Position numbers and translations under genes: made by a program
Notes under the pieces: model-generated
Told to the model about the DNA's origin: nothing
Databases searched by the model: none
What the model saw: the letters and a program-made list of their open reading frames with translations, nothing else
Shown here: positions 1-64,000 of the stretch, piece by piece
Numbering within the stretch: the first letter of the stretch is position 1
Layout: each line of letters opens with the position of its first letter
Source of the DNA: Asterochloris sp. CNOR1
Lineage: Eukaryota; Chlorophyta; Trebouxiophyceae; Trebouxiales; Trebouxiaceae
Reading direction: 5' to 3'
NCBI GenBank assembly: GCA_963969365.1
Contig: OZ017750.1
Span: 248,001 to 312,000, forward strand
DNA length: 64,000 bases

Positions 1-1785
1 CAAGTCACATTTGACTGCTGAAACTCACATTTCACTGAGTGGTGTTAGATGACACTCAGAAAGTGACATGTCACCCCACAAAATCACATCTCACCTTGAG
101 AGGGCAAGCCTGCAGGCTTGCCCCCAACAGACTACACTTGAAACACTCTTGGTCTACATGAATTGAAGATCTGCATTCCTGCGTAACCCTGTCTCTCTGG
201 GCCAATCAAACATTTGTGGCCAGTCATTGCACAACAATGTTCCACTACACTTAGACTTCACTTGATGATGACAACCTGAGGGAGCTGTCCACATCAAGAC
301 ATGTGGTAGCTTTTAGAGCTGGACATGGGCTACATTTGATTCCCTGGTGGCGAAAGAGGACCTTCTGGGTCCATGAAAAAACTTGCACAGGCGCACTCTT
401 TGCACCTGTTACAAATTTACACAATGTGGCATAAAACGCGTATTTCACACCTGTGCTGTAGCATGTCAGTACATGTATTCCCAATTTTATCTCTGAGACA
501 AGCTTGTGTCATCTGGCCTTCATCACATCAGCAACAACAGCTGCCGGCAGATTGTATGTGACACATGTCCTTGCTGGCGCACGCCCAGCCATCCATCCAG
601 GAGGTGGAAAGTCCTCAAACAGATTGATAAATGCCTCCTCATAGTACTGCTTCAGCTTGGTCAGCGAAAGGCCGCCAGGTCCAGATTGCAACTTCCTGAT
701 AGGCTCCAGGAGTCTGAGGCGACGAAAGTCAGGAGGGTGTGCCTCCAAAAACTCATGAGCGACCATACGTTCCTCACGCAGGCTTCCATTGGGCCCTTGC
801 AGGTACTTCATGGAGCGCTCTCGCTGGCGAGTCTGCTGCTCCTTTGGGAGGGCTCTGAACTCCTCCTCATCATAGGCAGGATTGCGAATCAGGTCGCCTT
901 GCACACGCCTTGACACAGTGTTGGAGCTCGAGCTCTTGATGAACACCCTCGGCAAGTCGGACTTGGTGCATTTCACACTGTCTGCGGCAGCTTCCATCAG
1001 ACGCTCATATTCCTCATACGTCTTGCATTGAAGTTCTGGAGTGCCTGCCTTGACAGCTGCTGTGACCACTTGCACTGGGCCTTGTCGTCCAGCGCTTTTC
1101 CTGAGACCTCCATGCGAGATCTCCCAATCTCCACCGCACATGAACTCCACTGTCCTGTGCCCAGGATCCTTTGGGCGGTGATTTGCATGGTCGTTGTTGT
1201 TCACGTACAGTGACCGGTAGTCGCCAAGCCCCTTCAGGCAGCTGGTCCAGCATCTGCTTTCAACTCGTTGAACAATTTCACCTCCACAAAGCCAGTCTCT
1301 GTGCCAAATATGGGTGCCATGGAGACAGCAATGCGGGCTTTGACAGCGCTCTTGGTCTTGGGAGCCTCAGACATCACAAGGAAGTGTATGTGGTCATTGC
1401 CGGCTTCGTGGTGAAAGGTACCTGAATACTTCTTTATGTTGTTTCCAAAGACATTTTTCAAGGCTGCCACGCTCTGCTGCAAGACCTGAGGCAGCTGGTC
1501 TTCGTTGGTGGTGATGTGATTGACGACAACTTCAAAGTTGCGCTCCTGCAATGGCTTCTTGCCGCTGCCTTGCTTGGAGTTCATTGTGGCCTGCTTTCCC
1601 ATGAGTGGGATTGAAAAGCTCTAAGTAGGCACACAGGCCCAAGCTCATTGATGTGAGCTTCAAGACTGTCAAGAAGCATTCCAGTGGGCATGAGCACCAT
1701 GACCAGGGTCTGTCGCGGAGCAGGCCTTTGGGTCTGACGCCGTCTTGCAGGGTGTTACCTGACTTACTTTAGGTCAAGATATCAC
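1..1785 (-). mobile_element. HUH-like element, copy 1 (left end cut by window)
   Basis: About 1.8 kb matches 10067-14020 in the same orientation: the left flank (1-500 against 10067-10560), the ORF (509-1602 against 10722-11734) and a right terminus (about 1660-1785 against 13905-14020, sharing 'gggcatgagcaccatgac' and a gcaggcctt/cgcagggt block). The left flank is rich in TCACAT and GTGACAT words. The whole copy is diverged by substitutions and small indels. It is shorter than copy 2, which holds about 2.1 kb of extra sequence between ORF and right terminus. The exact ends and any target-site duplication were not determined. Confidence 0.7.
509..1602 (-). pseudogene. HxH-motif (HUH replicase-like) ORF, copy 1, frameshifted
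   Basis: The ORF starts at 1602 and runs to about 1234, where the frame breaks; coding resumes in another frame from 1204 to 509. Compared with copy 2, copy 1 lacks 4 bases near 1240, which explains the break. The first half holds NHITTNEDQ followed by NDHIHFLVMSE; the HIH followed by hydrophobic residues resembles motif II of HUH endonucleases, and the NYRLLYV stretch seen in copy 2 could supply a catalytic Tyr. No helicase motifs are visible. HUH elements without helicase (Replitrons) are known from green algae, so that class is a candidate. The identification rests on one short motif and is tentative; the ORF as a repeated, decaying element gene is much better supported. Confidence 0.5.
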
Positions 1786-2283
1786 ATGCTATGTGACACC
1801 CCGCAACATGTCATCAGATCGGCATACCATGTGCTCCTGCATGCCATCTGCAGGCCAGGTTGGCATTGATGCCTTTGCCGTTGCTTTAATAACACATTGC
1901 TCCTCTAGTGAGAGGGGCAGGCGTGCATGAATTGATTTCTGACAGAACCGTTCATGCTTGAAGGCATTCCTGGCTGACACCTGCTTCAAATTCAGATGGT
2001 CCACAATGTCCAGGGCATTGATGGTGGGCCAGAGGTTTTTTGTGCCGGCTTGCAGCTGCTCATGTATGCATCTCCATAGTGTGGACTACACAAAGCTGGG
2101 CAAAATTTGCAGGGGGCACAGGCCTGTGACTGGTTGATGCAGCACTTGTTGAGACCTCCTCAGAGATGCTGGGCGCACCGCACAGAGCTTGATTCCAAAT
2201 GCCGCACATGGTGCAGAACAACCCATGCAGCCTCAATATACCACTCATGCGCACATGGGATGGCTGTGCGAAAGTTCATAACT

Positions 2284-4283
2284 TCAACGGATCCAGGCAT
2301 GCTGCAATGCGCGCCTGGCTGACAACTTCTTGTCTAGCAGCTGTTGCACAAAGTCTATGGCATTTTCAGAGGGTTGACCCGCAATCTGCTGCAGCTGCTC
2401 ATCTAACATCAAGCCAATCTGATGCATGTCTGACAAAGTGGTGTACCTCCTGTCCGCGGTCAAGGTTGTGGACCTCCAGCCGGTCAGAGAAAAACCTGTT
2501 GGGACCGGGCCCGCCTTTCGTTTGCCGACTGTCTCCAAGTCAATGACCATGTAAGCACGCACGCCCAACTGCACAATGTTGTCCATGCGAAAGTCGCGGT
2601 GCACAATCTTGGCTTTGTGCAGGACCCGTGCAGCTTTGCAGCAGGCACATGCCAACGCATGCAAATCCTGCGGACAGACACAGCATCATTTCAGAGCTGG
2701 AGAGATTTGTAAGTGTACAGGCAGCTAGTGGACAAAACAAGGGCACACGATTAGCCCCACCGACAGGTAGGCAGGCTTGGACAGCAGCAGCATCAAGTGC
2801 CTGCTAGCCTTGCATTTACCTGCTCGTCTGTGCATGACGCAGAGAAGCCCAAGGGCTTGACCTCCACCTCGTAGCGGTGCCTGCTCAGCTTGGGCGGCCG
2901 GCGCGTTGCTATGATGAACTGTGGGCTCTCCGCTGCAGCCTTGTTGGCAGCTGCATAGGCGGCCTCGATGGTCTCAAACTCTACATCATTTTCCTCTGAG
3001 AATTTACTGAAGTCGCGTATGACCTTGTGCATGCCATTGCCTAGGACCAGCAGGTACCTGCAACCACCAAGTGGTTTGTTCTGGGGCATCATGCTGAACA
3101 CAGCGCATGCAGAGCTTTTCACGCATGCGGAACATTTCACCATGCCCAAAGTAACAACTTGCAAAGACATGTTGAATGCAAGCACTTCGCAGATGTTGGC
3201 TCTTCCAAGCAAGATGATGGCATGGAGGAGACAGCATTGTATGGCAGCAGAGAGGTTTCGGCATACCTGCGGCCACCATGCCCCCTGGCGATCTCATCAT
3301 ACAGCATGAGGCGCTCGCCAAGCTCAGGCACACTTCTGGCCATGACGACCATGAGGAAGTATGCGCGCACAAGGCTCAGCGTGAGCTCGATGCGGTCAAG
3401 TTGCATCCTCAGGTTAAGAAGTCTGCCGATCCCCAAGACCTGCATCTGTGGCATGACAGGACACAGGTAGCTACTGAGATTCACCTATGCTTTCGAGCTG
3501 CGCACCAAAGGGATCCAGACTGGTGGCTACAACTATGCTGACAACTTTACAAGTATGGAAACCTCTGATTGCCCACAATTTTGCAAGGGGCATAATTGAT
3601 ACTGCCAAACCTGGACGCAGAAAGCACTGTGCACCAAAGTAAACACAAGGAGCTCACCTGTTTGCCAGCTGCAGACATCCAGAGCCATTGGAACTCAGAT
3701 CCAGCTGCAGCATACGCCAGAAGGAAGCGTACTTCCCCATAGTGCGCTGGGTCCAAAGGTCGCCGCTTGCGCTTGAGATCTTTTATGGCGTCCTCTAGCA
3801 CACAGAACTTGTCCTCGCCAAGCAAGAGAGTGCACTTGTTCAAGGCCACAACAGTGTCAGGCCTGAGTTTCTCCCAAACTGTCTTGCTGCTTGCTGCGCT
3901 ACGGTGCTCTGTGCTGTCAAGCGTGATGTTGCAGGTAAGTTTGTGGGAGCTGTACTCTTCCAAGCTCTCAAAGACCTCCTCAATGAACTTAACTACATGA
4001 ACAGAGGTGTGCATCTCTGAGTGACCTTCCCTCCACTGATGATCCAGCAGACTGGTAAATCTGACCACCAACGATGACCCATCTGCTTGCTTCAGCTGCT
4101 GCTCAGCGGTGAGTGGGTACTGGCGTTGTATTGCGTGGTAGTACACTGGGGTGACAGGAAGCTGAATATCAGGCTGAGCAGGAAACAGCACCGCTTCCAC
4201 ATCGTTCTTTGAGCTGGGCAGCTGCGGCAGTGGCCCCTCCAGGTGCTTCACCCAGATTTGTGAATGGTCTAACTCCTGAGACC
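2284..4283 (-). CDS. Crinkler-like protein kinase with upstream PD-(D/E)xK-like motif
   Basis: Four minus-strand exons join in phase: 4283-3658, 3439-3267, 3057-2820 and 2667-2284 (stop). The last exon has the kinase catalytic loop HRDFRMDN followed by MVIDLE, where D-L-E stands in place of DFG. The first exon has LRPDTVVALN then LLLGEDKF; this RPD...GEDK spacing resembles a PD-(D/E)xK nuclease active site. A nuclease-like domain followed by a kinase is typical of Crinkler (CRN)-type proteins, whose relatives are widespread in algae and often sit near transposons. A glycine-rich loop is not obvious. The gene lies between two copies of a mobile element and beside a recombinase. The N-terminus is unresolved and probably lies upstream. 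The function (host regulation, element defence or effector) is not shown by the sequence. Confidence 0.65.
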
Positions 4284-6616
4284 CTGCAGAGGAATGTGTG
4301 GTTGTGAGTCTGTTGAAGCAGTATTGGGCTGCGCGCCAGGGCACAAAGCTTCCACACATCCATGTCTTTCCCAAGATAAATGCAGGAAAACCCTGTGCAG
4401 GTCACCTGGCAGCTTTGCTGACAGACTGCAAGGCTGAGCAAAGCAATGCAGCACGCTCAAGCACCTGCGCGCTGCCTCTTGCTTGGACCCGCTCCAGTGC
4501 TGCTCTGGAGAGAGCTGACTCAAGAGTGCAGCCCTAGGGACCGGCAGCATATTCTCATAAGAGAATTGTCCATCCCTCACCCTGTGAGGTCTCAGGATGC
4601 AGCATGCTCCAACTTTCTGGCTACACGCTCAAAATCATGAAAAAAGCAGCCTGCGCAGCCACTCACCATACCAGACGTTCACCTGCCTCAGCGCGCCAAC
4701 AGCTTGCTGGACCCCAGAGATGTGCAGTCGGCAATGCAGAGAGGCATCTATGACTTGCATCACACTTCAACAGCAGCAGCATGATGCTGGGCTGCACCAT
4801 CAAGCGCTGCCCCTCTGCTGCAGCACCCGCCAGGCCAGCCCTTGATACCGCCCACTCGCAAACGACCACAAGGGGCGCCTATGCACTGGCCTTTGCAAAA
4901 GAGTTGCAGGTGGCTTCACCTGTCAGCGGGATGTCACCTGCAGGCTCCTTGGGCCATTTTGAGCCTGTGCCTACCCAGACCAAACAACGTGTCCACCTGG
5001 ACTTACCTGGCGTTGCCAGTGACCCCTCGAGGCTGTGTGCCTCATGCTACAAGTCCTTGCCCACTGCAGAAAGCCAGAGGTGCTCCCCTCTCACACCAAC
5101 CACTTCCACTCCACACTGCAGACTCATCCACAGGGTGCAAGACAGAGCAAATCAAGAATGCTTGAACACCTGTGCGTGGCTTCTTGCTTGGGCCTGCTTC
5201 GCCATCTCCCACGCTGCCAGCCTCACGGTCCCGTTTGCCTGCACAGCCGGCACCTTCTCAGGCAAATAGCATTGCCTGATCTTGTATTCTGCTGTAATGC
5301 AGTATGTGGCAAAAGCACTTGGTGTCATGCTGCCTGCCTCCGCTACTGGACATGTGGCAGCCACAGGCAGCCCTGCCCAAGGCCTAGCCCGCTCTCAAGT
5401 AAGGCTCTGCACTTAGATTGAGCAGCCTGTGCAGCAACTCACCACATCATCTGCTCACTGGCTCAGTGCACAGTCAGCTTGCTATCTGCAGCTGTGGCCC
5501 CCAGCCAATGAGACGCTGCTTGCATTGACATGCACCAGGGCAACCACACACAGTGTGCCGCTACACATGCAGGACATCCATCAGCCTTGGCGCCAGTGGT
5601 CCTTGCATTCTATTTTCCAAAACTTCTCACCTGGCCAGATACCCTTGGCCTCAGTGAACAGCAAGCTTGTTACCTGCAGCTGGACCCCAGCCATGCAATC
5701 AGGAGATGCCTCCGTCAACACACATGAGGGCTACCAGACGTGCAGCAGTAGCAGGCCAGGCCTGCGCCTCCCAAGCCAGGCCCCTTCTGAGGCCATCAAG
5801 ACAGCAACTGCCAGCAAGCAGCCAAAAGGGGCGCATGCGCTCTGTCCTCTGAAGATTGCGTTGTCGATACGGTGCAGCCACCATCCAACTGAAGATAGGA
5901 CCATGTCGCCCTGCCAGGCAGAGATGGACTCCTGGGCAGGTCCAGACCGGGTGAGCCAGCACACAAGCTGCAGCTCACTTAAAGACTCCCATCACAAGGT
6001 GATCATGCCCAGGCCTGGCCATGACCCTGGTGTCCCACACATCACAAGAAGGCACAGCACATGTTTGCCATGGTGGACTTTGAAATGAAAAGCAGCTGAG
6101 CAACCTTAAGATTTCGGCACTGTAGAGAGCTCAGGAGGTTCACATCTTCTGGGCACTCAGGCTCCAGGGCATCCACACTCAGCGTCAAGGCATCACCCCT
6201 CACGCTTCATGATCACTGCAGAAAAGGCTGACTGAACAGACTGATCACCCTGCAGCCCAATTGTGCAGCCCTGCTGGGGTGGCTAGAGCTAAACCTGATG
6301 TGTCCTGCAAGCCCAAGATCTGGCGCTCTTGCCAGCCCTGGTGGCAGGACCCTGGACAGTGCCTCCCGCAAGGCGCACCCCCTGCTGCCGCACGCCATGC
6401 AGGTCAAATCTTGCAGCCCTGGCTGGGACCCTCACCTCCAGCCACCTGTTGCCTTCGAAAGTTGTTCAGCTCCGCCTTTGCCTCCTCCCACCTCATCTTG
6501 AGCTTTGACAATCTGATTGGATCCTCCTCAGCTTCAAATGACTTCCAGGCCTCCTCCACTTCTTCCATCAGCTTGACCTCCAGTTGTTGAGCATCCATAA
6601 CTGCAGCCACCAGCAT
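4284..6616 (-). other. Candidate upstream exons of the kinase gene
   Basis: No long ORF is convincing here, but minus-strand splice-like blocks occur. The best is 6616-6442, which begins with Met and encodes a charged, probably coiled-coil stretch (MEEVEEAWKSFEAEEDPIRL) ending at a GTGAGG donor. Others are a short block near 4752-4665 ending at GTGAGT and one near 4580-4500 (GQFSYENMLPVPRAALLSQL). I could not join them in phase with the exon at 4283, so the link is a guess. The region also has loosely repeated intron-like sequence. Confidence 0.3.
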
Positions 6617-7099
6617 TGGGAGAGCTTCGAATGATATGTTGCTTCCATGTTCTCAGGCGCAGTCCAGGCAGCATGAGGCAGTGAAAGCAGGATGTGCGCA
6701 CCTGCAGTGTTGGTGTTGAGGTGCTCAGGATTCTTTCTCGCTGCTGACAAGAGGTTGCTGTCAGCAAGGTGCTCAGGCTTGCATCTCGCTGCTGACAAGA
6801 GCTTGCTGACAGCTATTGAGCTGTGCTTGGTCTTGACAGTTTGCAGGTGACAGAAGTTTGCAATTACAGAATTGAAACCAGCAGCAGCCTTCTGCGGATT
6901 GCAAGGGTTTAGGGTCTCCTATAGCACTGCAAGGGCCTTCCAAAGCCTCGGTACTACTTTGCCTTCCGACCTAATTGCTAGGTCAAACAACCCTAGCGCG
7001 CCAAACCAGATCGACCCACCCCTTCATGCAGCACTACCAGGTGCCATCTGCTGAGTACAGCAGCTACATCAACCATGTCATCAGTCTGGGGCTGGCTGG

Positions 7100-10007
7100 G
7101 GACTACATAGCACAACTACATGGCAGCTGCTCTCCAAACAGCCCCCTTCCCTCAGAGCGGCCATTGATCAAGCCTGCAGACACTTGTCTGGAGTTGTGGA
7201 TGATCTCCAGCCAGTGCCGGCCTCTGCTCCTGGTGTGCACATTTTAGAGACTTTGGGCCAGCAGGATGGAGCACCAGTCTCAGACGCAGCAGTTGGCTTG
7301 GCAGCAGCCATGCCTACCACTCCTGAGGAGGAAGCTCGTATCCTACAGCTCACCCAGCTCATCAATGCCCGTCATGGTGCGGCTAAGCCACAGAACACAG
7401 TCCAGGCTGAAAAATCAGCTGCCAAGCTCTGGAGGGTAGGCACTGCATGGCCTTTTCTCCTGTTCTTATGGCTTCCTTGAGGCTTTCAAGGCCATGTCAC
7501 TCACACACATGTGGTCCTGCAGAGATACTGTGAGCAGGAGGCGCACCTTTACCCTGATGGCGACCTCATGTCTCAGGCCAAGATTCTTGAGTTCTCGGTG
7601 TGGCTTGTGGATGTGGCAGTGCAGCAGAATGGTGCTCGCTACTCATTCAGTAGCGTGGGGTGAGAGGCCCCTCCACTGCTGTGTCTGAGCTGCGCTCACG
7701 TCCCACCCTTCCCAACCCTTGGCCTGGTGCATGCAGTGATTATCTATGCCACCTCAAGGAAGTCCGCAGAGAGCAGTACTCAGAGGGCCGCATCACCTCA
7801 GATGTACCTGCACCCCTGGAGATTCAAGCAGTCAGGGACTTGCTCCGTGCACGTGGCAGGGAGATGCAGGCTGAGAACCTCAATGCGCAAGTGGCAGCTC
7901 AGGTGCGTACCGGCCTGGTCAGAGCGTCTTGTGCAAACAGAATGATGGCGTGTCTGACCCCAGCTTGTTGCTTGCATATCCAGGTGGATGCCGCACTGAG
8001 CGCAGGGCAGCTTCGCCAGTCCCTGCAAGCAGCTTTCCAGCAGAAGCAGTGGCAGTGGGCCTACCTGCTGAGGATGGCAATGACATTCATGCCAGCCACA
8101 CTGGGCCGCTCTGATGACCTGCGCAAGCTTCCCTGGAGCTGCCTGGCACTGAGAACGCAGGATAATGTGGGCCCAGTGCCCTCTGTGGCAATCTTGTTTG
8201 GTAGCATGCAGGGGAAGACTGTGAAGCCTGGGCAGGTGGATATTCCTGGTGTCGTCAGGTATGCGCGTTCAAGCTGTCAGACGTAGTTGAGCTGTGTGCT
8301 GCCGTGTGTTTTCACTTGTATGCCTCCTCTGCCACAGGTACAGAGACCATCGCATCTGTCCTCAGGCAGCGCTTGCCGACCTGGCTGTCGCCACCTTCCA
8401 CAGGGGCATCAAACTTGAGGATCTGGCCAAGTTCATTGTTGCCGCCCCTAGCATGCAGGGGAACCAGCCCATGTGTGGGGAGACTCTCAACGTTCACCTT
8501 CGGCAGGCTTTTGAACTTGCTGGTGAGCCAGTGCATCAATGCTGCAGCTTTTGGACACGGCTGTCGGTGACATCTGTGGCTTATTACACCGCAGGCGTGC
8601 CCTGTGGCAGGCTTGATGGGTACTCAGCTAAAGGAGAGGTCAGCCACAAATTTAAGAAGCATGGTGTGGAGGCGGCTAAGAGCGTGGGCATCAACAAAGC
8701 GGAGATCAAGATGACAGCGAGGTAGGCAATACAGCCCATGGCATGCATTCTGAACAGTATTGTCTCCAGCTGGCTGACCATTGTTGTGCCATGCAGGCAT
8801 GTGTCTGACACCACAGACCTGTATTGCATCTTTGACCCAGACACAGCCCACAGGCTGGCTGGTAGGGGACGGGACTGGCATGAAATTCATCGTTTGCGCC
8901 TGGCTGATTAAGTTAGGGTCACTGTAGTGCCAGTGCTTCTCACAAAATCACCAAAATCTGGGGAGGGGGGGACTGATCCGATTGTGTTCTGCAGGCTAAG
9001 GAGGACGTGCTGGACCACATCATCCCAGGCTTGACAGTGCTCCTGCGCCAAGCTGGCTTGCCACCCTGCACATCCTTTGCTGGCGCCCTTGAGGGCCATC
9101 GACCACCTGCGGCAAGTGTTTGTGCAGAAGGCCAGCTTGAGAATGGATTCATATGGGGACCAGTGGCTCCGCACCATCCTGCCAGCCGGCAGCTGCCTTC
9201 TGCAGAGCGCTGTAGGCAAGCAGCTGCGGCAGGAGACATGGGACAAGCACGTTGCTGCTGAGGCAGTTCTCAGCGACAGGAATTTGTTGTTCACCAACCC
9301 AACGGTGAGCGCTGCGGCCCCTAGGTGGTGTAGTTAAACATGCATTGCTCTGAACCTTTGCCCTTCCATGTCGCAGGCTTTCTTCTTCAAGACGCTGGGT
9401 GGAAAGGAGGCCATGCCTATGCCTTTTGCCCCGGGGGTGATGCTGCCTCAGGTGCCTTTTTCCGGTGTTCAGCCCCCAGGATCAGCCAAACCCATTCCAT
9501 GGGTGCCTCTGGCTTCACAGGCCAGCTATGGCGTTCCTCTGCCGCCTCAGTCCCTCAGTGCGCTGAGCGCCTTGGATGAGAGGGACTCCTTTTTGTTCGA
9601 GAAGCAGGTGTGTAGTCAATCGCCTTCCAGCTTAAGCGCCTGTGTACTGGTCAGACTGTACTTCCCCTTGTGAGCTGCAGGTCTGGAAGCTTTCAGAATT
9701 TCAAACAGTCCCAGAAGCATTTGAGGCGTTCTCCAAGATCTCAGCGGTGCCCTCAGACGTCCGCAGGTGGCATGGCAGCAAGAAGGATGCAAGGGCCAGC
9801 AGCACGGCCTTCTCGAGACACAAGAATGGCCTTGCTGCTGAGGTCAGGCACCGCATGGCTGCCTTGGGAAGCACCATGGCTGCTGTTGTCTGGGCTTTAG
9901 AACGTCAGCGCCTCCCTGCCACCAGGACAGTCAGCTCACTGCAGCAGCTATGCTGCAGGTACAGCAATGATTCCAAGCTACTTGGCAAGCGTAAACAGAG
10001 CGGCTGA
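7100..10007 (+). CDS. Crypton-like tyrosine recombinase, probably degraded
   Basis: Exons in plus orientation: up to 7437, about 7520-7661, 7737-7901, 7984-8259, 8338-8522, about 8592-8720, 8797-8880, 8995-9304, 9378-9606 and 9682-10007 (stop). RHRICPQAALADLAV-type sequence (here YRDHRICPQAALADLA) matches the Ndc10/DUF3504-like core of Crypton recombinases. Candidate catalytic positions are Arg in LGRSDDLRKLP, His in SHKFKKHG, His in ARHVSDTTDLY, and the Tyr of LYCIF. The box that normally reads H-x-x-R has Lys here. The last exon (QTVPEAFEAFSKIS ... RRWHGSKKDARAS) resembles the GCR1_C DNA-binding domain found on algal Cryptons. Near 9080 the reading frame shifts by one base, and the preceding intron does not join in phase, so the copy is probably inactive. 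The N-terminus is not defined. Confidence 0.65.
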
Positions 10008-10656
10008 GCAACCCTTTGATTGTTTGCTGACCTGCATTCACACCTACCGCCATCTACCTGCACAGGTCACATCTCTCTGCTGAAAGTCATATTTTACTGA
10101 GTGGTGTATCATTTTACACGTAAAGTGACATTTCACTCCTCAAAGTCACATCTCACGCAGGGGGTAAGCGCTAACCTTAAAAGGCTTGCCCCCCACAGGT
10201 TACACTTGAAACACTCTTGGTCTACATGAAGATCTGCCTTCCCACGTAACCCTTTTCTCTGGGCCAATCAAACATTTTTGGCTAGCCACTGCACAACAAA
10301 GTTTCACTACACTTGGACTCCACTTGAAGACATCACCCTGAGGGATCCGGCCTCACCAAAACATGTCATACATGTGGTGGCTTTTTGGACCTGGCACTGG
10401 CTACACTTGAATCCCTGGTGGTGAAAGAGGACCTCCTGGGGGCTTGTAAAGGGCTGCACTTGCGCAATCTGTGCATCTGTTACAAAGTCATACGGTGTGG
10501 GTACGTGGGTGCGCTTTCCACACCTGTGCTGTGACATGGTATTCAAATAACTTCATGATCTTGTAAACAAGCTTGCATCATCTGGCCTTCATCACATCAG
10601 CAAGAACAGCTGCCGGCAGGTTGTAATTGACACATGCCCTTGCTGGCGCGCGACCA

Positions 10657-10766
10657 GCCGGTCACCGTCACGGTCACGGTCACGTGCTTTGCTCGCACAG
10701 GGCAGGTCTACCCTTATCTTTTTATAGGAACACGGCTACCCACCTCCTGAATGGAGGTGGGTAGCC
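10657..10766. repeat. Insertion with GTCACG microrepeat and 14-bp perfect hairpin
   Basis: Relative to copy 1, about 80-95 extra bases lie here. They begin with iterated GGTCAC/GTCACG units (10660-10685) and end with a perfect 14-bp inverted repeat, ggctacccacctcc (10734-10747), loop tgaat, ggaggtgggtagcc (10753-10766). The right arm is ORF-derived sequence equivalent to the PPP codons of copy 1, so the left arm looks like a snap-back copy of it. Confidence 0.8.
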
Positions 10767-11734
10767 CTCGAACAGATTGATAAATGCCTCCTGGTATAGC
10801 TGCCTCAGCTTGTCAATTGCAAGGTTGCCACATCCAGATTGTAACTTCCTGACAGGCTCAAGCAACCTGAATCGATAAAAGTCAGGAGGGTGCGCCTCTA
10901 AAATTTCATGAGCGACCACCACTTCCTCTCGCAGGCTTCCGTTGGGCCCTTGCAGGCACTTCGTGGAGCGCTTCTGCTGGTCAGTCTGCTGCTCCTTTGG
11001 GAGGGCCTTGAACTCATCCTCATCATAGGCAGGGTTGCGAATCAGGTTGCCTTCCTTACGCTTTGGCACAGTGCCAAAAGACTCCTTGGCCAACACACTC
11101 TGCAAGGCGCTCTTTGTGCAACCCGCACTCTCTGCGGCAGCTTGCAGCAGACCTTGGCATTCCTCATACGTCTTGCATTCAAATTCTGGAGTTCCTGCCT
11201 TGATAGCTGCTGTGGCCACCTGCACCGGGCCTTGCCGCCCGGCGCCGTCTCTGGCGCCTCCATGTGAGATTTCCCACTCTGCACCGCACATGAACTCCAC
11301 TGCCCTGTGCTCAGGATCCTTTGGGCGATGATTCGCATGGTCATTGTTGTTCACGTACAGCAACCTGTAGTTGCCAAGCCCCTTCAGGCCGTGAGCCGGT
11401 CCAGCATCTGCTTTCAACTCATCGAACAACTTGACCTCCACCAACCCACTCGTTGTGCCAAATATGATTGCCATGGAGGCAGCAATACGGGCTTTGACAG
11501 CGCTCATGGTCTTGGGAGCCTCAGACATCACAGGAAATGTACATGCTCGTTGCCTGGCTTGTGGTGAAGAGTGCCTGAATACTTCTTGATGTTGTGTCCA
11601 AAGACATCCTTCAGAGCCGCCATGCTCTGCCGCGAGACCTGAGGCAGCTGGTCTTCAATGATGGTGATGTGGTTGACAACAACCTCAAAGTTGTGGTCTT
11701 GCCTCTTGCCGCTGCCTGGATTAGACTTCATCAT
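10722..11734 (-). pseudogene. HxH-motif (HUH replicase-like) ORF, copy 2, frameshifted
   Basis: The frame starts at 11734 and breaks at about 11530, just after the HVHFL motif, then continues as 269 residues to 10722. Alignment with copy 1 shows one missing base at the break. In copy 2 the frame is intact through the region where copy 1 is broken (after KADAGPAHGLKGLGNYRLLY). The C-terminus (EAFINLFEGYPPP) diverges from copy 1 because foreign sequence (about 10657-10752) replaces the original end. The role is as for copy 1: a possible replicase of the element, identified tentatively. Confidence 0.5.
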
Positions 11735-11839
11735 AGCCTGCTTTCCTATGGAGTGAGATTGAAAAGCTCAATGTTGCCATTGATCCTCTCGCTGCTGCCT
11801 TGCTTAGACTTCATCGTAGCCTGCTGTAAGAAAGCAGCC

Positions 11840-12290
11840 AGCTCTGTCTGCCTGAGCACAGACTAATGCTGAGCAGAAAGGACTGGCACGCCCATGCAAG
11901 CCCCTCCCCCGTTGAGTTTTGGTGAATTTGGTGGTGCTCACCTGCCAAAACCAGCTGTAATTGCCAGGAAGATGGGTAGCACAGATTCATGTCAAGCAGA
12001 GCAGCCCCCTCCCCTGACTTTGAGTGAGTGTGGTGGTGCTTGCACAGTTCAGCTCTGTCTGCTTCAGCACAGACTGAAGTCAATCAAGAAGGATTGGCGT
12101 GACCGTATATACATATATGAGCCCTCTTCTCCTGTTTCTTGGTGTTCATGGTGACAATTACCTGCCCAGGTCAGCTTTGTTTGCCCTAGCACAGATCGAT
12201 GTTGAGCAAAAGGGATGGACATGAGCACATGAGCCCCCTGCTCCCCTATATTTTGGTGATTTTGGTGATGCTCAGACACTGATTCACTGT
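11840..12290. repeat. Degenerate tandem repeats inside element copy 2
   Basis: About four diverged units of roughly 110-130 bp share a CAGCTCTGTCTGCCT-like block, a GCACAGACTGATGTTGAGCA-like block, then GGAT(T)GGC/ACATGAGC, CCCCTCCCCTG and TTTTGGTGATTTTGGTGATGCTCA. The same family recurs at 13170-13440. I see no coding signal. Confidence 0.7.
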
Positions 12291-12324
12291 CAGTGCATTG
12301 CTTCCCACACCACTAAGTGTGGAG

Positions 12325-12590
12325 GGGGGTGGGGCAAGTCTTGGTCTTGTAAAGCTACGCTTGCAACTGCATCTAGGAGTTCCAGATTAGTCTGTTGAGC
12401 GCACGCATCTGGTCTGGGCCGAGCTGCTGGAGATAGGCATCTCAGCATCACATCACTGAAATCACTAAATGTTGAGGGAGGAGGGTGAAGGCAATGCAAG
12501 GATGTCACTTTAGTGTAGGGGCTCTGCAGTTGCATCTAGGAGTTCCAGATCTGACTCTTGAGCCCACCTGTCTGGTCCTCAAATCGAAAA
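12325..12590. repeat. Two-copy diverged duplication
   Basis: The block with GCATCTAGGAGTTCCAGAT followed by CTGTTGAGC/CTCTTGAGCCCACC and TCTGGTCC occurs near 12369 and again near 12532, about 163 bp apart. It is non-coding and lies between two arrays of another repeat family. Confidence 0.6.
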
Positions 12591-13169
12591 ATTGCAATGA
12601 CACTGGTTCTGGTAAAAAGCTGCTCGTTACGCTCATGCTGAGCTGCACGCTCTTTCACCAGCCTGTTGATTTCCTTGTGCTGGGCTCACAGGGGGCCAGC
12701 CTCTTCAAGCTCCTCAATCTCGCCCTCCACCCACAAACAGAAGTTCAGCAGCACCTGTGAACTCTGGATGTAAAGGTGCCACGCAAGTTCTTTCCACCTC
12801 ATGAACTCTGGCAATCCTGCACTCATCAAGACTGGCTGAGGGCAAGCTGACACAGTACACAGTGGTTCAGCTTGTGCAACACTGGCAAGCCTTCAGATCC
12901 TCACCTGGCTCAGTGAGCACCAATGCGTCTGTGCCTTAGTTTATTCACTCCTTCACCTTTGCAATACACTGAGGCAAAGCAGGGCTGCTTGGGGTTGCAC
13001 CACACAAGTCTGGCAAAAGCCTTGCCCAGCAGGAGAGGATTGTGCTGCGACAGCAGCGTCTGGGCATGAGTTTTCCAGTCAGTCAGAAGGAATTCGTCTC
13101 TTCTTTGCTGCCGCAGATCTGCATGGCCAACGACACACAGTCACATCAAGCAGACATTTGGCATGCGCA
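12591..13169. other. No gene recognised
   Basis: Non-repetitive sequence inside element copy 2. Open frames are short and show no recognisable motif or convincing splice pattern. Confidence 0.5.
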
Positions 13170-13440
13170 TATGAGGCACACCCCTCCCAACATGAGCCCC
13201 CCCTCACCTGCTTTTTGGTGATCATAGTGATGCTCAGACACACCAGCTCGGTTTGCCTTAGCACAGATTGATGTTGAGCAGAAGGGATGGACATGAGCAC
13301 ATGATCCCCCTCCCCTGGATTTTGGTGATTTTGGTGATGCTCAGACACTGAAACTTCAGCACAGACTGATGCTGAGCAGGACAATAGCGTGAGGACATGG
13401 GCCCCTCCTCCCCTGGCTTTTGAAGACTTTGAACAACTCA
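13170..13440. repeat. Second block of the element-internal tandem repeat family
   Basis: Two to three units match the family at 11840-12290: GTTTGCCTTAGCACAGATTG, ATGTTGAGCAGAAGGGATGG, ACATGAGCACATGA, then TTTTGGTGATTTTGGTGATG. It directly follows the small spliced gene on the minus strand. Confidence 0.65.
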
Positions 13441-13827
13441 CCTGCCCACTTAACAAATCACATCCTCTGCTCACCTCAAAGTCCTTCAAGCGAATGCGTG
13501 ATGGGTGTGACACTGCTGCTGATGCCTGAGCACTCGGCTTGGCCTGAATCTCCTCCTCCCGCTTCCTTTGCAGGGCAATGAGAGATGTGGGCCTGCAGGA
13601 GCCAAGGCCCTCGGTGAGCGGGAATGCCACTCACACACCTTCTGCGCCTTTGCTGCAGCTAGTGCCTCCTCATATTTTTGCTTCGTGATGCAGTTGCTGT
13701 CTGGGTCCTTCTCAGGGTCTGTCAGGAGGTCCCACCCCTTGCAATTGTATCTGCGCGGCTTCATGTGCGGCACGAAGTGTCCCCGCTGGTCACTGAAGTG
13801 GCGGCAGGCAGGGCAGCGTAATGGCAT
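13440..13827 (-). CDS. Small Cys/His protein inside element copy 2, function unknown
   Basis: Met at 13827 begins MPLRCPACRHFSDQRGHFVP, with C-x2-C and following His residues that could bind a metal, then YNCKGWDLLTDPEKDPDSNC. Exon 1 ends near 13639. Using the GTGTGA donor two bases further on, it joins in phase to an exon from 13592 with QRKREEEIQAKPSAQ and RIRLKDFE, ending at a GTGAGC donor near 13475. Using the first donor gives a second exon that ends in a stop. The charged second exon favours the former, so a further exon may exist. It may be an element accessory protein or a captured host gene. No family recognised. Confidence 0.5.
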
Positions 13828-14052
13828 GGTGTCCAGCGAACAACGGGGTGCCGGTCAGGAGGGCAGCTCATTTGACCTTTTCACGAATACTTTAGATCTC
13901 ATTATCACTCAAGAAGTCCAGGTGGGGCATGAGCACCATGACTGAGCTCTGCCGCGAAGCAGGCCTTTAAGGTTCACGCCATTGTCGCAGGGTATTACAT
14001 AGCCTAACATAGGTCATGCTACTTCCGGCGCCAAAGCGCAACGGTCATCAAC

Positions 14053-16309
14053 ATGCCTCGAGTGGTGCAGACTTCTAATGATGTTATGGAGCTCAAGGGC
14101 CTGCGCAGAAAGGTGATAGGCACTCGACCCTGTCTTCGGCCCTAAGGACGACGACTGCGCTCACGCTGAGACCTCTGCAGACAGGTGCCAGAGGAGCTAG
14201 GCCCAGAGGTCACCAAGAAGTTGGGTGGACCCGCCAAAGCTGCAGACGTCAGTCACTGATACAAGTTTTGAGGAGCCACTCATGCCTTTGCAGCTATTCC
14301 GATGCCACATGGCAGCTCTCTGATGCTGTCCCTTCTGACCAGAGCTGCTTGCTGACAGATCTTCTTCGATTGGACACGAGGCTTTGCAGGAGACCCCGAA
14401 ACGAAGGTGCTGCTGGTCGCTCATAAAGCCCACTTTGCGGCGACCCACAAGCGGCAGGTAAGAGTTCTCTGGCGGGTGTGCACAGTTGCCTGGCTGCTGC
14501 CCGACCCCACGCACTTAGCTCAATTGCCTCGCACAACGCACCTTCCTGCAGCTGGAGCCCCTACCATTCTGTTTGCCTCAATCCTGGCTTGCCGGTGCGC
14601 AGACTGCTGTGCCGGCCTGCACGTGCTCATCTTGGTGCTCTTGACAAGCTGAGTGACCTGCAGACTTGGAACTCTCCTGGCGTGTTCAGCATGCCTGGGG
14701 CATGCTGATGCAAAGCTAGTACGCCTCTCTTAGCCATGCACAACGTATCATTCACTTGCCCTGGGTGTCGCTGAAACAGGGTCACTGGCCAGGCAGGCAA
14801 CAGCGATGAGGCGCGTCCTTGGGCCACACAGGATGTACATGTAACACATTAGCGACTGCATGGACCAGGCTGCATGTGAGACTTCTGCAAAACATGAACG
14901 AGGCTATTGGTGCCATGCAGACCTGCCTTCTGGTTGCGTGCAGCAGATTGACTGCAGAAGTCTGTATGTTGAGGTGGCCATGGAGGGTGCTCAGCATGCC
15001 AAGTGGAGATGGTCAAACCGCGCCAGGCAGACACCAGTGTAGAGCGACACCTTATGGGGCATGCTGCAGATTGCTGTCACCCCCTGTCCCTCTCAAGAGA
15101 TCAATGCTGACAAGGTTCGTGCAGGCGCCATTACTGAAACAGGGGTCTACCCATGCAGGTTGCAGTCGTGAGGTACCTCGTTGGCGGGCCCAGCGTACTG
15201 AAGGCGGAGGACTTGATACGGCAGAATGCTAAGATGGCAAGGAAGACTGATGGACTGAGGCTGTCGCTGGACATGCTCCAGAAAGCACACCAGGACCTTG
15301 TCAATGTGCTCAGGGATTCAGGATGCTCAAAGGTACCCAAGATCATGCGTGTCTCTCTCTGGGCACTGGGATCTCGGCAGAGAATCTACTGTTCCACACG
15401 ATGTGTCTGAAGGAAGGCTGTTCACTCAGTGGATGCTTCAGGACCAGGGTTCTCAACACATCAGCTGCTTGCACTGTGGGGCTTCCCAAGGGTGCGTTGG
15501 GTGGTGAGGTTCTTTGGGACTGGGATCTCCACAGAGCAGCTGGTTGCCATGGGAGCACTCTGGGGTTGCTTAGAGGTGCTGGTGGATCCTCTAGTCTCTT
15601 CTGGGAGCAGGAGAATCAAGGGAGCGATCTACTTGTCTGCTCAGGACTAGACTTCATGCCCAACATGATGCCTGCCTTGCACATGGCCCTTTTCATGGGG
15701 CCAACTGTCATGTCTTGGCTTCGAGATGCATGGCAGGGGATCATCCTTGAGCCATTTGAGGGCCAAAGTGCACCCTTGCCTTCATCAACCCCACACTGCC
15801 TGCCCCAAGCAAAAAGCGGCGGGGCCACATGCTTGACTGGTGCTCCATGCAACGCCTGCACTGCTTGCCCTGCAGAGATGCAGATGCAGTTGCTTAGGTC
15901 GGCTTCAAGCTGAGCCTGCAAACGGTCTGACCTGCCAGGGGTTGCTTCAGGGGCAGCCATGTGTTCTCCCTCCCCCACCAAATCTCTGCTGCCTGCTCCA
16001 CAAGAGGTTGCTGAGGAGGCAACTGCTTGGTGGGCACTACATGCTGAGCCCATGCTGCCTGCCTTGCAACAAGGTCGACTAGGCGTCTGACAACTTTGCC
16101 AATGGATGGAACTACTGCTGCCTGCCCTGCAGGATGCTGTTGAGTGGACTGTGCATGCACCTCTGCTCACAGTTGACTGGATGCTGGTATGTCTGCAGGA
16201 AGTTGTTGTGGAGGCAACCCAGCGGGCGCTGGAGCTTGAGGAGGGCTGGAAGCAGGTCCGAGCACACCCCACAAAGAAGCATATCTGTTCCTGCTGCAGC
16301 GTGCAGTGA
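14053..16309 (+). CDS. Multi-exon protein of unknown function
   Basis: ATG at 14053 starts MPRVVQTSNDVMELKGLRRK and ends at a GTGATA donor (14112). The next exon (14185-14250) gives VPEELGPEVTKKLGGPAKAA. A convincing exon at about 15157-15332 encodes a helical, charged stretch (KAEDLIRQNAKMARKTDGLR, then DMLQKAHQDLVNVLRDSG). Candidate exons follow near 15649 (DFMPNMMPALHMALFMGPTV) and 16199-16309, which ends EEGWKQVRAHPTKKHICSCC with a stop at 16309. The exon order between 14250 and 15157 is uncertain. The predicted chain is largely alpha-helical. I do not recognise the family. The gene starts about 30 bp beyond the right terminus of element copy 2. Confidence 0.45.
15990..16225 (+). repeat. 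Decayed copy of the last exon's acceptor and start in its intron
   Basis: The last-exon start at 16199 (ctgcag, then GAAGTTGTTGTGGAGGCAAC) has a related stretch at 15999-16024 (aagag, then GTTGCTGAGGAGGCAACTGC), about 200 bp upstream in the preceding intron. Confidence 0.5.
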
Positions 16310-16319
16310 CCTGGATGCA

Positions 16320-16840
16320 TAGTGGCAGCTCTATGATGTGCCTGCAGCTCAGCAGACCACAGGCCCACATGGCAGGCCAGCAGCGTGCAGCTCATTGTAG
16401 GTTGCTGCTCAGGTGCAGCTCTCAGCATTCTGTCGGAAAGCTTTGGTCTCTTCAGCGCCCAGTCTCAGCTTTGTATGCAGCAAGAACTGCAGCCTCGACA
16501 CAGACACCGCTTCCTTTGAACCTGGCCATCTGCATGACAGGACAGGACCATCCCCAAGACCATATTGCCAGCCATGACTGCTGCAGCATGAGCTGATGCT
16601 GCACATAAGCAGTGCCTGACATGCATGTCTATCTTTGCCATGTCACAGACTCTCAGGGCACTGGTTTCTGATCTGCTGTTCATTGCTTGTCAGTTGCCGT
16701 GGTTGGGTTGCCTATGTGACGTTGCAAATTTGCAACTGACTGCGGGAACATACAATACTAGCCAGTTGGCTTGCTGCACCACACTCTGACCAAATTTTGC
16801 TGTTCAGAAAAGACCATCTGGAGCCAGGAATTGTGTAGCT
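16320..16840. other. No gene recognised
   Basis: Sequence between two small plus-strand genes. There are only short open frames on both strands and no recognisable motif. Confidence 0.5.
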
Positions 16841-16844
16841 TTTC

Positions 16845-16925
16845 AATGTGCAGAGATCAATGTGCAGTGCCTACGGAGCAGGCCTCATATTTCACGCCAT
16901 GTTGCGGCCATGTTGCGAGGCGTCA
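16845..16925 (-). other. Possible degenerate terminus of the HUH-like element
   Basis: The stretch ggagcaggcctcatatttca followed by cgccatgttgcgg and gcgtcacatggc resembles the element termini at 1715-1760 (ggagcaggcctttgggtctg) and 13960-14010. The match is short and partly palindromic, so it could be chance. As with copy 2, it sits upstream of a gene start. Confidence 0.3.
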
Positions 16926-17007
16926 CATGGCTCAATTTCGGTCACAAGAAAGTTTGTGGTCCGCTCTGCGCTCAAGGGCTTGCCCTCGCCCTCGCCCTCG
17001 CGCTCGA

Positions 17008-17370
17008 ATGGCAGCTCCAAAACTATCCAAACAAGCTCAGAAGTTTGGCCAGTGGTTACGGGATTATGCCCAACTCTTGGGCGCCATTGGTGGCCGAGTG
17101 GCTGTTGCAGCCGCTGGCATAGCCTACATCACCGCAAGAATAGTGGGGCTCACCAGCGAAGTGCAAAAGGAGCGCGAACTGAGGGAGCTTGCCGTTCAAG
17201 CAGCTGTGGCCCAGGGGGAGGCCAAAGCTGCTGAAGCTGAGGCCAAAATGGCGGACAGACTCTTTGATGCGAGCTTTGCTGAGGAATTCAAAGAGTGGAG
17301 GGGGGACAGGCTCAAGACAGGAAACACAACAGATCAAACAAAAACGCTTGATTGTTTTGATGTGCAATGA
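17008..17370 (+). CDS. Small helical protein of unknown function
   Basis: ATG at 17008 begins MAAPKLSKQAQKFGQWLRDY, then an Ala/Gly/Ile-rich stretch around residues 25-50 (GGRVAVAAAGIAYITARIVG) that could be a membrane or amphipathic helix. A long charged helix follows, rich in Glu, Ala and Lys (QGEAKAAEAEAKMADRLFDA), a likely coiled coil. The stop is at 17370, giving 120 residues. The last 15 or so codons (NTTDQTKTLDCF) may be unspliced intron. A (CCCTCG)n stretch lies just before the ATG (16981-17005). No family recognised. Confidence 0.5.
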   Translation: MAAPKLSKQAQKFGQWLRDYAQLLGAIGGRVAVAAAGIAYITARIVGLTSEVQKERELRELAVQAAVAQGEAKAAEAEAKMADRLFDASFAEEFKEWRGDRLKTGNTTDQTKTLDCFDVQ

Positions 17371-17441
17371 ACATCTGGAAAGCATGCAAACCCCTTCACA
17401 AGTGCATATTCCAGAAGTCTCGCTGCGCGACAGAACCTCTA

Positions 17442-17820
17442 GCCTGTTGCAGGGGCAGAGTGCTGCCAGCGGGTGCTTCACTGCCTCTCGGCCATTGCCC
17501 AACATGGGCAGAGCTGCACCTGGGGTGCAGGCAAGCTGAGCATTCATGCATCTCCAGCTGCTGCTGGCACCATCAGCCTGTTGCAGGGGCCGAGTGCTGC
17601 CAGTGGGTGCTTCACTGCCTCTGGGCTATTGCCCAACATGGTCAGAGCTGCAGCTGGGGTACAAGCAAGTTCAGCAGTCAGCATTCATTCATCTCCAGCT
17701 TCTGCTGGCACCATCAGCCCGTTGCAGGGGCCGAGTGCTGCCAGTGGGTGCTTCACTGCCTCTGGGCCAGTGCCCAACTTTTGGGGCTGCAGCGGGGCTG
17801 CAGGCAAGCTCAGCATCCAG
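17442..17820 (+). repeat. Three-unit tandem array (about 134-141 bp)
   Basis: Units start at 17442, 17576 and 17717 with GCC(T/C)GTTGCAGGGGC, followed by CGAGTGCTGCCAGTGGGTGC, TTCACTGCCTCTGGGC and CAACATGG. Units 2 and 3 are closest. The frames are open across the array but change with the unit length, so coding is unlikely. It ends about 110 bp before the EEP start codon. Confidence 0.85.
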
Positions 17821-17928
17821 CCCATGAATTAGGTCAACAGATGTGGTGCATGCAAATGTAACAGTGGACCAATTCAGTCACAACAACAATTCACTTTCTC
17901 TGGCAACCAGTCAGCAAATCAACCTCAT

Positions 17929-20900
17929 ATGACCACACTGCCCAAGCCCGGGCAGATCATTCAACATGACTTTCGAAACACAGCTCGCTCCGCATCACCA
18001 AGGGGCCAGCCCATCAAATTGCTTCAGGTCTGCTGTTACATGATCCCTACAGCATTGGCAAGCAGCATTGCTCACATCCATGTGCCTTCTGCAGTGGAAC
18101 ATCGAGCGGGGCTACAAGCTGCCAGACATCATTGCACAGATGCAGCAGGTACAGGCGGATGTCATCGCATTGCAGGAGATAGACATTGGCTGCAAACGCT
18201 CTGGGAGTATTGATACAGGTGAGGCAGAGCAGACCTGAAGAGCATCCTGCAATTGTTTCAGGGCAGGCAAGCAATCCTGCAATGCTGTCCATGGCGGGCA
18301 AGACATCCTCAACGCTGTTCGTGACAGGCGGGCATTGCTGGCCTGCAGGCGTGGAGATTGCAAAGGCGCTCCAGCTCAACTATGCTTTCTTCTGCGAGTT
18401 TGAGGAGCTGGAGTCGCCCAAAAGGTCTCCAGAAACGCAGGCAAGCAGAGTATTGGCAATGACTATGTTTGCTGACTGAGTTAGCTGCAACGTGAGGGCT
18501 GGGTTGCTATTGCTTCAGACAGTCCCAAAGCATGAACTTCTGTTGTCTGGGCCACCAGCCAAACCTCCCCGCACAACAGCAGCAGCCAGCCTGGAAGGAT
18601 TGCCATCTGTGCAGGGTGGTGGCGTTCATGGGAATGCGATCCTCAGCAAATTTGATATGCAAGACGTCAGGCTGGTGCGACACAAGTGAGCAGGGATTGA
18701 CTGCAGGGGACTTGAACAAAGAGGCAGACTGCTGAAAGGGGGGGAGCAAGGAGAACTCATTGTACAGGCATGCGCATTGTTGGCTCCAGCACAGTCTTCG
18801 ACACAGAAGGCTGGGTTGCAGAGAAGCCTCGGGTGGTTCCTGAGAGGGCCACCTCACATCATCTTGCATCCTCGCCTGTTGAGGTCGTTCAAGGCCTTGG
18901 CATGGGCTTTAACAACCTCCCAGGTGGAGCTGCTGGCTGTGTCTGGCTGCCCTGGCAGGGACCCTGGTGCTGCAGCACCACCTAGCAGACCTGGCACCCC
19001 AGGCCCTGGCCCCAACCCTGCAAAGCATGGGGCCAGTCACACTCCACGGCTGGCCTGTTGCAATCAACTGCTGAGGAACAGGGAACATGCGAAGCAATGG
19101 CTGCATACAAGGAAGACTTGCATGTGCAGCCATGCCTGCCATCAGCATGCGATGCCTGACCCTGGTGACTGCCAACCTCAGCCAGTCCGATGATGCATCA
19201 TGGGCGGCAATCAGACAGTGTTGTTCAGCAGCATGCTGCACCACTCGCCTCTGGTGCAGTGGTGTGGGGTGTGCCCCACATGGTGGCCCCATCTGCCTCC
19301 TGTGAAGTAACAATCATGAAGCGCACCTGGCGCCTCGTCGTCACCCACCAGCTCCATGACAGAGCCAGTCTCGCTGGGCCGCTGTGCAGCAGCTGTCTCT
19401 GCTGCCTGGGCAGCGGCAGAGGCCTCCTGCACGGCCTCGTCCGCCCGCAGCTTGTCGTTCTCTGCCTGGATGGCTGGGCCGGGACTGCTGGGGTAGACTG
19501 TGGTGCCATCCCAGTCTGGCGTCTCTGAGCTGCCTATCAGCCAGAAGCAGCTGCCTGCGATGTTGTGCCCAGCCCGCGCATGGGCCAGTATCCGCTCATA
19601 TACCTGACATGGACACATGAAGGGTGAGGTGGGACCAGGACAATGCTGCTCCTCGGACCAGACTCACTGAATATGCTGGACTGACCACAGCATACAGGCG
19701 TTCCATGGCATCACAGCATGCGGATGGACATAAAATCCCAAAACTCTCTGGGCTTGCAGCCATGCAAGCAGCTAAGCAGAGGTGTTGCCCTGTTTTAGCC
19801 ACGTTATTGCTATTGTGACATCAGGCACAAAGAGCTTTGGTACAATGCTGGAAGTAGCTGACCCTGTCATAGAAGGCAACCCTGACAGCCCCATCTGGCG
19901 TCTTCCCAAACTCTGCGACCACCAGGGGCTTCCTGAGCTGCCTGCTGCACAGGTCCACGTGGCAGTTTATCCAGCGCCGGGTGAACTGCCACTTGCGGTC
20001 CTCGTCAGCTTGCTTGAGCCAGTGGTCCGGCCTGCATCGTAGCCGCAAGGAGTGAGCACACCCTCCAGTGGTCCGGACTGCGCCGTGGCCGCAAGGACCG
20101 AGCACACCCTCCAGTGGTCCGGCCTGCGCCGTGGCCGCAAGGACCGAGCACACCCTCCAGTGGTCCGGCCTGCGCCGTGGCCGCAAGGACCGAGCACACC
20201 CTCCAGTGGTCCGGCCTGCATCGTGGCCGCAAGTACTGAGCGCACCCTGCAGTGGACGTCCCACCTGCACTGGAGCCGCAAGGAGTGAGCACACCCTTGC
20301 CTGCACCACGTGTGAGCTGGCTTCCTGTCGAGCTCCTGCTACAGCAAGCACCTCAAGCCTTTGAGATGCTGCACATCAGCGATGCCTCATGTGCCAGGCA
20401 TTGCTGCTGCTGCAGACAGCCCTGAGCGGGTGCTAGGCTGCCTGCAGAGCGCCGGGTGTGAGCTGGCTTCCTGCTGAAGTTTTGCAGGCACGCTGCGCTT
20501 GGCCATGTCACTCCGTAGGGATGCTGCACTTCTGCACTGCATCATGTGCTAGGTGCACTGCCTGGGTGCCAGAGGCAGCAGCGAGCTGGCCAGCCCAGCT
20601 GGGGCAGCACCTTCCTGTAGACAGTCACTGCAAGACAGTCTTGCAGGGTGGTTGTGACCACCAACTGCAAGCAGGTGAAGGGCATAGCCCACCCAAGGTC
20701 GAGCTGGAGTTGACAGTGGCCCAACTCTGGTTGGGACTTGTAGCCAGCCCAGTTTCTGGGTAAACGCAGGCTGCAACACAGGTTGGCAGAACTGACTTGT
20801 ATGGGGGAATGACCACTGCAGCGTGCTCTCAAGCCAGGCCGAGAGGTGCTGGGAGGCTCACCAGCAGTGGATTGTGGTGAAGTCGATGTGGGGGCTGGAG

Positions 20901-23900
20901 TGGTTGCGCAGAAAGTCGCAGCCATTCTCCATTGCGTTGTAGGGGTTGTCATTTAGCAGATCTGCAGGGCAATGCCCCTCTATGCCTCAGCATCAGCCTT
21001 GGCAAATGGCTTCCATTCCTCAGCATCAGGGCAAAGGCAAATGGCATCCAGTCCTCAACACCAGCTCAGGCAAATGGGCAGGTGGACTGGCAAGTGGGAG
21101 TGGCCAAATGTCACAAGACACATGCCACGTCAGTTGCTTGCTGGAACTCTCTGGTCTCCCCTTTCTGCCAGTCCTGTCCCCTGCCACTGGCCTGTGGCCA
21201 GAGCTGTCCCAGGTAGCTCCCTCACCAGGCAACAGACACTGCTGGGGGAAAGGGGAGGAGCGAGCGACCTCATCCAAAATGATGAACAACTTCAGCAAAC
21301 CTCTGCCCATTTGTCTACTGCCATTGGCCTGCGGCCAGAGCTGCCGGGGCAGGCCAGGCTTTCAGCAGGCAGCAGACACTGCACCTGGGGGGTTTAGGGT
21401 GCAGGACTGGCACATGGCTGCTCACACCACCACCCTACAGCTGACCTGGAGTGGAGCTGCCCAAAAAACCCTCAGCGCCCACGGTGACGAGGTGGTTGGG
21501 GTCGATGCTCTTGAGGAACTCTGCGGTGGCATCTATCCAGCCCTGCAGGCTGCTGCCTGAGTAGTCGCCGTCACAGCGCGGCTCGTTGGACAGCGACCAC
21601 GCAAGAATCGTGGGGTCGTCCCTGCAACAGACCACTGCTGGTGCTTGGCTGCATGCCTGCTCACTCGCACATGCCTGCAGCTTGCAGTTCGCGCATGCAT
21701 GTTCAAGTTGCACCATGACGCGCATGCATGAAGACATGCCAGGATGGTGGGCTCGTCCCTGCCCATGCTGACGCATCATGGTGCAACCTGAACAACAAGA
21801 CACGCCAGAAGGGTGGGCTTGTCACTGCAAGGACCTGCTGCTGGTGCACTTGCAGGCACCTTGAGCAGCAGGGCTTGTTTGCGCAGGTGCTCACATGGCA
21901 TGCGGTGACGAAGTCTACGCTGAGCACGCAGGATGGCTACTTGCAGGGACATTTGCAGTGTACAGCAGTGGTGTCCTCAGCTAGAGACCATCAGCCTACC
22001 TGTATGGGACCCCTGTGTAGGTGTTCACTCTGCTTGTGATGGTTGCCTGTGATGCAAAAGGCCTGTATCAGCACCTGATAGCAGTCGCTGGCAGCACAGG
22101 CTCTGTGCATGTGCAATCCCAATCATGCAAAGGGGGCAGCTGTGGCATGGCATCGACACAGTGTGCATGCAGTGCCTGCCCATGCCAAGCACTGGGCCAC
22201 GTCTGGAACCTGCGCACGAGAAAGTTCTGGAAGACGTCCTGACACTGCGGATCTGCATAGAAAGCCTGTGCTTTGGGCTCTGTTGGTGGCTCCACATGGC
22301 GCCGTTGGCAGCTCCACCTGTCACACAAGCAGTAAGAAAGCTTGAATCCCTCGCCACATGTTGCATTTCAGTGACCAATACACCCCAGTAGCAAATGTGC
22401 ATTGTGGGGTGCATGCCTGCAGCACTTGAGTGCCAGGACACAAGCCGCCACACTGGATAGCGATGACTTTGCATCACAATGCCCTGCCTGACACCCACAG
22501 AGCAAGTGGGATGCAGGGGTCTGGAGCAGCGTGACCCCTCACCTGACATACTGCGGCATACCCCCAAAATGGTGCCAGTAGTTGCTCAAGGCCAGTATGA
22601 GGCGCAGGTTGCGCTTGCCTGCCTCAGCGATCACATAGTCCAGCCCCTTGAACACCTTCTCTGAGAAAACACCTGCATGAGGCATGAGGCACATGATGCA
22701 ACATGTTGCAGCACCACCTCGATCTGAAGCTTTGCGGACAGAAACCATTTGCACAACGCAGGTAGCGCTGGAAGGAGCCCTGCACCTGTATCAGGGCTGC
22801 CTGCATGCTGCTGCTGGCTATCAAAAGCCACCTGCACCCAGGCAGCCATCATGTGCAGGTCTATCCTGTGCAGGTCTGGGTGCTGCAAGACACCGCATGC
22901 AAGATGTAGCTGGCTCTAGGACGAGCCCTGCACATGTGTCAGGGCTGCCCGTATGCTGCTGCTGGCTCTTGAGACCCACCTGCACCCAGAGAGCCATGTG
23001 CATCATGTGCAGGTCTGGGTGCTGCAAGACACCGCATGCAACATTGTAGCTGGCTTTGAAACCAGCCCTGCACATGTGTCAGGGCTGCCCGCATGCTACT
23101 GCTGGCTCCTGAGACCCACCTACACCCAGAGAGCCATGTGTGACATGTGCAGCTTTGCCCCAGCCTGAGGTCTTGCGTGCATGGAGGCCACAGGCAGGTC
23201 AACAGCTGGCCAACAGTTCAGCGGAGGCTATCTGCAACTGCAGCTGGCTTTGGAAAACACGCCTGCAGCAGGGAGCCATCTGCACATACTTATTCCTGCA
23301 TCTGGGAATTTCTGACTTGCTCATAGACAGTGGTTATGAGCCTGGCCGCTGGAAGGCCAATGCATGCTGCAGCTGGTTGGGGCCAGCTTGTCAGCTCTGT
23401 GCTGCAGCTGCCTTGGCAGAGCCATGCCCGGCACGGTAATCAGCACCTGCTGAGCCTGAAGCTGCTGGAGGGGCCGGCGATCACCATTTGCTCACTTACA
23501 ACCAGACTGCGCAAGCCTTGCTGCTCAGCTCGCTGCTCAGCTCGTGGCAGCTGCAGTGCCAAGGCCAGGGGGTATGCTGAGCATGGGGCGCCAACCCCGA
23601 CTGCACTGGCCTTACTGCCCAGCACTGCGCCGAGTGCAATGCTCAGCTTAGGGTGCGCACCTGCCTCTGGCTGCAATGCATTCCATTCTGAGCCTTCTCC
23701 AAAGGCCCAGGTCCGCAGCACTGTCAGGCCAGCCCCCTTAACAGCATCCAACACCTCGCACACCATGGGCTGCATGTTTGCCTCAGCCGCTCTGGTCTGC
23801 ATGCATGTGCAGGAGCACTTGGCTCTGGAAGGCAAAATGGAGCTAAGAGTGAGCAGCAGAAAATAAACATCGCATGACAGTGTCAGCAGCCAGCATTTGT

Positions 23901-25679
23901 GGTCCTCTGTGACTCACCATGAGCCAGTAGCAGTTTGTTCCAGCAAATACAAAAGGGTGTTCATCAAGCTGAAACCGCCTTCCATCCTGCAAGCCACCAT
24001 ACACACTTTGTATTCATGTGGCCAATATATTCAAGCACACATTGGCAAAGCACACAGGCAGGTCGCTGCCATAAGCTGCTGCATGTGAGCGTTGGGGACT
24101 GTGAGGGCATCGATCTGACCTTAGTGACTCGTATGAAGCTCATCTGTACCTGTCGTTGTGCTGCCTGTGCACTGCCTGGCCTCGGTCAAGCGACATGAAC
24201 ATTGACGTTTCTACTTCCAGTCCAGCATCCTCCCATCTCAGACCACATTATGTGCAGGCTTGCTCAATGAGTTCAGCCTGCCTGCAGGATGCACCCGGTG
24301 GACTGGAATGACCAGAAGCATCCCATGGCCCAGACAGAGCCGCGCTGGGGGGAGAGGGCTGTGCTCGCAGCAACTGTGATCTGCCCTGAAGGGCCCCTGC
24401 TGTGCTACTGCCTGCACATGGAGGTGAGCATGCCCAGCAATCTGCCTGACAATGTGTGCACCGCTTACGTCAAGCTGGCCATTTGCAGACTGAACACCGA
24501 TGTCTTGCTTGCAGGTGTTCTGTGGCATGCTGGCACGTCTGGAGCAGTTTGCAGATGTGCTGCAGGACAGCAGGGAGCAGGTTGCAAAGGTATAGCCCTG
24601 CACGCTAGTGCCATCATTGCAGCCTGTCATGACGCTACCATGCCTCCTGATAACACCTCCGCTGCAATCTGATGGTGTGGTTCCTCAAGCTCACAGCTGT
24701 CAGGTTGACTCAATGCAACCCTCAGATCTGGGTCTTGCAGGGCCAGCACCGACAGGCCATCCTAGGAGACCTGGTGAGTCTTTGCCCTGGCAAGCCGGTC
24801 TTGACCGTCACTCTTCTTACCACCTTGGCTGGCTTCCTGCTGCCCGAATGCTCCAGCATTATGCTGGACTTCACTTGCCTCATGAGGGCCAGCATCCAGC
24901 TATGCAGCTGCCTGTACCTGTCAGAAAGGACAATGCTTGGCATCAACTTTTGCGCTCACGGCCCAGCGCCAACTTGCATGATGCGGTGGTTGCAGCATGC
25001 TTGGATCTCTGTGCATGGCTGCCCTACAGAACACCATGGCTCATGGCGTGGCCCGCTTGTCCCCCAAATTCAGCCGTGACAAGATGCGCTGGCTGTCCCT
25101 CGGCCAGAGCGAGGCAGGATTCTGGCAGCGCAACCTCTTTGATGTTCAAGACCTGCAGCATGCCGCTTCATCGGGCAGCGCAGCCCCTGACAGTGCACAG
25201 GCAGCCCCATCGCAGCACAACAGCCGCCTGGCTTGGTACGGCGTGCCTGAGGCAGCGTGCAGGGAGCTGCTGAACCCAGGTTCGATGCAAGTGGTGGTCC
25301 ACTCTTTGACCACGCTTGCCCAGCTGCACCATGCCCAGGTTGCAGGCAGCTTCTCACGTTTGCTAGTGCTGCTCGACCACCACTTGGCAGCACTGAACTC
25401 GTGAATGCTAAGGCGGCTGGCTGAGAGTAGACAGCTTCTGTGCTTGCAGCGCCCCCTGATCACCATGACCTCTGGCATGCAGGTTTCACAGACCCCTTTC
25501 CTGTCAGCACAGTGACTTTGGACAACCCAAGCTGGAGGATAGGGGGATTTTCTTTCATGGCCGGGAAGCTTGACTGGTTGCTTCTGCGCAATCTCAAGGT
25601 GGAGGGCACAGACATCGGCAACCACGATTACAAATCCAGTGATCACAAGTGGCTGGCAGCCACAGCAAGCTTTGTATGA
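17929..25679 (+). CDS. Endonuclease/exonuclease/phosphatase (EEP, DNase I-like) family protein
   Basis: Nine exons join in phase to 358 residues: 17929-18027, 18095-18218, 18349-18440, 18615-18685, 24288-24423, 24515-24589, 24741-24773, 25030-25279, 25483-25679. The family's motifs appear in order: LLQWNIERGYKLPDI (Asn), ALQEID (catalytic Glu), GGGVHGNAILSKFD, LLCYCLHME, GDL|NTMAHG split by an intron, LDWLLLRN, and the C-terminal SDHKWL with the Asp-His pair. These residues bind the divalent metal and phosphodiester or phosphomonoester in this superfamily. The substrate cannot be told from sequence; a plant DNase I-like subgroup looks nearest. There is no signal peptide. Intron 3 begins with GC (18441). 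Intron 4 (18686-24287, 5602 bp) contains the whole mannanase gene on the other strand; its flanks join within one codon (AA|G) to give RHKMHPVDW. Confidence 0.93.
19211..23986 (-). CDS. Glycoside hydrolase family 5 endo-beta-1,4-mannanase
   Basis: Exons join in phase: 23986-23918, 23796-23661, 22672-22543, 22317-22210, 22032-22000, 21621-21446, 20961-20862, 20031-19863, 19603-19211 (stop), 437 residues from exon 2. Family landmarks are FVFAGTNCYWLM, LTVLRTWAFG, KGLDYVIAEAGKRNLRLILA, DDPTILAWSLSNEPRCDG (acid/base Glu in NEP), HCWPDHW, KPLVVAEFG (nucleophile Glu) and AGSCFWLIG. This is the plant-type mannan endo-1,4-beta-mannosidase fold (GH5_7-like), which cuts mannan backbones. The first exon, and hence a signal peptide, was not found: a start near 24170 does not join in phase. 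The C-terminal exon carries an extra Ala/Gln-rich stretch of about 100 residues after the catalytic domain. The gene lies wholly in intron 4 of the EEP gene, antisense to it. Confidence 0.93.
20023..20300 (-). repeat. 46-bp minisatellite iterating a splice acceptor
   Basis: GAGCACACCCTCCAGTGGTC-type units begin at 20054, 20100, 20146, 20192, 20238 and 20286, a spacing of 46 bp except the last. On the minus strand each unit contains GCGCAG or ATGCAG, then GCCGGACCACTGG. That is exactly the acceptor and first 13 bases of the mannanase exon that starts at 20031, which is the terminal unit of the array. Confidence 0.95.
22775..23135 (-). repeat. Three-unit tandem array in a mannanase intron
   Basis: Units start near 22775, 22921 and 23061 (period about 140-146 bp) with AGCCCTGCACATGTGTCAGG, followed by GCTGCTGCTGGCTCTTGAGA, CACCTGCACCCAGAGAGCCA and GTGCAGGTCTGGGTGCTGCA. 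The array lies in the roughly 1-kb intron between the exons ending at 23661 and starting at 22672. Confidence 0.85.
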
Positions 25680-25966
25680 ATTCATTTTCATTTGCATTCC
25701 TGGAAGTTCAGCAGATCAACGTGATTTTGGGCCATCTGCATGGCTGTCATACCAACTGACATGCTGATGAAATTCACATTTTCAACATGAAATGAGCAAA
25801 GCAACCTGTGATTGGACCAACGGAGGGGGATCACTGGGGGTCATTGCACCTTTTGCTGTTGGCAAACAAACAATAGGCTACGTCGCTCTGACAGTGAGTA
25901 AATTGCACATATTCATTGGCAGGCCTGGGCGCACTGCCTGTGACAGATTCAACAGGTCCTTCAGCA

Positions 25967-28900
25967 TTACACTAGAGAAGTTTGTGACCTCTGGTTTCTG
26001 AGCGGGAATGTGGGAGCCTGGCGCCTGGCCCCCCAGCTCCTCTCATACAAGATGCGGGGCAGAAAGTCCTTGTACGGATCGCGCTCCCGCTCATCCAGCA
26101 GCCACCCAATGGCCTCTTCACAAGACGCCTGCAGTGTCCAGCAAGTGGTCCAAGAACTTTGAGATGGCCTTCACAGGACGCCTGCGCGCCTGCCCACGGT
26201 AGTGTCTGGCATGATTTGCCATCTGTGCAAGAGGAGGGCCAGGTAAGACTTGAAAGTTTCACTCTTTTGCCACAAAGGACCTGAATGCTCAGGTCTGCTG
26301 CCTGCTATGTCTCAACAGGACCCACTGGTCACAGGCTCTATCCCTGGTGCAGCCCAAAGCATGCACCAAATGGGCTGCTATCAGCTGCAGATGTTGTAGA
26401 CCAGCCCAGATTACACAACACAGGCCACTGTCTGCCTCAGGCAACAGTGCATAGCTGACCTTGGTCTGGCGGTTTGGTGCAATTAGCTTCAAAATTGTCG
26501 ACCAGCCCAGATTGCACACCACAGGCCACTGTCTGCCTCAGGCAACAGTGCATAGCTGACATTAGTCTGGCGGTTTGGTGCTATTAGCTTCAGAATTGTT
26601 GACCAGCCCAGATTGCACACCACAGGCCACTGCCTGCCTCAGGCAACAGTGCATGGCTGACCTTAGTCTGGCGGTACAGGCTGTCGCACTTGCCCCTGTC
26701 CTCCAGATCCTCTGGCCGCGTTCTGATGGGGGCCTGGAATCTGAAGTAGAAGCGGGCAGGCAGCTTGGGCACTGCAAGGGGCTGGACAAAGGTCTCGTCC
26801 ATGTCCGTCATGTTGGCCACCCCCCTGCAGGACAGCAGTTTGTGTCACACATGCAGACCGCCAGCACCTGGCTCTGGCATGCTGGCCCTGGCAAAGCAAG
26901 ACATCTCAGGGGTATCAGCTGCAACTCACTGGCGAGCCGCAGGGATCTGGGTCTTTGCCCTCTGCTCCAGCTGCGCCCCCACAATGGGCAGCGCCCGTAA
27001 TTGCTTCGGGTCGAGCAGAACCTCCACAGCATCCTCAGAGCCAATCCCGCCAAAGGGCACAATGGTGGCCCCGAAACGGGCAGCCATGCGCACAAACTCA
27101 GAGCGCTGGGAGGGCCAGAAAAGCTGGTACTTCTCCCCCTTGTTCTTGTAGGCCTGCAAGGAAGTTTGTGCCTTTTACAGTGGGTTGTCACCAAAAGCAA
27201 AGCTTGATTCGAGCATCTATGAGCTTTGTCATTGTCTCTGGCAACCATCCATGAACGGCGCGTCACACATGCTTGTGGCACAACAGCTTGAGAGTGCTGG
27301 ACCATTCACAGATTATGGGAACCTCTTGCCTTCTGTCAGCCGGCCTGCAGGGGAGCGGTCACTGCCAGCAAGCCTGTTGCAGGATACAGTTGCAGCATGC
27401 ATTCACCTGTTCTCCTGCGAGCGCTGGAAGATGCATGATGAGGGTAACAGCTCAACATGATAACCAAATGTAGTCAGGCGCAATTTCCACCCCTCCCCCG
27501 GCCCCTTTCCACCTGTGTGCTGCAGGGATCGGCATTGCCATCTGTTGACATCTCAAGGAACAGATCAGCAATGATGGCCTAGCAGCAGGCTGCAACCTCC
27601 ATAAGATTGGACAGCTTCAGAAAAGTTCCTACTACATCACCCGTACAGATGACACCGCTGGAGGGCTGCCCCCAGTGATACCGAGAGCTGCCTTGCCTAG
27701 CAGCTGAGGCCATCACGAAAGAAACCCGCGGTGGTCTCACAGTGTGGGGCGCCTACCTCTCTCACGCCGCCAGGGTACAGCAGCACAGCCTCCCCATTCT
27801 TGAGCAGCTTGAAGAAGTTTTTGCCCGTGACAGGCACAGCCCCAAAGGTGCTCATGAAGCCCTTGAAACCAGATGTCTGGGCGTCACCCTCCTTGTTGTC
27901 TTGCCCCAGCCCTATGAAGCCCTGCAGGCAAATGGTGGCTGTCTCAGCGTGGCTTGCAATGTCTGAAGACATGTCACTGAGCATGCAATGTGGTGCCTGC
28001 AGCATCAGCAGGAGTGGCTGTGAGCCTGCCGTGCTAGCCTGGTGAACACTCGCTATTAATTGTTCTGTACATGGCCCGCTGACCCCCTGCAGGCCTTATG
28101 ATGCCATCAAGTTTTATATGACACCAAGCAAGCACATGACTGGCTACTGGTTGGGGCACTCAGAAAGCTGCTTGCCTCAGCGCTGCCATGATTTCCATTT
28201 TCAGATATCTGTGCTGAAGCACATGAGTCGCAAACCTCAGATGCTACAGCCTGCTTGGCAGCTGACTTGAAGGCGCAAAGAGCTCTGTGCTTACCTGGAA
28301 GACAGCTGGGTGAGCAAGGCCACGTGGGAGGATGTCCGCCTGGGTGACCAGACCGTCCAGCATGAGCCCGGTATCAAGCGCTAAGGTCTGGTGATTTCCC
28401 ACAAAAATGATCGGCCTGCATGGGGGCAGGCATGAGCGATCAGTGCCAGCACTGACTACCTGGCCCAGCAAGTTGGGTGGGACACAGGTGTCAAAGGGTC
28501 TGGGGTTCATCAACCATCTGGGCAAGGCTGACATTGAGGTGGTGGCCCCGGCAGACACAGCTGGCAGGGGGTGTACTGCCAGCAGCGGCGCACAAGAGCT
28601 ACAAGCGTGCCATGGCCGCTGCTGGTAGCTGCACCATGCGAGGTTTGGTGGTGGTGGAGGTGGGGCATAAAAATGTAACATGGCTCTGAGGGGCAGCACT
28701 TTCCCAAAAGGGCCCGACAATCATGCAGCCGGTGGACGCACAGCATGCTTTGGCCAGCCAGCACCTCCACACGTGGCCTCAATACCATGCAGCCTGTGGC
28801 AGCGCAGCATGGCAGGAGCCGAACATTGCCTTTGCCGCTGGAAGCACCCAAGGCATGTAGCCCGCAAGAAGCGCAGCAAGCTCAGCATCCATCACATGAG

Positions 28901-31900
28901 CTCCAAAGGCAGGCAGCTTGAGGAAGTTGCAGCCTTGGCCAGCCACATCACCTCCCCACATGGAGGGCACACAGCCGGTGGCAGTGCAGCATGGCCCAAC
29001 CAGGCATCACCACCACAGCTTCGTTTTGAAAGCATGCAGCCCGTGCCCACCTGTCTGCGGGGAGTGCGCCCAACCCCTGGACCACAGTCCCATCCTCTTG
29101 TGTGGAAAAGAACACGGGGCTGACCAGGGAGCGCAGTGTGTCCAGCGCCCTGTAGCAGCAAAGAACGGGATGTGAACAGCAGGGGAGGAAGCGGCTTTCA
29201 ATGAGAAATACGGGGCTGACCAGGGAGCGCAATGTGTCCAGCACCCTGTAGCAGGAGAGAATGTGAACAACAGCGGAGGAAGCGCATCTGGTGTGTCAGC
29301 ACCCAGTCCCCTGTCCCCTGACCCCAGCAGCCTGCAGCATGAACACACATCACCTTGACACCACAGAGTGAGGCTGTCAGCACAAGGGCACCATACGGTT
29401 CCACACTGTCCCCTCTCCCTCAAGCTGCAGCAGTGGCCTTGACATCACAAGTTGAGGCACAGGGGAATCACATAATTCCACGTTGTCCAAGCAGCAGCCA
29501 CACAGCTGTGCAGCTTTGCACCCCAAAGCAGAGGTCTGAGGTGGTACATGTTTTTGCTGCAACAATGCACAGTGCCAACTTGGCATACAGGGAACCTCAA
29601 CAGGAGTGCGCTGTGATGTTCAGGCTGTTCAGCAATTGTGTCCTGGCCATGCTCAGGCCTGACTGTGGCCCCTACCGTCCCATTGACTGGCATCTCGAAC
29701 TGTGCAGCGCCCAGAAGGTGCACAGACTCAGCACAGTCATCCCACAGCACTGAGCTGCAGCTTGGGCTCACCCTTCGCTGTAACCCCGGACCTCCCCCTT
29801 CGTCGGCATCTCGAGTGGCGCTGCAGTGCCGAAACTGTCCCGCTGCCGCTTCTTGAGCGGGGCGGTGAACCTGCGCTTCTCAACGTAAAACCCTTCGTCT
29901 CGCAGGATGCCTATCAGGCTGACGCCTGCCTCTTGCAGCAGTGCGTGGCTGGCTGCAGGCATCTCCTGCAGGCACACAACATGTCAGGGGTCTGACGCCT
30001 GCAGCACAGCACCGCTGGCTGTGGGCCCTTCTGGAATCCATGCGGCAGCAGGGTCTGAATGCTGAGTGTCACATCAATTCTTCCCAAAGTAATGCCTGTG
30101 TGATGCTAGTAGCAGGGCAAGAATTGCAGCTGGCACCTCCTGCAGGCAGGCAGCAGGTAGGTATGAGAGACACCATCATTGTTTAGCCCGCCACAGCTGG
30201 GGCTCAGAGGGCTGACCCCTGGAGCAGGGTGCGGCTGGCTGTGGGCACTCTCACAGGCATGCAGCAGCAAGGTGGATGCTCACTGCCTGCCGCAGGGCTT
30301 GCAGAGATACCAGCTCTCCTGCAGGCAAGGAATCTAGGTCGCGGACTACGCATGGGCCTTGCTATCTCAAGCTGGGCCCTAACACCGGCAGCCAGCAGTC
30401 CCTGCAGCTACACAGCAGCAGGCCCGATGCGTCATCCGCTAGGCGTGGGCGATGGACATCTGCTGCAGATGCGCAGCAGCAGGGTGCGCATGTTCCATGC
30501 TTGCAGCATATGGAGCAGCAGCACGACTCGTCTAGCTTTAGCAGGGGTGGCTGGCATTTGGCATCTCTCAGATGTACTCGTCCTGTAGGCGTGCAGATGC
30601 CCGGGAAACAGCGACTGTTGCAGCAGGATAGGCCTGCCACACTGCAGCATCAGCGCAGCAGTGGCCCACCTTGAGACGGCTTCGCGGCAGCAGGCGCTTT
30701 AGGCGGGGGCCCTCCTCAGCGCTGGCCAGCAGCAGGTCCCTCCCGCCCGTCAGCAGCAGCACCCGCTGCTCCAGTCGGCTCAGCACAGGCTGCACCTGCA
30801 GGCGCGCATATTGATGTGGGCTTTCTTGGAGCTTCGCAATCTGGGACATTCCACGCAGTGCTGCACTTTCTGTAAATGTGTGTCTGCTTGTGCTATCAGA
30901 ACAGCACCCAACCAGCCAGCCTGCCTGTGACATGGTTGTTTGAACTCTCTGAAATGCAGAGAAGCCCTGATGAGTACATTGAGCCAGGTAATTAAGCCGG
31001 CGCAGCTGCAGTCAAGTCGCAGGTGGGTCTCAGCCATGAAATTTGAGCTGTGGACTGCAGCCCTCTGCGGATCCCTGCAGAGGCTGCCAACATGGATGGT
31101 GCAGCAGCACTGCCTGCTGCAGCATGGGCATGGATTGCATTTCAGAGGCTTTTCAGAAGCTTGGCGCACCTGAGGAAGTTCGGAGGCAAGCAGCAGTGTC
31201 CACCTGAGACATGTGGGATCAGGGCTGCTCTTGTACACATGCACCAATCCTGCCCTCTGGCTCAGGTGGCTGCAAAGGGTAGCTCTGCCTCACAGCTCCC
31301 AAGTCCTGCTGAGGCAGTGAGCTCGCAGCCCTTGCCATTTACAGCGGGTTGCACAGCCCTGCCTGAGGTTGCACTGTGGCATGGCTTCCCACCTAAAAGG
31401 CGGGCACCTGTAAGGCCCGCCACACAGCAAAGCAGAGCAGGCCCTGCTGGCCTGCTGCCTACCTGCTTGTTGCCCTCCCTCAGCAGCTCAAGCTTCCAGG
31501 CCAGTGTCGGGGCTGGCAGAATCTTGGCCAGAGCAGACAGCTGGGGAATCAGTTTTTGAAGGTTGCGTACCAGCTGGGTTGCCTGCAGTTTGGCAGAAGA
31601 AGGGGTTGATGTCTGCAAGTGCAGCTCACCCTGAATGGGCGGGTAGGGGCAAGCCAGAAGGCAAATCGCAAGGGTAAAGCTGACCTGATCTGAGAAGGAG
31701 ATGTTGGTGGGGATGCCCTTGGCTGCTAGCGCGATGGGGTTGCCCAGCACTGGAGACAGGCACAGTGGCAGCAGCTCGTAAAGCTCCTGCAGCAGAACAA
31801 GCAGGACTTGCAAAGGTGTAGAGTGAGGCAGTGAGCGCCAATGCCCAAGCAACAAGCAACCTACAAGTTGTGCTTTGATGTCCAATACAACTGCCACAAC

Positions 31901-34232
31901 TGTCATAGTACTCAAGATGCAGCTGCATGCTTGCAGTGCCTCACTTGCAGGCATAGCCCAGATGCAGGAAACAGTGGGCGTGAAGTGCAAACGAAGGTGC
32001 AGAGCAGACATCAGTCAAAGTGCAGGATGCACTCACGTCAGGCAGCTGTGTGAGGAGGGGCGCCACAGTCGGCCACACGCTCCGCTCGTAGCTAGTGGCG
32101 GGGTTGACGAGAATAAGCCTGCATTGCAAAGACTAGCGCAGAGTGAGGCCTCACAGCGCCGGGGAGAGCTCAAAGAAACAGTCAGCATCTGCACTTACGT
32201 CAAAGTAGTCTTGTGCTGCATGTCTGTGTATAGCCTCACAGCAACAGAGAGCTGTAGCCACACAGCAATGACAGCCTCACAGCAGCAGGAAGCTCAGGGC
32301 ACTTGCAGCACCTGTGCCAATGGGATGGCACCATTGGGCTGCCTGCTTGCTGACCATTCGCGTGCAAGCCTGCCTGCGGCCCAGCCCACTGACATTGCCT
32401 ACCATAATAACGACCACATCCCCCACCACCACCATCACAACAGTCAAGCCCACCTGTCCACCAGATCTGGTCTGCGGGCTGCAACTGCAATGCTCGGCAG
32501 GGCCCCAAAGCTCTCGCCCAGCAGGTACACAGGGCGCTCCACCGGCGCTGGCAGCACGTGCTCCTCCAGGTAGGCCCTGCAGCAAAGGCCTGCAGTGGAA
32601 CGCCTGCATGTATCTGCTGGGCAGCAGGCTTGAGTGTAAAGGAGGTGCATACAGAAGTGCTGGGCAGCACAATTGACTGGTAGCAGTGGCCAGCAATGCT
32701 CCCTGAGGGCAGGCCATACTCAGGCAGCCCTTCCCTGCCCCACAAACCCACGGCCTACATGAGAAGGGTGGCTAGGATAGAGCACAAGCTGCAATCCCCA
32801 GAGCTGCAATGTGTGCAGGGTAGAGCCTCAAGTGCCACAGGCCCTGCTGCCCAGAACAGACAGCAGTGCTTCTGCAGCTGGACCAGGCTGCTAAGCTGCA
32901 CGCAGCAGATCTTAGTGAGCAGGTTCAACAGGCCCTGATCCTACTGAGGCAGGCGCTGCAGCGTATCTGTGGGTCATACACATGGCACCAACAGACTACA
33001 TGGCGTCGAACTCTTGACGAGATGCAGCATGCTCTGCAACGGCGTAGGATAGGGAAGCCATCCTCAGCACTGAGAGCTGAACAAGCAGTCTTTGCATGAG
33101 CTCACTCACTCTAGCAGGTCCACAAGCCCCTCAAAGGGGGTGCGATCGCTGATGGGCACGCTGAAAGCGCGCAGGTCAAAGGCCTGCACCAGCTCTGGGA
33201 ACTGCCTGGAGGCTGCCATGCCGGTGCCGTCGATGCCGGGCACGTAAAGCAGCAGAGGCAGTGTGCTGGGATCAGGGTGCCCCACCCCAGTGTAAGGCCG
33301 TATGAAGGTGGGCTTGGCATCTGCACCAGCAGGATCACGGGGCTCGGCATCTAAGATTTGTACAGCAGCAACACCTGCCAGTTGCTGCCCATGCGGCACA
33401 TGAGCATACATTGACAGCAAAGCATGCAGCAGACAGTGACGCCGCAGGAGCTAGGTCTGACAATATGCCAGACAAGGCAGAGCAAGAGCTGTCAGCTTAC
33501 AAGGAGCCAGGCCACTGGCTGCAGGGAGGCACTATTCTGGCTGCTGCAGCCATCACAGTCAGCCTTCCAGGTGTGGGGCTGCAACTGAGTGTCACCTGCT
33601 GCCAGAGCCTGCTCTGTCAGAGTGTCCGCTCCAAGGCCTCCTGAGCGACTGGACTGCTGCTGCTGCAGCTCATCTGCTGCTGTCATAGGTGGGACGATGG
33701 GAGCCTGACTAGCCTGGTGAGCAACGGGCACAGCAGGGTCGGTGACAGGGGTTGCCTCAGCGCTGGACACGTGCATGCTGCCTGCACCGTTCTGGGGGGA
33801 TGGAGGCCTGCCAGCAGTGGCGACCAGCCATGCACCATCTCTTTGAACTGTGGAGGACTCATTGACAGCCTGGCTAGCATGATCTGACTGCTGTTGTGGC
33901 ACAGCAGTGCAGCTCGCTGTATGCTGCCTTCCTGCACAGCACATTCGCAATGCTTTGACATCAGGGCACTCTCTTTCACGGCAAGCAGAAGAGAAACATA
34001 CTTTGAGCTGCTTGTGGCTTCTGATGTCGCCGATATGGCTTCTGCCCAACCAGTCTGATGCAATGCTGCCCCTGCAGGCCCTGCAAGCTAGGATGCGACA
34101 TACTGAGCAAAGCAGACACAGGGTTGTGAAAGACTTTTTGGACGTGGCTTTTGTAAGAATGCAAATGATCACAGAAGCTTCAGACGCTTGGTTCCTTCTG
34201 CTAGCAACTGGATAAGTGGTCTGTTGATGCAC
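25967..34232 (-). CDS. Phytyl ester synthase / DGAT-like esterase-acyltransferase (PES/ELT family)
   Basis: Exons 2-14 join in phase: 33374-33110, 32576-32454, 32118-32037, 31786-31685, 31582-31463, 30795-30670, 29965-29772, 29149-29051, 28415-28295, 27921-27757, 27153-26930, 26824-26662, 26128-25967. A first exon runs from as far as 34232 to 33596, giving up to 860 residues. The N-terminal half is an alpha/beta hydrolase: LLLYVPGIDGTGMAASRQFP, then nucleophile elbow LLGESFGA. The C-terminal half is an acyltransferase: FVGNHQTLALDTG (the H-x4-D box with an extra residue), AVLLYPGGVRE, EFVRMAARFGATIVPFG. In plants this family acts in plastids, esterifying phytol and diacylglycerol with acyl groups released from chlorophyll and lipid breakdown. 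The Ser/Gln-rich first exon may be a plastid transit peptide. Introns are long and repeat-rich. It converges on the EEP gene with 287 bp between stops. Confidence 0.93.
26399..26685 (-). repeat. 101-bp tandem repeat iterating a splice donor
   Basis: GACCAGCCCAGATT starts units at 26399, 26500 and 26601, an exact 101-bp period with few differences. Each unit holds the plus-strand TGAC(C/A)TT(A/G)GTCTGGCGG, which on the minus strand is the exon end CCGCCAGACTAAG followed by donor GTCAGC of the acyltransferase exon ending at 26662. Confidence 0.93.
29130..29262 (-). repeat. Duplicated start of an acyltransferase exon
   Basis: The exon starting at 29149 (acceptor, then GCGCTGGACACACTGCGCTC) has a near-identical copy starting near 29243, about 92 bp upstream in the preceding intron. 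It includes the polypyrimidine/CTACAG acceptor and about 45 exon bases, coding LRSLVSPVF in both. Confidence 0.85.
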
Positions 34233-35581
34233 AATGGTACATGTGTGTTTTCAAATTGAAAATGAAGGGCTGCCTTCGGACTGCATGGCTACAACGAGGA
34301 CAACCTCAGGGCACCGGGGGTGGCACAGCTCTGGGTTCATAGCACCTGCTCAGCACAATTACTCGAGAGAAGCGCTTGCGAGCATGTTTGGATGGGAAAG
34401 CCTGTTGGTCTGCCATCATGGCATGCAGAGACCTCTTTGACCAGGCTCTAATCACGAAGTGCCGGGTCTGTTCTATGTTGCTGCACAAACCCAATGCAGA
34501 GATCCTTCCAGCAGTGCCAAGGTCTGGGATATGCAGTGGCATCTGCTCGCCCAGCGCTGACAGTCGCATGACCACTCCCAGAGGTGTGTCACTGGCAGAG
34601 CTAGCTGTTGTGCCAAGCAGCATTGCAGAACCCATGCCATGCTGCAGCTATACCACGCAGACTGGTGGACACGCTCAGCCTGCCAGATGCAGCAAGCAGC
34701 GCATTGAGTCTGTTATCTGGTAGTGACTGCTGGGGCCAGGAGATCTATTGCTGTGTAGTGAGTGCGGCAAAACAGCTGATGTTGCGACGAAGACCCTTAT
34801 GCTACACCACGCATGGAAGGGCACCAGGGCTGCCCACAGTCTGAGCAGACACTGAATGATTGTTGTAAGCTGCATCCCAGGAAGACCTGCGCACATTATG
34901 ATTGAAGTATGCCAGCAGCCGTCTCCCATGAGCTTCTGGCATACACTTTCACGACGGCTGTGATTTCACCCAAGCCGAGAACGTGGGATCTCACAACCAC
35001 GACTTGCTCACAGGCACGCCCTGGCGCCGGTCGCATCCTCTTTATGCTCTGACTACCTTTGACTCCACTTGCTTTCTGGCCTGTAGTACAGCGCCGAGCA
35101 GCAGTGACAGACCAGATCAAGCGCCTGCAGCCTGCGGCCAGGAGCAGAGACGTGCGACGAGGCCACAAAGTCCTCTCCCCCGTTGAAAGTGCCTTGCCGG
35201 CCTATATTCCGCCATTATCAAGGAGTTCTGTGGACGCGAGAGCCACCCTCACAATCCCATTGACGGCAGCCAGAGTTGGAGCAGTCTCTGTGTTGAACAA
35301 GGATTCCTGTCTTTGGGAACCCTTAAGCTGGTGAGCAGGCCTAAAAGGCTCTCTCATGGGCAGGAGAGGTCCTTGCTTGTAGCATCCAGGGTGCAGCGCT
35401 GCTGGTCTGAATTAGCTAATTGCGCACTCAAGTTTCGACACATCGCCATGCATTTGAAGCATCTTGGGAGGCAGAGCCGCCACATCAGATGTTGGGCTGG
35501 CAGCAGTCAGGTGTGCCCTGCCAGACAGCTGCGTGCTGCGCTGCAGGTGCAAGGTCCCCCCCAAGGGACACTAACGCAGGC
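34233..35581. other. Divergent intergenic region
   Basis: About 1.35 kb lies between the acyltransferase (-) and the LRR gene (+), and must hold both promoters. Short open frames exist on both strands, but I see no recognisable domain or consistent splicing. No TATA box could be assigned with confidence. Confidence 0.5.
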
Positions 35582-38500
35582 ATGCTCCACATGCGACAGG
35601 CCTGCCTGCTGCTGGCATGTGCCCTAGCGGCTGGAGTGCAGGCGCAAACCAGCAGCGGCGCCCCCGCGCCAGCCAGCGGGCAGACCATCATCGTCAGCCA
35701 GCCCGTTTTCCAGACGAACATTACCCTGGCGCCTGTGAGTGGCAGGCGCAGCCCAGTGGCCCATGGCCAGTGGCAGCCTCTGAATTGGGTTCTGTGGGGC
35801 TGCGGACAGCACTGTGGCGTTGCAGGTGTCAGATCATGCCTGAAACTTTTTAGTCCCTGTCGGCGCAGCCTCAGCGGTCCTTACAGGTTGGACCTGTTTT
35901 TGGACAGATCGGGCTTTCAGTTGGCCAGCCCAAGACGCTGTCTTGCAGGACATGTGGACGGCTGTGGCTGGCAGGCGCTCACACCGCCCTGCTGTGCGAC
36001 CTTCCCCTGCAGCAGGCCTGACCAGGCGTGGCCGTCTATGCATGCTCTGACCATACAGGCTGTCACTGCTGTGCAGCCATGTTCTGGTCGCTCACAGCCC
36101 ACAGCCTGGCAGTACGCCGGCAGCTGCTTGAATTTTGGTCGGATGGTGCCATGAGGTTTTATGTTCCAGATGCTCTCTGATGACTGGCTGGACTGCAGGC
36201 GTCAGGGACAGCTCCCACACCCACCCTTTTCACCCTCCCCTCTTTCAGCCTCTATTTTCAGCCTCTCTTTTTAGCCCACCTGGGAAGTTCACCGCTGCCT
36301 TGCAGTACACCAGCAGCCTGTTGGAGTTGAGCTTCCTCTGTGGCATGAGGCACTGCAGCTCAGATGCCTGTCTGCCTGCCACACGCTGCCCAGCTTTACA
36401 GCTGAGCTGTGCTGCCCTGCAGTATGCTGACAGCCAACAGTGATCAAGCTTTCTGGCTTGGGACCTGGCAACCCAGAAGCCTGCCTGCCTTCCAAGCTCT
36501 CCAGGCCCCGTGATGTGCTGTGTACCCCTGCAACAGGCTGGCATTTGCAGGATCAAAGCTTGCTTCCTGGCATGGTCCTCAGCAACTCAGGAGCCTGCCT
36601 GCTTTGCAAGCTCTCCAGCCCCCATCATTGTGTTGTACTGGGCTGCAGTACGCTGGCAGCCTGCTGCCACTGAGCTTGCCTGCGGCCAAGTCGCAGCAAC
36701 CCACAAGCCCTGCCTGCTCTCCTCAGCCCCTTGTAGTCACACAGTGCTGCGCTGTAGTACGTTGGCAGCCTGCTGGAGCTGAGCTCAAGTGCTGACATAG
36801 GCATAGCAACCCACATATAGGCTGCCTCTCAAGTGCTCCAAGCCTTACATAACGGTCTGTGCTGTGCTGCAGTCTTTCGGCAGCCCAACAAAACTGAGGT
36901 TGTGGGTGCTGGAAAAGGTCAAGTGCACCCAAGAGCTTAACCCCCACGACTTTGTGTCTCCCGCTCTGCAGTACGGTGGCAACCTGGTGGTCGTGTCAAC
37001 CAATTCCACCAACTCCAGCACTGACCCCAACATCAACCTCTCGGCCCGGGTCAACTCCTCAGTCAATGTTGGGATGTACTGCGACCCTGGCTGGCTCAGT
37101 GCGGATGGGGGGACCTTCACGTACCCCGAGGCAGGCGACTCCATCTATGCAGCAAGTGAGCCATTGCTGTTGCGGGGGTAGCCGGAGGAGAGCAGCTGAG
37201 CGGGGCTGCTCTGCTGCTTGTCAGGAAGCTACCCGTGTCAGGGATGGTGGATGAGGCACACGGCACGCTTCACATGTAGCCAGGGAGCAGTGTGCCTCAT
37301 ACATGATCAGCAACTCCACTGCCATTGCTGAGGTGTTCGACAGGCTGGACCACAAGTTTTGCGTGAAGCGCGGCCCCTGATGGGCTAGCCTGCACACCCC
37401 AGACGCAGGTGCCTGCATTGTAAGCACCACTGCTCATGCTTGCTAGCATGTTCGTCATGTGCAGTGGCTCTGTGACCATGGACGCTCATCCCCTGTTGAG
37501 CGCAGCAAAGTGCTGAGCTCACATGTATGCGCAGCTTGTTTGCAGACGATTTTGTCCCTTCTGCACTCCTGATGCGCAGGGATTGATATAGATATTGATA
37601 TGGATAGTATGGTACATACCCAGACAGATCAGGGCAGCACATCACATTGTGATGCTGTCCCGAGGGTGTGGCTGAACTGAGGCGGCCCTGTGCTGCCGCG
37701 CCTTGCAGACATTGAGGCTGGTAACAACACCATCCTGATCTCCCCCAATGACGCCTACTACCGCCCCACGACCTCCTCCACCAACGTCAGCTCCGCCAGC
37801 CTGGCCGCCTACAACCCCTACTTCATCTGCTTGGTGAGCGGTGCTCAGTCAGGCCTGCTGGAGTGTCGCATGCTGTCATGTTCAGGCTAGGGTCCGCCCA
37901 CAGCTGGCAGGGAAATAGGTTTGTGCACATGGGGTGCGCGTTGTTTGGGTCTGGGGCGAGTGTAGGGCGGGTCAGATTTTTGGCCTTGTGTAGGAGGCCG
38001 CTGCAAGACCACATGTGTCTGTGGCCGTCAGTCCACCATCATAGGGCAGGGCAGCGACGTCCTTTCAGCAGCCATGCCTGCCGTGGCCTGCAGTGAAGCC
38101 CCCTCTAGAGGTGTGCATGTCAGGCTGAAGAGATGCTGTCATGCCCTGGCAGCCTGGCTGCCAGCCTTCCTGACCAACTGCATTGGCGTCTGCAAGACCG
38201 TACCTATGCAGCACGGTGCCTGCCCTCCAGGACCCTGTCACGGTCTGCCCTGCAGATCATCAACACAGATGTTGAGAAGACTGCTTTTGTCACCTTCGCC
38301 TCCAACATCACCAACACCACGGCCAGCCTGGTCATGTCGGAGCAGGCGGCTGCGGTGACCATCTTCAACACCTGCTGCAATGATACCAACTCCTGCGCTG
38401 CCTGGAAGGCAATCAACCAGGCCAACGACGTGACCATCTACTCAGACATCTGCCACATACCAGGGCAGATCTGTGATTCGGACGGTGCGCAGCTTGTCGG

Positions 38501-41500
38501 ATGCCAAGATGTCCATTTCATCCAGTCTGGGTTGCGCTTGTTGTTCCCGGTGACTCTTTTTCTGCGAGGGAGCTAGACCTCCCAAGGGGTGGAACATAGC
38601 TGTGCTGAAAGATGTGACATCATCTGTCCCTGCAGGCCACCAGCTCCCAACTTGGCGTTGTATCTCCCCTTCAGTCTGGTTTTTGCTTGACATTCCCTGT
38701 GACACTGCAGCAAGGGAGATATCTGCTGAGAGTCCTGATGTCATCGGTCTCTGCAGGTCACCTGCTGAGGGTCGACATGCACAATTTTGAGCTCAACTGC
38801 AACTTCCCTTTGACAGCCCTCAGCCAGTTCAGCCGCCTGCAGTACCTCCAGCTGTTTGACAACCCCAACCTGAAGGTGTGCCGTCACTGCGCTTCTGAAC
38901 GCCAGGCCCCTGATTGTGCTGTTGAATGTGGTGGATTCTTCTGATTGCCCTAGCAGTGCAGACAGTGAGTGCGGCTCCTCCTCAAGCAGGCTCTGAGTGT
39001 GCTGGTCAACAAGTTCTGGGCCAGGGCTTGCAGCAGACTATATAGGATTTATAATCACCCAGTCATGTGCCTCGTTAAGGCATGCGCCATGCACTTCGTG
39101 CCACCCCTGTGCCTTGGCCCCCAAGTGGTCATGGCCCTCCGGTGACCTCCTCACTGAGTGCCATCGCACATCTCCAAGACCCTCAAGGAAATCACTAAAC
39201 CAGAAACTGCTGCCTTACATACCACAGAACAGCTGCAACAACACTGGATGTGTTGTCCTGCAGGCCAACTTCACTGCGCTGATGGAGGCCCTAGCCAACA
39301 GCACCACAGTGCAGGTGGTGGGCCTGCAGAACTCCAGCGGCATCACAGGCACCTTCCACGATCCGACCATCTCCAATTTGACCAGTCCGATCTGCCAGCT
39401 TGCCCAGGTGTGCACTGGTGGCCTTAAGGATGGGTTGTGGGCTGCCTGCCCGTTATGGCTGGCAGGTGTCGTGCTTGGTGAACCACTGCTGCTCGTATGC
39501 AAACAGTGCCAGACATCTTGGGGTCCTGCTTGTGCCAGAAAGTGCATAGGCTTGGGTGGTCAGCCTTACCTGGCTGCTGACGTCAGCCATGTAGCACGAA
39601 TACCTTCAGCCTGCTTTGGCATGTTCGTCCATGGACTGCCTGCACATGTAAGAGGCCTCAAGTATGGGCTGCAGGCTGCTCTTGCTCCTGTGCAGCTCAC
39701 TGACCTTGTGCCGGTCTCTGTGCAGCGTGAACTGCTGTACCTTGACGTCTCCAACAACAACCTGACGGGCAACATCCCCGAGTGCCTGTTCCAGGGCAAC
39801 AGCACTATGGCTGTGCTCCACCTTGGTGAGGGTCCACACATCATCAACTGCCTGTGTTGACCAGTCTGCATGCTGCATCAGCCTGCTTAGGCGGTTGCAG
39901 CTGCACTAAACAGCATGATGCGCCTTTGACTCTGTCACCTGCAGCAGCAGCTGTGCCTATTCGGCATGGCACATGCAATGCACTGCCATCGATTCGCATG
40001 CTGGGGGTGCTTGTGCACAGATGCACGATCAGCTGTGCTCTGGATGCCTGGTGGCTGTGCAACACTTCTGAACACCCATTTGAGAGGCCAGGGGAGCACA
40101 GCCATGCTTCACCCCCTGGGAAGGAGAAGCCCATGCCCTGCCTGCAGACAACAACTTCCTGACAGGGACCCTGCCAGATGTGTTCCTGTCCAACTCCACC
40201 CTGGAGACGCTGTCCGTTGAGAACAACAACCTCACAGGTGGGGACTGCCGCATGCTCACAGCAAGTGTCAGGGTCTATCGGTCATCACACTGTAAGCAAC
40301 AGCTGCCGGCCATTCTGGCGCCCATGACCCCAGATATGGCCTCGCATGAGACTGACAGTCGCGGCACGGCACGCGTCAACTGCAGTGCAGTGCCCTTGCT
40401 TGAGAAGCCAGCGATGGTGCCCGCACAAGAAGCAGTCTGCTGCGGTGTGGCCTCCGCCGTCAGCAGTGCCCTTGCCTCTGATGACACAAAGATAGTTAGC
40501 ACAGGACCATGCAGCATGTTTTCTTTTGGTTTGTGATCTTTTCTTCTCTTTATTGATGATGCTCGAGGGGATTGCAGGTCACCAGATGCTGGGTGTTCAA
40601 TGTTTGTTGCCAGCACAGATGATCATCCGGGAACCAGCAGGGCAGCACATTGGACCCACTCAGCCCCTGCCGACTCCAGCCAGCAGCACAGCACATGCCC
40701 TGACTCCTTGTGGGGGCAGGGCTTGTGGCTGATGTGGTGCACACCCCAGCACACGAAGTGCGCCACAGAGGACATGCTGTCCCTGCACTGTTTGAAGGGC
40801 TGCAAGATTGCTTCTGTGGTTGTCTGCAAGGGCTAGCCCTCCCAGCCTCAGTGCACCGCGGGGTTGCACCTCATTGCTGCCTGCAGGGCCCATGCCTTGC
40901 AGACCAGGGTTGCTTCTGCTGCCGCCTGCAGATGCTATCAGTCCCAGCCTCAGCGCACTGCAGGGCTTCACCTGTTGCTGCCTGCAGTGGCCTCAGCGCA
41001 CTGCGGTTTTGCACCTATTGCTGCCTGCATGGGCCATACCTTGCAGACCATCAATTGCTTCTGTCGCTGCCTGCAGATGCTATCAGTCCCAGCCTCAGCG
41101 CACTGCAGGGCTTCACCTGTTGCTGCCTGCAGTGGCCTCAGCGCACTGCGGTTTTGCACCTATTGCTGCCTGCATGGGCCATACCTTGCAGACCATCAAT
41201 TGCTTCTGTCGCTGCCTGCAGAGGCTATCAGTCCCAGCCTCAGCGCACTGCGGGGCTTCACCTGTTGCTGCCTGCAGGGGCCATTCCTTGCAGACCATAG
41301 ATTGCTCCTGTCGCTGCCTGCCATTTGCCTCACCCTCAGCGCATTGCAGGACTGCTGCTGTTGCTGGCTGCAGGGAGCATTCCTCCCAGCCTGGCCAACT
41401 GCAGTACCTTTGTCACTCTGGACCTGACCAACAACTCGTTCTCGGGCACCATCCCCCCAAAGATGGGGGACATTCAGACTCTGACCTACATGATGCTGTC

Positions 41501-44500
41501 AGGCAACCGGCTCACAGGTGGGGCACGCACTGCGGCAGCATGTGCATGCTATCGCATCAGAGAATTCTCGAACTATGGGCACTTGAGTTCTCCAAATGCT
41601 GGATCTGCTGTGCTGCCTGCTGTGGAGGAGTGTGCCAGCAATCGAGGTTTGCATGCTGGAGAGTAGCGCTCATGAACCCTAAATCTTATAACCTGCACCA
41701 CGGACAGAGCTGCCTGTGAATGAGCGCTCACTTTTGCTGCAGGCCAGCTGCAAGTGTGCGTGCCTTGCCCCCTGACGCGCTGCACGGCAAATGCAAAGGA
41801 AAGCGCTTGCCTGCCACCACTGACACAGACCCTCATGCTGCCAGCAAACACTGTGCTGTGCTCCCGCAGGGTCAGTCCCCAACGACCTGGCGACAGCCCC
41901 CAACCTGCAAGTTCTAGATGTCAAGAACAACAGCCTATCTGTGCTGCCCACCTCCTGGTACACTGGCTCCCCCAACATGGTCAACACCAGCCTCATCAAC
42001 CTGCGCATCTCCTTCAACAAATTCACTGTGAGTCTGCTGGGGTGCTGCAGCGCTGGTTCAGCTGCCGGGGGTTAGGGGTGTTGCAGTGTTGGTGGAGCTG
42101 TTGGGGAGGGAGCTTGTGACGGCCTTGTGCCAGCAAGTGCAATGTGTGTCTGCCATGGGTGCTGGCAATGCCTGCATGCCCCTCCTGCAACTGAGGGTTT
42201 TTGAACAGATATTAGACCTGCAAACCAGACCTGCAGTCAGTTGTGGGGTGGCAAGCTTGGTGCCAGCATGTGTAATGTGAGTCTTCGTTGTCATCATGAC
42301 TCCTGTGTTGCAGAACACAGGCAAAAGCTCTGCAACGCGTCTGCCATTGGCCCAAACGCTGCGCAGCGTTTTATTGTCATGCATACAGATGCCTTCAGCA
42401 GCCTGCCAGGCTATAGATAGCTCAGGGAGCTGAGAGCCAGACTGAGTCTGTACGTGGCTTTCTTAGTTTCTGCTGACTCTTGAAGGCACAGCTGGGTGGC
42501 AGCACCCGCATGTAGAGCAATCCAGGCTGCTTCCAGCGGGCCACTTCTTTTGCATAGTTGTCCATTGCCAAGACGTGTTGTCAACACCTCATGGGAACCA
42601 TGAAAGACACTTCCTGCTGAGCCCGTCAATCTAAACTGAACATCATGCTGCAGGGCTCTCTTCCTGCAGCCCTCGCTCAGCTGCCTGAGCTGACGTACTT
42701 GGTCGCCAACTCCAACAACTTCAGGTGGGCACCACCTCACCAGGAGCTGAGACCCACAGCTGTGGCCTTGCATCAGGGCTGCATGAGCCCCTGCCTTGTG
42801 AACACATTTCTTTGACACACACCGGCATGGTTTCTTACAGGAATCCTTGGCAGCAGTGTTGGCACTCTGTATGGTGCTCCTGTAATGCATCTGTCTATCC
42901 ACCTGGTATGCCTGGCATGGCTCTCAGCTTGGAACAGCAGAGGCAGCGCTGTGTTGTGTGCTCCCAACACGCGTCTGCCTACCTGACACTCCTGGCAGGG
43001 GAATTTGCTACAAAATCAACCCACCACAGGGTCCATGTCTTCACCTAGCGCTCACATGCATCGCTCCAAACCCTGAACGCTTGGCCCTGCCCTGCAGCGG
43101 CTCGCTGCCAGGTGTGCCTGGGGAATTTGCCAACCTGCGTGTCCTCAACATCTCAGGCAACTCCATCAACGGCACAGTCCCCGCAGCGTTGGGCGGTGCT
43201 GCCATGTTCAAGCAGGTGAGCTGTGCTGAGCCAGGCATTCTGCCCTGCTCGTTTTCTGGAGCATGGCTGGTTGTCGAAGCAGTCGCTCATGTCGGCCCTG
43301 GACCACCACGTGATGGGCCTTTGATCAGGGCTTGGTATACCCCACCCCACATCCCAAACGTGACCACCTGCCAGCCGCCCAAGTGACTGGCTGTCAGTGA
43401 CACTGTGCCAAAGTGGGGCTGACTGTCCTGGGTGCTGTGCAGGCTCCCATTGTGTACGCCGATGGCAGCACCAGCCAGCAGGTGTTTGACGCCTCCTACA
43501 ATCGGCTGACAGGCAGCCTGCCCCCCTTCCTAGCAAGTTCCACCGTGCCCTCCTTCATCAAGAGCGAGATCTTCCTTCAGGTGTGCTCAAGAGTCATTTC
43601 ATCGCGCTCATTCTGTGAGGGTCTCCAGAAAAGCTGCAGAGATGCCGCCAGTGCTGTCCAGCAGCCCTGTGAACAGTCATTCTGTGGAACTTGTTCTGTG
43701 CGGGTCTCTCAGCAAACTGTAGAGATGCGGCCAGTGCTGTGCAGCAGCTCTTCCGTGCCCACTGCGCTGCAAACATGTCACGGAGGCGATGCAGCCTTGC
43801 CACCTCATGGTCGGCATTACTTGCAGGGGGCGACAATGGCATGTCATGCCAATTCCTTGCGTCTTGTGAAGGGCCCACATTGTCCCAGTGGCACCCTGCA
43901 TATCCATTTCACCAGCCTGCTGCAGCAGCTTGGCTGCACCTCCTCCCACGCTGTCCCCTCCCCATGCCAGTAGACTTCCTGCCTGCCTTCAGGGCAACTA
44001 CTTCAGCAGCTCGGTGTGCAACAATGAGAGCTTCTCCTACCTGGGCAGCGGCCTGTGCGCAGGTGAGGCTCCCCATGAAACCCTGGATACTGAAGCCGGA
44101 ACCCTAGAGCACACTGCCTGCCGCCCTGCTCTCAGTTCCTTTGTGGCAGTTGGGGCGACCAGGTGATGCTCTACAAAGCTTACTGAACGCCTCATGCTGC
44201 CAGGTGGCTCAGTGGGTCTGGGCCCACCTGCAGCCTCTGCCTGCTGCTTGTGCCTGCTGCTTCTGCGCCACAATGGGGCAACCCTCCCAGCACCACACAA
44301 CCTGCAGGGCTTACTGATATAGTCTCTCTTACTGCCTGTCTGTCTAGTACCACATCACTGAAAGGTGCTCAGAACGCCTGCAAGCTCCAGCTTGCAGGCT
44401 GCCACAGTCCCTCTGCAAGTTTCTTGGTTTGTTGTGTCAACAGCAGCCCTGGGCCAGCCCCAGCCCCACTGCCGCCACCAATCCTAAGGCCATAGACTGA

Positions 44501-45525
44501 CACAGTGTCTTGTTCTGCCTGCAGCAGCAAGCCCCAGCCCGGCAGCGACCACCCCTGCCTCACCAGCAGTTGTGGCGCCGTCAGCGCCAGGGACACAAAT
44601 CGGAGGTCCGACCTCCGCTGGGAGCCCTCCCATCTCCAGCACCAGTACACAGTCAGGGTGGGTACCTGTGAGACCGGCATTCTGCTAGCACTGCATGTGT
44701 ATGCTCCTCCCTGCTAATTCGACGTCCGGCATCAGCACACGGTCGGGGTGCGCACCTCTAGAGCCCAAAAGGGCCTCCTGCTGGCGTTGCATTTCACATG
44801 CTCCTCCCTGCTGATCCCATGTCCGGCATCAGCACATGGTCAGGGTGTGCACCTGTGGCGCCTGATGGAGCGTCTCGCTCACACCGCATGCACATGCTCC
44901 TCCACACTGATACTGCACTAAGAGCCCTCTGCGAGCACTGCATGCATGCACATGCAGTACTTGGCTGATGGGCAGTGCTGTTGGACACTGCTGGCTCAAG
45001 AGCTGCACAGACTGCTGGCACAAGAGCTGCACAGACTGCTGGCACTGGAGGCGCTTTGCCTCGTCCTGCAGCATCCACATGCTTGGCCAGGCCTGCTCGT
45101 CCCCCTTGTTGCCAAAAGCATGCATGCAACGGTCCTCATTGCTGATGCTGTGCAGATGCTTGGCCTGGGCCTTGCTGACGCCCCAAGGTTGCAAATGGAA
45201 ACCCATGTACTTCGCAGCCCTTGGTGCTGGTATCATGCAAACGCTTGGCCAGGCCTGCTGCCTCCCCGTTGGTGCTGACCATGCACTCAGTGATCCGCAG
45301 TGCTGGTATGTATGCAGGGCTGGCTCGCAGCCCAAGTCTGGCAGTGCTGGAATCAGCGGGGGGGCTGTTGCCGGCATCGTGATTGCGGTGCTGGCTGGGG
45401 TGGCTCTACTTGGGGCACTGGCCCTTTTCCTGTTCAAGCGGGGCAGGGGCGCCAGCGCCCCCAAGTTTCCCACCCCAAACATCAACCACAGGTTCCAGAA
45501 GTTCCAGGACGATCGCGTATTGTAG
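35582..45525 (+). CDS. Leucine-rich-repeat transmembrane protein without kinase domain
   Basis: Sixteen exons join in phase to 727 residues: 35582-35734, 36972-37155, 37709-37833, 38256-38484, 38757-38875, 39264-39407, 39726-39825, 40148-40237, 41374-41517, 41870-42027, 42654-42724, 43098-43215, 43443-43580, 43993-44062, 44525-44657, 45318-45525. A signal peptide (QACLLLACALAAGVQAQ) is followed by an Asn/Ser/Thr-rich region with many N-glycosylation sites. Plant-type LRRs follow, for example LLYLDVSNNNLTGNIPECLF, TLETLSVENNNLTG, FVTLDLTNNSFSGTIPP and LRVLNISGNSINGTVP. After a Pro/Ser/Thr stalk comes one membrane helix at about residues 674-697 (AGIVIAVLAGVALLGALALF) and a basic 30-residue tail ending DDRVL. 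It resembles a receptor-like protein lacking an intracellular kinase. It probably acts at the cell surface; the ligand is unknown. Exons often coincide with single LRRs. Confidence 0.92.
36301..36975 (+). repeat. About 110-bp array repeating the acceptor of LRR exon 2
   Basis: Copies of CTGCAGTACGCTGGCAGCCT occur, with decay, near 36301, 36419, 36529, 36643, 36753 and 36869. The true acceptor follows at 36970 (CTCTGCAG, then TACGGTGGCAACCTGG). Spacing is about 98-118 bp. The intervening parts also match: GAGCTT, CAACCCA(C/G)AAGCCTGCCTGC, CTCTCCAGCCCC, TGCTGTGCTG. Confidence 0.9.
40875..41390 (+). repeat. About 100-146-bp array repeating the acceptor of LRR exon 9
   Basis: CTGCCTGCA(G/T)GGGCCAT(A/T)CC followed by TTGCAGACCA occurs near 40879, 41020, 41166 and 41270, ahead of the true acceptor at 41373 (GGCTGCAG, then GGAGCATTCCTCCCAGCC). 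The 146-bp segment containing GCTATCAGTCCCAGCCTCAG is almost identical in two consecutive units. Confidence 0.88.
43605..43770 (+). repeat. Two-copy intronic duplication
   Basis: Two diverged units of about 85-95 bp contain TCATTCTGTG, GGGTCTC, GTAGAGATGC/GCAGAGATGC, GGCCAGTGCTGT and CAGCAG. They lie just downstream of the donor of LRR exon 13 (43580). Confidence 0.65.
44630..44880 (+). repeat. About 90-95-bp array repeating the donor of LRR exon 15
   Basis: The exon end CAGCACCAGTACACAGTCAGG with donor GTGGGTACCTGTG (44657/44658) is repeated at about 44730 (CATCAGCACACGGTCGGG, then GTGCGCACCT) and 44825 (CATCAGCACATGGTCAGG, then GTGTGCACCTGTG), with shared ATGCTCCTCCCTGCTGAT spacers. Further on, a perfect 24-bp tandem duplication lies at 44997-45044. 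Confidence 0.88.
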
Positions 45526-45999
45526 ATTTGCTTAGCCAACTAGTTGAGACAGCCGCAGCACAAAGGCCAATTTCTTGCATATCAATATTCTTGCATATCT
45601 AGCATGCTGACTCTCCTCTGCCTCCCCGTGCACCAGTTATCGCCCGAAGGGCCAGAGCATTGCCATGATGAACAGATGCGCATGTACCCAGATGAGCTTT
45701 GTTCTCTGAATTTGAGATCTACACCTTTGGAACACTTCAGGAAGCATCACCAACCACAAAGCTCACCATGGGGCTGGCGATGATGTTACTGCTGCTGCTG
45801 CTGCTTCACACGGCTGGTGAATTACCCTCAGTGGGGGCGCCCCTGCAGGCACTAATGAACTCTACCAGTGACATGCCTGGCAGCAGCTGCTGCTTCTGAA
45901 GGCATTGTACAAGTCAAAATGTGTGGATTTACAAGCTCAAGACACAGGTTGACCAGTGTCCTCACACCAGTGTGAGGGGTGCCGTTGGGACCACTCTCT

Positions 46000-47262
46000 C
46001 CCATGTTAACATCTGAATTGCGCATATAGAAGCTGCTTGATACTGAAGCCTTCCTCCCAGCCTTGCAGACACTCCTTATCACCAGCCTAAAGCAACAAGG
46101 GAAGGTGTGCACCTGCAGATGCGCTCTAGATGTGCTGAGCTGCAACAGCACAGCTTTCGAGCACAAGAAAGCAGGCACAAGTGCTTCATTGCCAGGGCTA
46201 CTGGACTACTTTTAGCGCTGTTTCGCCTGGGCAGGCACAAGCTGCAGCAGCCTGTTTCCAAAGATGGATGTGACACACAAGCAGCCAGCGATCCAGTCAG
46301 TCTGCCAAAGGTCAACAAACACATCACTGTGAGCAGGGCGCTGCTCCAGCTCCAGATTTGCAACCAAGGGCCGCATCTGCCAGGCCAGGTCCTACGCAAT
46401 GCCGGCCACATGCAATCTCTGGGCAAGCCCTGTTACAAGACTGACAGTGCTGCGCAGTGTTGTCACACAGACTGCCCACCCGAGAGGGTCACTTGGCCAT
46501 CTGCATGGCCACCCTCAGTTTTTACAGCTGATGAATCTACGTCATGTTTTGGTGGTGACTGCTGCAGTCACCCTGTGCCGCACTTCCAGATCATGTGGCC
46601 AACCCATAACTCGGAGAGTTGGTGCCATGCCATGCTCACATGTACTGGCTGCAGAGCTGTTCAGTGTGGGAGGCACCACGACGCTGACGCTGGGAGCTGT
46701 GTGTAAGATGGCGCTCTGAGGCTGGGTCTGATCCACTGCAAAGGGCTGCTTGCCGACGCAGATCATCTGCCGCTCCATGTCAGGATCTTCAACAGCACCT
46801 GGCCAAGGCACAGGGGTGCATGCCTTTCTTACGTTGGCATAATTGTGTGGCTGAGCTGCTCAATCAGCACAGAGACTGGTTGCAGTGATGTAGCAAAAGG
46901 GACAATGTGCATGCATTGCTGCGGCATGCCAATGGATGAGATGTCTCATGCGCTGGGACAACCTCACCTCTGTGCACAAATGGTACAGCTGCAATATGTG
47001 TCAGGTGCACACCAGCACCCAACCTCCGGGCCTGCATTGCCTGCCCTGTTCAACAACATGCTGGCTTAGCTGGACAAGCGTATTTTGAGATCCATGCACT
47101 GCGCCATTGGAAGTGCATGGGACCTATCCAGATTCCTGCGTCAGCGTACCGACCCTGCCATCATCTCCCCTGCAGCTTTGCCTTGAATGACTGCCACCAT
47201 CTGACCCGCAGCCCGGTGGTCTCCCGCCGGCCTGCTGTTGATGCTGCCTCGTTTCGATCCAT
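46000..47262 (-). CDS. Possible small spliced gene, unrecognised
   Basis: Several minus-strand blocks look coding and have splice-like edges. One starts at Met 47262 (MDRNEAASTAGRRETTGLR, then GTCAGA). Another at about 46803-46630 reads DPDMERQMICVGKQPFAVDQ. A third at about 46410-46330 reads DLAWQMRPLVANLELEQRPA. The last at about 46075-46013 reads WEEGFSIKQLLYAQFRC and ends in a stop. I could not establish phases for all joins, and no family is recognised. The rest of 45526-47403 shows nothing supported; a Leu-rich open frame at 45770-45899 (+) has no support. Confidence 0.3.
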
Positions 47263-47403
47263 GTGGGTCAAGCAGCAGGAAAATGGAACAGGCAAACATC
47301 TAAACTAGCAGTCACTGCCGTCCATCTCGGGGTTACATGGGAGTGCGGCTGGTTGTGCTGGCAAAGTGGAGACACTGACTCTAGAAACTGGCCCTTAGCG
47401 TTA

Positions 47404-50400
47404 ATGGACCCGGCTGGCCCCTCAGACCTCATGCTGGATCAATTCGTGCTCGATATGTGGAGCCAGAGCCCCAATGGCCATAGTGGCATGCCCTTCAACC
47501 TTCCAGCTGAAAATGCAGCCCAGCACAGACAGGAGACCACAGCACCTATGGCGCAGTGGGGTAACCAGCAGCCCTCCCTCCCTGTGAGTACACCCCAATT
47601 TAGCATGCCTGAGCGGCAGCTGAGGGGAATAATGCAAATGCATGCACTCTTCAAGCTCTCCTGGGCCCTTGCTGAACTTTGGGGAGGCCCTCGCTGAGCT
47701 TTGGGCTCATGACTACGCAGGTGCAGGTGCCAATGAGTGGCATGGCCCCCAACAGGGCCGCAGCACACTCGCCGGCGGGCAGCCTGCCTACCACCAGCAG
47801 CAGCGGCCTGCTGAACGACTTGGAGGCCGGAGGACGCAGCAACAGTTTTGGGCAGTTGTATCAGCAGGACGAGAGCCCTGACGACATGACAACGCACCGC
47901 GAGAAGAACCGCTTGGCGCAGAGGAAGTTCAGAGCCCGCCAGAAGGTGGGCCTCTGCTGTGGGCACTGCACACAAGGCTGTGTGTCTTGCCTGTGTCCTG
48001 CATGGCCCCTTCTGCTGCCCTCAGCTTCGCTGCACTGATCGTATGGCCTGAGCCTTATCCGTTTTATACGCAGCTGCTTGTCCCCCAACTGTGCTGCACA
48101 GATCTGCATCATGGCTTGACTTCGAATACCACACAGAGCCTTGTGGCCAGGATGGCAGACCACACCTCAGGCGATTCTGGTCTCTGCAGGAGAAGATGAA
48201 GACCAGCCAGAAACAGCTGGATGAGCTGACTAAGAGGGTCAGCATGCTCATGGCAGAGAAGTCGCAGCTGGAGACGCGCAACAGGTGGGCAGATCAGGTG
48301 TTGGGAGTTATCCTGCAGGTTCTACAACAGGGCTTCCATCAGCGTAGCACTGACACTCAGCCACCTGCAGGTGGCAGAGCATGTGTGCTGCCTGCTGCTG
48401 AGCACGCAACTGCACTCCGTGAGTCACAGCCGCTGTGCTCCATGGTACACGACACCTTTGATGTCAGCAGCTGGAAACAGCGCCTGGCTGCATGCAGAAT
48501 CTTGGAGGAGGTGGTCACGCTCAACATGACGCATGAGCAGATGCTGCACTGCAATACGGTGAGCCTGCAAGCTCGCCAAATCGGGCTGCCCCATGCATGC
48601 GACATGACTCAGCAAGCTGGGGCGGGGCGATCCTGAGATGATTCATTTTCCCCGTCACGTGAGCCCCTTGTGAACTTCGTTAAGCAAGGGATGCCCCTGC
48701 TGGGCTGAGCAATGTTGAACACTTCCTGCGCCATCACTGATCAGGATCACGGGGCTGGCTGGTGCCGCAGCTCACTTCTCATGAGCTGCATCCTGTGTCA
48801 AGGCAGACGTCAAGGCTGCACTCATGTGCAGTCTGCTGTTCAGGGTGGGCAGGCCGCATGGAATTGCTGCAGCAGAGACAGTCAGCGGTTCCCTTTTTGC
48901 CGCAAAGGGTGCACACCCATGGCTGTGACATCAGCGCGTCTTTAGGTCTTGGCAGTAGGGGCCAGACAATGATGCAGGCCTTGACACAACGCAATGAGCA
49001 CAGTCTTGCCTGCCCGAAATGTGTCTGGGTGCACTGGCCTCCCCTGCTCAGCGGCTGCTTTATGGGTCTGCACCTTGCTGCCTGCTGACGCTGCCGCGAG
49101 CGGCAGTTTGAAGGTTTCCCTGATGGGTCTGCTGGGCCTTGTCATGGCTACACTCCCCCCCCCGTCTGGGAGGGTACCATTGCCTGCTTTAAGGCACTCC
49201 TGTTTGTGTGCAAGCTGGTGGGTGCTGCTGAAGTCTGTTTTTGTGGGGGGACACACGCTTTGTTGCCTGGCACGCTGTTTTCTTCCTCTGAATGAAGGAT
49301 GCATGACACAGGGAGTGTCGTGGGCCCCCAATACCAGCCCTGAAAAAATGGCAAGATTCTTGTGTGGCTGCAGGAGATAATGGCGCGTGAGCAGGAGATC
49401 TTGTGCGAGGAGTTGGCGCAATTTGTCAATGTGCTGGAGGGGCGCACCGACTTGGGCGTGGCAGATGCCAAGCGGTGGACGCTGAAGGAGTGGATGGCCA
49501 CCATCTTCCCGGTGAGGCAGCCAGCAACTGGCTGCAGCACGGAGAGGCTGAGCCACCTCCCACATGAGCAGGCTGCTTGCTGGCGCCTACTGGCACAGCC
49601 AGAATTAAGGCAGTGCTGGGACCATGGGTTCAGATACGGCTATTACACATGACAGCAGTGAAGAGCCTGTCTGGTGCCGCAGTTGGCCTGTTTCTGGGGC
49701 ACACCCCGTCTCCAGCAGGGCAGCAGCACTGCTGCCGCATGCTGAAGGACACTCTGCACACCCACGTCCATGCAGAGCCAGCCCTGGCTTCATGGCATGG
49801 CCCGCCTCACCGACCCCTGACCTGTGCTGTTCTGACCTGACGCAGAAATACATCGAGAAAGTGAAAGTGCTCGTGAAGCAGGGGATGCAGGACCCGTCCG
49901 GCCCCGCCCTGGCAGAGCTGGAGAGCGTGATGAGCATCAGGGTGAGCAGAGCTGCACTCCCAGGAGCACGCCGCGGGAGGCCCAAATGTATGGGTGTGCT
50001 GCCAGGCAGACTGGACTGTGCTTAGGATGCGGCGCAGCACTGCAAAGCGTGCATGAAGTCCTCTTGAGTGTGCCTCTATGCATGGCGTGCTGTGCTCATG
50101 GTGAGGCGCAGCTTTGGCACTGCACCTGGCAGGCCTGTGAGGCCCCCCTGCCAAGCATGCTGCTTGGGTACCTTGTGTGCAGGCCCGGCTGCGCATCTGC
50201 ACCTCCGAAGTCTTGGTGAACAGAGCAGCGTGCTGTCTGGGACGATCACTGACATGCTGGGCCCATGCTGCAGCGAGCACATGAGAAACGGCGCGCGCTG
50301 TTCAGCTGCTTCTATTGGGCGGTCTACAGCTGGAACTTGGAAGCCATGCAGTCGGCGGGGTCGCCGCCAGGGCAGGCGACCTGGAAAGCCATGCTGGTGA

Positions 50401-53386
50401 GTGCTGCACGCTGCCGCGGTGGCGGCCCCTGGCCTGAAGCGTATGCAATCCAGCGCAATGCTGTTGACCTGAGAATGCGATCAACATAATTCCAGCAGCA
50501 GGGACTGCCCCCGACCAGGCTGCACCTGATCTGAAGCAGCGGCAGGCGCCTGGCGCAAAAGAGAGGTGGAAGTCATGTGACAGGCGCACCCTGCGGGGCA
50601 GGCCTGGATGCAGCGTTCCTGTATGGGCAGGGTGCTGTAACCACGCTGGCCAGAGCCATGGTGCAGCACTGCAGGGCAGCGGGGCATCTGAAGCACAGCC
50701 AGTGCTGGAAAGGGCGCGGAGCCCGAGTGTTGGCCCACACATGCATGCTGGACACACGTCGAGGGTTCACCATCTATGGTGCAAGCTGGAGCTGCCTGGA
50801 CACATCTCTGGCCTGTCATGGCCAAGGAGGCCCTCACAAGTGTTGTGTGGACCCTGCCCGCGTGGCTGCAAGAGCGTAGACTGTGCAGCACTTCAGGGGC
50901 ACGCCCAGTGCACAGGGTATGCAACAGTGGCCTGCCCTGGGTTCAGGACTCCTCCTGCATGAGGCCTGCAGTGCCCAGGCCATGCAAGCACAGGGTGGCT
51001 GCTCAGTCAGCCACCTGCCAGCGTTTTTGCTGGTGATTTCGTATTGGTGGTACCACCAACCTGGGCTGCAACTCGTGACTCTGAGGAAGCACATCGTGGT
51101 ACAGATTCACCTCTCACATTGGGTTCCCGTCGGGTTCAGTTGAAGTGGCTACGTGCTCCACCCGCCGCATCCCTGTGCTGTGCAGGACAACCTGCGCCTC
51201 ACAAGTTCCCAGGAGACGGCCATCCTTTCGGCGCGGTCCACCATGCTGGACAAGCTGAGAGCCATCGGGCGGCAGCGACGGCAGCTGCTATCGGGCCTGG
51301 CCATGGAGCTGCTGCAGACGCCGCAGGTGAGGCTCCACCTCAGACAGGGTCGGGGTTCGCATTCACTCGTGTCGAGCCCGCTGCAGACGGCGCAGGTGAG
51401 GCATTGAGTCAGTGGCGGCAGCTTCTGTCAGGCACAGCCACAGAGCTGCTGCAGACGTTGCAGGATAGATACCAGACGATTGCACATGTGGCAACCCTCA
51501 GCTCAAGCAGACAAGCAGTCTCTGCAGATAGGTAGGTGATTTCAGTTTTTGCTGTTTTAAAGCTGCAGAGCAGCAAGATGCAGGCCTGGCTGGGCAGAAG
51601 GTCAGGTCTGTCCAGGTGGCACTACTCTCCTGGTGCCTACTGCCGTCCAGCAGCATGTGGACAAGGCTGGTCTGTAGCAAACCACAAGTTGCTGATCCCC
51701 AGAGACAGGCTTGGCTGCCCTCACTGTCTACGGCGATCAAGTGTAACAAGTGCTGCTGGCGCCTGCCACCTGCCAATGGCATGTGGACCTGGTTCATATT
51801 TGCGTCACTTTGGCAGCATAGATGCTGCCCATTTGCAGCCGTTGTGTCTTTCAAGGTGCATGCCGAGGCCAAGCTGGTGCAGCAATCGTCTGCCTGTGAC
51901 ATACCAGCGGCATGTGGACATGGCTGGGTCCGCAATCTGGTGCTGAGGGTTGTGTTGCTACTTGTGCGCTGGCTACTGCTGGCTGTCTCTCTCGGGCAGG
52001 TGCAGTGACAGGCCACGCTGATGCACTGGCTGGCTCCCTGCAGGAGGAGTGGCCGCAGTGCCCCTCAGTGCAGCAGCTGCAGAAGAACCTTGGGCAGGAG
52101 CGCGCTGCCGTGTTTACATTTATGTACAGTACTTGTGACGAGGTGCGCGGAGCCAGCTGCCTATTGCTGCTTGTTGCACCTGCTCTGCGGTTTTTGTGAG
52201 GCCGAGTCCGGCAGAATCCCAGCGTGTGGCAGCTGTTTACTTGTTTCTGTGCATTAGCTGTGCAGATGTGCTGCCAGCTGCGTGTTGTCGTTTGCTGCAC
52301 ATGCTCTGTGGAGTCGGTTGCCATGCTGTGCCTGGCAGCAACAAGGAAAAAAGAAGAAGACAGCACTTGCATGCCTGCAGCGTGCTCATGCCGACCAGCC
52401 TCCACAATGCTTGCTGCACATCAAAGTCAGGAGCTTGAACTGCACCTGTGTCTCTGCTGCCTGCAGACGTTGACCAGTGTTCAGGAGGCAATCTTGGACA
52501 CAGAAAGCTATCCCTGGGCCCCGGACATCTGGCAGATCAGCTGCCTGCTGGCGTCAGCCCGTGGGCAGCAGGACAAGGGGCAGGTGCCTGATCTGAAGCT
52601 AGCCGGGCCCGCGCTGGCCTCCCTGCTGCCCCACAGCACAGCCTTCACGCTGCTGACGGAGCCGCTGATGGCCCAGGGGCTGGCACTGAAGCTCAAGCGT
52701 GAGTGTGCTGTTGAGATCCTGATGTCCATCACAATATGGGTTTGGTATGGTTGCAGGCATGGTGCATGAGTGTGCACCAGCAGGTGCATGCTGCAGGTTC
52801 AGCGGTGAAGCTCCAGCATGAGTGCTGCCTGTGGTAGCTTTCTGCTCTCCAGCATGGGCTCACGCCGCTGTTGGGACCTGCTGTTGGCTTTCACTCCACT
52901 TTGGAGCTGCTTGGTTTGTGGGGGTGTCAAGTAGGACTGGGCGGCTGCGCTGACAGGTTGCAGATGTGGTGCAAGCTTTGTGCCCTCAGCAGGGACATGC
53001 TGCAAGCCTCACACTGCGGCTCAGGTGGAAGGGCCTGCTGTGTCTCTTTTGGCTTGATCTGCAACTGGTCAGGCAGGCTGCCCTGCTGTGGGAGGCCAGG
53101 CGCCAGAAAGGGGAACCGAGTCTGGAAGCTTTCACCCATGAGGTGCGGTGTCACCATCTGACAGCACGCCGACGCTCTGCCGGTCCCCTGCGCTGTGCAG
53201 TGGTCAGGTGCTGCTGCTGTTCTCTGAAGCCTGCTCGGCTGGCTTGCTGCAGGCGGGATCCTGAAGAACCCCTTCCAGTTGGTGGTCCCTGCCGCGGCCT
53301 TCTCAACCCCCAGCATAAAAGCACTGGAGAATATGTCCCTCTTTGATGTGCACTGCGGGGGCTACAGAGACATCCAGTTCTGGTGA
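47404..53386 (+). CDS. bZIP transcription factor (YAP/Pap1-like basic region) with long C-terminal region
   Basis: ATG at 47404 begins MDPAGPSDLMLDQFVLDMWS. Exons 47404-47583, 47721-47945 and 48190-48284 join in phase. They encode the basic region REKNRLAQRKFRARQK (Asn-x7-Arg, with the NRxAQRxFR form seen in YAP/Pap1 proteins), then a coiled coil with spaced hydrophobic residues (MKTSQKQLDELTKRVSMLMA). Later exons are about 49374-49512 (RWTLKEWMATIFP), 49846-49941, 50182-50216, 50274-50396 (ALFSCFYWAVYSWNLEAMQS), 51184-51326, 52043-52141, 52469-52697 and 53252-53386 (ENMSLFDVHCGGYRDIQFW, stop). The exons between 48284 and 49374 are uncertain. It should act as a nuclear DNA-binding dimer. The alpha-helical C-terminus of several hundred residues may be regulatory; I do not recognise its domain. 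The targets are unknown. Confidence 0.85.
51270..51470 (+). repeat. Repeats of a bZIP-gene exon end and donor
   Basis: The exon end GAGCTGCTGCAGACGCCGCAG with donor GTGAGGC (51326/51327) recurs at about 51380-51402 (CCGCTGCAGACGGCGCAG, then GTGAGGC) and at 51440-51463 (GAGCTGCTGCAGACGTTGCAG, then GATAGA). The upstream GGCGGCAGCTTCTGTC matches GACGGCAGCTGCTATC of the exon. Confidence 0.85.
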
Positions 53387-53934
53387 GATCCCTCTGCAGT
53401 TGCATCGTTTTGCGTGAGGCACCAGCCTGGTTGCTGGCAGGAGCAGCTCGATTGCAGCTTTTGTGCCCTGTCCAAGCCACCACTGGCAGCTTGCTTGCGC
53501 TGCCAATGCAGGGACTGGATGCAGCAGAACCTGCACAACCTGGTGCCGACGCTGCCTCACTGAGAGGCTCCGTGTGCTGGCACCACCCCATCTTTTCACT
53601 TCTTGGCCCCATTTCTGGCTTGCAGCAAACTACAGACTTGGTTCACTTGCTGGTGGGTTTAGTTCCTAGTTCGAAGACCCTACATGTTGTGTCTTGTCTA
53701 CTGATCGCTAGGCGATGTAACAGCAAGTCTCGCCTTTTCATGTTTGAATATGAATTATACTGCAGCTCGGCACAAGAAGTCAGTCTAGTGACACATTGGC
53801 CAGTCAGTCAAAGCCATAAAGCCCATGCAGATTTAGATGCCGACTGGAAATCTGCCCAGGGCTGGCATACATCGCAACCCGATCTGAGTGCGCCCTCGAC
53901 GGTACTGAGAAGGACATTTTCGGGCTTCGTCAGC
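53387..53934 (+). other. Intergenic region, promoter of the RCC1 gene expected
   Basis: The 548 bp between the bZIP stop and the RCC1-gene ATG contain no supported gene. The part at 53690-53780 is noticeably AT-richer than its surroundings. I could not assign a core promoter element with confidence. Confidence 0.4.
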
Positions 53935-56900
53935 ATGGCTAAGGCCAAGGCTGACACCCAGGCAGCAGCAGGAGCCAAGACTGCTGGCAAGCGCAGGACC
54001 ACCAAGGCTCCCGCAACCAATGCCAAAGCAGCATCGAAGGCAGCTCCTAAGCGGACTGGTGCTAGCACGCCCAAGGCTGCCAGCGTCAAGGCCACTGCTG
54101 CAGGTGTGTGCATCAGAGCTGTGTGCATGTGTTGCCTAGGGTGCCTGGCGTCGCATGCTGTATCTGATGTGCAGCCCACTTGCACGACACGGCAACCCTG
54201 CCTGTCTGCTAGGCAGCTGCGTGACCTCTATCGCTGTGTTTCTGTGGTGCAGGCATGAAGGCGCCAGGTTCCAAGAAGGGCAAGGCATCTCTGCAGGTCA
54301 GCATGCATGCTGCATGGCAACCGCCAGGGCCCTTGCCGGCATCGCTATTGCGCAAACAGTGCCTTGTCAGTCCCTGCAGCGCAGCCTGCTGGCTTGTGCG
54401 GAAGGTGTCCGGCCACCTGCAGGCCTGGTGCCCAGCCTGCCCGCCCTCCCAGCAGCCACCAACGCCTGCCTGGCTAGGCTGTGCACTTACGCTGATTTCC
54501 TGAAAGCTCTTGTTGCTTAGCACAGCAAGCCAGCTGCCTGCAGGAGGAGGCGCCTGCCAAGGGGACCCCTGCCGTGGCTAAGAAGACGGCTGCTGCAAAG
54601 AAGCCTGCTGCCAACAAGCCGCCTGCCAGGAAGTCCTCTGCTGTGGCCAAGAAGACGCCGGCTGCCAAGAAGACGCCTGCCAAGAAGCCTGCTGCCAAGA
54701 AGGCGCCAAGGACTAACGCCAAGGCTCCGGCAAGCAAGGTGTGCTGATGCAGGACTCTGATAGGTTGGCCCAGTATGCGGCACGCATGTCGCATTTCTGG
54801 CTTCCAAGTGGGCTCACTTGTGCGCATGGATCCTCTTTGTGGCTTCCCTGCAAAGCTGCACAGCGCTCACTCTGCACCGCAGCGAGATGCGCCTTCTGCG
54901 CTGTCGTGCTGGTTGCATGCTCTGAGCTGGCAGGGCAAGCCGCAGGGCCGGGCATGGGCAATTGTGCCTCAGCACAGCAAGCACTTGCTGAATCCCTTGT
55001 GCAGCAAGCTTCATCAGCATCTCTGCTCCTGCAGAGGAGGGCTGCAACGATGGCCGCGGTTGCTCAAAAGGCTACAGGCGCTGCTGCCTCTGTGCCCATT
55101 CATGTGTACTTGCCTGCAGTGAAGAGCTGCCGCTGTAATAAGGGCCACAAGCGCTGCTGCAAAACCTGACAATCCTTCTCATGCCTGCCTGCAGATGCCA
55201 GGAGGGGGCTGCAAACGCCAGGGAGACTTGCATGTGTGCAGCAAGTGTGGCAATGCGTCACACGTGTGCCTGCCCACCTGCAGAAGACTGGCGTCACTAA
55301 ATCTGCAGCTGCCCTGAAGACCACCACTGCTGAGCAGAAGGGATCTGCCAAGGCCACCTCTGCCAAGAAGCCTACTGCTGCCAAGCAGACACCAGCAGCC
55401 AAGAAGGCAGCCACCCCAAAGAAGATGTCCGCTGCCGAGAAGGCCCCTGCCAGACAGAAGACGACAGCGGCGCAGAAGCAGGCAGCGAAGGACAAGGCTG
55501 CAGGCAAGAAGCCTGCAGCAGCAGAGGAAGAGGCCCCAGCTGGGAAGGCAGAGGGTGCTGGGGCCAAGGCCCCCGCCAAGAAGGCAGCTGCCACCCGCAA
55601 ACGGGGACGGGAGGTCACTACTGAGGCTGAGCCACGCCAGCTGCCTGGTGTGGAGCACCACACCCATCAGAAGGTCAGCGCCTGTAGTTTGGGTGCTGTC
55701 ACTGTGGCACGCCTGGTGTCTGGTGGTAGGTGGCCGGTAGCACTCAGGGGCCCCTGCTAGTAAAATCAAGCACAGCACAGAGCCCCAAGATGTTAGCCGC
55801 ATGGTGAGTGGGGTCCTCCAACGCAGACAGCAAGCAAGGGGAGTTTGAGACTGGCCCAACTAGGATGTGGTGCTGGTCGAGTCCGCAGCCAGCTTTCTGA
55901 AAACAGCACACGCCAAGCTGCTTGGGAGGTTTCAGCACAGCCCACACTGTGTTGATCTGCTGTCAGCTTGCTTTGCGGCCCAGCAAGATTGTCAAAAATG
56001 CAAAGTCAACAGGTCATTCCCTTGTGCCAACCTGCAGGTGCCTGGGCACATGTTTGTGATAGGGGATGCCGACTGTGGCCAGTTTGGGCTTGGGGAGGAC
56101 GAGATGTCGGCGCCTCGCCCCCGGCCGACAGACATTGCGGGGAAGCAGGTTGACACTGCCAAGCTCTGCTCAGTGGTGCTTGGTTGGGAGCCCCGCCTTG
56201 CCCCGCCTTGTTCGTGGTTGAGCAACAAGAGCGGCCCAGTGTGCGCCTGGCAGCGCCTTGCTCAGTCATGCATTGATGGTGTGCATTGTCGGCGTGCACT
56301 TGGCAATTAAGCTAGGTTTGGCCCAAGGCTTTGACAGTGCACCACCTGGCGCACAGGCTTGGCCAGCAGGTAAGTCTTGTGCTGGCAGCCCCTGCCTCAG
56401 CAGTCCTCTGTCAAGAGCCCTGACTGGCACTGCCTGTTGCACTGGCTGTCTACATCGAATCCACAGGCTGGCTTGTGTCGTTGATGAACAGGAAGACCCT
56501 TCCTGCTGTCCACGCATCTGTCTCTCTCTGGCAGTCTGCACCAAGTGTGGCTGCACTGTTGCAGGTGCTGCAAGTGGTGACCGGGGGCATGCACACCATG
56601 GCCCTCACAGACGACTTCCAGGTTTGGACGACAGGCGTTAATGATGAGGGGGCCCTGGGGCGCCCAACAGGTGAACCCCATGGCTGCTGTGTCTCAGATC
56701 CCACACCCAGCTGCTGCATGGTGATTCGCAAGCACCACCCCTTCGATGCCCGTGCAGTGCCTGTGCATCAGCCTGCTGTGGCCCTGCCCAGCCATTGACC
56801 TAGCTGCAAGGTCAGAACATTTGAGCTGGTAATAGTATGGCCCATCGCCGACTCTGGGCCAGCACCGTACCGACCTGGACCCCGGCAGCGTGCGGCATCT

Positions 56901-59900
56901 CACCAAGCAGCTCTCGACTGAAGAGTGCTTATGTGAGTGAACACCTGTGCTGCCTGCCCTGTAGATGGTGATGTCTGGAAGGAAGTGGAGGTGCCTAAGG
57001 CGAGCAGCTACACCTGGGGCCGTGTAGAAGTTCCCACGGAGCACGGGAAGGTGGTGCAGCTGGCTGCAGGTGAGCTCTTGCTTTGACTCCTGTCTTCACC
57101 TCTTTTGTTTATGCAGCAACAAGAGGCCTGACCAACATCAGGCGTGCCCTTTAGAGTCTCTGGCTGAGAACGGCGACTGCCACACCCTCTGCTGTGCCCT
57201 GCCGGCTCACGACTGAGCTAGGGGCTACTAGACATTGGCCTCATGCAGGCTGCCACAGGCTTGCTGCTAGCTACACGCATTGCTCACCTGGCCTAGGCAT
57301 CCCCCTGCAACAGACAGCCACATGCTGGCTGTGACTCAGCAAGGGGCTCATCACTAGCCTGCTTCAGCCTGTCCCTTGACAGAGCCCGTCACTCATCGGC
57401 TTTGTGCTTCACTTGCAGGAGACGCCCACTGGCTGGTTTTGACTGAGTAGTGGCAGCATTAACTTGTTTCTGTTCGTCACCTGCAGGGGACAGCCACTCG
57501 CTGGCCCTGACTGAGCAGGGGGCCGTGTATGGGTGGGGCACCTACCGCAACACCCAGGGCGTCTACGGCTTCTCCCCCACGCAGCGCATCGCAGCCTCTC
57601 CCACCCTGGTCTACGTCTCTCCTGGGGTCACCCCTGCTGCTGCTCAGCATGACCAGATCGTGCAGATTGCGGCTGGTGAGTCACTGATTGTTGTGAGGTG
57701 CTATTGCCTTGCAGGCAGCATGGATGGGCTGCAGCCTGAGTCAGAAGGTTGCCCTTATCCTGTAGCTCAGACCGCTCAGCATGGCACATGCCAGCCTGTG
57801 TGCTGGACGTACAGCAAGGTGTTGAGGAATCCTGCACTTGCATATCACAGGCTCTGCGAGACTGGACCTCAATGCAGCAACAAGCACATGCCTGGCCTCA
57901 GCCTGCAAGATCTTCTTGGCCGAGCTCCTGAGACCCCCGCAGTCATACACACCACAGCCTCACACAATCTCTCTCTGCCCCCTGCAGGCCTGCTCCTGCT
58001 CTGAACCTTGCAGTCTGGTAGCCTCACGGCATTGCAGCACTGCTACCACCCCACAGACCTTACGCCTGACCGATTGATACATCCCCTGTCTGCCTGCCAG
58101 GCTGCTGCTACCTGCTCCTCTGTACCCCCTGCTGATCACTGGCCCCTGCTGCATAAGTCTCCACTGCCTCATGCAGGGCAGGCAAGATAAAGAAAGAATT
58201 AAACTTCACGATCTGGCCCTGCCAGCAGGCTGTACATCTCCTGGCCACAAGGTCCTCTGCCACTCTGCTCCTACCAACTGCTCAGGCTGTAGTCCTCCTA
58301 TCGGCAAGCCTTTGTTCCATCAATGAATTCCTGCTTCTTTGCTCTCAACAACGGCTCTCTGCTGCAGGTGACGACCACGACCTGGCGCTCACCCGCGCCG
58401 GCACCATCCTAAGCTGGGGCGCCGCAGGACAGGGCCAGCTGGGGCGCACCACTGCCCGCACCCTGGACGCGGCTCGCAGCGAGGACAAGCTCAAGCATCA
58501 GCTGCTGACGCCTGCGCCGGTGAAGCTGGTGCGCAGGGGCCGCGTGGCCAGCCACAGCAAGGTGAGGGGTCTCTGCCTTCGGTGATCTGAGCTGCACGCG
58601 GGCGCACCTCAAGTAGGGGTGCAAGGCAGCAGGGCTGCAGGGGACCCGCTCCCTTCTGCTCGAATTCAAGGCAAAGGGCATTTTGTACACCCCAGATCAT
58701 GGCCCACCTGCCTTTTGGCTTGTGTACTGGGTCTCTTCCCCAACCGTCCTGCCTTCATGCGCTGAGCATCAGCCATGCTGCTCTGCAGATGGTGGAGGTG
58801 GCCACTGGCAGCTACGGCAGCTTTGCGCTGACTGAGGAGGGGCATGTGTGGGCATGGGGCCTGAACCAGTATGGCCAGCTTGGCATTCCTGGCGAGGTAA
58901 GCAATTTCGCCCATCAGTGGGGTTTATTTTGCTGTATGCCCAAGCCGTCAGGTGTGGGCAGGCTGAGGGTCTTATTCAGCCTCTGCATGTCTTGAGTGCA
59001 AGCGGGACAAGGGCCAAGAGGAGCTTGCACCACATCTCACCAAACCAGCACCTGCGGGCTGTGCGATAGGCCAGTAGGAGAGTACCCACGCCCTGTGCTC
59101 GTCCACGTTCCTGCAAGCAGCATGCCTTTCGAGCCCTGTGCCAGAGAGTCTCCACCTGCACATTACCCCTGCTGCAGGAGCCGTTGTACTCCCCCATGCT
59201 GGTGAACAGCCTGCATGGCCACACCATCAGATCGCTGAAGGGGGGGCAGCATCACACTCTAGCGCTGACTCAGGTGGGCCGAAGGAGGCATTTCCATATT
59301 GTCGGGGCCCAGTCCACATCTGCCGCTTCAATGTGCTTGTCGATGATGACAGCATCTGAAACCGTTTGTAGATTTGCACCGCCAGCCCTTTCCGTGCAGG
59401 ACGCCAGGCTCCAGACCCTGATCCTGAAACCCTGCTGCTCTGTAAGCACCGCATCCCCAGCCAAAACATCCTCACCCCTCCTGCCAAGATCATGCAGAGC
59501 CCATCTGCTCTGCCATGCAGGACGGCAAGCTCCTGTCCTTCGGCCGCCCCACCTACGGACGTCTGGGGCGCAAGACTGACCTGGACTGCTACAAGGACAC
59601 AGCCAACCCCACCCCTGCAGCAGTGGAGGGGCTGGAGGGGCACCAAGTGGAGGGCTTCGATGCAGGTGAGCCCATGCGGTTGCTGTCAGAGTTGCACTGG
59701 GGTTGCTGTAAGGTTGCATTGACACAGTGATGTGGGCACCAGGTGGAGGGCAGGGAAGCAGGAGAGCGCCTGGGATTGCTGTGAGAGTTGCACATAAGGG
59801 CTCAGTGGGCATGGGCCTCTCGTGGAAGCCTGGAAGCAGGTACGAGAGACAGGTTGTGATGCCCCATGCCCTGTGCTGCTGGCTAGGTCAATGGGTTTGC

Positions 59901-62900
59901 TCTGCATCTTCCTATACAAGGGCCAGGGCAGTAGTGGGGGAAAGTGGGCCTTTACGGGCTGTGCTGCAAGGCAGGAGCGGCATGTTGAGGCGGGTTTTCA
60001 GGCTTCCGATGGGCATCAGCAGACAGGTTAACCGTTCTCTGTGGGATCAGACTTCGCTTTGCATCGGGCAGGACATGGCGCTGCTCCTCAGCAGCTGCGA
60101 TGGCTGCAGCCTCCTGCAGGCTGTGCACCAGCTGCCAGAGCCGTGCTTCGCACCCTGCTTCGGGCACCTCTCCGTTAGAGTTGCACTCTGCAACTGCTGC
60201 TGCTTGTCCAGCTGCGTTGAGCATGCCCCTACGACCTCAACCCAAACCCAAATGATGTTAAATCCTGCAGGCATCATGGTGTCGGGGTGCTTCAACCCTG
60301 AGGGCGGACTGTGGATGTGGGGAGCCAACACCAATTCCCAGCTGGGCAAGGGAGATGAGGAGGAGGACGAGCTGGTGCCCTTGAAGGTGAGGGGAGCTGA
60401 AATTTGTGTTCCCTTGACAAGGCTTTAATGGGCGTACAGGAAGGCTGGCTGAGCTGCATGTGGCGCCATGTGCTTGCCTGACTGGCTGCAAGTAATGTGG
60501 CAAATTGGCGTGTGTTGCGCTCTAAGGGTGAGGGCAGCAGAGCACCAGATCTGCCCAGGGCTTTGTGTCCCAGCTCAGGCCTGCTGGTGGTGACTCTCAA
60601 TTGCACTTCCATTGTGTAAATTGCAATCGGCACTCACTTCAATTTGGCCAGGGAAGGTACACAGGCTGCATACTGAGGCACAGAGCTGCTGGGGAGACTC
60701 GTCGAAGAACAGCACATTGCAAGGGTGTCAGAGGGCAAGCTGGTCCGCAGTATCTCATGTGTCAGGGGGGGCTGAGCTGAGCAGTGCAAACACTGGGAGG
60801 CAGTGTGGCACTGCTTGCCAGATACGCTTGAACATGCGAGGAGCTGCATGCCTGTGCACAGGCATATGTTGGCACTTTTTTCTCAAAAAGGTTAAGGTCG
60901 CGTCGACGCAAACTTGGGTAGTGAGGAGCTGCGGCGCACGCTGCATCCCTCCTGTTCTCTCGTGCTACTGCACCAGCTCTCACATCTTAGCTTCTGGGCT
61001 GCACAGGGGGCTTCTGGTCCTGCAAGGCACAGGCCTCTTCTGATCTGTGCAGCCTCTGCCTGTCCTGCGCACCTGTGCTGCTGCTGCACTGTCAAATGCT
61101 GTCAGGCAGCTTGCTGCAGTGGCCGCAGCTCAGGCCCCTCATGCTCACCAGCGGCTGCACATGTCCTCGACCAGGCCACAAGAGCGTCTCCTCCTTGCTG
61201 GCTGCCACCACCTCAGCACTCAGCCATACGCCTCACCCCTTGCCCCCACATCCTGAACCCTCACCAACCCGCAGGTGCGTGAGACCAAGCGCTTCCAGAA
61301 CCGGAAAGTCATCCAGCTGGATATTGGCAGTCAGTGGGTGGTGATGCTGACCACAGACAAGGGCGCTGGCGCAGGTCCCAGCGGCACTCAGGCTCCCACC
61401 AGTGAGCTCTTCTTGCACGAGCCGCATGCAGCTCTGGCTATTTGTCTGTGTTGTTGATCGAGTGCAAAGCTGGGGGATGCAAACTCTGCCCCAGCAGATT
61501 GCTGCCGCCTGGCCATGCATCGTGTTGCCTGCTGGAGTTCCCGAGCTGGTTCCGGCGAGGCTCTGCCCCAGCAGGGTCATAAGCCTTCTGGCCAGGCATT
61601 GTGTTGCTCAAGTGTCCAGAGCCTGTTGCAATAGAGCTCTGCCTCAGCAGGGCGCATGCCCTCCCTGCTGCCAGCAGCCATCCAAGGTTCTGACTGGCAT
61701 GCCTGTCAGCAGCTGGTAGGATGCGATGCGCACCTCTGCATCTGCACTTTTGTTCACACCGTACTCCCCCTGCCATCGCAGCTCATCTCTGCACACCTGC
61801 GCTCACACTGCACTCCCCTACCACCACAGCTCAGCACTGCAATCTGGTCCACACTGCACTCCCCTGCCACCATACCCCAGGCTGCTGAGTGCCCTACATC
61901 ATGCCCAAGGTCCTCCCACACTGGTACCCTGTGCTGGCCGGTCTGCAGGCACTCCAGCTGCCATCCCAGCTGTCGCGGATGGGCCCAGCAGCGCTGCTGC
62001 GGACCCGCCCAGCAGCTCTGCTGCGCCGCCACCACCACCAGCCGGCCCCGCCGCTGATGGTGGCGAGGTGCAGCCAGCCGCCGGCCAGGAGGTGCCCCCA
62101 CCCCCGCCGCCCACATCCGAGGCCCCTGCTGCCTCCACCGCTGAGGGCGCAAGCCTGGCGCCCGCCGCCCAGGCTCCCACTCAGGTCCCTGCCGGCGCAG
62201 CGGCCGTGGCGCACCCCTCAGCTCCCCCCACCAGCAGCGCCGCCACAGCTGTGGGTGCGGGGGCGGGCCCCTCTGCAGCCGGCACCCAGGCCGCCAACGG
62301 CGTGGCCCCTGCCGCCCCCAGCCTGCCCAATGGCCTGGCTCAGGGCAGCCGTGCCACACAAGTCACTGGGTTCCCGGCGGGGGCTGGGCCCCCGCCGCCG
62401 CCGCCGCCACCCACCAGCCTGGGCCACGACTCAGATGGGGTGAATGGTCTGGGTGCCGGTGGCCCAGGGGCAGACACAGGGGCAGCTTTCCTGCTCCAGG
62501 ATCCCATCACAGCGGAGCCGCTGCCCACGCCGCGGGACAATGGCGTGGCAGTCGGCGATGAGGAGATGGCTCAGGCAAGCAGCACTGAGGCTCAACCTTG
62601 AGTTGCTGCCTGTGTGTTGCCGCAGCTAAGGGGGAGGCCATCACTGCTTCAGCACTGTGCCGCTTCCAGGCTTGTTCCTCTTCCTGCCACGCCCCTTGGG
62701 ATGGCTGCCCTGGGTTTGGCCTTGAAGCTGTACTGTTGCAGCTTCAAGGCGCCTGCCCGTCAGTGCTGCAGGTCCTCTGGCAGCAATGCTGCCAGGTGCA
62801 GCGCCTGGTTTAGCAATCACCATCTGCGAGTGGCTCCGTATATTATGTGTTCGCTTCTAGCGGCCTATGGCAGCCTGTGGCTGAAAGCAGCTTTCCCCAT

Positions 62901-63023
62901 CCTGAAGGCTGGCGCTGCCTGACAGGAGGTCTTCTTTTCTTTCTGCAGGCCCCTGTCAGCAACGACCCAGACATTAACTTCGAGGCTGCCATGGACATGG
63001 AAGCCACCCAGCCCTATTTCTAG
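53935..63023 (+). CDS. RCC1: RCC1-type Ran guanine-nucleotide exchange factor with H1-like N-terminal arm
   Basis: Sixteen exons join in phase to 931 residues: 53935-54103, 54253-54296, 54544-54738, 55284-55673, 56038-56148, 56565-56670, 56965-57069, 57487-57675, 58368-58561, 58789-58896, 59178-59273, 59521-59665, 60271-60386, 61275-61401, 61949-62574, 62949-63023. Residues 1-266 are a Lys/Ala/Pro-rich arm like a histone H1 tail (AKKTPAAKKTPAKKPAAKKA). Residues 267 to about 698 hold seven RCC1 blades, each with a GxxxxGQLG-type turn (GDADCGQFGLG, WGAAGQGQLG, WGLNQYGQLG, WGANTNSQLG). GDDHDLALT matches the segment bearing the catalytic Asp of RCC1, and VYGWGTYRNTQGVYGF matches the beta-wedge blade. 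Residues 699-906 are Pro/Ala-rich and disordered. In eukaryotes RCC1 sits on chromatin and loads GTP onto Ran. The arm probably strengthens nucleosome or DNA binding. Intron 15 has a GC donor (62575). Confidence 0.92.
57165..57520 (+). repeat. Decayed copies of an RCC1 exon start in the preceding intron
   Basis: The exon start at 57487 (ctgcag, then GGGACAGCCACTCGCTGGCC, then CTGACTGAGCAGGGGG) has decayed copies at about 57306-57345 (cctgcaa, CAGACAGCCACATGCTGGCT, GTGACTCAGCAAGGGG) and 57414-57452 (cttgcag, GAGACGCCCACTGGCTGGTT, TTGACTGAGTAGTGG). A weaker one lies near 57170. Each keeps a potential acceptor. Confidence 0.85.
61440..61890 (+). repeat. Two short tandem families in an RCC1-gene intron
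   Basis: CTCTGCC(C/T)CAGCAG starts three diverged units of about 70-85 bp near 61488, 61561 and 61640, with GGCCA(T/G)GCAT(C/T)GTGTTGC. Next, CACAC(C/T)G(T/C)ACTCCCC(T/C)(G/A)CCA recurs three times with a period of about 50-60 bp between 61755 and 61875. Confidence 0.7.
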
Positions 63024-64000
63024 CATCATCAGCCCTTGACTGGACTTGTCATGCTGCCCTGCCTCTCATTAGCTGCACCCCATGTTTGAAAGCATCAAAG
63101 CAGTTCGAGTTTCAGACCCAGCAACACCTCATGGTCAGAGGAGCCGCAAAGGACATGATGGCACACTCCCAGGTTCAGTTAGCAGTTTCCAGCAATTTTC
63201 CTCGGCCAATGCGCCGCGTCCAGGCAGGAGGCAGGCCTAACCTATGTGCACAGTGTGGCTGGGTTTCGACTTCACATCCAGTTGCTACCGTTATTCACAA
63301 GTAGTCTGCACGGCAAATGCATCCTTTTGCATGGAGTGTAAAAATCATCACTTCACAGCCACATTGCTGGTCACAGCTGAAGATGTACATGGTGTCCCAG
63401 CCACTTCAGGGCAATGGCGTACAGTGGCAATGTTGGGCTACAAAGCGAGAAAATGGGAAAAGCGCCTCAACACTTAAAAGTCAGACAACCAACAGTGGAG
63501 GGACAGCCACCAAACAATGCTGGTGAAACACGTACGGGTAAGCAGGAACAAAGCTATGTCCAATGAGTTTATTGGGTGGTGAAGCTAGCATTCAAAACAC
63601 AAATTTGCTGGCAGAGGGCACGACTATGGTAGTGATCCCTGGATTAAAAGGGCTGGTGCACAATATGAGCGTGCTCCCACATCCTGCTAGGGCAAACCTG
63701 ACGATGATAACTCATTTAGCTGGGAGGAAGGGGCTGTCACACCCTGGCTGGCATCTGTCTGGCTGTACCAGATTGGTGTCTTTCAGACTGTGTTAGGCAG
63801 TGCTGGGCATGTGCATGGCACACTTCAAGGCTAATGTGGGCAGGGCCCTCTCATGTCTGAACGATGCCTGAGCAGTGCTAACTCTCGGGGTGCGCCACCA
63901 GGAATCCCCAGGACGGACTTATGGCCGCAAATCTGGCCAACAACGCCAGAGAACTTCCTTGGGAACCGGCCCTGACAGTTCGTGATCTAATTGGTTTTGT
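63024..64000 (+). other. Downstream of the RCC1 gene; no gene recognised
   Basis: The first few hundred bases should include the 3' untranslated region. GTGTAAAA at about 63337 contains TGTAA, the usual algal polyadenylation signal, but 310 bases after the stop this is only a candidate. The remaining sequence has short open frames without recognisable motifs. Confidence 0.35.

Follow-up and report, generated by a model that had tools for sequence, protein, structure and literature searches.

Introns in the window, the whole 64-kb stretch of DNA analysed here, contain copies of their own splice junctions, and these copies are most probably ordinary, minisatellite-like local tandem duplications of a kind that arises throughout the introns of this genome. 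A reading made from the sequence alone had described such copies in six genes. For five of them, encoding a mannanase, an acyltransferase, an LRR protein, a bZIP protein, and an RCC1 protein, this was confirmed: the copies lie inside the junction's own intron, are in direct orientation, and include 13-39 exon bases. The sixth, the "14053 gene" of that reading, was taken to be the model at 13826-18479. Its acceptor 15158 has a weak copy approximately 363 bp upstream (14770..15184, + strand), with a gapped score of just 18.5, a level reached by 1/484 swapped acceptor controls.

The window was examined together with 290 kb of the same genome, giving a sample of 569 introns in 354 kb, or 0.6% of the genome. 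The splice junctions, and all junction counts with them, were predicted ab initio by a gene finder trained on this sample rather than taken from RNA-seq. The gene finder gave stable models with proper length and transition penalties and was later retrained with 40 kb more; 25 internal exons that were <30 nt or lay ≥70% inside TRF arrays were discarded from the retrained models. One of these, the coding exon 54544-54738, was restored for the offset and ratio and placement-null analyses (the 405-intron set) and for the exon-part, frame, and stop-codon analyses, and was left out of the swapped-intron counts (n = 484) and the gapped offset test (n = 214). Uncleaned first models underlie TRF coverage, the pseudo-site comparison, the count of stops in 49 inserts, and the weaker copies reported per gene. 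Tandem repeats were mapped with TRF, and junction copies were sought by a gapped search within the junction's own intron. The controls were a junction against another intron (swapped), inverted copies, intron-interior points, and decoy-like sites inside introns (pseudo-sites).

The predicted GH5 endo-mannanase gene (18854..23802, - strand) carries a 46-bp × 6 array (20019..20297, -), the last unit of which is the real acceptor 20032|20031 with 13 exon bases. Solved mannanases align gap-free across this junction in the protein alignment, indicating that the remaining units of the array are intronic. Units 3-5 were 98-100% alike and the junction unit was 86-91% like the others, so that the array is homogenised in its middle and has no gradient from the splice site; copies graded from exact to decayed, as had been proposed, were not seen here. 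A predicted exon inside or beside the array (20108-20215) was rejected as false, and two entries belonging to it were omitted from the unit-by-unit array comparison. In the same gene, acceptor 21621 has a weaker copy approximately 203 bp upstream (21598..21840, -; gapped search). By eye, exons near 22290 and 22040 appear to have been missed in this model. Mannanase-like matches are also present on other contigs of the genome.

The predicted gene for an alpha/beta hydrolase and DAGAT-type acyltransferase (25967..33776, -) contains a 101-bp × 2.8 array (26394..26675, -), in which the first unit comprises 14 exon bases and the real donor 26662|26661. The three units are 90-94% alike and are too few for gradation to be judged. 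Acceptor 29149 of this gene has a copy 96 bp upstream (29111..29266, -), in which ctacag is intact and 39 exon bases are included. The predicted LRR protein gene (35591..45525, +), named, like the bZIP gene, by eye and from the sequence-only reading, has a complex 43/102/145-bp array at 40845-41321, followed by acceptor 41373|41374 (40845..41389, +). This acceptor, with 16 exon bases, adjoins the array as its decayed last unit. Weaker copies of donor 44657 lie approximately 90 and 187 bp downstream (44628..44860, +), and further weaker junction copies occur at 38756 and 36971.

The product of the predicted bZIP gene (47733..53563, +) gave just a weak bZIP match among solved structures (E 0.51), and no Pfam family was found for it. 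Donor 51326 is followed by decoys at approximately +69, with an intact GTGAGG, and approximately +138, where GT is lost (51311..51466, +); weaker junction copies lie at 52142 and 52698. A predicted 9-nt exon of this gene (51387-51395) was rejected and taken as an artefact of the decoy donor. The RCC1 gene was predicted jointly with an upstream H1-like stretch (53935..63023, +). Its acceptor 57486 has copies 68 and 176 bp upstream (57294..57521, +), and its donor 59665 has a copy 96 bp downstream in which GT is now GA (59638..59793, +). Solved RCC1 aligns gap-free across junction 57486 in the protein alignment.

If the exons and introns were wrong at these loci, the repeats could be coding or wholly intronic. 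The false exons 20108-20215 and 51387-51395, within or beside arrays, and the mannanase exons apparently missed would fit such an artefact; however, solved homologues are gap-free over 20031 and 57486, the two junctions compared by homology, and at least one in-frame stop occurs in 28/49 inserts (uncleaned models). Faulty gene models are therefore a highly improbable source of the pattern.

Junction copies were far above the controls. Among introns ≥120 bp, a gapped score ≥18.5 was reached in the junction's own intron by 39/484 acceptors and 26/484 donors, against 1/484 and 1/484 in swapped introns and 0/484 and 1/484 for inverted copies, respectively. The window alone gave 10/79 acceptors and 7/79 donors, with none of either kind in swapped introns. 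Among introns ≥200 bp, a self-copy was present at 9% of acceptors (37/405) and 6% of donors (24/405). The rows of decoy sites previously described were borne out, many of them intact: AG was retained at 58/62 positions and GT at 27/32, approximately as in the flanking arms. By TRF and by the large excess of direct over inverted copies, the repeats are head-to-tail direct copies, as in local tandem duplications or minisatellites. The lengthening of introns by junction-containing units duplicated into them was likewise upheld.

Introner elements are dispersed families of intronic sequence carrying splice sites. Units with splice sites in several introns of the window resemble them in this respect. 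In contrast, the mannanase array, the acyltransferase 101-bp array, and the LRR array 40845-41321 each gave one match in a genome search, at their own locus (match counts are lower bounds), so that none of these three arrays was dispersed, and similarity to swapped introns was near zero at junctions. Many near-identical copies across the introns of different genes were not found for these three arrays or in swapped introns, and there is next to no likelihood that dispersed introner-like elements gave rise to the pattern.

The sequence-only reading had further held that the repeats are placed non-randomly in introns and that splice sites are where duplication begins or is anchored. Some event linked to splicing or to transcription, such as breakage or template switching near splice sites, would then initiate duplications there and lengthen introns, and the self-copies at acceptors and donors are consistent with this. 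However, TRF coverage, offsets, and gapped offsets showed no clear junction peak. TRF coverage was 1.3% at both acceptors and donors, compared with a mean of 3.6% in intron interiors (238 introns ≥300 bp). Over 405 introns, the acceptor copy rate was 5.4-7.9% at -100 to -10, 8.1% at 0, and 5.5% at +20, and further into the exon it was 2.5% at +30, 0.8% at +50, and 0 at +100. The donor copy rate was 3.7-6.4% in the interior, 5.2% at 0, and 4.7% at +20, followed by 3.3% at +30, 1.1% at +50, and 0 at +100 into the exon. The swapped-intron background was at most 3/405 at every offset. The chance of being copied is flat from the intron interior through the junction and declines 20-60 bases into the exon. 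The junction/interior ratio was 1.20 for acceptors (CI 0.83-1.67) and 0.95 for donors (0.59-1.43), which argues against a start at splice sites and, together with TRF coverage and the gapped offsets, against non-random placement.

In the gapped offset test, the acceptor junction (26/214) was the top offset by one over 18-25 inside the intron, and the donor junction (16/214) was below the interior (18-22). The acceptor junction was the top offset in the ungapped test too, its count tied with +5 and within error. This slight acceptor excess may stem from exon constraint, because constraint would slow the divergence of one side of the match. At a score ≥16, real sites were not in clear excess over pseudo-sites: 35/473 acceptors compared with 16/300 pseudo-acceptors and 24/361 interior points, and 20/473 donors compared with 13/280 pseudo-donors and 16/361 interior points. 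By TRF coverage, pseudo-sites, and the offset tests, the repeats are about as frequent away from splice sites. Free random placement predicted 46.6 junction-straddling groups (37-56), and 37/91 were seen. A stricter null allowing ≤60 exonic bases predicted 23.5 (16-31), and the 31/81 seen lie at its edge, implying that a modest junction excess is still compatible with the data; this borderline excess would favor anchoring. The enrichment of array edges at junctions that had been put forward as a check was looked for in the 354 kb; neither array edges nor copies were clearly enriched at predicted junctions over the intron interior, with the constrained null alone borderline. With the lack of a gradient in the mannanase array added, anchoring on splice junctions is very unlikely.

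Unit lengths were 46-216 bp in junction-crossing groups (median 94.5) and 31-345 bp in intron-only groups; window introns with junction copies were 242-1237 nt long, with units of 46-214. The two length distributions differed by the KS test (p 0.018), and the Mann-Whitney test gave p 0.115. Units of 81-101 bp made up 16/32 crossing and 6/52 intron-only groups (hand count, with the bin picked afterwards). The copied exon part was 4-51 bases long in all 47 cases. In the uncleaned models, two longer exon parts were present, of 57 bases and of 108 at a false exon. A comparison of exon part and unit length with uniformity (KS p 1.4e-9, uncleaned models) was set aside as overstated because old copies show shortened matches. 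One candidate intron outside the window had a length of 63 and a unit of 63 (uncleaned models). The bunching at 81-101 bp and the range of the exon part would also fit anchoring.

The same duplications could instead have been filtered by leaky splicing at decoys, so that multiple-of-three lengths survive better, chiefly at donors, and some decoys are working alternative sites. Units were multiples of three at 12/17 donors, and in 17/32 junction-crossing compared with 13/52 intron-only groups (Fisher p 0.011); the retention of AG and GT, about level with the flanking arms, points the same way. Against this, acceptors showed no frame bias (9/30), a looser list of both junction kinds gave 22/55 (hand count), and inserts with units ≤130 bp were not freer of stops than expected. 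Stop-free inserts among in-frame units numbered 4/6 at acceptors (3.7 expected) and 5/11 at donors (6.1), and among out-of-frame units 7/12 (6.6) and 0/5 (1.6), respectively. The frame bias is a lead: it depends on the cut, several of which were examined, and has no backing from the stop-codon test. Filtering by leaky decoys is thus unlikely, though it deserves more weight than anchoring.

Ordinary local duplication would account for the pattern as follows. A unit would by chance cover a splice junction and place a junction copy in the intron. The spliceosome would keep the outer site, that is, the downstream acceptor or upstream donor, and the duplicate would be tolerated because the mRNA is unchanged when the outer site is used. 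The inner copy would become an intronic decoy and then decay, and unequal exchange or slippage could build arrays and homogenise their middles. The placement, copy number, and decay of the units were observed directly, and the homologue alignments support use of the outer site at two junctions, 20031 and 57486; these features suggest, rather than show, how the units were duplicated and that selection tolerates them. Simple tolerance does not predict a sharp limit of approximately 51 bases on the exon part when the median crossing unit is 94.5. It is rather improbable, but less so than anchoring, that duplications of approximately 80-100 bp arise somewhat more often at junctions, or survive there especially well, with an exon part rarely above approximately 50 bases and donor lengths mostly a multiple of three. 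If so, decoys would be spliced often enough to be visible to selection, and decoy rows would keep alternative splice sites that preserve the frame constantly available.

In minisatellites and local intron tandem repeats, units between some tens and a few hundred bp long are repeated head to tail at a single locus, with a homogenised core. The window arrays are minisatellite-like in their units, single locus, and homogenised core (mannanase), the sole difference being that an exon edge falls within one unit. The literature searched was judged by titles and the starts of abstracts, and at that level no class of junction-anchored repeats is described. A new repeat class, as had been suggested, is not supported, and a tandem duplication across an intron-exon boundary is published for a potato RdRp gene (PMC4974935). 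There too, the unit takes in the 3' portion of an intron, its 3' splice site, and the 5' portion of the exon that follows. In potato, however, a cryptic donor turned the duplicate into a new intron, whereas here the copy is a decoy within an existing, now lengthened intron; moreover, potato is a single case, whereas many junctions are involved here, some with multi-copy arrays. In the system outlined in PMC3443670, local tandem duplication also gives extra splice sites and the mRNA can stay unchanged, but an exonic segment becomes a new intron, whereas the window cases lengthen existing introns. Algal intron length is treated in PMC8226300.

These results put numbers, 9% of acceptors and 6% of donors, on a phenomenon told as single cases in the literature compared. 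The pattern can be explained without a splice-site-directed mechanism. Intact decoys are test material for how the spliceosome chooses between near-identical sites, and local duplication over splice sites would be a common route of intron growth in this genome.

Splice junctions were predicted with a simple gene finder trained on the window and on further stretches, near and far, of its genome (56.4 Mb in 21 contigs, the window being contig 5, 248001-312000). The trained consensus was CAG/GTGAGC for donors and CTGCAG/G for acceptors, the slash marking the junction. The first stable models covered 314 kb (41 genes, 516 introns) and the extended models 354 kb (49 genes; 569 introns once cleaned); the sample represents 0.6% of the genome. 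The mannanase, hydrolase/acyltransferase and RCC1 genes were recovered by the window gene models. The names LRR and bZIP we take from the sequence-only reading and from judgement by eye; the predicted bZIP protein gave a weak match among solved structures (E 0.51) and no family in a Pfam search.

Junction copies, repeats of a real splice site and its exon bases inside its own intron, were located gene by gene, and their position, direction, copy number and decay can be read directly. The 46-bp-unit array of the mannanase gene (20019-20297, reverse strand) has the real acceptor as its end. Direct own-intron copies including exon bases were present at donor 26661 and acceptor 29149 of the acyltransferase gene (reverse strand) and, on the forward strand, at acceptor 41373 of the LRR gene, donor 51326 of the bZIP gene and junctions 57486 and 59665 of the RCC1 gene. 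The copies reported from the sequence alone were confirmed in these five genes, while the sixth, at 13826-18479, showed only a weak copy (score 18.5). At scores of at least 18.5, own-intron copies were found at 39/484 acceptors and 26/484 donors, compared with 1/484 and 1/484 when the intron was swapped for another one, and with 0/484 and 1/484 for inverted copies, indicating that junction copies are not produced by chance. The window was somewhat richer (17/158 junction sides with a copy) than the remaining sample (48/810, by subtraction), as expected, because it had been chosen for this feature.

The core of the observation stood, but two descriptive details, the gradation of copies and their non-random placement in introns, did not. 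Copies had been described as graded from exact to decayed away from the junction; the mannanase array has a homogenised middle instead, with units 3-5 98-100% alike, the junction unit 86-91% similar to the rest and unit 1 the most diverged. A homogenised core is the usual appearance of a minisatellite, and the array resembles a minisatellite rather than a series of copies released one after another by a splice site. The acyltransferase array is short, with three units that are 90-94% alike. Three arrays searched against the genome gave one match each.

We then asked whether array edges were enriched at splice sites, as the anchoring proposal requires, and found no clear enrichment in the sample by coverage with Tandem Repeats Finder (TRF; 23 rows within the window) or by copy tests. 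In 305 introns no shorter than 240 bp, TRF coverage was 1.3% at acceptors and 1.3% at donors; inside introns it averaged 3.6% (238 introns of at least 300 bp). Ungapped copies spanning the anchor occurred at 35/473 real acceptors, 16/300 pseudo-acceptors (splice-like intronic sites) and 24/361 interior points; the corresponding donor counts were 20/473, 13/280 and 16/361. Copy rates by anchor offset were taken over 405 introns, each 200 bp or longer. On the acceptor side they were 5.4-7.9% in the interior, 8.1% with the anchor on the junction itself, 7.5% at +15, 2.5% at +30 and 0 at +100; on the donor side they were 3.7-6.4%, 5.2%, 5.4%, 3.3% and 0, respectively. The junction/interior ratio was 1.20 (0.83-1.67) for acceptors and 0.95 (0.59-1.43) for donors. 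With gaps allowed, 214 introns of 360 bp or more gave a count of 26 at the acceptor versus 18-25 inside the intron, and 16 at the donor versus 18-22. Within gene bodies, 37/91 repeat groups straddled a junction, at the edge of the interval expected from free placement (46.6; 37-56). With units allowed at most 60 exonic bases, 31/81 groups straddled a junction against 23.5 expected (16-31), a borderline excess that may also stem from exon constraint, under which one side of a match would diverge more slowly. Anchoring on splice sites does not hold in this sample.

Two patterns in the units, drawn from several cuts of this small sample, are leads rather than findings. Among units of at least 30 bp, multiples of three made up 17/32 junction-crossing groups versus 13/52 intron-only groups (Fisher p 0.011). 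Counted by side in a separate list, they made up 12/17 donor units and 9/30 acceptor units, and a looser list counted by hand gave 22/55; the inserts between real site and decoy were no freer of stops than expected. The copied exon part measured 4-51 nt in 47/47 cases (median crossing unit, 94.5). Uncleaned models with no rule that the unit must fit the intron gave two longer parts, 57 and 108, the latter belonging to a false exon. A possible reason for such a limit is that a decoy carrying all of its exonic surroundings would be too strong a competitor. A unit of exactly 96 bp recurred at unrelated junctions of different genes (29149, 41373, 59665 and others beyond the window), which may be chance.

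Other features were noted in the window and in the wider sample. An in-frame coding repeat at 54551-54707 (forward strand), Lys-Lys-Thr-Pro-Ala-rich and by eye like a histone H1 tail, was predicted in one gene with RCC1, a fusion that may be a gene-finder error. The reverse-strand genes at 509-6616 and 10722-12802 encode related predicted proteins sharing the stretch LYVNNNDHANHRPKDP and are possibly mobile-element remnants; the former has a partial kinase-like stretch under the Pfam cut-off and a HIHFL motif that we take, by eye, to be like those of rolling-circle Rep proteins. Between them, a predicted 12-exon gene (7310-10007, forward strand) could, judged by eye, encode a tyrosine recombinase; its first 403 residues had no Pfam match. 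In stretch L014 (about 530-592; contig 5, about 168530-168592), a 63-nt intron predicted within a repeat of unit 63 may reflect intron gain by tandem duplication, or else be an in-frame coding repeat that was miscalled. Long TRF arrays of period ~140 at 17441-17778 and 22775-23152 overlapped no predicted junction; TRF coverage in the 314-kb sample was 14.7% outside gene models versus 3.6% in introns.

As described in PMC4974935, a tandem duplication across an intron-exon boundary created a new intron in a potato gene; PMC3443670 reviews the wider model of how tandem genomic duplication relates to splice sites. The event type is shared with that potato gene, and the proposal of a new repeat class was not supported. 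In titles and abstract openings from a literature collection covering a minority of subscription journals, junction-anchored repeats did not appear as a described class.

The most likely account of the junction copies is local duplication combined with use of the outer site, the downstream acceptor or upstream donor. We infer that local tandem duplications arise across introns at large; where a unit covers a junction, the outer site would still give the old mRNA, so that the event would be nearly neutral, and the inner copy would stay behind as an intronic decoy. Homology supports outer-site use at two junctions: across the array-end acceptor, the predicted mannanase protein (...DFTTIHCW-PDHWLKQ...) aligned gap-free with solved mannanases, and the alignment at RCC1 junction 57486 was also without a gap. 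Decoys in aligned copies were not visibly purged, AG being retained in 58/62 and GT in 27/32 (intron arms, 88.7% and 85.7%), which is weak evidence because the alignment itself favours AG/GT matches. Junction copies are real and rather frequent in this sample, and can be explained without any special link to the splice site.
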